NCBI GenBank assembly: GCA_030549495.1
Contig: JAUIRK010000947.1
Span: forward strand, 1 to 64,000
DNA from: Nectonema munidae
Lineage: Eukaryota; Nematomorpha; Nectonematoida; Nectonematidae
Direction: 5' to 3'
Length of the DNA: 64,000 nt
Made by a program: the position numbers and the translations under genes
Notes under the pieces: model-generated
What the model was told of the DNA's origin: nothing
The model's database searches: none
Seen by the model: the letters and a program-made list of their open reading frames with translations, nothing else
Shown: positions 1-64,000 of the stretch, piece after piece
Layout: every line of letters starts with the position of its first letter
Numbering within the stretch: the stretch's first letter is position 1

Positions 1-3000
1 TTAAAATAATATATTTATATGTTAGGAATGAAATTTGGTATATTTAAATAATTTCTGAAAAAAAATTATTTTTACTATAGCGCTGCAACTCTTCTTTCAA
101 AGTTTATTCAAATCTGTGAAAATAAACAAGAAAAATAGCAAAAATACAATTGATAAAAAAGCCAGTTAAGGTTTCAAACAGGTAAATAAAGTTATGGTTT
201 TTCTTCGAGAAGTCAAATAGTTTTGTTTTAGAACTATGAGTTAAAGCAGGCTTAGATGATGGATTCGATAACTCAAGACCTTGAGTTCGATCCCGCATCA
301 AGCCTGCTCTACTCATAGTTCGATACAAACAAAATTGTAATTTTCTCGATGAAAACATTTTAACTTTATTTTTAGAAATTTTAAGGCGAATCAAAAATTT
401 TTGCTATTTTAACTTTGTTTATGCCTTTTTTTAATGTTTTTATTTTTTAGATTTCAATGAATCCAGATTGAAGAAATTATAAAGGTAAACAAAATTTTTA
501 TGATTTCAGAAATTATTATAGTAAACAAAATTTTATTATTCTCAAAATATTATTTGTTTAATATAATAATAAAAAAATGAAAAAATTTTATTTGGTTTTT
601 GAATTTTGTGTTTAATGACAAAACAAAAAATTAAATAAAAATTTTTAAAATTTCAATTTTAATGAAAGGTATTTAATTTAAATGGCTATATCAAATAATA
701 AATTAATTTTTAAGAAAAATTTGTGAATACTAGCAAAAAAAATAATATTTTTTAGTTATCATTTGCGAAAGAATTAAAATTTTTTTTGTTAAAAATTATT
801 AAAAGAATTATTTTTGTAAATTAAACAAAATAAGTTTTATTTTGTTTAATTTTTAACAAATATTACTTATTAATATTAATTTTAAATTTTTAAAAAATAA
901 ATTTTATTATTGTTTAAATAAAAAAATACTCCATTGTTTTTAAAATTCAAAAATTTAATTGATTTACTGTGTATGTTATAATTAATAAAAGTTTTATTCA
1001 ATTGTAAAATAACAAAAAAATATAAAATTCTAGATTTTGTTATAATTTTTCAATTAAATTGATTATATTTAAAATAAATAGTTTTAAAATAATTTAAATT
1101 ATTTTAAGGAAAATCATAAACATAAAATTAAAATTTATATGAAACATATTAAAAAATTTTTAATTCAATTAGAATTATTATTTTTATTCAAATAAATCAA
1201 TCTTTAAAAACATAGAAAATAAATTTTTTTATATAAATTTTTAAAAACGGGAATACTTCAAATTTTAAAACCAAATAGAATGTCAATTTTTTGACTTAAT
1301 CAAAATTTTAAATTAAGTATAAACTAAACAATAAAAATAATGCAAAAATGAAATTTTGATTGCCGTTTTTTCTAAATAAAATTTACAATAAATATGTTTT
1401 AAAAAAAGGCAAAATTTGAAAGCCTTGTATCGAACTTTTTAAGGATTAACAAATTTGTGTTGAGATAAAACTTTAAAAAAATATATTTATATATCAATTC
1501 AAAACTTAATAAATTTTAATTAAATTTGAAGATTAACTTTTTTACAATTTTGAATGCAAATTTTTTTTTTATTATATTATAAACAAACAAAATCATTATT
1601 TATTTTTTAGAAATTGAATAAATCTATGTTTGGTAAGAAAGATAGAAATATAAAAAGGTAAAACAATTTTTTTACTTTATTATTTAAATACAAAACAAAT
1701 AATTCTTCAAATCCTTATTTAATAATTTTCATAAATAGCGACTAATTTAAGAATTTAGCAAAATTTTTAATTGATTCATTAGCATTTATTTAAAAACATT
1801 TTGTAAAATCTTCATTTTTATTTTTTTACAAATAGAAAATTTAAAATATGAATAAAATTTTTATGGATTTCGAAACTCATGCAACCTTGAGTTATCGAAC
1901 CCTTCATTAATGCTTTCTCTAATTCTTTTGTCATAAAACAAAGATTTGATCCAGAAGAAAAATAATAACTTTATTTACAAGTGTTTTGAAACATTAAAAA
2001 ATTTCAATCATAATTTTTGTATTTTCTTTTTTGTTCAAAATTCTTAAAAAACTAAAATTTTAATGTTTACCATAGAAGAATTTAAATGTAAATTTTTTTG
2101 ATTTCATCAAATTTTTATTGTTTATTAATAGTGGCAATTTCATTCTTTTAAATAGCAAAAATATTTTTAATAATTGAAAATCAATGTTCTAAAGCGAAAA
2201 ATAATATTTATTTTTTGTTTAAATTTGGCATTTATTTATGACTAATTTTTAATTTCAAATTTTGTCAAGTTGATTAATATTTAATTTAGATCTATAAATA
2301 AACATAAGTTTTTATTTTTAAATGAATTTTAATTTAGGTATCAAAGAAGGGGTTCCAATGAAGGAAAAATTAATTTAACAATAAAATTCAAACAAAATTA
2401 CAATCTTGAAAAAAGCTTTGTTTTGATACGATTTGAATAAAAATATTGTTATGACAAAAATTTAAATAAAATATAATTAATCTTTTGATTTATAATATTT
2501 TTTTTTTTAAATTAGAAAAAAACAAAAGAACAAAATATTTTTTTTTTTAATATTTTAAAATTTTTATAATCAATTTTAACATTTTATTTAAATTTCAAAA
2601 TATAATGAAAATCAATAAAAATTTATTTTTTGTTCAAATTTTTAAAACTAAATTTTTAATTGTATTAATATTTTGTGGATTGACTTGAGCCACTTAAATT
2701 AGTTTATTTTTATTAAAATGTAAACATAGTTTTGATACTTTACAAACCCTTGAATTTTAAAAGGTATCAATTGTTTTGTCAAATGATAACACTAAATTAA
2801 TTTAAAGAAATGAAATTTTTAAATTATTTGTTTATTATTATAAACATTGTGAATAATAACTTTTGGTATTTATAATTTACTATTGACTAATTTTTAAAAG
2901 GGAATTATTTTTACCAATAGCGCTGCAAAAGGTTGGAGAATTTAAGAATTTGAATTAATTAAATTATAAAAGATCTTTTATTACAAGAAAATAGCAAAAA

Positions 3001-4229
3001 TGATAAATTGAAAACCGTTAAGGTTTAATAAAGGTAAAGTTAATATCATAGGGTTTTATAAAATTTAAGGTTTTAAGTTGAGCCAATTGTATCGAATTTT
3101 ATGTTTTATCAAGCATTTAAGAGATTTAAAATCGAATTCAAGATTTTGAGTTACAAAATATAAAATCATTTTTTAAAAGCTCTTTGTTCATGCGGTTTCT
3201 AAAAAAACAAAACTAAAACCAATAAAATATAATTTTTTATTTTTAAATTCTTTATTAAAAAACTGGGAAACAAACTTTGAAAATTCCTTTGTTAAAATTA
3301 TTATTTTTCAAATGAAAATTTTTTGAATTAAATCAAAATTTTAGAAAAAAATATTAATTTATTTTTTTTTTAAAATAGCTTTATTCAATTTAAATATTTA
3401 TTTAATATTTTTGGAACTAATATATAAAATATCAAAATATAAAGAATGTTAAAGAGATTTTTTTGTTATAGCATTTAATATAAAATTTATTAATGAATTG
3501 TGGATTACTTGAGCCATTTAAAATAAGTATCATTTTTATTATTTATGAGATATTTGCAATTTGTCATAAACAAAATATGGGTTTTAAATCCACAAAATTT
3601 TTTTTTTGTTTATTAAATTTTCAACAAACAAATATCTCCTTTGTATATAAAATAATTTATGGTTAAAAGCATGCAAAAAATTTCTTAACGAACATTTATT
3701 TTGTATTAAAGCTTTTAGTTCAAATTTTCAACCCTTTTGATAAAGTCCTTGTTCATGAAAGTATTTTACTAAACAAGAAAATAGCAAATATTTAATTAAT
3801 CGCCGTTTTTATCTTTTATAATTTATTAAAAATAATTGTTTGTTTCAAAGAAATATTTGTAATTCAATTTATCGAAATTAGGAAAAATTTTCAAATATAT
3901 CAATACTTTATTAAAAACAAAATTTACCTTAAATTGTTTATCGAATGAATATTATTAAAATTTTTTCATTTGTTGTCAAGTTGAAAAAAAAAAATTTTTT
4001 TTTTGAATTTTTTAAAACAAAAAATTTTATTTTCAAAAATTTAATTTTTAAGGAATATTTTATTTTTACCATAAAATTAAAATTTCATTTATTCATTTTG
4101 TTAAAATATTTTTATTTTAATAGATTTGAATATGCTTTAGCGAAAAATTATTTAAAGGTACAATTTTTAAATAATTTGATAAAAATTATTGGAATATAGC
4201 AATTTTTGACATATTTTTAAAATATTATT
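1..4229. repeat. Decayed left flank of the 1.7-kb gene array
   Basis: Fragments of the array unit are recognisable throughout but heavily altered. Examples are the TAGCGCTGCAACTC block near 78 and 2920, a degraded micro-exon with acceptor and donor near 451-484 (in-frame stop), exon-3-like CATGCAACC near 1876, and intron 1 pieces at 2880-3240. No copy keeps exon 1 or a complete exon 3, and around 4200 the exon 3 segment is deleted. The region is richer in A/T homopolymers than the array. It is either old edge copies escaping homogenisation or poorly polished consensus at an assembly edge. I see no intact gene here. Confidence 0.6.
104..394 (-). repeat. Inverted relic of intron 1 plus SINE
   Basis: On the minus strand this stretch follows the array unit from the SINE 3' part, through the tRNA-like body (GGGATCGAACTCAAGG), to a degraded copy of exon 2 near 93-114. 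Its flanks (1-85 and from about 400) read in the array's + direction. The centre, near 285, lies in the near-palindromic AACTCAAGACCTTGAGTT of the SINE. Parts of 95-205 also match the array in the + direction, so this may be a fold-back or a blended consensus. Confidence 0.55.
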
Positions 4230-4811
4230 TAATTAATCTTAATTTTATCTTTTATAATTTGAGATGAATTTTGTTTGTTCTCAAGGAAAATACTCCATTC
4301 AATTTGCGAATTAAAATTTTTTTTTTGGTTTTGATTCCTCAATCTAAAGTATAAAAAAACAAAATTATATTATTCTTTGTTTAAATTTTATCACTATTAC
4401 TAAACATAATTTCAAAATGTTGTCCCCAAGTTGACTTATTTTAGTTTAGATCTTAAAAATAAACATAAGTTTTTGCCCACAAAATGAATTTTAATGTAGG
4501 TATCAAAAAGCCAGGGGTTCCAATGAAGGAATAAATTAATTTAACCATAAAATTCAAACAAAATATACAATGTTGTAAAAGTTTTGTTACGATACGATTG
4601 TGAATAAAACTTTATGGTATATATAATATATGTGTACAAAAATTTAAATAAATTTGAGAGAAAAGGTTGGGAGAATACTGGCAACTGAATTGATAATATT
4701 TTAGAAAAGTTCTTTTGTAAAAAGTAAACAAAAGAAACTATATTTTTTTAATAACAATTAACAAAATAATTCTTTTAATTAATTTTAACAAAAGTAAAAT
4801 ATCAAAATATA

Positions 4812-5896
4812 ATGAAAACAATAAAAAAGTTGTTTTTGTTACTAGCAAATTCAACAAGCCTACTGTGTATGTTATAATTTTGTGGAATTGACTTGAGCCA
4901 TTTAAAATAGAGAGTATACTTTCATTATGTGTTGAGATACTTTTAGGAAAATCTCTTTCATAATTTGCTTTCTCTAATTGTTTTGTCATATAAACACAAG
5001 ATTAAAACCCCCAGAAATAATATTTTTCATTTTTTATTATTATTACAAACAAAATAAGCTTGTAGGTATAAAATCTTTGGTACTATGTTAACTAATTTCT
5101 GAAAAATGGATGAATTATTTTTGTTTACCATACTCTTCGCTGCAACTCTAAGGACTTCAGAATCAAAAGTTCTTGTTCATTAAGTATGTGGCACTAAACA
5201 AGAAAATAGCAAAAATGATGAATTGATTGGCCGTTAAGGTTTCTAAAAGTAAAGGTACCATAGAGTGTTTTCATCGAGAAGGCACAATTGCACCGCTTGT
5301 TAATCGAACTATGAGAAAAAGCATGCTTGATGCGTGATGTCGAACTCAAGACCTTGAAATGTTATCGGAATCCATCTATCGTCTACTCACGCGGTTTCTA
5401 AAACAAAACTATTTGACCAGAAGAAAAATATGCTTTAATTTACAAGTGTTTTGAGGCATGCAAAAAACTGGCTTTTTTAACTTTGTATTTCTCCTTTTGT
5501 TCAAAATTCTTTATTTTCTAGATTGAATAAAGCTAAAAAGAAATAGTAAAGGTAATTTTTTTGATTTCATAGCTTTATTATTTAAATATAGAAATTTCAT
5601 TCCTTCATATATATAATATATTATTTTAATAATTTTCATATGTTCAAGAGAGCGAACATTTTATTAATATTTGAATTTTTAATGAATCATGTGGCATTTA
5701 TTTTTGACACATTTTTAAAATCCCTCATTTTTATTGTTTATTAATATTTGCAATTAGCATATATAAATACAATTTATTTTTAAAAGCATGCAACCATGAG
5801 TGTCTTACGAACCCTTCTTACCGCTATAAAAGCGATACAATTCTATTGTCCCCTAACTTTGATAGAGCTAGAGCCAAGTGTGAAAATTTTAATTGA
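4812..5896 (+). pseudogene. Array copy 1: secreted micropeptide gene, broken in exon 2
   Basis: Exon 1 is 4812..4866 (55 nt, an in-frame 3-nt insertion changes AFTSLL to ANSTSLL), exon 2 is 5522..5551 (30 nt) and exon 3 is 5787..5896. Splice sites are in place. Exon 2 has lost one T of ATTTG, which creates an in-frame TGA at once, and also lacks part of the GAA run. The whole unit carries many 1-3 nt indels compared with units 2-17, so sequencing error at a poorly covered edge is an alternative to true inactivation. See copy 5 for the family description. Confidence 0.6.
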
Positions 5897-6528
5897 ATCT
5901 TGTTAGACATACAAATATTTAATTAATCTTAATTTTATCTTTTATAATTTGAGATGAATTTTGTTTGTTCTCAAAGAAATACTCCATTCAATTTGCGAAT
6001 TAAAAATTTTTTTGGTTTGACCTCAATCTAAAGTATAAAAACAAAATTTATTATTCTTGTTTAAATTTCACTATTACTAAACATAATTTCAAATGTTGTC
6101 AAGTTGACTTATTTTAGTTTAGATCTAAAAAAATAAACATAAGTTTTTGCCCACAAAATGAATTTTAATGTAGGTATCAAAAAGCCGGGGTTCCAATGAA
6201 GGAATAAATTAATTTAACCATAAAATTCAAACAAAATATACAATGTTGTAAAAGCTTTGTTATGATACGATTGTGAATAAAACTTTATGGTATATATAAT
6301 ATATGTGTACAAAAATTTAAATAAATTTGAGAGAAAAGGTTGGGAGAATACTGGCAACTGAATTGATAATTTTTTTAAAGATTCTTTAAATTGCCGATAA
6401 ATTTTGTTTGAAACTGAGAAAGTTTCAATATGATTTTTTAGTTCTTTTTAAAATAAACAAAAATACTATTTTTTTATAATAACAATAACAAATAATTCTT
6501 TTAATAATTTTAACAAGAAGTAAAATAT

Positions 6529-7578
6529 ATGAAATATAATAAAAAAAAGTTGTTTTTGTTACTAGCATTCACAAGCCTACTGTGTATGTTATAATTTTGT
6601 GGATTGACTTGAGCCATTTAAAATAGAGTATACTTTCATTATATGTTGAGATACTTTTAAGGAATTTGTCATATAAACACAAGATTAAAACCCCCACAAA
6701 CATATTTTTTATTTTTGTTTATTATTATCAACAAACAAATAAGCTTGTAGGTATAAAATCTTTGGTACTATGTACTAATTTCTGAAAAACAGGGGAATTA
6801 TTTTGTTTACCATATAGCGCTGCAACTCTGGACTTCATCAAAGTCCTTGTTCATTAAGTATGTGGCACTAAACAAGAAAATAGCAAAAATGATGATTGAT
6901 TCGCCGTTAAGGTTTCTAAAGGTAAAGTTACCATAGGGTGTTTTCATCGAGAAGGCACAATTGCGCCGCTTGTATCGAACTATGAGGAAAGCAGGCTTGA
7001 TGCGTGATCGAACTCAAGACCTTGTGTTATCGAATCCATCATCTAATCAGCTCTACTCACGCGGTTTCTAAAACAAAACTATTTGACCAGAAGAAAAATA
7101 ATAACTTTATTTACAAGTGTTTTGAGGCATGCAAAAAACTGGCTTTTTTAACTTTGTATTTCTCCTTTTGTTCAAAATTCTTTATTTTCTAGATTTGAAT
7201 AAAGCTAAAGAAGAAGAAGAAAATAGTAAAGGTAATTTTTTTTTGATTTCATAGCTTTATTATTTAAATATAGAAATTTCATTCCTTCATATATATAATA
7301 TATTATTTTAATAATTTTCATATGTTCAAGAGAGCGAACATTTTATTAATATTTGAATTTTTAATGAATCATGTGGCATTTATTTTTGACACATTTTTAA
7401 AATCCCTCATTTTTATTGTTTATTAATATTTGCAATTGGCATATATAAATACAATTTATTTTTAAAAGCATGCAACCATGAGTGTCTTACGAACCCTTCT
7501 TACCGCTATAAAAGCGATACAATTCTATTGTCCCCTAACTTTGATAGAGCTAGAGCCAAGTGTGAAAATTTTAATTGA
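6529..7578 (+). CDS. Array copy 2: secreted micropeptide, variant N-terminus
   Basis: Exons 6529..6583, 7193..7231 and 7469..7578. The usual ATG context is lost by a small deletion, but an ATG slightly upstream restores the frame and gives MKYNKKKLFLLL instead of MKTIKKLFLLL, still a basic n-region followed by a hydrophobic core. Exon 1 is 55 nt, which keeps phase 1. Intron 1 is 609 nt, shorter than the usual 639-640 because of a deletion near 6662. Exons 2 and 3 match the consensus exactly. The start is my inference from frame continuity. Confidence 0.6.
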
Positions 7579-8218
7579 ATCTTGTTAGACATACAAATAT
7601 TTAATTAATCTTAATTTTATCTTTTATAATTTGAGATGAATTTTGTTTGTTCTCAAAGAAATACTCCATTCAATTTGCGAATTAAAAATTTTTTTGGTTT
7701 GACCTCAATCTAAAGTATAAAAACAAAATTTATTATTCTTGTTTAAATTTCACTATTACTAAACATAATTTCAAATGTTGTCAAGTTGACTTATTTTAGT
7801 TTAGATCTAAAAAAATAAACATAAGTTTTTGCCCACAAAATGAATTTTAATGTAGGTATCAAAGACCAGGGGGTTCCAATGAAGGAATAAATTAATTTAA
7901 CCATAAAATTCAAACAAAATATACAATGTTGTAAAAGCTTTGTTATGATACGATTGTGAATAAAACTTTATGGTATATATAATATATGTGTACAAAAATT
8001 TAAATAAATTTGAGAGAAAAGGTTGGGAGAATACTGGCAACTGAATTGATAATATTTTTAAAGATACTTATAAATTGCCGAAAAATTTTTATTTGAAAGT
8101 GAAAATGTTTCAATAGAAAGTTCTTTTGTAAAAGTAAACAAAAGAAACTATATTTTTTAATAACAATAACAAATAATTCTTTTAATAATTTTAACAAGAA
8201 GTAAAATATCAAAATATA

Positions 8219-9296
8219 ATGAAAACAATAAAAAAGTTGTGTTTTGTTACTAGCATTCACAAGCCTACTGTGTATGTTATAATTTTGTGGATTGACTTGA
8301 GCCATTTAAAATAGAGTATACTTTCATTATGTGTTGAGATACTTTTAAGGAAAATCTCTTTCATAATTGCTTTCTCTAATTGTTTTGTCATATAAACACA
8401 AGATTAAAACCCCAAGAAATATATTTTTCATTTTTGTTTATTATTATCAACAAACAAATAAGCTTGTAGGTATAAAATCTTTGGTACTATGTACTAATTT
8501 CTGAAAAACGGGGGAATTATTTTGTTTACCATATAGCGCTGCAACTCTGGACTTCATCAAAGTCCTTGTTCATTAAGTATGTGGCACTAAACAAGAAAAT
8601 AGCAAAAATGATGATTGATTCGCCGTTAAGGTTTCTAAAGGTAAAGTTACCATAGGGTGTTTTCATCGAGAAGGCACAATTGCGCCGCTTGTATCGAACT
8701 ATGAGGAAAGCAGGCTTGATGCGTGATCGAACTCAAGACCTTGAGTTATCGAATCCATCATCTAATCAGCTCTACTCACGCGGTTTCTAAAACAAAACTA
8801 TTTGACCAGAAGAAAAATAATAACTTTATTTACAAGTGTTTTGAGGCATGCAAAAAACTGGCTTTTTTAACTTTGTATTTCTCCTTTTGTTCAAAATTCT
8901 TTATTTTCTAGATTTGAATAAAGCTAAAGAAGAAGAAGAAAATAGTAAAGGTAATTTTTTTTGATTTCATAGCTTTATTATTTAAATATAGAAATTTCAT
9001 TCCTTCATATATATAATATATTATTTTAATAATTTTCATATGTTCAAGAGAGCGAACATTTTATTAATATTTGAATTTTTAATGAATCATGTGGCATTTA
9101 TTTTTGACACATTTTTAAAATCCCTCATTTTTATTGTTTATTAATATTTGCAATTGGCATATATAAATACAATTTATTTTTAAAAGCATGCAACCATGAG
9201 TGTCTTACGAACCCTTCTTACCGCTATAAAAGCGATACAATTCTATTGTCCCCTAACTTTGATAGAGCTAGAGCCAAGTGTGAAAATTTTAATTGA
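8219..9296 (+). pseudogene. Array copy 3: secreted micropeptide gene, exon 1 frameshift
   Basis: Exons 8219..8271, 8912..8950 and 9187..9296. One extra base in exon 1 (TTGTGTTTTG in place of TTGTTTTTG) shifts the frame after MKTIKKL and removes the hydrophobic core, so this copy should not give the normal secreted product. Splice sites and exons 2 and 3 are intact. The lesion is next to a T run, so a base-calling error is possible. Confidence 0.6.
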
Positions 9297-9943
9297 ATCT
9301 TGTTAGACATACAAATATTTAATTAATCTTAATTTTAGCTTTTATAATTTGAGATGAATTTTGTTTGTTCTCAAAGAAATACTCCATTCAATTTGCGAAT
9401 TAAAAATTTTTTTGGTTTGACCTCAATTAAAGTATAAAAACAAAATTTATTATTCTTGTTTAAATTTCACTATTACTAAACATAATTTCAAATGTTGTCA
9501 AGTTGACTTATTTTAGTTTAGATCTAAAAAATAAACTTAAGTCTTTGCCCACAAGTTTTGATTTTAATGCTAGGTATCAAAATCGGGGGTTCCAATGAAG
9601 AGGGTTATGAAGGAAAATTAATTTAACCATAAAATTCAAACAAAATATACAATGTTGTAAAAGCTTTGTTATGATACGATTGTGAATAAAACTTTATGGT
9701 ATATATAATATATGTGTACAAAAATTTAAATAAATTTGAGAGAAAAGGTTGGGAGAATACTGGCAACTGAATTGATAATATTTTTAAGATACTTATAAAT
9801 TGCCGAAAAAATTTTATTTGAAAGTGAAAAGTTTCAATAGAAAGTTCTTTTGTAAAAGTAAACAAAAGAAACTATATTTTTTTAATAACAATAACAAATA
9901 ATTCTTTTAATAATTTTAACAAGAAGTAAAATATCAAAATATA

Positions 9944-11014
9944 ATGAAAACAATAAAAAAGTTGTTTTTGTTACTAGCATTCACAAGCCTACTGTGTATG
10001 TTATAATTTTGTGGATTGACTTGAGCCATTTAAAATAGAGTATACTTTCATTATGTGTTGAGATACTTTTAAGGAAAATCTCTTTCATAATTGCTTTCTC
10101 TAATTGTTTTGTCATATAAACACAAGATTAAAACCCCCAGGAAACATATTTTTCATTTTTGTTTATTATTATCAACAAACAAATAAGCTTGTAGGTATAA
10201 AATCTTTGGTACTATGTACTAATTTCTGAAAAACGGGGGAATTATTTTGTTTACCATATAGCGCTGCAACTCTGGACTTCATCAAAGTTCATTAAGTATG
10301 TGACACTAAACAAGAAAATAGCAAAAATGATGATTGATTCGCCGTTAAGGTTTCTAAAGGTAAAGTTACCATAGGGTGTTTTCATCGAGAAGGCACAATT
10401 GCACCGCTTGTATCGAACTATGAGGAAAGCAGGCTTGATGCGTGATCGAACTCAAGACTTGTGTTATCCAATCCAGCATCTAATCAGCTCTACTCACGCG
10501 GTTTCTAAAACAAAACTATTTGACCAGAAGAAAAATAATAACTTTATTTACAAGTGTTTTGAGGCATGCAAAAAACTGGCTTTTTTAACTTTGTATTTCT
10601 CCTTTTGTTCAAAATTCTTTATTTTCTAGATTTGAATAAAGCTAAAGAAGAAGAAGAAAATAGTAAAGGTAATTTTTTTTGATTTCATAGCTTTATTATT
10701 TAAATATAGAAATTTCATTCCTTCATATATATAATATATTATTTTAATAATTTTCATATGTTCAAGAGAGCGAACATTTTATTAATATTTGAATTTTTAA
10801 TGAATCATGTGGCATTTATTTTTGACACATTTTTAAAATCCCTCATTTTTATTGTTTATTAATATTTGCAATTGGCATATATAAATACAATTTATTTTTA
10901 AAAGCATGCAACCATGAGTGTCTTACGAACCCTTCTTACCGCTATAAAAGCGATACAATTCTATTGTCCCCTAACTTTGATAGAGCTAGAGCCAAGTGTG
11001 AAAATTTTAATTGA
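9944..11014 (+). CDS. Array copy 4: secreted micropeptide, intact
   Basis: Exons 9944..9995, 10630..10668 and 10905..11014, giving the standard 66-residue product with Phe at residue 8. Intron 1 is 634 nt. The spacer upstream of this copy is a distinct variant (near 9541-9610: CACAAGTTTTGATT and a duplicated GAAG stretch), so its promoter region differs from the other copies although the coding exons do not. Confidence 0.75.
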
Positions 11015-11408
11015 ATCTTGTTAGACATACAAATATTTAATTAATCTTAATTTTATCTTTTATAATTTGAGATGAATTTTGTTTGTTCTCAAAGAAATAC
11101 TCCATTCAATTTGCGAATTAAAAATTTTTTTGGTTTGACCTCAATCTAAAGTATAAAAACAAAATTTATTATTCTTGTTTAAATTTCACTATTACTAAAC
11201 ATAATTTCAAATGTTGTCAAGTTGACTTATTTTAGTTTAGATCTAAAAAAATAAACATAAGTTTTTGCCCACAAAATGAATTTTAATGTAGGTATCAAAG
11301 ACCAGGGGGTTCCAATGAAGGAATAAATTAATTTAACCATAAAATTCAAACAAAATATACAATGTTGTAAAAGCTTTGTTATGATACGATTGTGAATAAA
11401 ACTTTATG

Positions 11409-11425
11409 GTATATATAATATATGT
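11409..11425 (+). promoter_or_regulatory. Candidate TATA region of array gene (repeated in each unit)
   Basis: GGTATATATAATATATG lies about 230-250 bases upstream of the copy 5 start codon and recurs at the same offset in nearly every unit (copy 14 has TATAGG instead of TATATG). It is the best TATA-like candidate between genes. A 5' leader of over 200 nt or a 5' untranslated intron would follow. The polypyrimidine-rich stretch ending TTTTAACAAG just before the start codon could be an acceptor for a leader exon. No transcription start can be proven from sequence. Confidence 0.3.
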
Positions 11426-11655
11426 GTACAAAAATTTAAATAAATTTGAGAGAAAAGGTTGGGAGAATACTGGCAACTGAATTGATAATATTTTTAAAGA
11501 TACTTATAAATTGCCGAAAAAATTTTATTTGAAAGTGAAAATGTTTCAATAGAAAGTTCTTTTGTAAAAGTAAACAAAAGAAACTATATTTTTTTAATAA
11601 CAATAACAAATAATTCTTTTAATAATTTTAACAAGAAGTAAAATATCAAAATATA

Positions 11656-12732
11656 ATGAAAACAATAAAAAAGTTGTTTTTGTTACTAGCATTCACAAGC
11701 CTACTGTGTATGTTATAATTTTGTGGATTGACTTGAGCCATTTAAAATAGAGTATACTTTCATTATGTGTTGAGATACTTTTAAGGAAAATCTCTTTCAT
11801 AATTGCTTTCTCTAATTGTTTTGTCATATAAACACAAGATTAAAACCCCAAGAAATATATTTTTCATTTTTGTTTATTATTATCAACAAACAAATAAGCT
11901 TGTAGGTATAAAATCTTTGGTACTATGTACTAATTTCTGAAAAACGGGGGAATTATTTTGTTTACCATATAGCGCTGCAACTCTGGACTTCATCAAAGTC
12001 CTTGTTCATTAAGTATGTGGCACTAAACAAGAAAATAGCAAAAATGATGATTGATTCGCCGTTAAGGTTTCTAAAGGTAAAGTTACCATAGGGTGTTTTC
12101 ATCGAGAAGGCACAATTGCGCCGCTTGTATCGAACTATGAGGAAAGCAGGCTTGATGCGTGATCGAACTCAAGACCTTGTGTTATCGAATCCATCATCTA
12201 ATCAGCTCTACTCACGCGGTTTCTAAAACAAAACTATTTGACCAGAAGAAAAATAATAACTTTATTTACAAGTGTTTTGAGGCATGCAAAAAACTGGCTT
12301 TTTTAACTTTGTATTTCTCCTTTTGTTCAAAATTCTTTATTTTCTAGATTTGAATAAAGCTAAAGAAGAAGAAGAAAATAGTAAAGGTAATTTTTTTTGA
12401 TTTCATAGCTTTATTATTTAAATATAGAAATTTCATTCCTTCATATATATAATATATTATTTTAATAATTTTCATATGTTCAAGAGAGCGAACATTTTAT
12501 TAATATTTGAATTTTTAATGAATCATGTGGCATTTATTTTTGACACATTTTTAAAATCCCTCATTTTTATTGTTTATTAATATTTGCAATTGGCATATAT
12601 AAATACAATTTATTTTTAAAAGCATGCAACCATGAGTGTCTTACGAACCCTTCTTACCGCTATAAAAGCGATACAATTCTATTGTCCCCTAACTTTGATA
12701 GAGCTAGAGCCAAGTGTGAAAATTTTAATTGA
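11656..12732 (+). CDS. Array copy 5 (reference): 66-aa secreted micro-exon peptide, Kazal-like spacing
   Basis: Exon 1 (11656..11707) encodes MKTIKKLFLLLAFTSLL, a textbook signal peptide with a basic start and a Leu-rich core, and ends at the donor GTATGT. Intron 1 (640 nt) ends TTTATTTTCTAG. Exon 2 (12348..12386, 39 nt) encodes YLNKAKEEEENSK and is followed by GTAATT. Intron 2 (236 nt) ends TTTTTAAAAG. Exon 3 (12623..12732) starts with CNHEC, ends ARAKCENFN and stops at TGA. All junctions are phase 1, so three separate short exons join in one frame. Mature cysteines are at residues 32, 36 and 62. Spacing C-x3-C-x7-Y-x6-L-x3-F-x6-C equals the Kazal pattern with Tyr44 and Phe55 where cysteines 3 and 4 belong; Ser46-Asp47 fits the Kazal GSD and Ala60 the A-x-C. 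The product is likely secreted. Function is unknown: protease-inhibitor ancestry is an inference, and an odd cysteine count could allow dimers. I do not recognise the gene. Confidence 0.75.
12076..12217 (-). repeat. tRNA-derived SINE in intron 1, with target duplication (one per unit)
   Basis: A 142-bp insert lies between two copies of GGTTTCTAAA (12066..12075 and 12218..12227). Read on the minus strand it starts GTGAGTAGAGCTGATTAG (degenerate A box), continues through GAGTTCGATCACG (B box) to AGCCTGC, and ends in CTTTACC. The same insert sits at the same site in units 2-17, for example 6921..7062, 8640..8781 and 10359..10499. In the array copies the B box is degraded (GATCACG rather than GATCCC). 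It is transcribed antisense inside the peptide gene's intron. The diverged right-edge gene lacks it at 34416..34425. Confidence 0.75.
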
Positions 12733-12967
12733 ATCTTGTTAGACATACAAATATTTAATTAATCTTAATTTTATCTTTTATAATTTGAGATGAATTTTGT
12801 TTGTTCTCAAAGAAATACTCCATTCAATTTGCGAATTAAAAATTTTTTTGGTTTGACCTCAATCTAAAGTATAAAAACAAAATTTATTATTCTTGTTTAA
12901 ATTTCACTATTACTAAACATAATTTCAAATGTTGTCAAGTTGACTTATTTTAGTTTAGATCTAAAAA

Positions 12968-12973
12968 AATAAA
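12968..12973 (+). terminator. Candidate polyadenylation signal of array gene
   Basis: AATAAA in CTAAAAAAATAAACATAAG, 236 nt after the copy 5 stop codon, conserved in position in the other units. In such A+T-rich DNA the hexamer is common by chance, so this is only the best-placed candidate. Confidence 0.3.
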
Positions 12974-13373
12974 CATAAGTTTTTGCCCACAAAATGAATT
13001 TTAATGTAGGTATCAAAGACCAGGGGGTTCCAATGAAGGAATAAATTAATTTAACCATAAAATTCAAACAAAATATACAATGTTGTAAAAGCTTTGTTAT
13101 GATACGATTGTGAATAAAACTTTATGGTATATATAATATATGAGTACAAAAATTTAAATAAATTTGAGAGAAAAGGTTGGGAGAATACTGGCAACTGAAT
13201 TGATAATATTTTTAAAGATACTTATAAATTGCCGAAAAAATTTTATTTGAAAGTGAAAATGTTTCAATAGAAAGTTCTTTTGTAAAAGTAAACAAAAGAA
13301 ACTATATTTTTTTAATAACAATAACAAATAATTCTTTTAATAATTTTAACAAGAAGTAAAATATCAAAATATA

Positions 13374-14449
13374 ATGAAAACAATAAAAAAGTTGTCTTTG
13401 TTACTAGCATTCACAAGCCTCCTGTGTATGTTATAATTTTGTGGATTGACTTGAGCCATTTAAAATAGAGTATACTTTCATTATGTGTTGAGATACTTTT
13501 AAGGAAAATCTCTTTCATAATTGCTTTCTCTAATTGTTTTGTCATATAAACACAAGATTAAAACCCAAGAAACATATTTTTCATTTTTGTTTATTATTAT
13601 CAACAAACAAATAAGCTTGTAGGTATAAAATCTTTGGTACTATGTACTAATTTCTGAAAAACGGGGGAATTATTTTGTTTACCATATAGCGCTGCAACTC
13701 TGGACTTCATCAAAGTCCTTGTTCATTAAGTATGTGGCACTAAACAAGAAAATAGCAAAAATGATGATTGATTCGCCGTTAAGGTTTCTAAAGGTAAAGT
13801 TACCATAGGGTGTTTTCATCGAGAAGGCACAATTGCGCCGCTTGTATCGAACTATGAGGAAAGCAGGCTTGATGCGTGATCGAACTCAAGACCTTGAGTT
13901 ATCGAATCCATCATCTAATCAACTCTACTCACGCGGTTTCTAAAACAAAACTATTTGACCAGAAGAAAAATAATAACTTTATTTACAAGTGTTTTGAGGC
14001 ATGCAAAAAACTGGCTTTTTTAACTTTGTATTTCTCCTTTTGTTCAAAATTCTTTATTTTCTAGATTTGAATAAAGCTAAAGAAGAAGAAGAAAATAGTA
14101 AAGGTAATTTTTTTTGATTTCATAGCTTTATTATTTAAATATAGAAATTTCATTCCTTCATATATATAATATATTATTTTAATAATTTTCATATGTTCAA
14201 GAGAGCGAACATTTTATTAATATTTGAATTTTTAATGAATCATGTGGCATTTATTTTTGACACATTTTTAAAATCCCTCATTTTTATTGTTTATTAATAT
14301 TTGCAATTGGCATATATAAATACAATTTATTTTTAAAAGCATGCAACCATGAGTGTCTTACGAACCCTTCTTACCGCTATAAAAGCGATACAATTCTATT
14401 GTCCCCTAACTTTGATAGAGCTAGAGCCAAGTGTGAAAATTTTAATTGA
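13374..14449 (+). CDS. Array copy 6: secreted micropeptide, intact
   Basis: Exons 13374..13425, 14065..14103 and 14340..14449. Residue 8 is Ser (TCT) rather than Phe (TTT), and Leu16-Leu17 is written with CTC in place of CTA then CTG, a synonymous change. The rest matches the reference. Apart from that third-position change the unit is nearly identical to copy 7, so the two probably arose by recent duplication or conversion. Confidence 0.75.
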
Positions 14450-15090
14450 ATCTTGTTAGACATACAAATATTTAATTAATCTTAATTTTATCTTTTATAA
14501 TTTGAGATGAATTTTGTTTGTTCTCAAAGAAATACTCCATTCAATTTGCGAATTAAAAATTTTTTTGGTTTGACCTCAATCTAAAGTATAAAAACAAAAT
14601 TTATTATTCTTGTTTAAATTTCACTATTACTAAACATAATTTCAAATGTTGTCAAGTTGACTTATTTTAGTTTAGATCTAAAAAAATAAACATAAGTTTT
14701 TGCCCACAAAATGAATTTTAATGTAGGTATCAAAGACCAGGGGGTTCCAATGAAGGAATAAATTAATTTAACCATAAAATTCAAACAAAATATACAATGT
14801 TGTAAAAGCTTTGTTATGATACGATTGTGAATAAAACTTTATGGTATATATAATATATGAGTACAAAAATTTAAATAAATTTGAGAGAAAAGGTTGGGAG
14901 AATACTGGCAACTGAATTGATAATATTTTTAAAGATACTTATAAATTGCCGAAAAAATTTTATTTGAAAGTGAAAATGTTTCAATAGAAAGTTCTTTTGT
15001 AAAAGTAAACAAAAGAAACTATATTTTTTTAATAACAATAACAAATAATTCTTTTAATAATTTTAACAAGAAGTAAAATATCAAAATATA

Positions 15091-16167
15091 ATGAAAACAA
15101 TAAAAAAGTTGTCTTTGTTACTAGCATTCACAAGCCTACTGTGTATGTTATAATTTTGTGGATTGACTTGAGCCATTTAAAATAGAGTATACTTTCATTA
15201 TGTGTTGAGATACTTTTAAGGAAAATCTCTTTCATAATTGCTTTCTCTAATTGTTTTGTCATATAAACACAAGATTAAAACCCAAGAAACATATTTTTCA
15301 TTTTTGTTTATTATTATCAACAAACAAATAAGCTTGTAGGTATAAAATCTTTGGTACTATGTACTAATTTCTGAAAAACGGGGGAATTATTTTGTTTACC
15401 ATATAGCGCTGCAACTCTGGACTTCATCAAAGTCCTTGTTCATTAAGTATGTGGCACTAAACAAGAAAATAGCAAAAATGATGATTGATTCGCCGTTAAG
15501 GTTTCTAAAGGTAAAGTTACCATAGGGTGTTTTCATCGAGAAGGCACAATTGCGCCGCTTGTATCGAACTATGAGGAAAGCAGGCTTGATGCGTGATCGA
15601 ACTCAAGACCTTGAGTTATCGAATCCATCATCTAATCAACTTTACTCACGCGGTTTCTAAAACAAAACTATTTGACCAGAAGAAAAATAATAACTTTATT
15701 TACAAGTGTTTTGAGGCATGCAAAAAACTGGCTTTTTTAACTTTGTATTTCTCCTTTTGTTCAAAATTCTTTATTTTCTAGATTTGAATAAAGCTAAAGA
15801 AGAAGAAGAAAATAGTAAAGGTAATTTTTTTTTGATTTCATAGCTTTATTATTTAAATATAGAAATTTCATTCCTTCATATATATAATATATTATTTTAA
15901 TAATTTTCATATGTTCAAGAGAGCGAACATTTTATTAATATTTGAATTTTTAATGAATCATGTGGCATTTATTTTTGACACATTTTTAAAATCCCTCATT
16001 TTTATTGTTTATTAATATTTGCAATTGGCATATATAAATACAATTTATTTTTAAAAGCATGCAACCATGAGTGTCTTACGAACCCTTCTTACCGCTATAA
16101 AAGCGATACAATTCTATTGTCCCCTAACTTTGATAGAGCTAGAGCCAAGTGTGAAAATTTTAATTGA
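15091..16167 (+). CDS. Array copy 7: secreted micropeptide, intact
   Basis: Exons 15091..15142, 15782..15820 and 16058..16167. Ser8 variant. Intron 1 carries ATCAACTTTACTCACG at the SINE edge, a variant shared with copies 10, 12 and 13, which marks a sub-lineage within the array. Product otherwise as in copy 5. Confidence 0.75.
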
Positions 16168-16808
16168 ATCTTGTTAGACATACAAATATTTAATTAATCT
16201 TAATTTTATCTTTTATAATTTGAGATGAATTTTGTTTGTTCTCAAAGAAATACTCCATTCAATTTGCGAATTAAAAATTTTTTTGGTTTGACCTCAATCT
16301 AAAGTATAAAAACAAAATTTATTATTCTTGTTTAAATTTCACTATTACTAAACATAATTTCAAATGTTGTCAAGTTGACTTATTTTAGTTTAGATCTAAA
16401 AAAATAAACATAAGTTTTTGCCCACAAAATGAATTTTAATGTAGGTATCAAAGACCAGGGGGTTCCAATGAAGGAATAAATTAATTTAACCATAAAATTC
16501 AAACAAAATATACAATGTTGTAAAAGCTTTGTTATGATACGATTGTGAATAAAACTTTATGGTATATATAATATATGAGTACAAAAATTTAAATAAATTT
16601 GAGAGAAAAGGTTGGGAGAATACTGGCAACTGAATTGATAATATTTTTAAAGATACTTATAAATTGCCGAAAAAATTTTATTTGAAAGTGAAAATGTTTC
16701 AATAGAAAGATATTTTGTAAAAGTAAACAAAAGAAACTATATTTTTTTAATAACAATAACAAATAATTCTTTTAATAATTTTAACAAGAAGTAAAATATC
16801 AAAATATA

Positions 16809-17884
16809 ATGAAAACAATAAAAAAGTTGTTTTTGTTACTAGCATTCACAAGCCTACTGTGTATGTTATAATTTTGTGGATTGACTTGAGCCATTTAAAA
16901 TAGAGTATACTTTCATTATGTGTTGAGATACTTTTAAGGAAAATCTCTTTCATAATTGCTTTCTCTAATTGTTTTGTCATATAAACACAAGATTAAAACC
17001 CAAGAAACATATTTTTCATTTTTGTTTATTATTATCAACAAACAAATAAGCTTGTAGGTATAAAATCTTTGGTACTATGTACTAATTTCTGAAAAACGGG
17101 GGAATTATTTTGTTTACCATATAGCGCTGCAACTCTGGACTTCATCAAAGTCCTTGTTCATTAAGTATGTGGCACTAAACAAGAAAATAGCAAAAATGAT
17201 GATTGATTCGCCGTTAAGGTTTCTAAAGGTAAAGTTACCATAGGGTGTTTTCATCGAGAAGGCACAATTGCGCCGCTTGTATCGAACTATGAGGAAAGCA
17301 GGCTTGATGCGTGATGGAACTCAAGACTTGTGTTATCCAATCCAGCATCTAATCAGCTCTACTCACGCGGTTTCTAAAACGAAACTATTTGACCAGAAGA
17401 AAAATAATAACTTTATTTACAAGTGTTTTGAGGCATGCAAAAAACTGGCTTTTTTAACTTTGTATTTCTCCTTTTGTTCAAAATTCTTTATTTTCTAGAT
17501 TTGAATAAAGCTAAAGAAGAAGAAGAAAATAGTAAAGGTAATTTTTTTTTGATTTCATAGCTTTATTATTTAAATATAGAAATTTCATTCCTTCATATAT
17601 ATAATATATTATTTTAATAATTTTCATATGTTCAAGAGAGCGAACATTTTATTAATATTTGAATTTTTAATGAATCATGTGGCATTTATTTTTGACACAT
17701 TTTTAAAATCCCTCATTTTTATTGTTTATTAATATTTGCAATTGGCATATATAAATACAATTTATTTTTAAAAGCATGCAACCATGAGTGTCTTACGAAC
17801 CCTTCTTACCGCTATAAAAGCGATACAATTCTATTGTCCCCTAACTTTGATAGAGCTAGAGCCAAGTGTGAAAATTTTAATTGA
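16809..17884 (+). CDS. Array copy 8: secreted micropeptide, intact
   Basis: Exons 16809..16860, 17499..17537 and 17775..17884. Phe8 variant. The upstream leader differs (AGAAAGATATTTTG for AGAAAGTTCTTTTG near 16706). The intronic SINE has GATGGAACTC, breaking the B box core. Coding exons are identical to the reference. Confidence 0.75.
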
Positions 17885-18516
17885 ATCTTGTTAGACATAC
17901 AAATATTTAATTAATCTTAATTTTATCTTTTATAATTTGAGATGAATTTTGTTTGTTCTCAAAGAAATACTCCATTCAATTTGCGAATTAAAAATTTTTT
18001 TGGTTTGACCTCAATCTAAAGTATAAAAACAAAATTTATTATTCTTGTTTAAATTTCACTATTACTAAACATAATTTCAAATGTTGTCAAGTTGACTTAT
18101 TTTAGTTTAGATCTAAAAAAATAAACATAAGTTTTTGCCCACAAAATGAATTTTAATGTAGGTATCAAAGACCAGGGGGTTCCAATGAAGGAATAAATTA
18201 ATTTAACCATAAAATTCAAACAAAATATACAATGTTGTAAAAGCTTTGTTATGATACGATTGTGAATAAAACTTTATGGTATATATAATATATGTGTACA
18301 AAAATTTAAATAAATTTGAGAGAAAAGGTTGGGAGAATACTGGCAACTGAATTGATAATATTTTTAAAGATACTTATAAATTGCCGAAAAAGTTCTATTT
18401 GAAAGTGAAAATGTTTCAAAGAAAACTTTTGTAAAGAAAAGAAACTATATTTTTTTAATAACAATAACAAATAATTCTTTTAATAATTTTAACAAGAAGT
18501 AAAATATCAAAATATA

Positions 18517-19591
18517 ATGAAAACAATAAAAAAGTTGTTTTTGTTACTAGCATTCACAAGCCTACTGTGTATGTTATAATTTTGTGGATTGACTTGAGCC
18601 ATTTAAAATAGAGTATACTTTCATTATGTGTTGAGATACTTTTAAGGAAAATCTCTTTCATAATTGCTTTCTCTAATTGTTTTGTCATATAAACACAAGA
18701 TTAAAACCCCCAGAAATATATTTTTCATTTTTGTTTATTATTATCAACAAACAAATAAGCTTGTAGGTATAAAATCTTTGGTACTATGTACTAATTTCTG
18801 AAAAACAGGGGAATTATTTTGTTTACCATATAGCGCTGCAACTCTGGACTTCATCAAAATCCTTGTTCATTAAGTATGTGGCACTAAACAAGAAAATAGC
18901 AAAAATGATGATTGATTCGCCGTTAAGGTTTCTAAAGGTAAAGTTACCATAGGGTGTTTTCATCGAGAAGGCACAATTGCGCCGTTTGTATCGAACTATG
19001 AGGAAAGCAGGCTTGGTGCGTGATCGAACTCAAGACCTTGAGTTATCGAATCCAGCATCTAATCAGCTCTACTCACGCGGTTTCTAAAACAAAACTATTT
19101 GACCAGAAGAAAAATAATAACTTTATTTACAAGTGTTTTGAGGCATGCAAAAACCTGGCTTTTTTAACTTTGTATTTCTCCTTTTGTTCAAAATTCTTTA
19201 TTTTCTAGATTTGAATAAAGCTAAAGAAGAAGAAGAAAATAGTAAAGGTAATTTTTTTTGATTTCATAGCTTTATTATTTAAATATAGAAATTTCATTCC
19301 TTCATATATTAAATATATTATTTTAATAATTTTCATATGTTCAAAAAAGCCAACATTTTATTAATATTTGAATTTTAATGAATCATAGGGCATTTATTTT
19401 TACACATTTTTAAAATCCCTCATTTTTATTGTTTATTAATATTTGCAATTGGCATATATAAATACAATTTATTTTTAAAAGCATGCAACCATGAGTGTCT
19501 TACGAACCCTTCTTACCGCTATAAAAGCGATACAATTCTATTGTCCCCTAACTTTGATAGAGCTAGAGCCAAGTGTGAAAATTTTAATTGA
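18517..19591 (+). CDS. Array copy 9: secreted micropeptide, intact, diverged intron 2
   Basis: Exons 18517..18568, 19209..19247 and 19482..19591. Phe8 variant. Intron 2 has about eight changes within some 110 nt around 19305-19410 (CAAAAAAGCCAAC for CAAGAGAGCGAAC, CATAGGGC for CATGTGGC, two one-base deletions), yet exons 2 and 3 on either side are unchanged over 149 nt. That contrast supports constraint on the exons, though gene conversion of the exons could also explain it. Confidence 0.78.
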
Positions 19592-20232
19592 ATCTTGTTA
19601 GACATACAAATATTTAATTAATCTTAATTTTATCTTTTATAATTTGAGATGAATTTTGTTTGTTCTCAAAGAAATACTCCATTCAATTTGCGAATTAAAA
19701 ATTTTTTTGGTTTGACCTCAATCTAAAGTATAAAAACAAAATTTATTATTCTTGTTTAAATTTCACTATTACTAAACATAATTTCAAATGTTGTCAAGTT
19801 GACTTATTTTAGTTTAGATCTAAAAAAATAAACATAAGTTTTTGCCCACAAAATGAATTTTAATGTAGGTATCAAAGACCAGGGGGTTCCAATGAAGGAA
19901 TAAATTAATTTAACCATAAAATTCAAACAAAATATACAATGTTGTAAAAGCTTTGTTATGATACGATTGTGAATAAAACTTTATGGTATATATAATATAT
20001 GTGTACAAAAATTTAAATAAATTTGAGAGAAAAGGTTGGGAGAATACTGGCAACTGAATTGATAATATTTTTAAAGATACTTATAAATTGCCGAAAAAAT
20101 TTTATTTGAAAGTGAAAATGTTTCAATAGAAAGTTCTTTTGTAAAAGTAAACAAAAGAAACTATATTTTTTTAATAACAATAACAAATAATTCTTTTAAT
20201 AATTTTAACAAGAAGTAAAATATCAAAATATA

Positions 20233-21309
20233 ATGAAAACAATAAAAAAGTTGTCTTTGTTACTAGCATTCACAAGCCTACTGTGTATGTTATAATTTTG
20301 TGGATTGACTTGAGCCATTTAAAATAGAGTATACTTTCATTATGTGTTGAGATACTTTTAAGGAAAATCTCTTTCATAATTGCTTTCTCTAATTGTTTTG
20401 TCATATAAACACAAGATTAAAACCCAAGAAACATATTTTTTATTTTTGTTTATTATTATCAACAAACAAATAAGCTTGTAGGTATAAAATCTTTGGTACT
20501 ATGTACTAATTTCTGAAAAACGGGGGAATTATTTTGTTTACCATATAGCGCTGCAACTCTGGACTTCATCAAAATCCTTGTTCATTAAGTATGTGGCACT
20601 AAACAAGAAAATAGCAAAAATGATGATTGATTCGCCGTTAAGGTTTCTAAAGGTAAAGTTACCATAGGGTGTTTTCATCGAGAAGGCACAATTGCGCCGT
20701 TTGTATCGAACTATGAGGAAAGCAGGCTTGATGCGTGATCGAACTCAAGACCTTGAGTTATCGAATCCATCATCTAATCAACTTTACTCACGCGGTTTCT
20801 AAAACAAAACTATTTGACCAGAAGAAAAATAATAACTTTATTTACAAGTGTTTTGAGGCATGCAAAAAACTGGCTTTTTTAACTTTGTATTTCTCCTTTT
20901 GTTCAAAATTCTTTATTTTCTAGATTTGAATAAAGCTAAAGAAGAAGAAGAAAATAGTAAAGGTAATTTTTTTTTGATTTCATAGCTTTATTATTTAAAT
21001 ATAGAAATTTCATTCCTTCATATATATAATATATTATTTTAATAATTTTCATATGTTCAAGAGAGCGAACATTTTATTAATATTTGAATTTTTAATGAAT
21101 CATGTGGCATTTATTTTTGACACATTTTTAAAATCCCTCATTTTTATTGTTTATTAATATTTGCAATTGGCATATATAAATACAATTTATTTTTAAAAGC
21201 ATGCAACCATGAGTGTCTTACGAACCCTTCTTACCGCTATAAAAGCGATACAATTCTATTGTCCCCTAACTTTGATAGAGCTAGAGCCAAGTGTGAAAAT
21301 TTTAATTGA
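20233..21309 (+). CDS. Array copy 10: secreted micropeptide, intact
   Basis: Exons 20233..20284, 20924..20962 and 21200..21309. Ser8 variant. Intron 1 shares CATCAAAATCC with neighbouring copy 9 and with copy 15, against CATCAAAGTCC in most copies, and shares the ATCAACTTTACTC variant with copies 7, 12 and 13. This mix of markers within one unit points to exchange between units. Confidence 0.75.
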
Positions 21310-21896
21310 ATCTTGTTAGACATACAAATATTTAATTAATCTTAATTTTATCTTTTATAATTTGAGATGAATTTTGTTTGTTCTCAAAGAAATACTCCAT
21401 TCAATTTGCGAATTAAAAATTTTTTTGGTTTGACCTCAATCTAAAGTATAAAAACAAAATTTATTATTCTTGTTTAAATTTCACTATTACTAAACATAAT
21501 TTCAAATGTTGTCAAGTTGACTTATTTTAGTTTAGATCTAAAAAAATAAACATAAGTTTTTGCCCACAAAATGAATTTTAATGTAGGTATCAAAGACCAG
21601 GGGGTTCCAATGAAGGAATAAATTAATTTAACCATAAAATTCAAACAAAATATACAATGTTGTAAAAGCTTTGTTATGATACGATTGTGAATAAAACTTT
21701 ATGGTATATATAATATATGTGTACAAAAATTTAAATAAATTTGAGAGAAAAGGTTGGGAGAATACTGGCAACTGAATTGATAATATTTTTTAGAAAGTTC
21801 TTTTGTAAAAGTAAACAAAAGAAACTATATTTTTTTAATAACAATAACAAATAATTCTTTTAATAATTTTAACAAGAAGTAAAATATCAAAATATA

Positions 21897-22971
21897 ATGA
21901 AAACAATAAAAAAGTTGTTTTTGTTACTAGCATTCACAAGCCTACTGTGTATGTTATAATTTTGTGGATTGACTTGAGCCATTTAAAATAGAGTATACTT
22001 TCATTATGTGTTGAGATACTTTTAAGGAAAATCTCTTTCATAATTGCTTTCTCTAATTGTTTTGTCATATAAACACAAGATTAAAACCCCCAGAAATATA
22101 TTTTTCATTTTTGTTTATTATTATCAACAAACAAATAAGCTTGTAGGTATAAAATCTTTGGTACTATGTACTAATTTCTGAAAAATGGGGGAATTATTTT
22201 GTTTACCATATAGCGCTGCAACTCTGGACTTCATCAAAGTTCTTGTTCATTAAGTATGTGGCACTAAACAAGAAAATAGCAAAAATGATGATTGATTCGC
22301 CGTTAAGGTTTCTAAAGCTAAAGTTACCATAGGGTGTTTTCATCGAGAAGGCACAATTGCACCGCTTGTATCGAACTATGAGGAAAGCAGGCTTGATGCG
22401 TGATCGAACTCAAGACCTTGTGTTATCGAATCCAGCATCTAATCAGCTCTACTCACGCGGTTTCTAAAACAAAACTATTTGACCAGAAGAAAAATAATAA
22501 CTTTATTTACAAGTGTTTTGAGGCATGCAAAAAACTGGCTTTTTTAACTTTGTATTTCTCCTTTTGTTCAAAATTCTTTATTTTCTAGATTTGAATAAAG
22601 CTAAAGAAGAAGAAATTAGTAAAGGTAATTTTTTTTTGATTTCATAGCTTTATTATTTAAATATAGAAATTTCATTCCTTCATATATATAATATATTATT
22701 TTAATAATTTTCATATGTTCAAGAGAGCGAACATTTTATTAATATTTGAATTTTTAATGAATCATGTGGCATTTATTTTTGACACATTTTTAAAATCCCT
22801 CATTTTTATTGTTTATTAATATTTGCAATTGGCATATATAAATACAATTTATTTTTAAAAGCATGCAACCATGAGTGTCTTACGAACCCTTCTTACCGCT
22901 ATAAAAGCGATACAATTCTATTGTCCCCTAACTTTGATAGAGCTAGAGCCAAGTGTGAAAATTTTAATTGA
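21897..22971 (+). CDS. Array copy 11: secreted micropeptide, short exon 2
   Basis: Exons 21897..21948, 22589..22624 and 22862..22971. Exon 2 is 36 nt, coding YLNKAKEEEISK: one Glu fewer and Asn to Ile, with the frame kept. Phe8 variant. The leader lacks about 52 bp (from about 21787) present in most units; unit 1 lacks the same block. Confidence 0.75.
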
Positions 22972-23611
22972 ATCTTGTTAGACATACAAATATTTAATTA
23001 ATCTTAATTTTATCTTTTATAATTTGAGATGAATTTTGTTTGTTCTCAAAGAAATACTCCATTCAATTTGCGAATTAAAAATTTTTTTGGTTTGACCTCA
23101 ATCTAAAGTATAAAAACAAAATTTATTATTCTTGTTTAAATTTCACTATTACTAAACATAATTTCAAATGTTGTCAAGTTGACTTATTTTAGTTTAGATC
23201 TAAAAAAATAAACATAAGTTTTTGCCCACAAAATGAATTTTAATGTAGGTATCAAAGACCAGGGGGTTCCAATGAAGGAATAAATTAATTTAACCATAAA
23301 ATTCAAACAAAATATACAATGTTGTAAAAGCTTTGTTATGATACGATTGTGAATAAAACTTTATGGTATATATAATATATGTGTACAAAAATTTAAATAA
23401 ATTTGAGAGAAAAGGTTGGGAGAATACTGGCAACTGAATTGATAATATTTTTAAAGATACTTATAAATTGCCGAATAAATTTTATTTGAAAGTGAAAATG
23501 TTTCAATAGAAAGTTCTTTTGTAAAAGTAAACAAAAGAAACTATATTTTTTAATAACAATAACAAATAAGTCTTTTAATAATTTTAACAAGAAGTAAAAT
23601 ATCAAAATATA

Positions 23612-24686
23612 ATGAAAACAATAAAAAGTTGTCTTTGTTACTAGCATTCACAAGCCTCCTGTGTATGTTATAATTTTGTGGATTGACTTGAGCCATTTAA
23701 AATAGAGTATACTTTCATTATGTGTTGAGATACTTTTAAGGAAAATCTCTTTCATAATTGCTTTCTCTAATTGTTTTGTCATATAAACACAAGATTAAAA
23801 CCCAAGAAACATATTTTTCATTTTTGTTTATTATTATCAACAAACAAATAAGCTTGTAGGTATAAAATCTTTGGTACTATGTACTAATTTCTGAAAAACG
23901 GGGGAATTATTTTGTTTACCATATAGCGCTGCAACTCTGGACTTCATCAAAGTCCTTGTTCATTAAGTATGTGGCACTAAACAAGAAAATAGCAAAAATG
24001 ATGATTGATTCGCCGTTAAGGTTTCTAAAGGTAAAGTTACCATAGGGTGTTTTCATCGAGAAGGCACAATTGCGCCGCTTGTATCGAACTATGAGGAAAG
24101 CAGGCTTGATGCGTGATCGAACTCAAGACCTTGAGTTATCGAATCCATCATCTAATCAACTTTACTCACGCGGTTTCTAAAACAAAACTATTTGACCAGA
24201 AGAAAAATAATAACTTTATTTACAAGTGTTTTGAGGCATGCAAAAAACTGGCTTTTTTAACTTTGTATTTCTCCTTTTGTTCAAAATTCTTTATTTTCTA
24301 GATTTGAATAAAGCTAAAGAAGAAGAAGAAAATAGTAAAGGTAATTTTTTTTGATTTCATAGCTTTATTATTTAAATATAGAAATTTCATTCCTTCATAT
24401 ATATAATATATTATTTTAATAATTTTCATATGTTCAAGAGAGCGAACATTTTATTAATATTTGAATTTTTAATGAATCATGTGGCATTTATTTTTGACAC
24501 ATTTTTAAAATCCCTCATTTTTATTGTTTATTAATATTTGCAATTGGCATATATAAATACAATTTATTTTTAAAAGCATGCAACCATGAGTGTCTTACGA
24601 ACCCTTCTTACCGCTATAAAAGCGATACAATTCTATTGTCCCCTAACTTTGATAGAGCTAGAGCCAAGTGTGAAAATTTTAATTGA
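23612..24686 (+). pseudogene. Array copy 12: secreted micropeptide gene, exon 1 frameshift
   Basis: Exons 23612..23662, 24302..24340 and 24577..24686. One A is missing from the A6 run after ATA in exon 1, so the frame goes to MKTIKSCLCY and a TAG stop. Everything downstream is intact, including splice sites. Because the lesion is a single base in a homopolymer it may be a sequencing error, in which case this is a Ser8 copy with the CTC synonymous variant of copy 6. Confidence 0.6.
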
Positions 24687-25327
24687 ATCTTGTTAGACAT
24701 ACAAATATTTAATTAATCTTAATTTTATCTTTTATAATTTGAGATGAATTTTGTTTGTTCTCAAAGAAATACTCCATTCAATTTGCGAATTAAAAATTTT
24801 TTTGGTTTGACCTCAATCTAAAGTATAAAAACAAAATTTATTATTCTTGTTTAAATTTCACTATTACTAAACATAATTTCAAATGTTGTCAAGTTGACTT
24901 ATTTTAGTTTAGATCTAAAAAAATAAACATAAGTTTTTGCCCACAAAATGAATTTTAATGTAGGTATCAAAGACCAGGGGGTTCCAATGAAGGAATAAAT
25001 TAATTTAACCATAAAATTCAAACAAAATATACAATGTTGTAAAAGCTTTGTTATGATACGATTGTGAATAAAACTTTATGGTATATATAATATATGAGTA
25101 CAAAAATTTAAATAAATTTGAGAGAAAAGGTTGGGAGAATACTGGCAACTGAATTGATAATATTTTTAAAGATACTTATAAATTGCCGAAAAAATTTTAT
25201 TTGAAAGTGAAAATGTTTCAATAGAAAGTTCTTTTGTAAAAGTAAACAAAAGAAACTATATTTTTTTAATAACAATAACAAATAATTCTTTTAATAATTT
25301 TAACAAGAAGTAAAATATCAAAATATA

Positions 25328-26403
25328 ATGAAAACAATAAAAAAGTTGTCTTTGTTACTAGCATTCACAAGCCTACTGTGTATGTTATAATTTTGTGGAT
25401 TGACTTGAGCCATTTAAAATAGAGTATACTTTCATTATGTGTTGAGATACTTTTAAGGAAAATCTCTTTCATAATTGCTTTCTCTAATTGTTTTGTCATA
25501 TAAACACAAGATTAAAACCCAAGAAACATATTTTTCATTTTTGTTTATTATTATCAACAAACAAATAAGCTTGTAGGTATAAAATCTTTGGTACTATGTA
25601 CTAATTTCTGAAAAACGGGGGAATTATTTTGTTTACCATATAGCGCTGCAACTCTGGACTTCATCAAAGTCCTTGTTCATTAAGTATGTGGCACTAAACA
25701 AGAAAATAGCAAAAATGATGATTGATTCGCCGTTAAGGTTTCTAAAGGTAAAGTTACCATAGGGTGTTTTCATCGAGAAGGCACAATTGCGCCGCTTGTA
25801 TCGAACTATGAGGAAAGCAGGCTTGATGCGTGATCGAACTCAAGACCTTGAGTTATCGAATCCATCATCTAATCAACTTTACTCACGCGGTTTCTAAAAC
25901 AAAACTATTTGACCAGAAGAAAAATAATAACTTTATTTACAAGTGTTTTGAGGCATGCAAAAAACTGGCTTTTTTAACTTTGTATTTCTCCTTTTGTTCA
26001 AAATTCTTTATTTTCTAGATTTGAATAAAGCTAAAGAAGAAGAAGAAAATAGTAAAGGTAATTTTTTTTGATTTCATAGCTTTATTATTTAAATATAGAA
26101 ATTTCATTCCTTCATATATATAATATATTATTTTAATAATTTTCATATGTTCAAGAGAGCGAACATTTTATTAATATTTGAATTTTTAATGAATCATGTG
26201 GCATTTATTTTTGACACATTTTTAAAATCCCTCATTTTTATTGTTTATTAATATTTGCAATTGGCATATATAAATACAATTTATTTTTAAAAGCATGCAA
26301 CCATGAGTGTCTTACGAACCCTTCTTACCGCTATAAAAGCGATACAATTCTATTGTCCCCTAACTTTGATAGAGCTAGAGCCAAGTGTGAAAATTTTAAT
26401 TGA
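25328..26403 (+). CDS. Array copy 13: secreted micropeptide, intact
   Basis: Exons 25328..25379, 26019..26057 and 26294..26403. Ser8 variant; product as reference otherwise. The TATA-like block reads TATATGAGTAC, shared with copies 6, 7, 8, 15 and 17, in place of TATATGTGTAC. Confidence 0.75.
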
Positions 26404-27036
26404 ATCTTGTTAGACATACAAATATTTAATTAATCTTAATTTTATCTTTTATAATTTGAGATGAATTTTGTTTGTTCTCAAAGAAATACTCCATTCAATT
26501 TGCGAATTAAAAATTTTTTTGGTTTGACCTCAATCTAAAGTATAAAAACAAAATTTATTATTCTTGTTTAAATTTCACTATTACTAAACATAATTTCAAA
26601 TGTTGTCAAGTTGACTTATTTTAGTTTAGATCTAAAAAAATAAACATAAGTTTTTGCCCACAAAATGAATTTTAATGTAGGTATCAAAGACCAGGGGGTT
26701 CCAATGAAGGAATAAATTAATTTAACCATAAAATTCAAACAAAATATACAATGTTGTAAAAGCTTTGTTATGATACGATTGTGAATAAAACTTTATGGTA
26801 TATATAATATAGGTGTACAAAAATTTAAATAAATTTGAGAGAAAAGGTTGGGAGAATACTGGCAACTGAATTGATAATATTTTTAAAGATACTATAAATT
26901 GCCGAAAAATTTTATTTGAAAGTGAAAATGTAAGAAATTCTTTTGTAAAAGTAAACAAAAGAAACTATATTTTTTTAATAACAATAACAAATAATTCTTT
27001 TAATAATTTTAACAAGAAGTAAAATATCAAAATATA

Positions 27037-28112
27037 ATGAAAACAATAAAAAAGTTGTTTTTGTTACTAGCATTCACAAGCCTACTGTGTATGTTATAAT
27101 TTTGTGGATTGACTTGAGCCATTTAAAATAGAGTATACTTTCATTATGTGTTGAGATACTTTTAAGGAAAATCTCTTTCATAATTGCTTTCTCTAATTGT
27201 TTTGTCATATAAACACAAGATTAAAACCTAAGAAATATATTTTTCATTTTTGTTTATTATTATCAACAAACAAATAAGCTTGTAGGTATAAAATCTTTGG
27301 TACTATGTACTAATTTCTGAAAAACGGGGGAATTATTTTGTTTACCATATAGCGCTGCAACTCTGGACTTCATCAAAGTTCTTGTTCATTAAGTATGTGG
27401 CACTAAACAAGAAAATAGCAAAAATGATGATTGATTCGCCGTTAAGGTTTCTAAAGGTAAAGTTACCTTATGGTGTTTTCATCGAGAAGGCACTATTGTA
27501 CCGCTTGTATCGAACTATGAGGAAAGCAGGCTTGATGCGGGATCGAACTCAAGACCTTGAGTTATCGAATCCATCATCTAATCAGCTCTACTCACGCGGT
27601 TTCTAAAACAAAACTATTTGACCAGAAGAAAAATAATAACTTTATTTACAAGTGTTTTGAGGCATGCAAAAAACTGGCTTTTTTAACTTTGTATTTCTCC
27701 TTTTGTTCAAAATTCTTTATTTTCTAGATTTGAATAAAGCTAAAGAAGAAGAAGAAAATAGTAAAGGTAATTTTTTTTGATTTCATAGCTTTATTATTTA
27801 AATATAGAAATTTCATTCCTTCATATATATAATATATTATTTTAATAATTTTCATATGTTCAAGAGAGCGAACATTTTATTAATATTTGAATTTTTAATG
27901 AATCATGTGGCATTTATTTTTGACACATTTTTAAAATCCCTCATTTTTATTGTTTATTAATATTTGCAATTGGCATATATAAATACAATTTATTTTTAAA
28001 AGCATGCAACCATGAGTGTCTTACGAACCCTTCTTACCGCTATAAAAGCGATACAATTCTATTGTCCCCTAACTTTGATAGAGCTAGAGCCAAGTGTGAA
28101 AATTTTAATTGA
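27037..28112 (+). CDS. Array copy 14: secreted micropeptide, intact
   Basis: Exons 27037..27088, 27728..27766 and 28003..28112. Phe8 variant. The SINE here reads GCGGGATCGAACTC, closer to a consensus B box than in most units, and intron 1 has ACCTTATGGTG for ACCATAGGGTG. The TATA-like block is altered to TATAGGTGTAC. Confidence 0.75.
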
Positions 28113-28753
28113 ATCTTGTTAGACATACAAATATTTAATTAATCTTAATTTTATCTTTTATAATTTGAGATGAATTTTGTTTGTTCTCAAAGAAATACTC
28201 CATTCAATTTGCGAATTAAAAATTTTTTTGGTTTGACCTCAATCTAAAGTATAAAAACAAAATTTATTATTCTTGTTTAAATTTCACTATTACTAAACAT
28301 AATTTCAAATGTTGTCAAGTTGACTTATTTTAGTTTAGATCTAAAAAAATAAACATAAGTTTTTGCCCACAAAATGAATTTTAATGTAGGTATCAAAGAC
28401 CAGGGGGTTCCAATGAAGGAATAAATTAATTTAACCATAAAATTCAAACAAAATATACAATGTTGTAAAAGCTTTGTTATGATACGATTGTGAATAAAAC
28501 TTTATGGTATATATAATATATGAGTACAAAAATTTAAATAAATTTGAGAGAAAAGGTTGGGAGAATACTGGCAACTGAATTGATAATATTTTTAAAGATA
28601 CTTATAAATTGCCGAAAAAATTTTATTTGAAAGTGAAAATGTTTCAATAGAAAGTTCTTTTGTAAAAGTAAACAAAAGAAACTATATTTTTTTAATAACA
28701 ATAACAAATAATTCTTTTAATAATTTTAACAAGAAGTAAAATATCAAAATATA

Positions 28754-29828
28754 ATGAAAACAATAAAAAAGTTGTCTTTGTTACTAGCATTCACAAGCCT
28801 ACTGTGTATGTTATAATTTTGTGGATTGACTTGAGCCATTTAAAATAGAGTATACTTTCATTATGTGTTGAGATACTTTTAAGGAAAATCTCTTTCATAA
28901 TTGCTTTCTCTAATTGTTTTGTCATATAAACACAAGATTAAAACCCCAAGAAACATATTTTTCATTTTTGTTTATTATTATCAACAAACAAATAAGCTTG
29001 TAGGTATAAAATCTTTGGTACTATGTACTAATTTCTGAAAAACGGGGGAATTATTTTGTTTACCATATAGCGCTGCAACTCTGGACTTCATCAAAATCCT
29101 TGTTCATTAAGTATGTGGCACTAAACAAGAAAATAGCAAAAATGATGATTGATTCGCCGTTAAGGTTTCTAAAGGTAAAGTTACCATAGGGTGTTTTCAT
29201 CGAGAAGGCACAATTGCGCCGCTTGTATCGAACTATGAGGAAAGCAGGCTTGATGCGGGATCGAACTCAAGACCTTGAGTTATCGAATCCATCATCTAAT
29301 CAACTCTACTCACGCGGTTTCTAAAACAAAACTATTTGACCAGAAGAAAAATAATAACTTTATTTACAAGTGTTTTGAGGCATGCAAAAAACTGGCTTTT
29401 TTAACTTTGTATTTCTCCTTTTGTTCAAAATTCTTTATTTTCTAGATTTGAATAAAGCTAAAGAAGAAGAAATTAGTAAAGGTAATTTTTTTTTGATTTC
29501 ATAGCTTTATTATTTAAATATAGAAATTTCATTCCTTCATATATATAATATATTATTTTAATAATTTTCATATGTTCAAGAGAGCGAACATTTTATTAAT
29601 ATTTGAATTTTTAATTAATCATGTGGCATTTATTTTTGACACATTTTTAAAATCCCTCATTTTTATTGTTTATTAATATTTGCAATTGGCATATATAAAT
29701 ACAATTTATTTTTAAAAGCATGCAATCATGAATGTCTTACGAACCCTTCTTACCGCTATAAAAGCGATACAATTCTATTGTCCCCTAACTTTGATAGAGC
29801 TAGAGCCAAGTGTGAAAATTTTAATTGA
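28754..29828 (+). CDS. Array copy 15: secreted micropeptide, synonymous exon 3 variants
   Basis: Exons 28754..28805, 29446..29481 (36 nt, EEEISK form) and 29719..29828. Ser8 variant. Exon 3 has the only substitutions I found in this exon across the array: AAC to AAT in Asn33 and GAG to GAA in Glu35. Both are synonymous in the inferred frame, so CNHEC is kept. Just upstream, intron 2 has TTTTTAATTAATC for TTTTTAATGAATC. Confidence 0.8.
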
Positions 29829-30010
29829 ATCTTGTTAGACATACAAATATTTAATTAATCTTAATTTTAGCTTTTATAATTTGAGATGAATTTTGTTTGT
29901 TCTCAAAGAAATACTCCATTCAATTTGCGAATTAAAATTTTTTTTGGTCTGACCTCAATCTAAAGTATAAAAACAAAATTTATTATTCTTGTTTAAATTT
30001 CACTATTACT

Positions 30011-31017
30011 ATTCATAAGCCTCCTGTGTATGTTATAATTTTGTGGATTGACTTGAGCCATTTAAAATAGAGTATACTTTCATTATGTGTTGAGATACTT
30101 TTAAGGAAAATCTCTTTCATAATTGTTTTGTCATATAAACACAAGATTAAAACCTAAAAACATATTTTTCATTTTTGTTTATTATTATCATATAAAATCT
30201 TTGGTACTATATACTAATTTCTGAAAAACGGGGGAATTATTTTGTTTACCATATAGCGCTGCAACCCTGGACTTCATCAAAGTCCTTGTTCATTAAGTAT
30301 GTGGCACTAAACAAGAAAATAGCAAAAATGATGATTGATTCGCCGTTAAGGTTTCTAAAGGTAAAGTTACCATAGGGTGTTTTCATCGAGAAGGCACAAT
30401 TGTGCCGCTTGTATCGAACTATGAGGAAAGCAGGCTTGATGCGTGATCGAACTCAAGACCTTGTGTTATCGAATCCATCATCTAATCAACTCTACTCATG
30501 CGGTTTCTAAAACAAAACTATTTGACCAGAAGAAAAATAATAACTTTATTTACAAGTGTTTTGAGGCATGCAAAAAACTGGCTTTTTTAACTTTGTATTT
30601 CTCCTTTTGTTCAAAATTCTTTATTTTCTAGATTTGAATAAAGCTAAAGAAGAAGAAGAAAATAGTAAAGGTAATTTTTTTTTGATTTCATAGCTTTATT
30701 ATTTAAATATAGAAATTTCATTCCTTCATATATATAATATATTATTTTAATAATTTTCATATGTTCAAGAGAGCGAACATTTTATTAATATTTGAATTTT
30801 TAATGAATCATGTGGCATTTATTTTTGACACATTTTTAAAATCCCTCATTTTTATTGTTTATTAATATTTGCAATTGGCATATATAAATACAATTTATTT
30901 TTAAAAGCATGCAACCATGAGTGTCTTACGAACCCTTCTTACCGCTATAAAAGCGATACAATTCTATTGTCCCCTAACTTTGATAGAGCTAGAGCCAAGT
31001 GTGAAAATTTTAATTGA
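30011..31017 (+). pseudogene. Array copy 16: start-less copy with ~530-bp deletion
   Basis: The 3' region of unit 15 runs through CACTATTACTA straight into the end of exon 1 (TTCATAAGCCTCCTGT, to 30027), so the spacer, promoter and start codon are gone. The breakpoint sits at a TTACTA shared by both sides in normal units. A second small gap near 30190 removes about 20 nt of intron 1. Exon 2 (30632..30670) and exon 3 (30908..31017) and their splice sites remain intact, as expected for recent loss. Confidence 0.75.
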
Positions 31018-31658
31018 ATCTTGTTAGACATACAAATATTTAATTAATCTTAATTTTATCTTTTATAATTTGAGATGAATTTTGTTTGTTCTCAAAGAAA
31101 TACTCCATTCAATTTGCGAATTAAAAATTTTTTTGGTTTGACCTCAATCTAAAGTATAAAAACAAAATTTATTATTCTTGTTTAAATTTCACTATTACTA
31201 AACATAATTTCAAATGTTGTCAAGTTGACTTATTTTAGTTTAGATCTAAAAAAATAAACATAAGTTTTTGCCCACAAAATGAATTTTAATGTAGGTATCA
31301 AAGACCAGGGGGTTCCAATGAAGGAATAAATTAATTTAACCATAAAATTCAAACAAAATATACAATGTTGTAAAAGCTTTGTTATGATACGATTGTGAAT
31401 AAAACTTTATGGTATATATAATATATGAGTACAAAAATTTAAATAAATTTGAGAGAAAAGGTTGGGAGAATACTGGCAACTGAATTGATAATATTTTTAA
31501 AGATACTTATAAATTGCTGAAAAAATTTTATTTGAAAGTGAAAATGTTTCAATAGAAAGTTCTTTTGTAAAAGTAAACAAAAAAAACTATATTTTTTTAA
31601 TAACAATAACAAATAATTCTTTTAATAATTTTAACAAGAAGTAAAATATCAAAATATA

Positions 31659-32735
31659 ATGAAAACAATAAAAAAGTTGTCTTTGTTACTAGCATTCACA
31701 AGCCTACTGTGTATGTTATAATTTTGTGGATTTACTTGAGCCATTTAAAATAGAGTATACTTTCATTATGTGTTGAGATACTTTTAAGGAAAATCTCTTT
31801 CATAATTGCTTTCTCTAATTGTTTTGTCATATAAACACAAGATTAAAACCTAAGAAACATATTTTTCATTTTTGTTTATTAGTATCAACAAACAAATACG
31901 CTTGTAGGTATAAAATTTTTGGTACTATATACTAATTTCTGAAAAACGGGGGAATTATTTTGTTTACCATATAGCGCTGCAACCCTCCCTGGACTTCATC
32001 AAAGTCCTTGTTCATTAAGTATGTGGCACTAAACAAGAAAATAGCAAAAATGATGATTGATTCGCCGTTAAGGTTTCTAAAGGTAAAGTTACCATAGGGT
32101 GTTTTCATCGAGAAGGCACAATTGCGCCGCTTGTATCGAACTATGAGGAAAGCAGGCTTGATGCGTGATCGAACTCAAGACCTTGTGTTATCGAATCCAG
32201 CATCTAATCAACTCTACTCACGCGGTTTCTAAAACAAAACTATTTGACCAGAAGAAAAATAATAACTTTATTTACAAGTGTTTTGAGGCATGCAAAAAAC
32301 TGGCTTTTTTAACTTTGTATTTCTCCTTTTGTTCAAAATTCTTTATTTTCTAGATTTGAATAAAGCTAAAGAAGAAGAAATTAGTAAAGGTAATTTTTTT
32401 TGATTTCATAGCTTTATTATTTAAATATAGAAATTTCATTCCTTCATATATATAATATATTATTTTAATAATTTTCATATGTTCAAGAGAGCGAACATTT
32501 TATTAATATTTGAATTTTTAATGAATCATGTGGCATTTATTTTTGACACATTTTTAAAATCCCTCATTTTTATTGTTTATTAATATTTGCAATTGGCATA
32601 TATAAATACAATTTATTTTTAAAAGCATGCAACCATGAGTGTCTTACGAACCCTTCTTACCGCTATAAAAGCGATACAATTCTATTGTCCCCTAACTTTG
32701 ATAGAGCTAGAGCCAAGTGTGAAAATTTTAATTGA
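31659..32735 (+). CDS. Array copy 17: secreted micropeptide, short exon 2
   Basis: Exons 31659..31710, 32354..32389 (36 nt, EEEISK form) and 32626..32735. Ser8 variant. Intron 1 is 643 nt with a CCCTCCCTGG variant near 31983 and TTTACTTGAGCC for TTGACTTGAGCC after the donor. It is the last complete copy; the spacer after it has lost about 50 bp (near 33070), including the TTGTAAAAGCTTTGTTATG block. Confidence 0.75.
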
Positions 32736-33328
32736 ATCTTGTTAGACATACAAATATTTAATTAATCTTAATTTTATCTTTTATAATTTGAGATGAATTT
32801 TGTTTGTTCTCAAAGAAATACTCCATTCAATTTGCGAATTAAAAATTTTTTGGTTTGACCTCAATCTAAAGTATAAAAACAAAATTTATTATTCTTGTTT
32901 AAATTTCACTATTACTAAACATAATTTCAAATGTTGTCAAGTTGACTTATTTTAGTTTAGATCTAAAAAATAAACATAAGTTTTTGCCCACAAAATGAAT
33001 TTTAATGTAGGTATCAAAGACCAGGGGGTTCCAATGAAGGAATAAATTAATTTAACCATAAAATTCAATCAAAATGTATAAAATTTTATGGTATATATAA
33101 TATATGTGTACAAAAATTTAAATAAATTTGAGATAAAAGGTTGGGAGAATACTGGCAACTGAATTGATAATATTTTTAAAGATACTTATAAATTGCTGAA
33201 AGAATTTTATTTGAAAGTGATGTTTCAATAGAAAGTTCTTTTGTAAAAGTAAACAAAAGAAACTATATTTTTTTAATAACAATAACAAATAATTCTTTTA
33301 ATAATTTTAACAAGAAGTTAAAAATATA

Positions 33329-34653
33329 ATGAAAACAATAAAGAAGTTGTCTTTCTTATTAGCATTCACAAGTCTGTTGTGTATGTTATAATTTTGTGGA
33401 TTGACTTGAGCCATTTAAAATAGAGTATACTTTCATTATGTGTTGAGATACTTTTAAGGAAAATCTCTTTCACAATATGCTTTCTCTAATTGTTTTATCA
33501 TATAAACACAAGATTAAAACCCAAGAAACATATTTTTCATTTTTGTTTATTATTATCAACAAACAATTAAGCTTGTAGGTATAAAATCGTTGGTACTATA
33601 TACTAATTTCTGAAAAATGGGGGAATTATTTTGTTTACCATATAGCGCTGCAACCTTGGACTTCATCAAAGTCCTTGTTCATTAAGCATTTCTGCACTTG
33701 TTAAATATTATGAATGATGAATGGAATGGAAAATTAAAAAAAAACATTAATGTCAAACATAGTTATTTCAATATCAATTTTAGGATTATTTGGGCTACAA
33801 TTATTTATGTTATTTGTTTTGGTTTAAGGTAAAGGTAAAGGTACCATAGGGTGTTTTCATCGAGAAGGCACAATTGTGCCGCTTGTATCGAACTATGAGG
33901 AAAGCAGGCTTGATGGGGGATCGAACCCAAGACCTTGAGTTATCGAATCCAGCATCTAACCAACCCTACTCACATATGTTTTTAAAGAATTTATTTCTAC
34001 ATTTTTTGGTTTAAATGTGATAATTAAATTAATTCATAGATTTAAAGATGTGTAAATCTACGTAAATTGCTCAAGTGACAATTTTATACTTATTTTAAAC
34101 ATATAAAATATTTTTGCTTCAAACTATGCTAATTAGCTCTAAAATATATAATTTTCAATAAAAATTTTAAAATTCAGTCTTCGAATTTTCATATTTTTCA
34201 ATAAATTAATCATAAGTTAAAAAGATAAATCTTGAATTTATTTTTGAAAATGATCAAAACCTCGCTCATTATTGTTTTCCTTATTTGGTCAATGAGGCCA
34301 ATTTTGGTCATGTTACGGACACCATGAGATTCACTGTAAAAATTATGGCTAGTTATGGTTTGAAAAGTGGCACTAAACAATAAAATAGCAATAATGATGA
34401 TTGATTCGCCGTTACGGTTTCTAAAACAAAACTATTTGAACAGAAGAAAAAATAACTTTATTTACCTGTTAAGACATAAAAATCTCTGATAATAGTTAAA
34501 AACAAAATATATATTCATTGAAAGATGAATTAAAAGTGTTTTGAGGCATGCAAAAAATTGGTTTTTTTAACTTTGTATTTCACTTTTCATTTATAATTCT
34601 TTGTTTTCTAGATTCCAATAAACCTGAAGAAGAAGGAACAGGAAATGAAGAAG
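33329..34653 (+). CDS. Array copy 18: diverged right-edge paralogue, exons 1-2 only
   Basis: Exon 1 (33329..33380) encodes MKTIKKLSFLLAFTSLL with five synonymous changes (AAG, TTA, AGT, CTG, TTG) and Phe for Leu at residue 9; Ser8 is shared with many copies. The GTATGT donor is kept. Intron 1 is 1231 nt because of an insertion. Exon 2 (34612..34653, 42 nt) reads YSNKPEEEGTGNEE with a conserved TTTTCTAG acceptor and an AAG-GTTAAC donor; its length differs from array copies by exactly three bases. Intron 2 runs into transposon sequence at about 34,745 and no exon 3 homologue is found next to it. Either the gene is broken by the insertion, or its last exon lies beyond it after about 8 kb; I could not identify it. 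Confidence 0.65.
33687..34368. other. Insertion-like block in intron 1 of copy 18
   Basis: About 680 bp between GTTCATTAAG and GTGGCACTAAAC, which are adjacent in the array units apart from a few bases. It contains the separate SINE at 33826..33973 and otherwise A+T-rich sequence without an open frame. It may be an insertion here or a loss in the array ancestor. Confidence 0.5.
33826..33973 (-). repeat. Best-preserved copy of the tRNA-derived SINE
   Basis: On the minus strand: GTGAGTAGGGTTGGTTAG (A box like a tRNA), then GGTTCGATCCCCC (perfect B box), then a non-tRNA body and a tail of TACCTT repeats. It lies at a different site from the SINE of the array units, so it is an independent insertion of the same family. 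The tRNA cloverleaf is not complete, so it is not a tRNA gene. Confidence 0.75.
34416..34425. other. Empty SINE target site in copy 18
   Basis: GTTACGGTTTCTAAAACAAAAC here has a single GGTTTCTAAA, whereas array units have that 10-mer twice around the 142-bp SINE. This is the uninserted state at the orthologous intron position. Confidence 0.75.
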
Positions 34654-34745
34654 GTTAACTTTTTTTGATTTTATAGCTTTTTAAATATTGATTTTAAGTA
34701 TGTTTTTTAGCAGTTTATAATTTTTATATTTAAATATATAATAAG

Positions 34746-35160
34746 GTCCTCCCCAAAGGTCTTGCCAGCCTTCTGATATATATCTCCAAACTGTATACTA
34801 CAATCGTTCATCTCCAACCTGTATACTACGATCGTTTCTATTCCATGTACAAATGACTAGGGAGACATGTTCAACTTTCTGTTTCTTCTCTGTTATATAT
34901 TCTCATAGCCTGTATGGTTGAACGCGGGTAGACAACTTGAATGTCCTCTCCAACCTGTATACTACGATGATTCATCTCCAACCTGTATACTACGATGGTT
35001 TCTATTCCATGTACAAATGACTAGGGAGACAATGTTCACCTTTCTGTTCATATTTTGCTAGATGTAAGATTTGATATACTTCAATCGCGGAAATGATGTT
35101 AGAAAATTGTGTAATCAAAGAATCGAAAAATATTCTTTAAAAATCAAAAAATATGAAACT
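34746..35160 (+). repeat. Left arm of a long inverted repeat (transposon end)
   Basis: Starts GTCCTCCCCAAAGGTCTTGCCAG and contains two copies of a block with CTCCAACCTGTATACTACGA, a Met-less TTCTATTCCATGTACAAATG stretch and CTAGGGAGAC. It is inverted at 42,410..42,885. The arms enclose about 7.3 kb with unrelated transposon relics. I do not recognise the family; long subterminal repeats fit a fold-back or Mutator-like element. Confidence 0.55.
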
Positions 35161-36450
35161 TTAAATTTTTTTTTTCAATGTATTATGTTTAAATATTAGG
35201 TCTATTTTATGAATATGCAAAAAAAAATTGAAAAAAAATCTAATTTTTGGACTCCTTACAATTTTTTTTAAATTTAAAAAAAAATAATTTTTTCTACCTA
35301 TTATGTTTAAATATTAGGTATATTTTATGAATATGCAAAAAAAATAGAAAAAATATATAATTATTCATTTTACACGCTAAAATACAGTGAAAATAACAAA
35401 ATTGTCCATATTGTACCAAGGCTTTTAAAAAAAAAATTGAAATTAAAAAAACGAAATGAAAAATGCGCGTAAAATATAGGCATGGTTTAAAATGTTTTTA
35501 AAAAAATTCTTGCTTAAAGTTCTCTTTCAAAATTAAAATTTGTAAATTTTAACACAAATTTTTTTTAAAAATAGTTAAAATCAAAAATATATATCAAAAA
35601 TTTTGAAAATTTTAAAATAAAATGTTAGCGATTTTGAAAAAGTAAATGTAAAAATTAGAAAAAAATAATTTTATTTTAATTTAAAAAAATCGCGTTAAAA
35701 ATGTCAACTTTTTTGGAGAAAAACTTTTTTTAAAAAATTGAATGAAATTTTTCCAATTTTTTTCAGAAAATATTTTATTTATAAGTGTACTTTAATCCAA
35801 TGGAAAAATTTTAAAATTATTTTAACTTCTAGTGAAAAAAAAATTTTAGGTGAAATTTTTAGTTCAAGTACGGGTCTATGAAATAAATTTGAAGTCATTT
35901 CACCTACACCACATGAAAGTACTAATGAAATAAAGTAGATTAACATTTTATATCTTCAAAAATTGTTACTATGGAATAGAAACCATCGTAGTATACAGAT
36001 TGGAGATGACAATTAAGTTTTATACCCGCGTTCAACCCTATAGGTTATAAAAATATTTATTACATAATAAAGAGTTTCCTGAAACTTCATACAGAAAAAT
36101 ATTTCTTCAATATTTGTGTGGGGCGAGTGTGAGAACCGAATATTAAAATTATTTTTTAAAAAACTACAAATAAATTTAGGTTTTTGTAGGAGATTGGTTT
36201 ATAATGAAAAAACGAATATAAATTTATGAGGTTAATTATTATTGAGAAAAATTTAGTAAAACACATCTTTTGATCTTTTTCTCTTCTCATTTTTTTCAGT
36301 GAACTTTTCAAAGCGCAATTCAAAATCTTTATTTTTTGAGGAATCAAAGTGTAAATTAAACCCACACTTAATATTTTGGAGAAATAATTCAAAAGTTATA
36401 AGTAATATAAAAACAAAGGTTAATTTATAAAAAACCCAAAACTAAAATTA
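35160..36450. repeat. Dispersed repeat, copy A
   Basis: A+T-rich block without open frame that matches 62,760..63,900 in the same direction, including TTTTACACGCT, the stretch around AAGTCATTTCACCTACACC and GTATACAGATTGGAGATGAC. Its middle (35,960-36,130) holds a further copy of the long-inverted-repeat arm. Confidence 0.6.
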
Positions 36451-37189
36451 TATTATAAAATCTACAAATAACGAATGCCCTTAATTAAAAATCAGAAAAT
36501 TGGTATCTAAACTGAATAAAAATTGTTTTGAAATAAAAGTAGACTACGATTATCGAACAAAACTTGTACATTCGATCAACATTTTTCACTTCAAAAAGTA
36601 ATTTAAAATGTATTAGAAAAACATTATACTGACCTATACTAACTGACCCCTAAAAAGTAAAAAATATATATTTATTTCCGACAGTTCGCAAGACGTAACG
36701 GGAGTTTTACGTCAGCTAAAATCTTCAGAGCTTGATTTCATCAAATATTTAATATTAAACCTACTATAAAAACACAATGTAAATTCTTCAAATGGCCTAA
36801 ATTCATGAAATAGATCGCATTTGGTTTCTTAAAAGAAACATGACGTCCTTATCTGAACACATTCAAAAAATTAACGCCATCTATAAAAAAAATTCCAAAT
36901 TTTGAAAAGTATAATAATTTTAACAAATTTATATATGAATATGAATGAAAAAAAGTCTAATCATTATTTTGAAACTTATATTTTGTATGATTCCAACAAA
37001 TTGGTTCATTACATTTACCGTCTTTTCTTGTCGCTCTTTTTTTTTGATTTGTAAGTAAATACGTGGGATTAACTGTGTGACAAATTTATCGAAAAACAAA
37101 AATTAACAAGCTATATATAAAAAATGGAAGCTGGTGAGCACAATTATAAACAAGCATAAACTTTTCAAGAGATTGCCTTTTACGACAGG
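36451..37189. other. No gene seen
   Basis: A+T-rich unique sequence. The only local structure I see is a short hairpin GACGTAA-cgggagt-TTACGTC near 36,692-36,714. Confidence 0.5.
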
Positions 37190-38213
37190 GTGCCTAAGAG
37201 GGACACTTAGTCCCTTGATATAAATGCTATAAATACATGATATCTATAGCATCTTCTTCAACACCAAAAAATCTGATCAAATTTCTAGTGACTCGATGAG
37301 TAAAAGGATCATTCAGTCTAACTTTCATTGAAATCTGGCCAAGTTTGAGGGATAATCTCTCAAAAATACCTCTTTCCACTTTTACGGAAAGATGGAAACT
37401 GTTCAGGAGAATTATGCTTCAGAATTTTCCAGCTTTTATTAGCAGAAATATCTATAGATAATTTCAATAGAGCAAAAAAGACCATTTTCTAGAAGATTTA
37501 ACATGTAAATTCTCTAAGCATTTTATTAGATATATCAACACAGGATTTGAACTTATTATACTCTAGGATAGTTTCTGGTTTACTGCGTTCGCCTTTCAGC
37601 TCTATTTTACCAAGGTGTTGGGATGAAAGGATATATACTACTTTGAAGTTTTTTTTTCGCGTGCTTGTGAGGTAAGTATATAAGCGGTTAGCAAAGCATG
37701 CTCGATGTACAGAAACTTACTCTTGTATTCGGCAAGTTTCAAATCTTTCAGATAACTAGGCCTAATTATGTGAGGCATAAACTTTCTTGTAGCCCTAACT
37801 GTTCCACAAATTGTATATCCATTGTCTTTTGCCCATTTACATAGAGTATGCGATGTAAAAAAGCGGTCAGTGTATATACCCACCCTTTCGGTAAATGCGA
37901 GCTTAAAACTAAACGTTTAACAATTTCTTCAGAAGAAAAGTCATTTTTGTCAGCTAATCTAGGTATATAGATTTCAGGCTTGAAAATATAAAAAGTTCGA
38001 GCATCGTTACAATGATAACATTTTATGCCATAGTGGCCAGGCTTTGATTGATCATAAATTTTCAATCAAGTTCGTCCTTTTAATTTTATAAGTTGCTCGT
38101 CGAGGAGTGAAATAGTTGCTACACCTTCGAAAAAAATGATCATGTAAAAAGCGGATAGCAGCGATTTTATAAGTTAAACTTCTTTGACTTTTGTTGTCGA
38201 AAATAAATGAATT
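37190..38213 (-). pseudogene. Decayed piggyBac-family transposase (DDE_Tnp_1_7)
   Basis: Minus-strand fragments in changing frames follow the piggyBac order. First FDNKSQRSLTYKIAAIR and a Cys-x-x-Tyr stretch; then LLDEQLIKLKGRT with the first catalytic Asp; a stop at 38,066..38,068; KPGHYGIK; after a frameshift near 37,870, YTDRFFTSHTLC with the second Asp; GTVRATRKFMP; after another shift, KPETILEYNKFK and VDIS with the third Asp near 37,550; and a C-terminal stretch ending near 37,200. At least three frameshifts and one stop make it dead. It is a different, older lineage than the element at 57.3 kb. Confidence 0.75.
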
Positions 38214-38364
38214 TGTGAATCAAAAGAAACCTTTTTTAGACTAACAACATTTCTACTTCAAGTTTGTCCTTTTCCAAATCAAGTGCGTCTTCTCCTGTTT
38301 TAATTTCGTGTTTCCGAATAGTTTATCATTTTCACTTTATGTTTAATGTAACTTTCAAATAGAA

Positions 38365-38684
38365 TTGGAAAAAGACGAACTTAAACTGAAAAGAGAAGAA
38401 CTTAAACGTAAAAGGACAAAATTAAAATGCAAAAGGACAAACTTAAAACGGAATAGGATAAACATAAAGTAAGAATGGAACGCAAAATTTCAATATTTGA
38501 ACACTTTTCCCTTGCTCTACGAGTTAAATTTCGGAAAAAGAAACTTGTATTAGTTACAACTAAGTATAAACTTGTTGAAAATGTTAGAAAAATTACTGAT
38601 AATAGTGATCCATGTACTAATGGAGAGGATATGAGCAGTTTAATTCTTGATATTCAGTGCTATTTGGAAGTAAATTTACGTTGA
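38365..38684 (+). pseudogene. 21-bp tandem repeat encoding heptads, with short downstream frame
   Basis: About five copies of a 21-bp unit (AAAAGGACAAACTTAAAACGG and variants, 38,369-38,470) encode a heptad series DELKL-KREELKR-KRTKLKC, which would form a charged coiled coil. A partial inverted copy lies at 38,262-38,290. After a frame change a 69-codon frame follows (MERKISIFEHFSLAL to a TGA at 38,684). Such Lys/Glu heptads followed by a short tail are common at the end of Myb/SANT-like transposon proteins, but I do not recognise this one. Confidence 0.35.
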
Positions 38685-40144
38685 CAAAAAGAAATAATAG
38701 ATGGCGTTAATTTTTTTGCAAAATTTTCCGTTCTGATTGCAATAAAAGACAAAGTAAAAAAATAATTTTTTGATAATATTTAAAGGAGGTATTTCACAAA
38801 AAAGTAAAAATTTATGATTTTCTCATGTAAAAAATTTGAGAGCTTTACGGCTAACTATGAGATTTTAAAATGGAAAAAACTCTATTCTACCTTTGTTATA
38901 TAAAATATTGGAAAAAAGTATATAAATTCATCACGTGTTAATTATTGGTAATAAAAGTTGTCTGACCTTACATAAAAGCACATTTTGCAAAAGGAAAAAC
39001 AATTTTATTGTAAAACTTAGCCTATGATAAGTACAAAGAGTAAAGCTTTCCAAAGATACCATTTTCAATTAAAAAATTGCAATCTTCACATTATGCTGTT
39101 AACAAAAAATGGTCGCTTTTTTTTACTAAAATTTAGACCAAATTTTTCGAAGTAAAGTCCAATTATCAAAAAAATTAAAAAGTTTTTACAAAAATACATT
39201 ATTCTAGCGTATACAGCAAACGATAAGTTTTCAAATGAGATATATATATATATCATGGAAAAGAAATATTGAAAAACAGTTTAATTTTTTCTTCAAAACA
39301 AATAATTAAAAATTTCCAAAAAAATCTTCATAATAGTATTATGACGTATTAGTAGTATTATTATATATTACATAAACATTTCAACCAATCATATTGTTTT
39401 CATTAAATAAAACCGCAATTTTAAAGTTAAGTGGTTTGAACTTTTGAATAGAATTTTTAAAATGGTTCGTTTAATATGTATGCAAAATATTTTTATTTTA
39501 AATATGCATTTTACGATTTTTATATTTAAATATATAATAAGATGTGACAAGTTGTCTCCCCGGAGATATTTTCAGATCTGATAAATAATTTTTTAAAATA
39601 TGAACTGTTTGAACAGAAAGATAAATATATAAATTTATATTTTATTTCACCATAGTTTTATTTTTCTTGCAAATGTAGGAAGGTGTTCTTTTATTTGACG
39701 ATAGTGGTCTTTCTTCGGTGTTCCACACAGTACTGATAGATCTAACATGCTTCCTCCTCCCATTTAGAACCGAACAAAACAGACGAGATTAGTAATTCCT
39801 ATTTAATTTCATTTAAAGTAAGAATTCGTCTGCGATCCCTTTGGGGACATTGGTCTTAAATGGGTAGAAAACAAAAGCCTAGAAAAACAAAATTTTCTCT
39901 TAAATATATGAAATTCATTTGTTTTTTATAGTCTATATAAAAGTATGATAATTCTAGGTGTAAACAAATCTAGGTACTTATGGGTTATCTTATCTCCCCC
40001 TCCCCCCACTCTAAAAAATTTTTTTTTTTAATTTTATTTGAATTTAAATGATGAGTAAAAATAATAAATTACTTGTTTAAACAGGAGTCCAATACAAACT
40101 AATGTGTTTAAGTATTGTTTCAAAAGGATCTAAACCTTTATTTT
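38685..40144. other. No gene seen; scattered repeat pieces
   Basis: A+T-rich. A TTTATATTTAAATATATAATAAG block near 39,518-39,541 also occurs at 34,718-34,745, beside the left long inverted repeat. The region from about 39,640 is probably the 3' flank of the transposon carrying the next gene. Confidence 0.4.
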
Positions 40145-40833
40145 TTATTTCCTCTCTCCACATGATTCACACATATACGAATCTAATAGATTTCTATGTG
40201 TGCCATTGTGTTTTTTATTTCCTTCTTTAGCACTTCTCCAAAGTCTTTCAATATTTTGAGTATGCGCTCCAGTACAAAGTTATGTGAATGGTTTACAATT
40301 GAATGAGTATATTCATTGGTAGAAAACATATTTCTGTATGCTCTCCAATCATCACTTATGATGTTAGTTCCAGGCCTTATGCTATCCTTTATTATTGGAG
40401 AGAGTGTTGTTGCTTTTCTGTCGGGAACAATAAACAGAAAACATTCTTTTGTCTCCCTGCAGATTCCTCCAAACACCCATTGTTGAGGAAATATACGTCC
40501 AACATGATTTTTTCTTTTGGTGAACACGCTTTCATCTATTTCTACCGTCATATTGGGTCCTCCAATCAGTCTAGGATTAGCTAGAAGATCCTGGGCACAC
40601 ATTTCTCTCAAATAGTTGTTCCAATCAATTACTGAGTTAGCCTTTATTTCTAATTCACGTTCACAAAATTTTATGCTTGACATGTTGTGTGCCCAGCAGT
40701 ATATAAACAATGCTGCTTTTCGAAAAGGTAAGCGAGAGTTTTCAAACCAATTATTTGTCCTCGCCCCTCTTTCTTCTCTACATGAACGAAATTTGCATTG
40801 CCATCTATTTTGTTTTCCAACACACAGTCTCAT
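40145..40833 (-). pseudogene. Merlin / IS1595-like (ISXO2-type DDE) transposase, frameshifted
   Basis: The frame from 40,833 holds WQCKFRSCREERG (zinc-ribbon remnant), a helix-turn-helix-like FCERELEIKANSVIDW, then TVEIDESVFTKRK with the first catalytic Asp, WVFGGICRETKECF and ISDDWRAY with the second Asp, ending the match at HSHNFV. The rest of the domain continues in another frame from about 40,270 (GAHTQNIERLWRSAK, holding the third acidic residue) to a stop at 40,145..40,147. One indel just after HSHNFV therefore separates the two parts. The N-terminus upstream also breaks (in-frame stop right before the ATG). Family call follows from the ISXO2-type block order; nearby flanks show no clear inverted repeats. 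Confidence 0.8.
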
Positions 40834-40899
40834 TTAATGACTCTTTCGACATTTTCTTTCTTGATGAAGAATTTCTTTCGATTGAAAAAACAAAATAGT

Positions 40900-42229
40900 T
40901 GAATTCTCATTTTTACAAATTTCACTTAATCGTAAAAAATTCATTATAATAAGTAAAACTAATAATCGTCTGCTTATAAAAATAGAAAATCAGATCAACT
41001 ATTTTAGTTGGCAAAATATCGTCTGCTTACTCAAAAAATATTATATAGTGTAACTATTGAAAATCATACAGAAAAAAAATAATAATTTTTTAATTTCCCC
41101 AAAAAACTAAAATCATCTGCCTTAAGTATAAAAAATTTCATTAAAAATGAAGGCGGGAGATGATTTCTCAAAATTCAAGTCTTCAAAGGGTTAATGTTGA
41201 TTTTTACGGCTTTGATGCAGGCCCGTAGCTAAGACTTTTCAATTGGGAGGGCTGCCCCCCCCCATGCCCTCGCTGGCTACGGGCCTGCTTTGATGATCCA
41301 AATTTTCAAGTATAATCGTCTGCTATCTTTTTCAATGTAATGTTTATATATTTAAAGGAGATGATTTTAATTTATAGGGATACTGGTGTCACACTGACTG
41401 TTGATTTTAAATTCGTGCAAAAATAAGTAAAGCAAAGTATTAACTTACGTTATAGTTCTATTGATATGACCCAACTCTCTGAGCTTTTTAATGTCATCAA
41501 CTTCAGAACAATTTTCACCTTTCTTTGAGTGATAGCATTCAATAAAAAAATAAAGTTTCAAAAGTATCACGCAGACATCACCAAATATATTTGCTAGCAA
41601 ATGCAGCATGAATATTTTTACAAATTTTATCAAACAAATTCAAAAAAATTCTTCAACGTTTAATGAGCAGAGACGACTATTATCGACTTTATATCGTTTC
41701 CGTTTATTAATGATTTTTAAAACAAATGTCTACTTTACCTCAGGTATCATCTGATTATATTGGGGTTGTTAGCAGATGAATTACAAATAAATGAATAAGA
41801 AAACATTAAAAAATTCGGTTTAAAATACAGTCGAAATCCGTTTAAAATTAATCGAGTAGCGGGTGACTAAATTGAGCTAAATTCATTTCCGCACAAATAT
41901 AATATTCAAAATCGGTTAACAAATAAAATCAATTAATTAAATGTAGACGTTGTTAATAGTATACTTATTGAATGATGAAAAATAGATGGATTTTTGTCTA
42001 AAGATCAAAATAACCTTATGGATATTATATAAATTTTACATCAATAATGTTATACAAATAGAAATTGCCTACCATATTTTATCAGTGGCGGATTTTGAAT
42101 AAAAGACAAGTATAATACTTTAGGAAAGCTTATGTATGCAAAATGTTCAAATCAAAAAATATTTATTCTTAATATATCGTTGGCTCCCGTTACATTTAGA
42201 ATAGAAAGATAAACCTAGTCTCTCATTTT
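40900..42229. other. No gene seen; recurring ATCGTCTGC motif
   Basis: ATCGTCTGC or a close variant occurs near 40,964, 41,019, 41,112, 41,314 and, on the other side of the Merlin gene, near 39,825. This may be the subterminal repeat of the Merlin element or chance clustering. The short frames here lack recognisable domains. Confidence 0.35.
41218..41287. mobile_element. 70-bp hAT-like palindromic micro-element
   Basis: CAGGCCCGTAGC at the left and GCTACGGGCCTG at the right form a perfect 12-bp inverted repeat, flanked on both sides by CTTTGATG (41,210..41,217 and 41,288..41,295). A start with CAGG and an 8-bp duplication are hAT hallmarks. The interior includes a run of nine C. It is far too short to code and must move, if at all, with help. 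Confidence 0.75.
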
Positions 42230-42885
42230 TTTTCAAATAATGCCAAGTAATTGCCAATTAAAAATAATAAATATTTTTTGATTTGAAAATTTTTCGATTC
42301 TTTGATTACAGAATTTTATTTTTATTATTTGACAAATATATTATTTAAAATCGTGCAAATTGCAAAATATAAGTAATAACTTTTGCAACATCGTATGAGG
42401 TAGCAAAATATGAACAGAAAGTTTCATATTTTTTGATTTTTAAAGAATATTTTTCGATTCTTTTATTACACAATTTTATTTTAATTATTTGACAAATATA
42501 ATATTTAAAATAACTTTTCTAACATCGTCTCCCCGAATGAGGTATATCAAATCTTACATCTAGCAAAATATGAACAGAAAGTTGAACATTGTCGCCCTAG
42601 TCATTTGTACATGGAATAGAAACCATCGTAGTATACAGGTTGGAGATGAATCATGGTAGTATACAGGTTGGAGATGACACACAAGTTGTCTACCCGCGTT
42701 CAACCGTAAGGTTATGAGAATATATCATTACATAACAGAGAAGAGTTTCCTAAATCTCTTCATACTGAAAAAATATTTCTTCAAATATATTATTAATATT
42801 TTAAAGAATCTCGCATTATATAATTCAAATGTTGTGTGTGTATATGTCTGTGTGTGTATGTGAGTTTAAACAGGTCTGGCAAGAC
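42230..42885 (-). repeat. Right arm of the long inverted repeat, partly duplicated
   Basis: From 42,410 to 42,885 this is the inverted counterpart of 34,746..35,160 (CTAGTCATTTGTACATGG, GTATACAGGTTGGAGATGA twice, CCCGCGTTCAACC, and AGGTCTGGCAAGAC at the end). 42,230-42,410 is a diverged direct duplicate of the segment after it. A (GT)n-rich stretch lies at 42,832-42,872. Confidence 0.55.
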
Positions 42886-44223
42886 AAAAATATATAAAAA
42901 AAAATTGAACCAAAATATTTATGGTAAAATAAAGTTTATATTGTTATTCCGAATGATAAGAGAAATCTAAAATGTATAATACTTGTATATTTGTTGAATA
43001 TATGTGAAGTCATGTAGTATTAGATAAAAATATTCTTTTATTTTTCAATATAGGTCAATCTTCAACACCAGAAAAATAATGTTCCGAAAGAAGTAAAAAT
43101 AATTCTTTATTTTCTCTCATTGAAAATTTTTTATTTTCCCAACAATATAAATCTAATCTATAGATTTTGTATTGAATTGCAGATATTAATGAATACATAA
43201 CCTTTTTGCTTAAAATCTCCTTATTTACAGATCATTTATAAATATCGATTATATTATTTTCATTTTTATTATATTCTAGATTTTCTATTCACGACAAATG
43301 AAATTTAAAGTCACTAAATGTCAATCACAATTAAAAAACATGGACTTTCTCAAAGAATTTACTCTCATATTTCACCTTATTCTAATAAAAACTTTGTTAT
43401 GTTTCTTATTTTGTCAAATAACTTTTATATTTATGTACAGTCCAGAAGAAGCCAAAAAAATTTGGAAAGAAGAAAAAGATTCATTTGATTTTTCAAAGTA
43501 GACCTATTTTGGTGTTAATACATTTTTCATTAATAATAATTTGAACAAATGAAAACAATTTTCAAATTTTATATTTCTTTCTCATTTGAAAAACCTACAT
43601 AAAAATGAAAATTAAAAAAAATTCAAATTTTATTTTTTCAAAATAGGAATTACCTTGCAGCTCTTCACTATAACTTATGCAACGATAGTTGACATAAGAT
43701 TGACACAATTAAAAGCTTCCTTGAAATCTAAAAAATTTCTATAGTACTATTTTTTTCTAGTATAAGATTCAGAAATAGAGTGAAAAAAGAAATTATAGCA
43801 TCTTATGAAAAGCGATCAAATAATAATCCCATTTTGCAAGATGATAACAAACTGTGTTTGTTTATAAATTAGAAATTTTATTCAATATCATTACCTCAAA
43901 AATTTTGGCGAGTCGGTTTAATCAATTATATTTATAGGTTTAGAAACTGGGATGTCTTTAATTAACTTTAAAATCTCTGGAAAAATTCCATATTTAATTG
44001 AGCTATTGAAAATATGTAAAACAGGTCAAATGCATATTTATTGAAAATATGCAAACGATTGTCGCCATTTTATCCGTCGATATTAAGTCCATCGATATTA
44101 TGTCCTGCAACCATGAACAGCATGTTTGTAATCTATCAATCTACTTTATTTAAAAAAATCATTATATTTTAAGGCGACCATATCTACCTTGTAAATATAT
44201 TTTCTTCTTACTTACTCATGAAT
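42886..44223. other. A+T-rich stretch with possible isolated exons
   Basis: The first 130 bp repeat 61,365-61,510, so the transposon end may lie near 43,015. Downstream are good-looking acceptors: CAATATAG before a short frame GQSSTPEK-stop (43,052 on), and ATGTACAG before SPEEAKKIWKEEKDSF (to a TAG at 43,501). Either could be a terminal exon, but nothing ties them to copy 18 or to a known family. Confidence 0.25.
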
Positions 44224-44457
44224 TTACAGTGTGTATATTTGAAACATACGTATAAGATCGATATAAATCCATAAAGTTTTTTCAGAAAATCTGGAAAGAT
44301 ATTTCATTTTGATTGATTCGCATTTGTCGTTGCAAATATTCAATAGATCACTAGTTTCTAGGAATGCAATTACTAAATCAGATAGTTGTTGATGCATCAA
44401 AAGTATTGCAGAACTGCAAATGTTGATTTCGCCAGTGGTTGCCAACTCAACAAGCAA
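44224..44457 (-). CDS. Unrecognised frame, possible exon
   Basis: About 77 codons open on the minus strand, from an acceptor-like CTATAG just upstream to a TAA. It includes NICSSAILLMHQQLSDLV and RFSEKTLWIYIDLIRMF and has a more balanced amino-acid make-up than the Lys/Phe/Ile-rich noise frames around it. There is no ATG at its beginning, so it would be an internal or terminal exon. I do not recognise it, and the flanks show no partner exon. Confidence 0.25.
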   Translation of the reverse strand: MLVELATTGEINICSSAILLMHQQLSDLVIAFLETSDLLNICNDKCESIKMKYLSRFSEKTLWIYIDLIRMFQIYTL

Positions 44458-45283
44458 CTATAGTTTCTTTCAAAAATAGCGCCAAAATTAGTTACTATGC
44501 CCAAAGCTGAGCTATTTTTGATATTAAAATTATTCACTGAATCGTTCACCAAAACTAAATGTAAATTTCGATAATAAAAAAAAGATCTCTATCGCTAAAA
44601 GTAGATGATAAAATAGAAATAGCCAAATTTAGCAAGTTCTTTGCCAAATAAGCTATTTCGCTTATAGACAAGTGATGAATCTGTGACACTTTTGCGTAAT
44701 GACATTTAGACATTAAAAATAAAATTTCATTTTTTGTGTATTTTCAATAGATAAGAAGCTAATTGACTTCACGAATCAAAAAACTCAAAGCTTAACTTTA
44801 ATTTAGATTAAAATATTGAAAATTTTAAGTTTTCAGATTTCGACCAAATCTGGTAATCGAAATCTCATTTTGGTTAGGGATAAAATCTTATGTTACAAAT
44901 ATTTTAATGTATTAAAATTGATTGTGAATTGCCAAATAATTTCTATTTTTGCTAAACGTATAATGAGGGCGATTTTTTTTGACTTAAAAAAAAATTATTT
45001 TTTGACTTTATTTTTCACATTTTTGACTTTAAAACTTGAAAAAAACATAGGTAATAGGGAAAAAAAATTATGATGTTTAAAATAAAATAAAAATATTTAT
45101 AAATATTTGATAGCAAGAAATTTCTATCTTTTGCCAACAATTTTTTCAGTAAAATCTTTCCACTGCTACCGAAGTAGACTGATAATTTTGTAAAACTAGA
45201 TACATTGAAGGGGAAATATTTGGATTCTTAATTGTATTATTTTAGTAACATCTAATTATTCTTTGATACAGCATTCGTCTTTT
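44458..45283. other. No gene seen
   Basis: A+T-rich DNA. 44,970-45,020 has several TTTTTGACTT motifs, like the subterminal TTGACTTT repeats of the hAT elements at 56.0 and 61.6 kb, and an inverted counterpart lies just right of the next element (48,670-48,700). The TTAA element may therefore have landed in a hAT relic. Confidence 0.35.
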
Positions 45284-45326
45284 TTAACCCTATTAGTGCT
45301 GGGCAAAATTTGTCCGCTCAAGTGCT

Positions 45327-45347
45327 GGGGGGGGGGGGGGGGGGGGG
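45327..45347 (+). repeat. G21 homopolymer
   Basis: Twenty-one consecutive G within the left end of the TTAA element, followed by TAAAGTGCCCC. The right end has the corresponding GGGGGCGTAAAACGCCCC hairpin, so the run looks like an expansion of a GGGGG stem arm. Run length is likely unstable or mis-sequenced. Confidence 0.85.
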
Positions 45348-45449
45348 TAAAGTGCCCCTCCCCCTATTTTTCTCAGATATTAATAAGTTTTTATAAATAT
45401 TTTTAATATTATATATATATATCAAATATGCTGAATACCTGTCAAAAAA

Positions 45450-45990
45450 TTGATTTAAATGTGCAACTCATCTCAAAAAGAAACTTTTTATCTAAATAAT
45501 TATATAAAGTTTTTTACACATATATACCCATTTTCAAACATGCTGAATTCAGTGGTGATATTCATTATTTATGAAAATCAATCTAACCTATCAAAAAATT
45601 TATTTATATATGACAGCTCATTTCAAAAAGAAACGTTTTATCAAAGTAATTATTTTTTAAGCATGCGTAATTCAGTGGTGATATCCATTTTTATGAAAAT
45701 CAACCAAACCTGTCAAAAAATTGATTTATCTCAAAAAGAAACATTTTATCTGAATAATTATATAAAGTATTTTACACACATATACCCATTTTCAAGTACG
45801 CTGTGTTTACTGGTGATATTCCTTTTTTTTATTTTTATAAAAATCAGTCAAACCTGAAATTTAAATATGACAGCCCATGTCAAAATTAAAATTTTTATTC
45901 TTATAAAAAGTTTTTTATACATTTCAAGTATGTAGATTGTAGAATTTAATGGTGATGTTCATTTTTTATGAAATCAATAAAATCAATGTC
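45450..45990 (+). repeat. Minisatellite 1 inside the TTAA element
   Basis: Four to five imperfect copies of a unit of about 110-150 bp, each with TCAAAAAGAAAC, TTTATCTGAATAATTATATA, CATATACCCATTTTCAA and CAGTGGTGATATTC, ending in ATGAAAATCAAxCxAACCTGTCAAA. A 132-codon open frame over the first three copies is a by-product of repeat phase, not a gene. Confidence 0.7.
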
Positions 45991-47149
45991 AAATATATAA
46001 ACATAAAAATAACTTCTACTTGCAGTATTTCTCTAGTAATTATTTTCTTAATTTATTTAAACCAACTTTAGGTGTTTAATTCACTCAAAATGTTTCATTT
46101 GTCAGTAACTTATGCATCTCGATAGGACCTCCATCTTTTTGGCTACAGATTCGTTATCGGCTCGTAGTCTCTACGTCATATTATAATTTACAGTATGTAG
46201 TTTGCTATTCCTTCTATGATGACCCTTTCTTGGTAGGTCTTTTTTCATTAGAAATTTATATTCTTCAATGTGTGTTTGAAAATTTTTTTATAAGGATAAA
46301 ATTACTTTTTTCCTCTCAAAGCATTCTGATTAAAGAATCTTCTTGATGATCTTAAGCTTTTTTTATCAGTATCGTGTATTTTATCATCAGGCCTGAATAT
46401 TTGTAAACCAATCTCAGTTCAAAGGTTTTTTTTCTGGTGAATCATTCGTGATGTTCATTGTTCAATTACAAAAAGTTGTCCACGTTCTTCATCTAAAAAA
46501 TTATCTCTTTGACGCAAAAGGAAAAAGATGAACAAATTCAATATAAATTAAAAATATCTTGATAGTGACTAAATTCTCACATATTGGCATCTGTGCCATT
46601 TTTGATAAATCTGACCTATTCTAAATTTTCAGATTTCCTACCCATCTTAGCTAAATGTTAATTCTAATCCTAGATGATAAGCTATAGATTTAAATATTTT
46701 TCATTTGTAAAAGAGCAACTTCTTTTTCACAGTCAAAATCTTTTTTGAGGCACCTAATATTATATAATTAAACCACTTCCTAGTTCATTAGAACATGGTA
46801 GATCTTCCATTTAGTTAAGATACATATTTTTTTAATTATTTGTTTTGATCACATGTTCTTTTTTCAATTAGTTTTTAACTTGGTTCCTTCTCTCATACAA
46901 ATTTTCAAAAGATTTCATAATATGTTTGTTTTTTTTAATAAATATTTCATACTCAAGATGATTGAAGAAAGTATTATAAGCCAAAATATACAAAAGAAAA
47001 ACATATTTTTACTATATAGCTAATATAAAGCGATTTTTTGAAAAAAAATTATAGAACAGATTCAGGCATACATCACTAATTCAATTGCCACTTCGAGATA
47101 TTTTTTAACCGTATTAGACAAAATGGAGTAGAGAAATGAAATAGGCACA

Positions 47150-48240
47150 GTCGATTTGTCATAAAATCAGATATTTTATTTGAAAGAGATATTTTATTTT
47201 TTTGAAAATATTTTTGAAGATAGTATCTAGAATTAAACCCCAATCTGATTCAAGCTTTCAGATATTTTAAAACCATAAATGACAAGCTGAGTCCAAAAAT
47301 GAAATCAGTATCTTCCATTTAGCATAAAACAGATATTTTATTTAAATTTCAAAAATATTTCTGTAGAAATTAGACGTAAATCGATCATTTGATTACCAAT
47401 TTCAGACATTTAAAACCTTTAAATTCAGAAATTATCATGGTCGAATTGATATAAAAACATATATTTCATGTAAAATTAGAGAGAATATTTTGGGAAATGG
47501 TTTTCAGACATAAACCGTAAATTTGATTGACACTAGCAGTAAAACCTCTAAATGCGAAAACTGTGTTCAGAAATGAAACCATCATGATCTATTTGCTATA
47601 AAAACATATATTTCATGTAAAATTTGAATCAATACTTTTAGAAACAAATTTTAGAACTAAACGCAAATTTGATTGATACTTATAGGTATTTTCAAATCCA
47701 AACTGTAAAAATTGAGTCCATAAATGAAACTAGCATGGTTGATTTAGTATAAAAATATATATTTCATATAAAATTTCAGATATATTTGAAAAAAGTTTTT
47801 AAAACCGCATTTTTTATTGACGCTCGCAGATATTTTCAAAAAGCAAAAACTGAGCCCAGAAATATAACTAACATAAACGATTTGGTATAAAAACATATAT
47901 CTCATCGTAAAATTAGAATGAAGGTTTTTGGAGACAATTTTTAGAGGTAAACCGCAAATTTGATTAACACTTATAGGTATTTTCATCCTAAATGCTTAAA
48001 AAATGAGTCCAGAAATAAAATCAGCATGGCCGATTTTATATAACACATATTTTATGTAAAAATTTGAAGAAATGTTTTTGGAGACAATTTTTAGAAGTAA
48101 ACCGTAAATTTGATTAACAATTCTAGGTATTTTCAAATCCTAAATGAAAAAATGAGTCCAGAAATGAAAACAGCATGACTGATTTAGTATAAAAACATAT
48201 ATTTTATGTAAAATTTGAAGGTATATTTTATTAAATATAT
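47150..48240 (+). repeat. Minisatellite 2 inside the TTAA element
   Basis: About eight imperfect copies with a period near 143 bp. Landmarks are GAGTCCAGAAATGAAA (near 47,290, 47,570, 47,713, 47,853, 48,006 and 48,155), TAAAAACATATATTTCATG and AACCGCAAATTTGATTGAC. Copies are most alike near the right end. Confidence 0.75.
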
Positions 48241-48939
48241 TTTTGATCAATCAAAATTTTGATTTACATTTCCGAAAAAGTAGCCATGATTATTGAAAAA
48301 AAGAATATATATAAAGTGTTATGCGTTCCAAACTGTATATAATTTTAAATTGTCAGGGTATTGTATAATATAGATCCTAAGTTATAAGGTTAAGTACAGA
48401 TAATGTCAAAATTTTGCTGAAAAATAAAAAAAAATTATTTTGATTGACAGTTTTGGACATGAAGGGATCATTCAACTACCATGAAAATGGTTTCAAAAGA
48501 TGCAGCTAGCGATTTTAGGAAAAGTTACAAAATTTGAAGGGATATGATTTAGCCAATTTTCTACAATTAATTTTTTAGTGAAGGGGGGCGTTTTACGCCC
48601 CCAGCACTAATAGGGTTAAGAAATTAGGTAAGGTCATAAGGAATCAGCAAAAAATTCAAATAATGTGAGTTTTAAAGTCAAAAAAGTCAAAAAATTAATT
48701 TTGAGTTAAAAATTTTTTCTAAAACTCATATTTAGACTATTATTATTCATGTGAAATATTTAAAAAACGATGTCAGAGATTTTATTGATAAATTATATTT
48801 ATTTTTTAAATTAAAAAATTAATTTTTAAATTTTTTTTTTCAACTTTATCAATCCAGCATAACTTATGTTCCCTTTCATTTTAAAAAAATAGGTTTTTAC
48901 GTTATTTAGTATTTTATTTTTTTCTAATTTTCTGCTTTA

Positions 48940-49632
48940 TTTTAGATTATTAAATGCGTAAGGTTACAAAAAGTTCAAAATATTATTGCAAAGTACTCAG
49001 ATGAGTTTGCTGTAGATCTTGATGGTAATTTGTTTTATAAACTGTGCAGCGTAAAGGTTAAATTTGACAAACTTTTTTTTGTCGAGAGTCATAAAGGCTC
49101 AACAAAACATAAAAGTTTGAAAGATATGATTGCAAAAACGAAAATATAAACACATTTGTGCAATGTTCAAGTAAAAATTTTTCGAAAAAAAGCGCTATAA
49201 AAATGCTCACAGTTAAAAATAAAAAAGAAAAGTTTTGTTTAAAGAAATTGGTACTCCTCCTTGCCCTATTGTAACACATTCGACTTCATGGCTCAGAGCG
49301 GCTATTTACTATAGCGAAAATCTTCCTACAGTCAAAAAATTGTTCAAATCATTGAAGACACGAATAGCCTCATTTTGAACAGAACAAAAAAGGTTCTTGA
49401 AAACGATGCAATAGTTGATGAGTTCATGAATATTAAAGATTGCTATTCATGTATTTGTGAGATAATAGACGACAATTTGTCCACAAACTTCCCCTTCACT
49501 AAAAAATTAATTGTACATAATTGGCTGAATCATATCCCTTCAAATTTTGTGACTTTTCCTTTTATTTATATTATTTTAGCTCAAATTTTCAATGGCTGCC
49601 AACGTTGCAAGATTATTTTTCCTTTAATTTAA
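48940..49632 (+). pseudogene. hAT transposase relic with central deletion
   Basis: The 5' part (48,957-49,149) reads KVQNIIAKYSDEF, then LFYKLCSVKVKFDKLFF and VESHKGSTKHKSL. This is the BED-like zinc finger of the hAT at 59.5 kb with the first Cys changed to Tyr. After about 100 bp the frame resumes at TPPCPIVTH-SWLRAAIYYSENLP, equivalent to YPPVPIITRWGSW-LEATLYYSKNLP at 56.6 kb, then a frameshift and LENDAIVDEFMNIKDC. The middle with the catalytic Asp residues is missing. It is a deletion derivative in the opposite direction to the 56-59.6 kb copy. Confidence 0.7.
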
Positions 49633-49770
49633 TATTTACTATTTTATATATAACATAGACATCCTACTCACACACATAGACTATCCTAATAACTACACCT
49701 GTCATATTTAAAAAAAAATTGTTTTTCCTTATCTCTTTCTGCCTCACTTTTCTCTTTTAAACTCACAACT

Positions 49771-50850
49771 ATGGAAAACAAACACATACAATCTATACAC
49801 ACGAACACCTCTCCCCCCACATCTAAACGACCATGTCCTGAAATTAAATCTCAAACCCCAACGACCTCTCAAATTATCTCTAACATGTTTGACGACTTCA
49901 TTTCTCACGCATCACTATCCGCTGAAGACAGCATTAAATTCTATAAACTAAAATCTGACACCCTTTTAAACATTGCCTCAAACTTAGAAATTAAACCTAT
50001 GAGCCTCTCCAATACTATCAGTTATGCTTCAACTGCTGCTACCCAACCAACGATCATTACTAACCCATCTACTTCTCGTATACCCAACTTACTCCCCAAA
50101 CCACGAAAAAAGTTAGACCCAAAACTCTCAATCCAAATAATCCCTAAGCAATCAACTAAATCGCGCACCGAAATTATAGATTTTAAAAAATCCATAATCA
50201 AAAAAATGGAACCTAAATTAAACCCTTTTACCATAAAAAACACCAAAAGCTCTAACGAAGGAACTCTCCTCAACCGCTGAAAAAGACACTGTTGTTTCTA
50301 AATTGAACAAAAACGGTGTCACTACCAATGATATTCCACCTTCATACCCAACTTTTCTACTTCCAAGTATCCCTAAAGAAATACCCCATAGACTCTCTAT
50401 CCCAACTACTTTACGAAAGTAACCCCCATATTAAATCCTTAGACACACTTGAATCTTTAAAAAAAAATAGGAAAAGATGGTATATATTCTTACACCACCT
50501 CCTTTCGCCCTAGTAACTCGATAATAGCCAAATTCCTAATGGAAAACCCTAAACTTATAGTAGAAAACCTCATTCTAACCTCTAAAATACTAAAACCCAA
50601 ATTATATCAATGTGAAACCTGCCTCAAATTTAACCACACAACCTTACACTGTAAATCAAACTCTCCCCACTGTGGTCAAAGAGATCATTCTATTGCCTCT
50701 TGTATCTTCAAAGAAAACCCTGCACGTCTAAAATGCTCTAATTGCAAACAACAACATTCAGCCCTCTCCCACGCTTGCCCCTTTCGACTACAACATCTTA
50801 CTAACCTAAATGAAAACCACCAAAACCTACTCAAAACCTTTATATGTTAA
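49771..50850 (+). pseudogene. Retrotransposon ORF1, gag-like with CCHC knuckles
   Basis: Starts with ATG at 49,771 (MENKHIQ) with a Pro/Ser/Thr-rich N-terminus. The frame stops at 50,278..50,280, where it shifts, and continues in other frames to 50,850. The C-terminal part holds CETCLKFNHTTLHC (C-x2-C-x4-H-x4-C), a second knuckle with Ser in place of the first Cys (SPHCGQRDHSIASC), and CSNCKQQHSALSHAC. It would bind the element's own RNA. Its stop overlaps the ORF2 start in ATGTTAA (50,844..50,850). At least two frame breaks make it non-functional. Confidence 0.75.
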
Positions 50851-53800
50851 ACATTCTCCACATAAATCTAAACCACTCCAAAACAGCTTGGTCGAACCTC
50901 CTCAAAATCCTACATTCTAACTCTTTTGATATTATATCCATAAACGAGCCCTACACAAAAAACTCTTCTTTCCCTTCAATTCCTTCAAATTACACTGCAC
51001 TACATGCACCTACGGTAACTCTTTATTCAGCCTGTATCATCATAAAATCATCTATACACTTTTCTTTCATTCATCAACACTCGACTCAATAATACATATT
51101 TGTCCTAATATTTAGCGAAAACTCACCCCTTATTTTCTGTTCTCTCTACTCTGCCCCTTCCAATACACATGCCATTCCCTTAAACTTTTCTCACGATCTT
51201 AAAGCCACTCAAAACTTATCACCTCTTTACCTCAAAAATCATCACATTATCATCAGCACAGATTGCAATTCCCGTTCTTTCCTGTGGGACTACAAAGAAA
51301 ATACACGTGGCGCGCAACTCCTCTCCTTCCTAGCCGCACACAATCTTTACATAGTGGATACATCTAAAGACCCCACTTTTATGAAATTTACTAACAACAA
51401 ATCCGCGTCCTCCCATGTTGACCTAACCATAGCCTCAAAAAACACATTAAAATTCATTACAAATTGGCTCATCTCAAACACACCATCTGCTTCCGACCAT
51501 CTTTTTATAACTTATCAAGTTAATATAAAACCTTTCACAAGAGTATCAAATCAAAACACACCTAAAACTCACTGGACCACCTTCCTAAATCAATTAAGCT
51601 CAAAACTTCCCTCAACTATTCCCCACATAAATTCTCCCGGTGATCTTGACTCTGCCTGCAGCCCTTATCCTCAACAACACAATTAAACTTTCCATCACAC
51701 TATCAACCCCAGCCAAAGCATATTTACGTAGAAAACACACATACTTCTGGACTCCCTTTCTCATCTCGCTTAAAAAATCCCTAAAACATTCTCTTAAAAC
51801 ACTTCGTAAAAACCATAGCCCTAACAATATAGAACACTACTTCAATATAAAAAATAGATATATGGCAGAAATAAATTCTGCAAAAAAAAATTCTGCTCCT
51901 CCTCTCTTAAAAATCCATGGAAGGTGATCCGTCCGCTAAAATCGCAAAGTTTGTCAACTCAATCCACTCCTACCGCACACAATTTCCAACGACCTAATCA
52001 ACCCATCCTTTCTTTCAACGCTTTTCCCTCAGGATTCTCATACATCCGATAACATAGTAAACCACTCTATACGCGAACATGTCTCCTCCTTCTCATCCCT
52101 AAACTCATCCCAAACTTTTCCTCCAGTAAATCTAACGGAATTAGCCTCAGCTATAAATAACCTAAATCTTAAATCATCCCCAAGCCTTGATCTTATAACC
52201 ACAAAACATATCATAAAATCCTTCCCTTTATATTCACAATATCTCTTACAATTATACAACAGTTGCCTAAAATTCTCCTTTTTCCCATCTATCTGGAAAA
52301 TAGGTAAGCTTATTTTACTTCCCAAACCCAAAGACTTAGGCCTCATAACCAACTTGCGACCAATCACCATCCTTCCTACTTTAGGAAAAATCTTAGAAAA
52401 AATTCTACGCAAAAGGTTTCTCTTTCACATCACCAGATCTAACAAAATTAGTCCCTTCCAATTTGCATACCTCCCACACAAAAGTCCAGAATCCGCTCCA
52501 TATAGACTCTCCTCCTACCTCGAAACAAAACTATCTTCCAAATTAACATCATCCGCCCTCTTTATAGACATCAACAACGCCTTCAATTCAGCATGGCATC
52601 CTGCTATCATTTTCAATATGATCCGACAAAAATACCTCAATTATCTCATAAAATTCATTCAAAATTACCTTTCAAATCGGTGCCTTATATTCAGACACAA
52701 TTCTCTAGTTGCCATTCATTCCCTCTCACTATCCACGCCACAAGGTGGGTGCCTCTCCGATATCCTCTGGATTATACTTATAAACCCCCTATTAGATATA
52801 TTAGCTAACAATTCAGCCTTCTTTCAATGCTATTCAGATGATCTAACCTTCATATTTACATCAAATTCTCAAAAAGAAAACATAATGAACATCAACTCTC
52901 TCTATAACACGCTAACTTTTGCAGCCGATTCATAAAAGTAAAATTTAACGCAACAAAATCAACTCTTATACACTTCACATGAACACATTCCCCTCACCTC
53001 CCACTATTAACATCCAGCGATATCCTCATCCAACCATCTTCCTCCATGAAATATTTAGGGCTCACCTTTCAATCAAACCTCAAATGGTCATCCCACTTCA
53101 AAAACCTATACCACAAACTATCTTCAACTCTTTTCTCTCTTACTAAAATTATATCTTATAAATGGGGTCTAAGTATTCAACACTCATCTTTTATATACAA
53201 ATCAATCATCCTACCTACGCTTGAGTATGGCATTCTTTCATGAGGCCTATCATTAATCCTCATCACTCACTTATCTAAATAAAATCCACCGCCTTTCCCT
53301 CATCACAATGACCAGGGCCTACAAAACCTCCCCTACTAGAATCCTAGAATTCTTCACGAACGCCTTCCTCTAATCCTTCATCTCAAACAAACTGCTACCA
53401 AAAAATATATCATGACACGCATCGAACGAAATTCTTATCTTAAGTCCTTCTATTTCCATAACACTCAAATTACACCCTCTCAAACTTACTACAAATCCTT
53501 ACTCCAACAATTTTCGTCTTCTCCAAACAACATTTTCATCCAACCCAAAATCAATCCACTACCTTTATTTCACCCTTACTCACCATTACCTTTCTCTCTT
53601 CACAGCTGTTTCATCAAATCCATCGCTAAACTTCTAATTACGACCCGCTCCAACTTTACCTCAACTTCATTAAGAATATTCCTGGATAGCTCAAAAACCG
53701 CAAACAAATCTCCCTATGCTTTTGCACTCTTCAAAGGCCCTTCTCCCTTCCCTGTTTACTCAAAAACGTCTGCCATTGATCCCTCTCTTCCAATATATAG

Positions 53801-54557
53801 TGGTGAATGCTATGCCCTTCTACATGCTTGCGATTACATAAGCCAAAATAATTTTTCCTTTAGACATTACAACCCACTACACTTCTTTAGACTCACAAAA
53901 CATCATCAAAGACCTAAGCCTCAAACACAACATCCCATTCTTAACATACACCCTTGTTTCTAAACTCACCTACTTATCAAATTACTTTGAAATACACCTC
54001 TACTGGTGCCTAGCTCACTCAAACATTCTAGAAAACACTTATGTAGATAGGCTAGCTAAAAAAGTACCCCCAAATACACCTTACATCCCAATTACCTCAT
54101 TTCCCCTAGAAACATATACCACCCCTCAACTTAGATCTAACACTCAATACATTAGACAATAACTCATCCAATCCTCACCCTCCATTTTCTTCCAACATAT
54201 AAATAATCCAAACGAAATTCTTGACATTTGGTCAAAAATAAAATTCTTCCCACCATGACCGCTAATCAGATGGCTAACCGGACACTGCCCTGCAACTCCT
54301 ATCTCTACCGTATTAAAAAATCACCAAGCAATCTATGTAGATTCAACTGCAATCAACAAGAAACACCTCATCATCTTCTACTTTCCTGCTGCCACTACAA
54401 CCACGCAAGAACTTCATTTCTTTCACTATCCGTCAAAACTCTCAATCGCCCACCATCTAATTTCTTCGAACTACTTTTATACCCGAATCTCCTCAATGCC
54501 CTATTCATAGAGTCAAACTTGCCATCTTCGAACCCAGAGACTTCTTATACCACATAA
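50844..54557 (+). pseudogene. Retrotransposon ORF2: endonuclease, reverse transcriptase, RNase H
   Basis: Domains in order, in shifting frames. APE endonuclease: INLNHSKTAW, DIISINEPY, then STDCN and HVDLTIAS with the closing SDH near 51,500. Reverse transcriptase: LRPITILPTLGKILEK (52,350), FIDINNAFNSAW, STPQGGCLSDILW and the catalytic YSDDLTF near 52,830. RNase H: FLDSSKT, YSGECYALLHAC, DSQNIIKD and HSNILENTYVDRLAK (53,680-54,060). C-terminal zinc finger: CRFNC-x5-TPHHLLLSC (54,330-54,390). RNase H plus APE points to the I/LOA side rather than Jockey. I count at least six frameshifts or stops, so the copy is dead. Confidence 0.8.
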
Positions 54558-54870
54558 ACTCACATTAAAAAAAAATCTATAAAAATAACTACACTATTTT
54601 CTTTTATTTAAGACCTATATTCTTTAACACCCACCGATTACCTTTGCTCAATCAATCATCCTTCAACTACCACCTCAAAAATTCAGCTTTCTACACTTCA
54701 AACTCCCTCAACAACTAACCAATTTCTCCAAAGTCCCTCATTCCTAATTAATTCACAAGCCAAATCAATACACTTCTTTCGAACTTCTATACCTCAAGCA
54801 TTTCGCAAGCATATGGAGAAGTCCGATAGTGCTTAAATATTTCTTCCTACCTACCTACCTATATTATATT

Positions 54871-56022
54871 ATTTTTTTTATTTTTTTAATGACTGAATAA
54901 ATTAATTTTGCTTTGAATCCAAATAATAATAATTGATATAAGTTACAGAAATGGATAAAATTTTACACATCTCATTTTATTTATTTTAACTTATATAAGC
55001 ATCAAGGTGTTGCAGGGTGAATTGTCTCAGTACTACAAAAGATAGCTGATGTTCATAAATTTCAACTTAGAAAATTTTTGTTTAAAAAATAAAAAAAGTT
55101 AAAAAAAATTACTCTTAATTTACTTTATAGTTTAGAATCAGAAGTATTTCAGCATAAAACTATATGTCACGAAAAAACTAAACTTAAAATCTTCCTACCA
55201 CAGTAAACATTTCAAGTTAATTTTTTAATTCAACCCAAATAAGTTATTTACTTTTTCTTGTTAATTAAAACCTCCCTTCTTTTCTGCTTTCTGATCAGTT
55301 GATATAAAAATCGCGTCTCTTCCTCTCCATAATTAAAACCACCAAATTAAAGGTAACTAATTCGTGTTTACAATTATCTATACAGCAGAAGTAAGAAAAG
55401 CTTATTTTCCTAACATAAATTACTTGTATAATTAGTACGAGTAATTTATTCCATAGAATAACTGTAATTAAATAAGATTAATATATATATATACGTATTA
55501 TTATGGGTTTTTCCTATCACTTCAAAAAGAAATTCATTAAAAAATAACTATTGGTTTTCGGATAGGCTATTCGAATATTCATTTTCCGAGTATATAAATG
55601 TAAGTGCTTATTTTTTTGTTTTTGAAAGTTATACTTTCAAATAAGTAAATCATTTCAAAAAAACAATTTTGAAACACTTTGTTTTAAATTAGAATTTCTC
55701 ATTTTTTAGAGTTGATCAAAAATACTTCATTTTATCTAGCATGAAATTTGAAACGGACTTTTCTCACATGAATCTCCTTGAATATTCCTTTTAATCAAGA
55801 TTTTTTATCTTAGCCATTTTATCATGATAAAGTATCTTGTTTTTAAAGATTTATTAAAAACACTCTAAATTTTGAAGTTTTTTTAGTTAGATCCAGCTAC
55901 TGACATGGTACTATGACACTTCATGGAAGGACAACTAGTTATTTAGCAATGAATATCGTCACACTGCTCCTGAAAGGGTTAAAGATGGCTTCAGTGAATG
56001 AATAACCTACTAAACATGATAA
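54871..56022. other. No gene seen
   Basis: A+T-rich unique sequence between the retrotransposon tail and the hAT end. Only short noise frames. Confidence 0.5.
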
Positions 56023-57342
56023 CCAGGGCAAACAAAAAATTGACTTTATTAAAAGAAAATATTGACTTTTAAATCTAAAAAAATTGACTTTTAAAAATAA
56101 AAATTGACTTTTATGATTTTATTAACTTTTAAGCATAAAATAAAAAAACAAAATTATTTACAATTATAGAAAAAATCATGTAATTAAAAATATTGTCTGG
56201 ATTAAAATTTCGATCTTTTTCTAATAACTTTCTGAGTTTTGAGAAGGATCTTTCAACTTCGCAATTAGAAGCTGGACAATTTTGTAGAAATAAATATGTA
56301 TCAGGTGATATACTTGAATTTTTCATTTCCACAATATCAGTTATTTGATTTTGTTCCATTCTACTTTTGATATATGGAATCAATTTGCATTCATCATTGT
56401 TAAAATGAAGTAAACTTAAAACTTTGCTGGCGTCACATATTTAAAAGTTCTTTTTTTGCGATTGATCTATTAGCTCAATTAAATTTTGAGCGCAGTTTTT
56501 TTTAATTGATAACAAAGCTTTACATAAGTTAAGATTTTCTAAGCTTTTTCTTGCATTGTCAATCAAAATACCATTTTCACCATCAAAATTTTCCATAATT
56601 TTTTTTATTTCAGGAAGATTTTTACTATAGTAAAGAGTTGCTTCCAATCAACTACCCCATCTTGTAATTATAGGAACTGGTGGGTAACCAATTTCAGAGA
56701 AAAAAGCCTCTTGTTTGGTTCTTTATCGTGAGAGCTTTAAAACTTGAAATTAATGCATCCACTTCAGGATAAAAAGTTTTAATTTTTAGAGCACAGTTGT
56801 GCAATAAGTGGGAAATGCATGTAACGTGAAAAAAGTTAGGTAACATTACTTTTAAATTCTTAGCTGCGGCAGTTTTGTATCTAGCAGCATCTGTTATCAA
56901 AAGCAAAAAGTGTTTTCTATCTATGTGAAACTCTTTCAACGTATCGTCGATAAAATAAATCGACGTTTGTGAATTTATATATGCTTCAAAAGGAGCAGTT
57001 TTGATCAAGTAAGTTTTTTGAGGTTCTATCAATGTTCCAGCAATAACATTTAAGAATACACAATTCGTAATAATGGTTTCATCAACCATCAGAAACACGT
57101 CTTGATTTTTTAATAAACTTTTAATTTTTTGAAGTTTCTCATCTGCTAATTTCGAAACCAAGTTTCTACATGTTGTAACAGAAGGAACTTGTCTTCCGAG
57201 ATTTTGAAAAAGTGAAACAATGCTTGAATGGCAAAGTTTGTGCAATGGAATATTAGCTTCTAGGAAAGCTGTAATCAATTTCTTTTTGAAGTAGTATCAG
57301 TGGAAAACTTTTCAATCCTGCTGTTGGCATAAGTATCTTTAA

Positions 57343-59409
57343 CACTAGAAGTACCAAAGATTTTTTATACCTAAAAAGACAATGTGGTCAAATTGACCAC
57401 TCTGTATAACTTATCCAAAATTTGAAAATTAGAACTATTTTATTTAAAAATAATAATAAAAAAACAATAAAAACGCCTAACAGCTATTACATATAATTAA
57501 CTTCTTTTTTATGCATTTACCACATGCCATTTTTCCACACTTTTTGCACTTTTCAGTAGTTTTATTTTTACAGCGTTTTGTTTGGCACAGTTTTCTGGTT
57601 GATGAAGATAACATTTTGTCGTCATTCAAAGAAAAGTCCGAATCACTATTGCATATTTCAACTTGATCTTTAACTAACTCTTCAATAAGATTCATAATAA
57701 ATTGGCGTCTTGATATAGAAGATTTATTTATTTTCTTGTAAAGTATATAAGAATTTACCACGGCTAAATCTAAAACATTGAAAAAAAGGGCTAATGGCCA
57801 TCTTCTAACTCCTGCTTTTGAAGTGTATAACTTTGTCATCTGGTCAACTATATCTACACCATACTTTGTTGAGTTATAAAACAAAATTGTTTCAGGCTTT
57901 TTTTTATTATCTTGCAAAATTTTTATTGTTTTAGTATGAAGAGAACTCAAAATCAACACCATTTTGTTTTCTTTTGCTTTATACGCTGTAAGAGAAATGT
58001 TTTCATTGCAATAAAAAATTTTTGAAGAAAATTTAGGCATTTTATTAGGCTTGTGCTTCAAAAGTTCAGGAATTTCTTTCCTATTCAGCTTTATAGTTCC
58101 AACCAAACTTGTTTTTTTTCAAGCAGTTTTTCGCACAAACTTTTGGAAGTAAAATAGTTGTCACAAGTTACATTGTAACCTTTATTATACAGTTTGGATT
58201 GTTCAAGCAATTTATCCACTACATAATGACCAAGTTGAAGATTTCTTCTATCTTCATCTTTTCCAAGATAAGGAAATCCACCACAAACATACTTTGATTC
58301 AACCTCAACAAGTAGCCAAAACTTTATGCCAAATTTATCTGGCTTGGATGGTAGGTATTGAGTAAAAGGGCACCTTGCTTTAGTAGGAAAAAGCTGTTCA
58401 TCCACGCTCAAATAACAGTCAGGTGTATATGAGAGAATACAATTTTCTATAAAGATATTCCAAATATCGGAAAAAAGTGCAAATTTATCATTCTCAAGTC
58501 TTTTATTACGATCGCTTTTCATATCAAACCTCAGATATTTCATAATCTTTTCATACTTTAAACGTGACATAGTGTTTGAGAAAAAATTGACGCCCCATTT
58601 TTTTGACCAAAAAGACTTGAGAGGGTAATTTTTACCCCCTAAAACGCCGCGCAATATTGAAAGTGCCATAAATTTGTCAATATCGTGCAAATCAATTTTC
58701 CAGTCATTTTCAAAATTTTTAGCTTCAAAGTTAGTACATTTTTGTATGTGTCGCAACATGTTCTCTGAAATTATACATCGAAAAGCTGAAACAAAACTTT
58801 TATCAATATTACGAAGAGAATAATTTGTTGGACCAGATTTTACTTTGAAAACATTTTGTTGTTGTTTACGTCCATGTTCATCAGAGCAAGAAATTTCTGA
58901 CCAAATTGTTCCATCTTTTCCAATCATATCATTATTATTTTGAAAGTCTACTTCTTCGGTTTCTAAGTTATTTGATGAATCTTCTGAAGTGAAAGAAGTC
59001 TCTAAATTACGGAGAGTTTCTTCATCGCTTTCGCTGGAGAGAAAATCTGAACCAGAATTATCTTCCTCGAGACTACGAATGAATAACAACGCGTTTGCAG
59101 AGGCTTCTCTTTTATACTTAGGAAGAGGCATTGAATAAAAAATATTAAAAAATGAATTAAAAAGGACAAGCAACTGAAAACAAATGTTTGATTGATGAGA
59201 TGTCCAAATGACCACTTTGTCTTTTTAGGTATGTTAGTCTCTGCACAGAAAATTCATAAATGTTTTGAAGAACACATGTATTAAAAACATAGTATAATTA
59301 TATATATTAAAAGTCACAAAGTGACTGATGATTTAATTGTTGGATTCTATATAAATTTATTGATTAAAAAGTACGATGTGGTCATTTTGACCACTTTGTC
59401 TTTCTAGTG
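57343..59409 (-). mobile_element. Young piggyBac element, 2,067 bp, with TTAA duplication
   Basis: Ends are CACTAGAA (57,343..57,350) and TTCTAGTG (59,402..59,409), flanked by TTAA at 57,339..57,342 and 59,410..59,413. A longer inner motif, GTGGTCA-n3-TGACCAC followed by TTGTCTTT, occurs at the right end (59,378-59,403), again inside it (59,201-59,232) and inverted at the left (57,367-57,400). This gives the asymmetric subterminal pattern usual for piggyBac. Removing the element and one TTAA rejoins the hAT coding region around it. Confidence 0.9.
57477..59131 (-). pseudogene. piggyBac transposase, one indel from open
   Basis: Starts with ATG at 59,131 (MPLPKYKREAS); the frame is open further upstream but has no ATG there. 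An acidic N-terminus is followed by the DDE_Tnp_1_7 core: LSVDEQLFP (first Asp), KPDKFGIKFW, VTCDNYFTS (second Asp), then GTIKLNRKEIP, YNSTKYGVDIVDQM (third Asp), RRWPLALFFNVLDLAVVN and a C-terminal zinc finger, CQTKRCKNKTTEKCKKCG and CGKCIKKKLIICNSC, to the stop at 57,477. The two halves are in different frames; the switch falls in a run of eight T (58,112..58,119). Total length of about 551 residues is near the family norm. All three catalytic Asp are present, so a homopolymer error would make this an intact gene. Confidence 0.85.
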
Positions 59410-59600
59410 TTAAGATGTTTTTCGTGTTTTGGGGTTTTCCTGTGACTTTCAATAAAAAAAGTTTTATCGTGTTTTACTTCTACCAAACATAACTTGCAAA
59501 AAAGTTTGTCTTTGCTTTGTGATAGTGAAACTCGTTTGGATATTTTGTAATAATGAGTGATATTTTCATAGAATTACTTCTAGAGCTTTTAGGCATAATT

Positions 59601-61084
59601 GTATAATTTTTTAAAATTAAAAAAAATAAAGTTCACACAAAACTTGTTTATAAAACGAGAACTAAATAAAAAAGAGAAGTTGTTTAATCTTTTTTAAGAA
59701 GGATTTAACTGGGTACTTATAGGCAAAATTATTTAATTCTAAGATATGAAAAAATTCTGCTGCAACAGTCTTATCTACGAACCAGATGTGAATAAGTGTA
59801 TGTATGCAGTTCATACAATGAACATTTTAGAGTGCAACTGTTTTAATTGCTAACACATGAGGACTTATTTTCTTAGAAGATGTATACAATCTACTTTTAA
59901 CATATAAATCGAAACACATGCTGGCTGATATTGTGTATGATTTGTAGTGAAAAATTTTGTGTAAATTTGGAGTTCTGATGGTTCAAAGGCAAAAAATTAA
60001 CTTGTGAGAACCATTTCTGTTGCCTTGAAATTAATTTTAATATCAGAGAGAAAGGAAAATATTTATAAATAAAAATAAAAAATAAACAAAAAATATGAAT
60101 ATTTAAAAAAAATAAAACTGTTAAATAAGTTTTATTTCTTTTAAAAATTAAAAATCAATAACAGTAATTAAGTAAATTAAAAGTTTTATTTAAAGTTTGG
60201 AATCGTTCCTTCTTTTTTTTGAAATTGTAGTTTAACAATTAGGAATCTAAATAGGCAATGATAACGATTAGGAAAATGAATTTTATATATACAAAAAATT
60301 ATATTTATCAATTCTAATGATGCCCTGAAAATGAGAAATTGACAATGATACGATTTCTAAAAAAAATTCTATAAATAATAAGAAATTTATCTTTAAAAAA
60401 TTATTTGTTTCTTTTTTATCATTAAAGTAGTTTAGATTATCAACCATCAAAACAGAAAAAAAGATAGTAAACTGTGTTAGTTGTCTGACTTTTATGAAAG
60501 TAGCTTTCAACTTTAAGTTCAGCTTAGACACTGCTCATATTTTGATGTAAGCAGTCTCTTTCGTGTTTTCATTATTAAATCACCACAAACTATTGTACTT
60601 CTACAGTAAAAATTAAATATATTTATTCATCTTCATAAACTCTAGCGAAATTTAAATTAAAATGATTTTTCTTTAATTATTTTGTCAAAATTGTAACTAT
60701 ATAGTCTTACAAGCTGCGTCAATAAATCAAACTATATAAAAAATTTACAGATGTATGTTTTTTCAACAATACAATAGAGGAATAGAATTTTATATTTTAA
60801 AAAACATAATAATCAAAAACATAACAAAACTTTGATTAAAAGAATCATAGAGTAGTGATTAAAATGGAGATTAAAGGGATAATAGTAGCAAGAGTCAACT
60901 TTGATGCCATGAATTTTTAGCATAAAGATTGTTTCGTTTTTAATATTGCATGATTATCTATATATAATTTGATTTAATTTCAATCAAGAAATTACGATTT
61001 TATTAGTCACTTGATATTTAGAAGACAAATAATAAGCACAAAAGGTTTTCACTGTTAGACTGTTAACCATTATTCTTATATATC
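59601..61084. other. No gene seen
   Basis: A+T-rich sequence upstream of the hAT reading frame. The hAT right end should lie in its first part but is not recognisable. Remaining frames are low-complexity. Confidence 0.45.
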
Positions 61085-61125
61085 ACTAGCATAAGTCTGT
61101 TTGTCCCCAGCTTTCCTCGAGACAT

Positions 61126-61263
61126 TGGATTCTAGATCCTCGTGATTCTATGTCCTCTTAAAGATCATCGGTACCCCGTGATTCTAGGTCCTGCTTAAGA
61201 TCATTGGTACCTTTAATCTTGGTCCTGTTAAAGATCATTGGTACCTGTGTGATTCTAGGTCCT
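61126..61263 (+). repeat. Minisatellite, ~36-40 bp unit, 3.5 copies
   Basis: Copies of GTGATTCTAGGTCCTGCTTA followed by AAGATCATTGGTACC, less A+T-rich than the surroundings. The block adjoins a copy of the transposon end at 61,280-61,510 and may be part of that element, whose other copies carry a different short tandem block in the same place. Confidence 0.7.
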
Positions 61264-61279
61264 AAAACTTTTCACACTG

Positions 61280-61510
61280 AAAAAATTTTTTTTTCAAATA
61301 TATTATTAATATTTTAAAGAATCTCGCATTATACATATGATATGTGTCTGTGTGTATATGAGTTTAGGTAGGTCTGGCAAGACAAATATATATAAAAAAA
61401 ATTAACCAAAATATTTATGGTAAAATAAAGTTAATATTGTTATTCAGAATGATAAGAGAAATCTAAAAAGATATAATACTTGTATATTTGTTGAATATAT
61501 GTGAAATCAT
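61280..61510 (+). repeat. Dispersed transposon end, matches 42,770-43,015
   Basis: Shares the AAGAATCTCGCATTATA stretch, the GT-rich tract, AGGTCTGGCAAGAC and the following 120 bp up to TGTTGAATATATGTGAA with the right arm region near 42.9 kb, in the same direction. Confidence 0.6.
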
Positions 61511-61603
61511 AATTTTGAGACCGTTTGAAAGGCCTGAAAAATCGAAAATTTAAAAACCTATTCTTATTGGGTTTGGCACGTTGATTCTAAATATGTAATG
61601 AGT

Positions 61604-62594
61604 CCAGGGCGAGGAAAAATTGGAAAAAATTGACTTTTACTGAGAGAAAAAATTGACTTTTTAAAGTTTTTATTGAATTGAACAATATGAACACTTTAGA
61701 GAAAGTATTGAAAATTATTTCAAAAAATCCATGACTTTGTAATACAACAACATATAATTAATGACATTTTCTGATTTAAAATTAGACCATTTTCTAGCAG
61801 TTTTTTCAGTTTAGAAAAAGATCTTTCTACTTCTAAAGTTAAAACCTGACAATTTTGCTATTTGGGATAAGTACTGGTAGAGATTTGAGAGGTTTCCATA
61901 TTCATGATTTTATGGATTTCATTTTATTTGAATCTATTTTCAAGATAACTTTTAACGCCACATTCGACTTAAATGAAATAATATTGAAGAAACAAGTAAA
62001 GGCATCTTCGACTGAAAAAGTCTCTATGTTGACCTTTTCCGACTAAATCAATGAATCGTGAATATTCTCTAATTATTGTTAGCAAGTTTTGATACAGATT
62101 TTCTTTTTTAACAATTTCTTGATATTTGGCAATAAAATTCCATCATCATCATTTTAATTTCTTCACTGCTGAAAGATTTTAATGAAAATATTTTGCTGCT
62201 TGCAACCAATTTGTCAACTTAATTACAATTGGAACTGAAGTGTTGCCGATAGGTTTAAAAAGAAAAAGTCTTTTTCTATTACTAATTTTGAATGATTTAA
62301 TGCCTGTAATCTACAATTTTGCAGGATAACTTAACTTTTAAGGTAAACTTGTGTAAAAGATGTGAAAAACATGCAATGATAAAAAGGTTGGGAATAAAAT
62401 TAGGCACACTGAATCAAAAAGTGTTAAATATAAAAATTGACTTTATTGACCTAATCTCGAAAAATTGACTTTGATTGACTTAAAAATTTGAAATTAGTTC
62501 AAAATTTTTTAGACTAAACAAGTAAAGATCTTATTCAAAGAGTTTTTGCTAAACGGAAATAAAAGTTGATTTTATTGACTTTTACTCGCCTTGG
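61604..62594 (-). mobile_element. Complete dead hAT copy, 991 bp, with 8-bp duplication
   Basis: CCAGGGCGAG at the left and CTCGCCTTGG at the right form 10-bp inverted ends with one mismatch, flanked by TAATGAGT (61,596..61,603) and TAATGACT (62,595..62,602), an 8-bp duplication with one change. TTGACTTT motifs repeat inside both ends. On the minus strand near 61,800-61,860 lies a remnant of the hATC block, EVERSFSKLKKLLENG, equal to the 56.2 kb copy; most of the transposase is missing. It is a deletion derivative of the same family. Confidence 0.85.
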
Positions 62595-62759
62595 TAATGA
62601 CTTATATATTTTTTTGCGATCAAAGTTAGAAATTTTGTTATTTTATCAAACTCAGAGGCAAAAAAGTATTTTAAAAAATTCAAACTTAAAATATTTATAC
62701 AGTTTCGTAATCAGTATAATATTACCTTTAAAATGAGATATTAAAATCGAAAATTTGAT

Positions 62760-63900
62760 AAATTAAAATAAAAAAAAACAATTTTTTTAACGTATTATGT
62801 TTATATATTAGGTATATTTTATGAATATGCAAAAAAATGTAATTATTCATTTTACACGCTTGAAAAATAGCAAAATTTTCAATATTGTTCCAAGGCTTAT
62901 AAAAAAATTGTTGAATTTTTTTCAAAAACGAACCGGCATGCAAAATGGGGGTAAAAAGTGGCTCTTTAAGATAGGCATGGCTCAAAATGTTTTTAAAAAA
63001 TTTTCGCTTAAAGAATTAAAGATTATTAAAGATTTTTAATAAATGTAAAAATTAGAAATAAATAATTTTATTTTAATTAAAAAAAATGGCGAATGTGTCA
63101 ACTTTTTTTGGACAAAACTTTTTAAAAAAAAATTTTTTACTTATAAGTGTACTTTAATCCCATGGAAAAAATTTTAAAAATTATTTTAACTTCTAATGGA
63201 AAAAAAATTTTGTGTGAAATTTTGAGTTCAAGTATGGGTCTATGAACTTAATTTGAAGTCATTTCACCTACACCACATGAAAGTACTAACGAAATAAGGG
63301 AGATTAACATTTTATACCCTTAAAAATATTATTATGGAACAAAAACCACCGTAGTATACAGATTGGAGATGACAATTAAGTGGTATCAACCGTACAGGTT
63401 ATGAGAATATTTCTTTATATAATAAAGAAGAGTTTCCTAAAACTTTATACAGAAAAATATTTCTTAAATATTTGTGTACGCGCGCGTATGAGAACCAAAA
63501 ATTAAAATTATTTTATAAAAATTTAGTGTTTTATAAAGAAAAAAAGCATATAAATTTATGAGGTTAATTATTGAGGAAAATTTGTAAGACACATATTTTG
63601 ATATTTTTCTCTTGTAATTTTTTTCTTCAGTGAACTTATCAATAAGCGCAATTCAAAATCCTTATTTTTTGAGGAATCAAGAGTAAATTAAACTAAAAAT
63701 TTACTAACTAAATAAGTTTATTTTAATTAAAGCTATTTTAATTCTATACATTATGAACAGACCTAAATTTTTCAAACTTGAAAGTATTTGTTTCGCACTT
63801 AAAATTTTGGCAAATAATTCAAAATTTATAGGTAATATAAAAACGAAGGTTAATTTATAATTATAAAAATCTACAAATAAATTTAGGTTCTGATAGTAGA
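62760..63900. repeat. Dispersed repeat, copy B
   Basis: Same-direction copy of 35,160..36,450 with many small differences. It holds a degraded copy of the long-inverted-repeat arm at 63,330-63,490 and a CGCGCGCG run near 63,479. No coding content is recognised; the frames at 62,728-63,039 are noise over A/T runs. Confidence 0.6.
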
Positions 63901-64000
63901 GTGGTTTTATAATTGTGTCGGAAATTGGTACAGATTAAAGGTGAAAATTTCTCAAAATGTAACAAAAGTTAAAGTTTAAAATTAACAAATATAAAAAATA

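What the first reader, a model, noticed from the sequence alone, without database searches (positions are those of the whole stretch)
4812..34653. Tandem array of 18 three-exon micro-exon genes for a small secreted peptide
What looks like a 1.7-kb satellite carries, in every unit, a signal-peptide exon with a GTATGT donor, a 36-42 nt Glu-rich micro-exon with canonical splice sites, and a 110-nt cysteine-bearing last exon, all joined in phase 1 into about 66 codons. Ordinary open-frame scans miss it because no exon exceeds 37 codons. Thirteen of 18 copies appear intact. High copy number of a secreted product suggests a dosage-demanding role such as venom, saliva, gut, cuticle or immune secretion (inference). 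I know of no described family with this sequence.
Basis: partly seen in the sequence, partly recalled or inferred. Interest (0 to 1): 0.92.

Follow-up and report, generated by a model that had tools for sequence, protein, structure and literature searches.

The report
Tandem array of small-peptide genes
A 30-kb stretch of an unnamed animal's genome repeats, 18 times in what could be read, what is probably a tiny three-part gene for a short secreted protein with no relative found, but no expression data were available to show that it is used.

Summary
The array is real: 18 head-to-tail units at 4812-34653, 13 of 18 able to encode a 65-67-residue product (hydrophobic leader, Glu-rich stretch, three Cys) when three exons are joined. 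Corrections: unit 16 lacks the start, unit 18 lacks exon 3, the exon-3 acceptor is weak (AAAAG), and the array continues as noisy, partly fold-back sequence to the contig start, so copy number is a lower bound. Units 1-17 carry a SINE-like repeat at one site of intron 1; unit 18 has that site empty, so it is an older paralogue. Evidence for coding is moderate: in exons 1 and 3, 8 of 11 distinct changes are synonymous, and exon 2 stays in frame at 36, 39 and 42 nt. Against: exon 2 has 0 of 5 synonymous, models as good occur in 2 of 110 control segments, the unit allows 10 models, and codon bias is weak. No homologue was found among 5.8 billion proteins, in Pfam or PDB. Best reading: a lineage-specific secreted-peptide gene amplified and homogenised in tandem; new sequence, known kind of arrangement. 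Main rival: a satellite or dead-gene array. Spliced RNA would decide.

The parts
1..4811 (.). noisy, indel-rich, AT-biased continuation of the array at the contig end; 1-860 also matches the unit in inverted orientation
4812..5896 (+). unit 1, exons 4812-4866, 5522-5551, 5787-5896; stop in exon 2; next to the noisy contig end, so the defects may be sequence errors (inference)
6529..7578 (+). unit 2, exons 6529-6583, 7193-7231, 7469-7578; open, variant N-terminus MKYNKKK
8219..9296 (+). unit 3, exons 8219-8271, 8912-8950, 9187-9296; +1 frameshift in exon 1
9944..11014 (+). unit 4, exons 9944-9995, 10630-10668, 10905-11014; open
11505..11511 (+). TATA-like TATAAAT 151 bp before the start codon of unit 5 (142 in unit 18, 152 in the C561 copy)
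11656..11707 (+). unit 5 (reference) exon 1, hydrophobic leader, donor GTATGT, phase 1
12066..12227 (-). SINE-like repeat in intron 1 between two copies of GGTTTCTAAA (12066-12075, 12218-12227); tRNA-like boxes on the minus strand by eye only
12348..12386 (+). unit 5 exon 2, 39 nt, symmetric, Glu-rich
12623..12732 (+). unit 5 exon 3, 110 nt with stop, three Cys codons
13374..14449 (+). unit 6, exons 13374-13425, 14065-14103, 14340-14449; open
15091..16167 (+). unit 7, exons 15091-15142, 15782-15820, 16058-16167; open
16809..17884 (+). unit 8, exons 16809-16860, 17499-17537, 17775-17884; open
18517..19591 (+). unit 9, exons 18517-18568, 19209-19247, 19482-19591; open
20233..21309 (+). unit 10, exons 20233-20284, 20924-20962, 21200-21309; open
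21897..22971 (+). unit 11, exons 21897-21948, 22589-22624, 22862-22971; open, 36-nt exon 2
23612..24686 (+). unit 12, exons 23612-23662, 24302-24340, 24577-24686; -1 frameshift in exon 1
25328..26403 (+). unit 13, exons 25328-25379, 26019-26057, 26294-26403; open
27037..28112 (+). unit 14, exons 27037-27088, 27728-27766, 28003-28112; open
28754..29828 (+). unit 15, exons 28754-28805, 29446-29481, 29719-29828; open, 36-nt exon 2, two synonymous changes in exon 3
30011..31017 (+). unit 16, start of exon 1 deleted; exons 2 and 3 at 30632-30670 and 30908-31017
31659..32735 (+). unit 17, exons 31659-31710, 32354-32389, 32626-32735; open, 36-nt exon 2
33329..34653 (+). unit 18, older paralogue: exon 1 33329-33380, exon 2 34612-34653 (42 nt), exon 3 not found; single GGTTTCTAAA (34416) at the site where the other units carry the insert; a different SINE-like copy at 33830-33973 within its longer intron 1
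34782..42744 (.). DNA transposon downstream of unit 18 with inverted ends (34782-35162 and 42418-42744); IS1595/ISXO2-like transposase frame at 40183-40833 (-)

Best explanation
A lineage-restricted gene for a short secreted peptide was duplicated head to tail. An older copy (unit 18; an exon-1/intron-1 fragment on contig C561 also looks old) split off first; then a SINE-like element landed in intron 1 of the ancestor of the other units, and that form was amplified and is kept nearly identical by unequal crossing-over and gene conversion. Each intact unit is read from its own promoter, two introns are removed in phase 1, and the 66-residue product MKTIKKLFLLLAFTSLLYLNKAKEEEENSKACNHECLTNPSYRYKSDTILLSPNFDRARAKCENFN is secreted as a mature peptide of roughly 45-49 residues with an acidic head and three cysteines; many copies give high dose. 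Shown: array, frames, order of SINE insertion, synonymous excess in exons 1 and 3. Inferred: transcription, splicing, signal cleavage, secretion, the homogenising process, the dosage role. The biological target is unknown.
For: 13 of 18 units open. Distinct substitutions in exons 1 and 3 among array, unit 18, C561 and C597b: 8 of 11 synonymous, P 0.0002-0.007 for expected synonymous fractions 0.20-0.32; unit 18 exon 1 alone 5 of 7, P 0.02. Exon 2 in frame at 36, 39 and 42 nt; splice dinucleotides kept in unit 18. C561 exon 1 also open with the same donor. TATA-like site in units 5, 18 and C561. Summed codon score +7.6 bits in frame, negative in the other five frames. SINE filled/empty site gives the duplication order.
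Against: All 16 listed exon changes together give 8 of 16 synonymous, P 0.007-0.10, because exon 2 has 0 of 5. The positive codon sum comes from exon 3 (+12.1 bits, reached by 8.6% of stop-free background stretches); exon 1 is below the null mean and exon 2 unremarkable (0.29), and an alternative exon 2 (11973-12016) scores +4.5 against +1.4 bits. A model this good occurs in 2 of 110 control segments and the unit allows 10 models. Exon-3 acceptor is weak. Intron 2 (5 substitutions, all in unit 9) and the first 231 bases of spacer (none) are as invariant as exon 3, so exon-3 identity is not evidence of selection. Unit 18 exon 1 differs at 7 of 52 sites against 14 of 658 in its flanks, P 0.0004, which constraint on a protein does not explain. 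Frameshifts in units 3 and 12. No homologue found.
Confidence: 0.58

Rival explanations
1. The unit is a tandem satellite, or an array grown from a gene that is already dead; the open frames are inherited or fortuitous and no peptide is made.
For: Near-identical units, with spacer and intron 2 as uniform as exon 3; 5 of 18 units broken; transposon-rich surroundings; chance models in 2 of 110 controls; weak codon bias.
Against: Synonymous excess in exons 1 and 3 (8 of 11); frame-keeping exon 2 lengths and kept splice dinucleotides in the older unit 18.
Confidence: 0.25
2. It is a real gene, but spliced otherwise (another exon 2 or last exon), so the predicted peptide is wrong past exon 1.
For: 10 models pass in one unit: 8 with an alternative exon 2 beginning at 11973, one with a 33-nt form of the modelled exon 2; the alternative exon 2 has a higher codon score; weak acceptor of exon 3; no exon 3 found for unit 18.
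Against: The modelled exon 2 has three in-frame length forms (36, 39, 42 nt) and 2 of 3 changes in exon 3 are synonymous. The alternatives were not tested for selection.
Confidence: 0.12
3. The array encodes a non-coding RNA (for example a spliced-leader or small nuclear RNA repeat).
For: Such RNA genes often lie in tandem repeats (general knowledge, not tested here).
Against: No Rfam match at the gathering score in the window; four matches up to E 5 in one unit, all far below their gathering scores; no tRNA gene.
Confidence: 0.05

Closest known systems
Schistosome micro-exon genes (MEGs), as described in PMC10526429 (passages seen)
   Same: A short symmetric internal exon, a leader-peptide first exon, a small predicted secreted product.
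   Different: MEGs have 10-20 very short exons with alternative splicing and a W-containing motif after the signal peptide, and lie dispersed over the chromosomes; here there are 3 exons, no Trp, and a homogeneous tandem array.
Aphid bicycle effector genes, as described in PMC9168663 (passages seen)
   Same: Predicted secreted, no known homologues outside the lineage, a small internal exon that begins at codon position 2.
   Different: Bicycle genes have at least 5 and on average about 17 exons, and many have CYC motifs; neither here. The genome gave no match to the arthropod cuticle family PF00379, though that search rang nowhere else either.
Tandem, concertedly evolving clusters of small secreted peptide genes such as defensins (recalled; PMC11521603 and PMC3525529 seen only as search listings with the start of their abstracts)
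   Same: Several recent copies of a short leader-peptide, Cys-bearing gene.
   Different: Three Cys only, no Pfam or PDB match.

Membership tests
Schistosome-type micro-exon gene (MEG) | 10-20 very short exons (6-81 bp) | tested here: not met
   3 exons of 52, 36-42 and 110 nt; feature from PMC10526429
Schistosome-type micro-exon gene (MEG) | N-terminal signal peptide | tested here: inconclusive
   Best 9-residue hydropathy 2.46 by my own rule; no signal-peptide program available
Schistosome-type micro-exon gene (MEG) | W-containing motif after the signal peptide | tested here: not met
   The product has no Trp; motif
Aphid bicycle gene | At least 5 exons | tested here: not met
   3 exons; feature from PMC9168663
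Aphid bicycle gene | Internal exons begin at codon position 2 | tested here: met
   Exon 1 ends after the first base of a codon, so exon 2 begins at codon position 2
Aphid bicycle gene | CYC motifs | tested here: not met
   No C-Y-C in the product
Tandem multigene array under concerted evolution | Head-to-tail near-identical units containing the gene | tested here: met
   In C643, + strand: 16 rows cover the full 1077-base query at 93-100% identity (reference included), unit 16 covers 36-1077 at 95%, unit 18 covers 1-361 at 95% plus short pieces
Tandem multigene array under concerted evolution | Units are transcribed and translated | not testable with these tools
   No RNA or proteome data
Satellite DNA without coding function | No purifying selection on any frame | tested here: inconclusive
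   8 of 11 changes synonymous in exons 1+3, but 0 of 5 in exon 2
Any Pfam family or solved structure | Profile or sequence match | tested here: not met
   Pfam: 0 families at E 1; PDB: 0 sequences at E 10

The most novel reading that the evidence does not exclude
A previously undescribed secreted-peptide family, confined to one poorly sampled animal lineage, amplified to at least 18 and probably more copies at one locus and homogenised, so that the animal makes large amounts of a single Cys-bearing peptide; open-frame scans miss it because no exon exceeds 37 codons.
Probability: 0.45. Interest if true: 0.5.

Novelty: new member of a known kind. Interest (0 to 1): 0.4.

Why it matters
If expressed, it is a clean example of a high-copy, lineage-specific secreted peptide hidden in what a repeat masker would call a satellite, with an internal time marker (SINE filled and empty site) for when the array expanded. 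It also shows that contig ends in such arrays can be partly artefact, so copy numbers from this assembly should not be trusted.

Tried and rejected
C308:32285-32476 as a relative: ACEHFCLGNPDLRYKKSDLRLS resembles exon 3 (E 0.2, 0.14). Not used as evidence: in a 133-kb sample that includes this hit the real exon-3 peptide scored 65 there against a best of 59 and a median of 40 in 200 shuffles, but scaled to 211 Mb (my estimate, not run) a score near 65 is about what chance gives; no leader exon by my rule in the 4.5 kb before it; no Pfam match.

C597 as extra copies: its two minus-strand 'units' are a fold-back of the plus ones; the whole contig aligns to its own reverse complement at 80% with 1500 gaps. 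That leaves two units there, which may be the same DNA as units of C643.

Structure: the 35-residue exon-3 peptide, folded alone without an alignment, gave mean pLDDT 58, so no fold search was made.

Organism: not identified. Homeobox matches at 72 places with Hox-like members (classes named from memory) and CBM_14 at 25 say animal; PF00379 and PF01549 gave no match, but they rang in none of the 14 controls, so absence is not shown; COX3 not found; a zfh-like protein had 548 relatives, none among the 120 listed close enough to name the group. Nematomorpha was considered (search listing; passages of PMC11603191) and neither supported nor excluded.

Literature: MEG, bicycle and tandem-array searches; the strings ACNHECL and NHECLTNP are in none of the held papers.

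The alternative exon 2 scoring higher than the modelled one, and the second SINE copy in unit 18, were missing and are now told; for the former I moved 0.02 from the best explanation to the splicing rival.
Full report
WHAT IS THERE. The window is the first 64 kb of a 679-kb contig (C643) of a 211.6-Mb, 748-contig genome. A search with 1077 bases of one unit returned the array, two good and two noisy units on the 12-kb contig C597, an exon-1/intron-1 fragment on C561, and, on other contigs, hits to one stretch of about 150 bp only (16 listed; 1849 candidates, 40 scored). The 18 units begin at 4812 to 33329; 12 of 17 spacings are 1708-1725 bp. Tandem Repeats Finder does not list the array because its longest period is 500.

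THE FRAME. With exon 1 ending before GTATGT, exon 2 after TTTTCTAG and before GTAATT (GTTAAC in unit 18), and exon 3 after AAAAG, 13 of 18 units give 65-67 codons. The reference product is MKTIKKLFLLLAFTSLLYLNKAKEEEENSKACNHECLTNPSYRYKSDTILLSPNFDRARAKCENFN. Units 1, 3, 12, 16 and 18 are broken as stated in the parts list.

SEQUENCE QUALITY. The longer matching pieces of bases 1-4811 are 68-86% identical to the unit with many indels, and 1-860 also match it in inverted orientation at about 70%. C597 is a palindrome over its whole length. Both look like poorly corrected long-read fold-backs at the ends of a collapsed array (inference). Hence the array runs to the contig end, its copy number is unknown, and the defects of unit 1, perhaps also of others, may be errors. 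The -1 in unit 12 recurs in a C597 unit, so it is either real or the same DNA.

HISTORY. In units 1-17 intron 1 carries a SINE-like repeat; in unit 5 it lies between two copies of GGTTTCTAAA. Unit 18 has the same intron with one GGTTTCTAAA and no insert there. Unit 18 therefore split off before that insertion, and the amplified form is younger. Unit 18 has its own SINE-like copy at 33830-33973, at a different place in a longer intron. Downstream of unit 18 lies a DNA transposon with inverted ends, 34782-42744, with an IS1595-type transposase domain; no exon 3 was found for unit 18.

IS IT CODING? For: in exons 1 and 3, 8 of 11 distinct changes are synonymous (P 0.0002-0.007); in unit 18 exon 1, 5 of 7 (P 0.02); exon 2 is in frame at 36, 39 and 42 nt; the codon score of the joined exons is +7.6 bits while the other five frames are negative, though their stops are penalised, which favours any open frame. 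Against: with exon 2 the count is 8 of 16 (P 0.007-0.10); the codon score rests on exon 3 (background fraction 0.086), exon 1 is below the null mean, and an alternative exon 2 scores higher than the modelled one. By my own loose rules 2 of 110 control segments contain a model at a leader threshold of 2.4 (observed 2.46), 4 of 110 at 2.0, and the unit itself allows 10 models, 2 of which use the modelled exon-2 acceptor with exon 3. Within the array, exon 3 is no more invariant than intron 2 or the adjoining spacer (units 1, 16 and 18 not counted, unit 15 cut). Unit 18 exon 1 differs at 7 of 52 sites against 14 of 658 in its flanks (P 0.0004); the C561 copy shows no such excess (4 of 52 against 27 of 519, P 0.51). 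This is unexplained, perhaps uneven conversion.

RELATIVES. No protein relative: searches (query with an extra Cys; no candidate shared three words; five correct variants; 2186 word-sharing candidates, none at E 10) against 5.8 billion proteins that do include animals (named animal hits). That search needs shared 5-residue words and proteins of similar length, so distant relatives or exons called apart could be missed. No Pfam or PDB hit with the correct peptide; no text match. In the own genome: the array, C597, C561 exon 1 and a chance-level hit on C308. The spacer is almost confined to the array, C597 and C561; three other contigs have 74-76% matches of 95-156 bases.

ORGANISM. An animal with Hox-like genes; no match to the arthropod cuticle family or ShK (absence not proven), CBM_14 present. 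Species not identified.

READING. I take it as a lineage-specific secreted-peptide gene amplified in tandem (0.58), with a satellite or dead-gene array as the main rival (0.25) and other splicing next (0.12). Secretion rests on hydropathy of exon 1; the mature peptide would be acidic near its start with three Cys, so one internal bridge and a free or dimerising Cys is possible (inference). Nothing supports a particular tissue. The arrangement is a known kind; the sequence is new to the sources searched.

Noticed in passing
window 1-4811; contig C597 (L009, L022): Contig ends of this assembly carry noisy fold-back copies; C597 aligns to its own reverse complement over its 12.1 kb.
   Followed up: yes
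window 12066-12227: SINE-like repeat dispersed in the genome (16 listed hits on 15 other contigs), with tRNA-like boxes on the minus strand by eye; ARAGORN and Rfam do not call it.
   Followed up: partly
window 34782-42744: DNA transposon with inverted ends of about 0.3-0.4 kb and an IS1595/ISXO2-like transposase frame.
   Followed up: partly
window 49693-54557: Retroelement-like open frames, one with a reverse transcriptase domain (PF00078 in 51940-52932), in a stretch of extreme C-over-G skew, -0.55 to -0.59 in 50001-54000.
   Followed up: no
window 58091-59221 (-) and 56694-57293 (-): piggyBac-type transposase domain (PF13843) and a DUF659 match below its cut-off, hAT-like by recall.
   Followed up: no
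L010 (C561:67000-76000), 4230-4589 (-): Copy of exon 1 and part of intron 1 that stops at a TTAA followed by CCCT, which by eye looks like a piggyBac-type insertion.
   Followed up: partly
window 33329-33380: Exon 1 of unit 18 is about six times more diverged than its flanks (7/52 against 14/658), 5 of 7 changes synonymous; unexplained.
   Followed up: partly
L023 (C308:27000-36999), 5286-5477 (-): Open frame with ACEHFCLGNPDLRYKKSDLRLS, resembling exon 3 but at about chance level genome-wide.
   Followed up: yes
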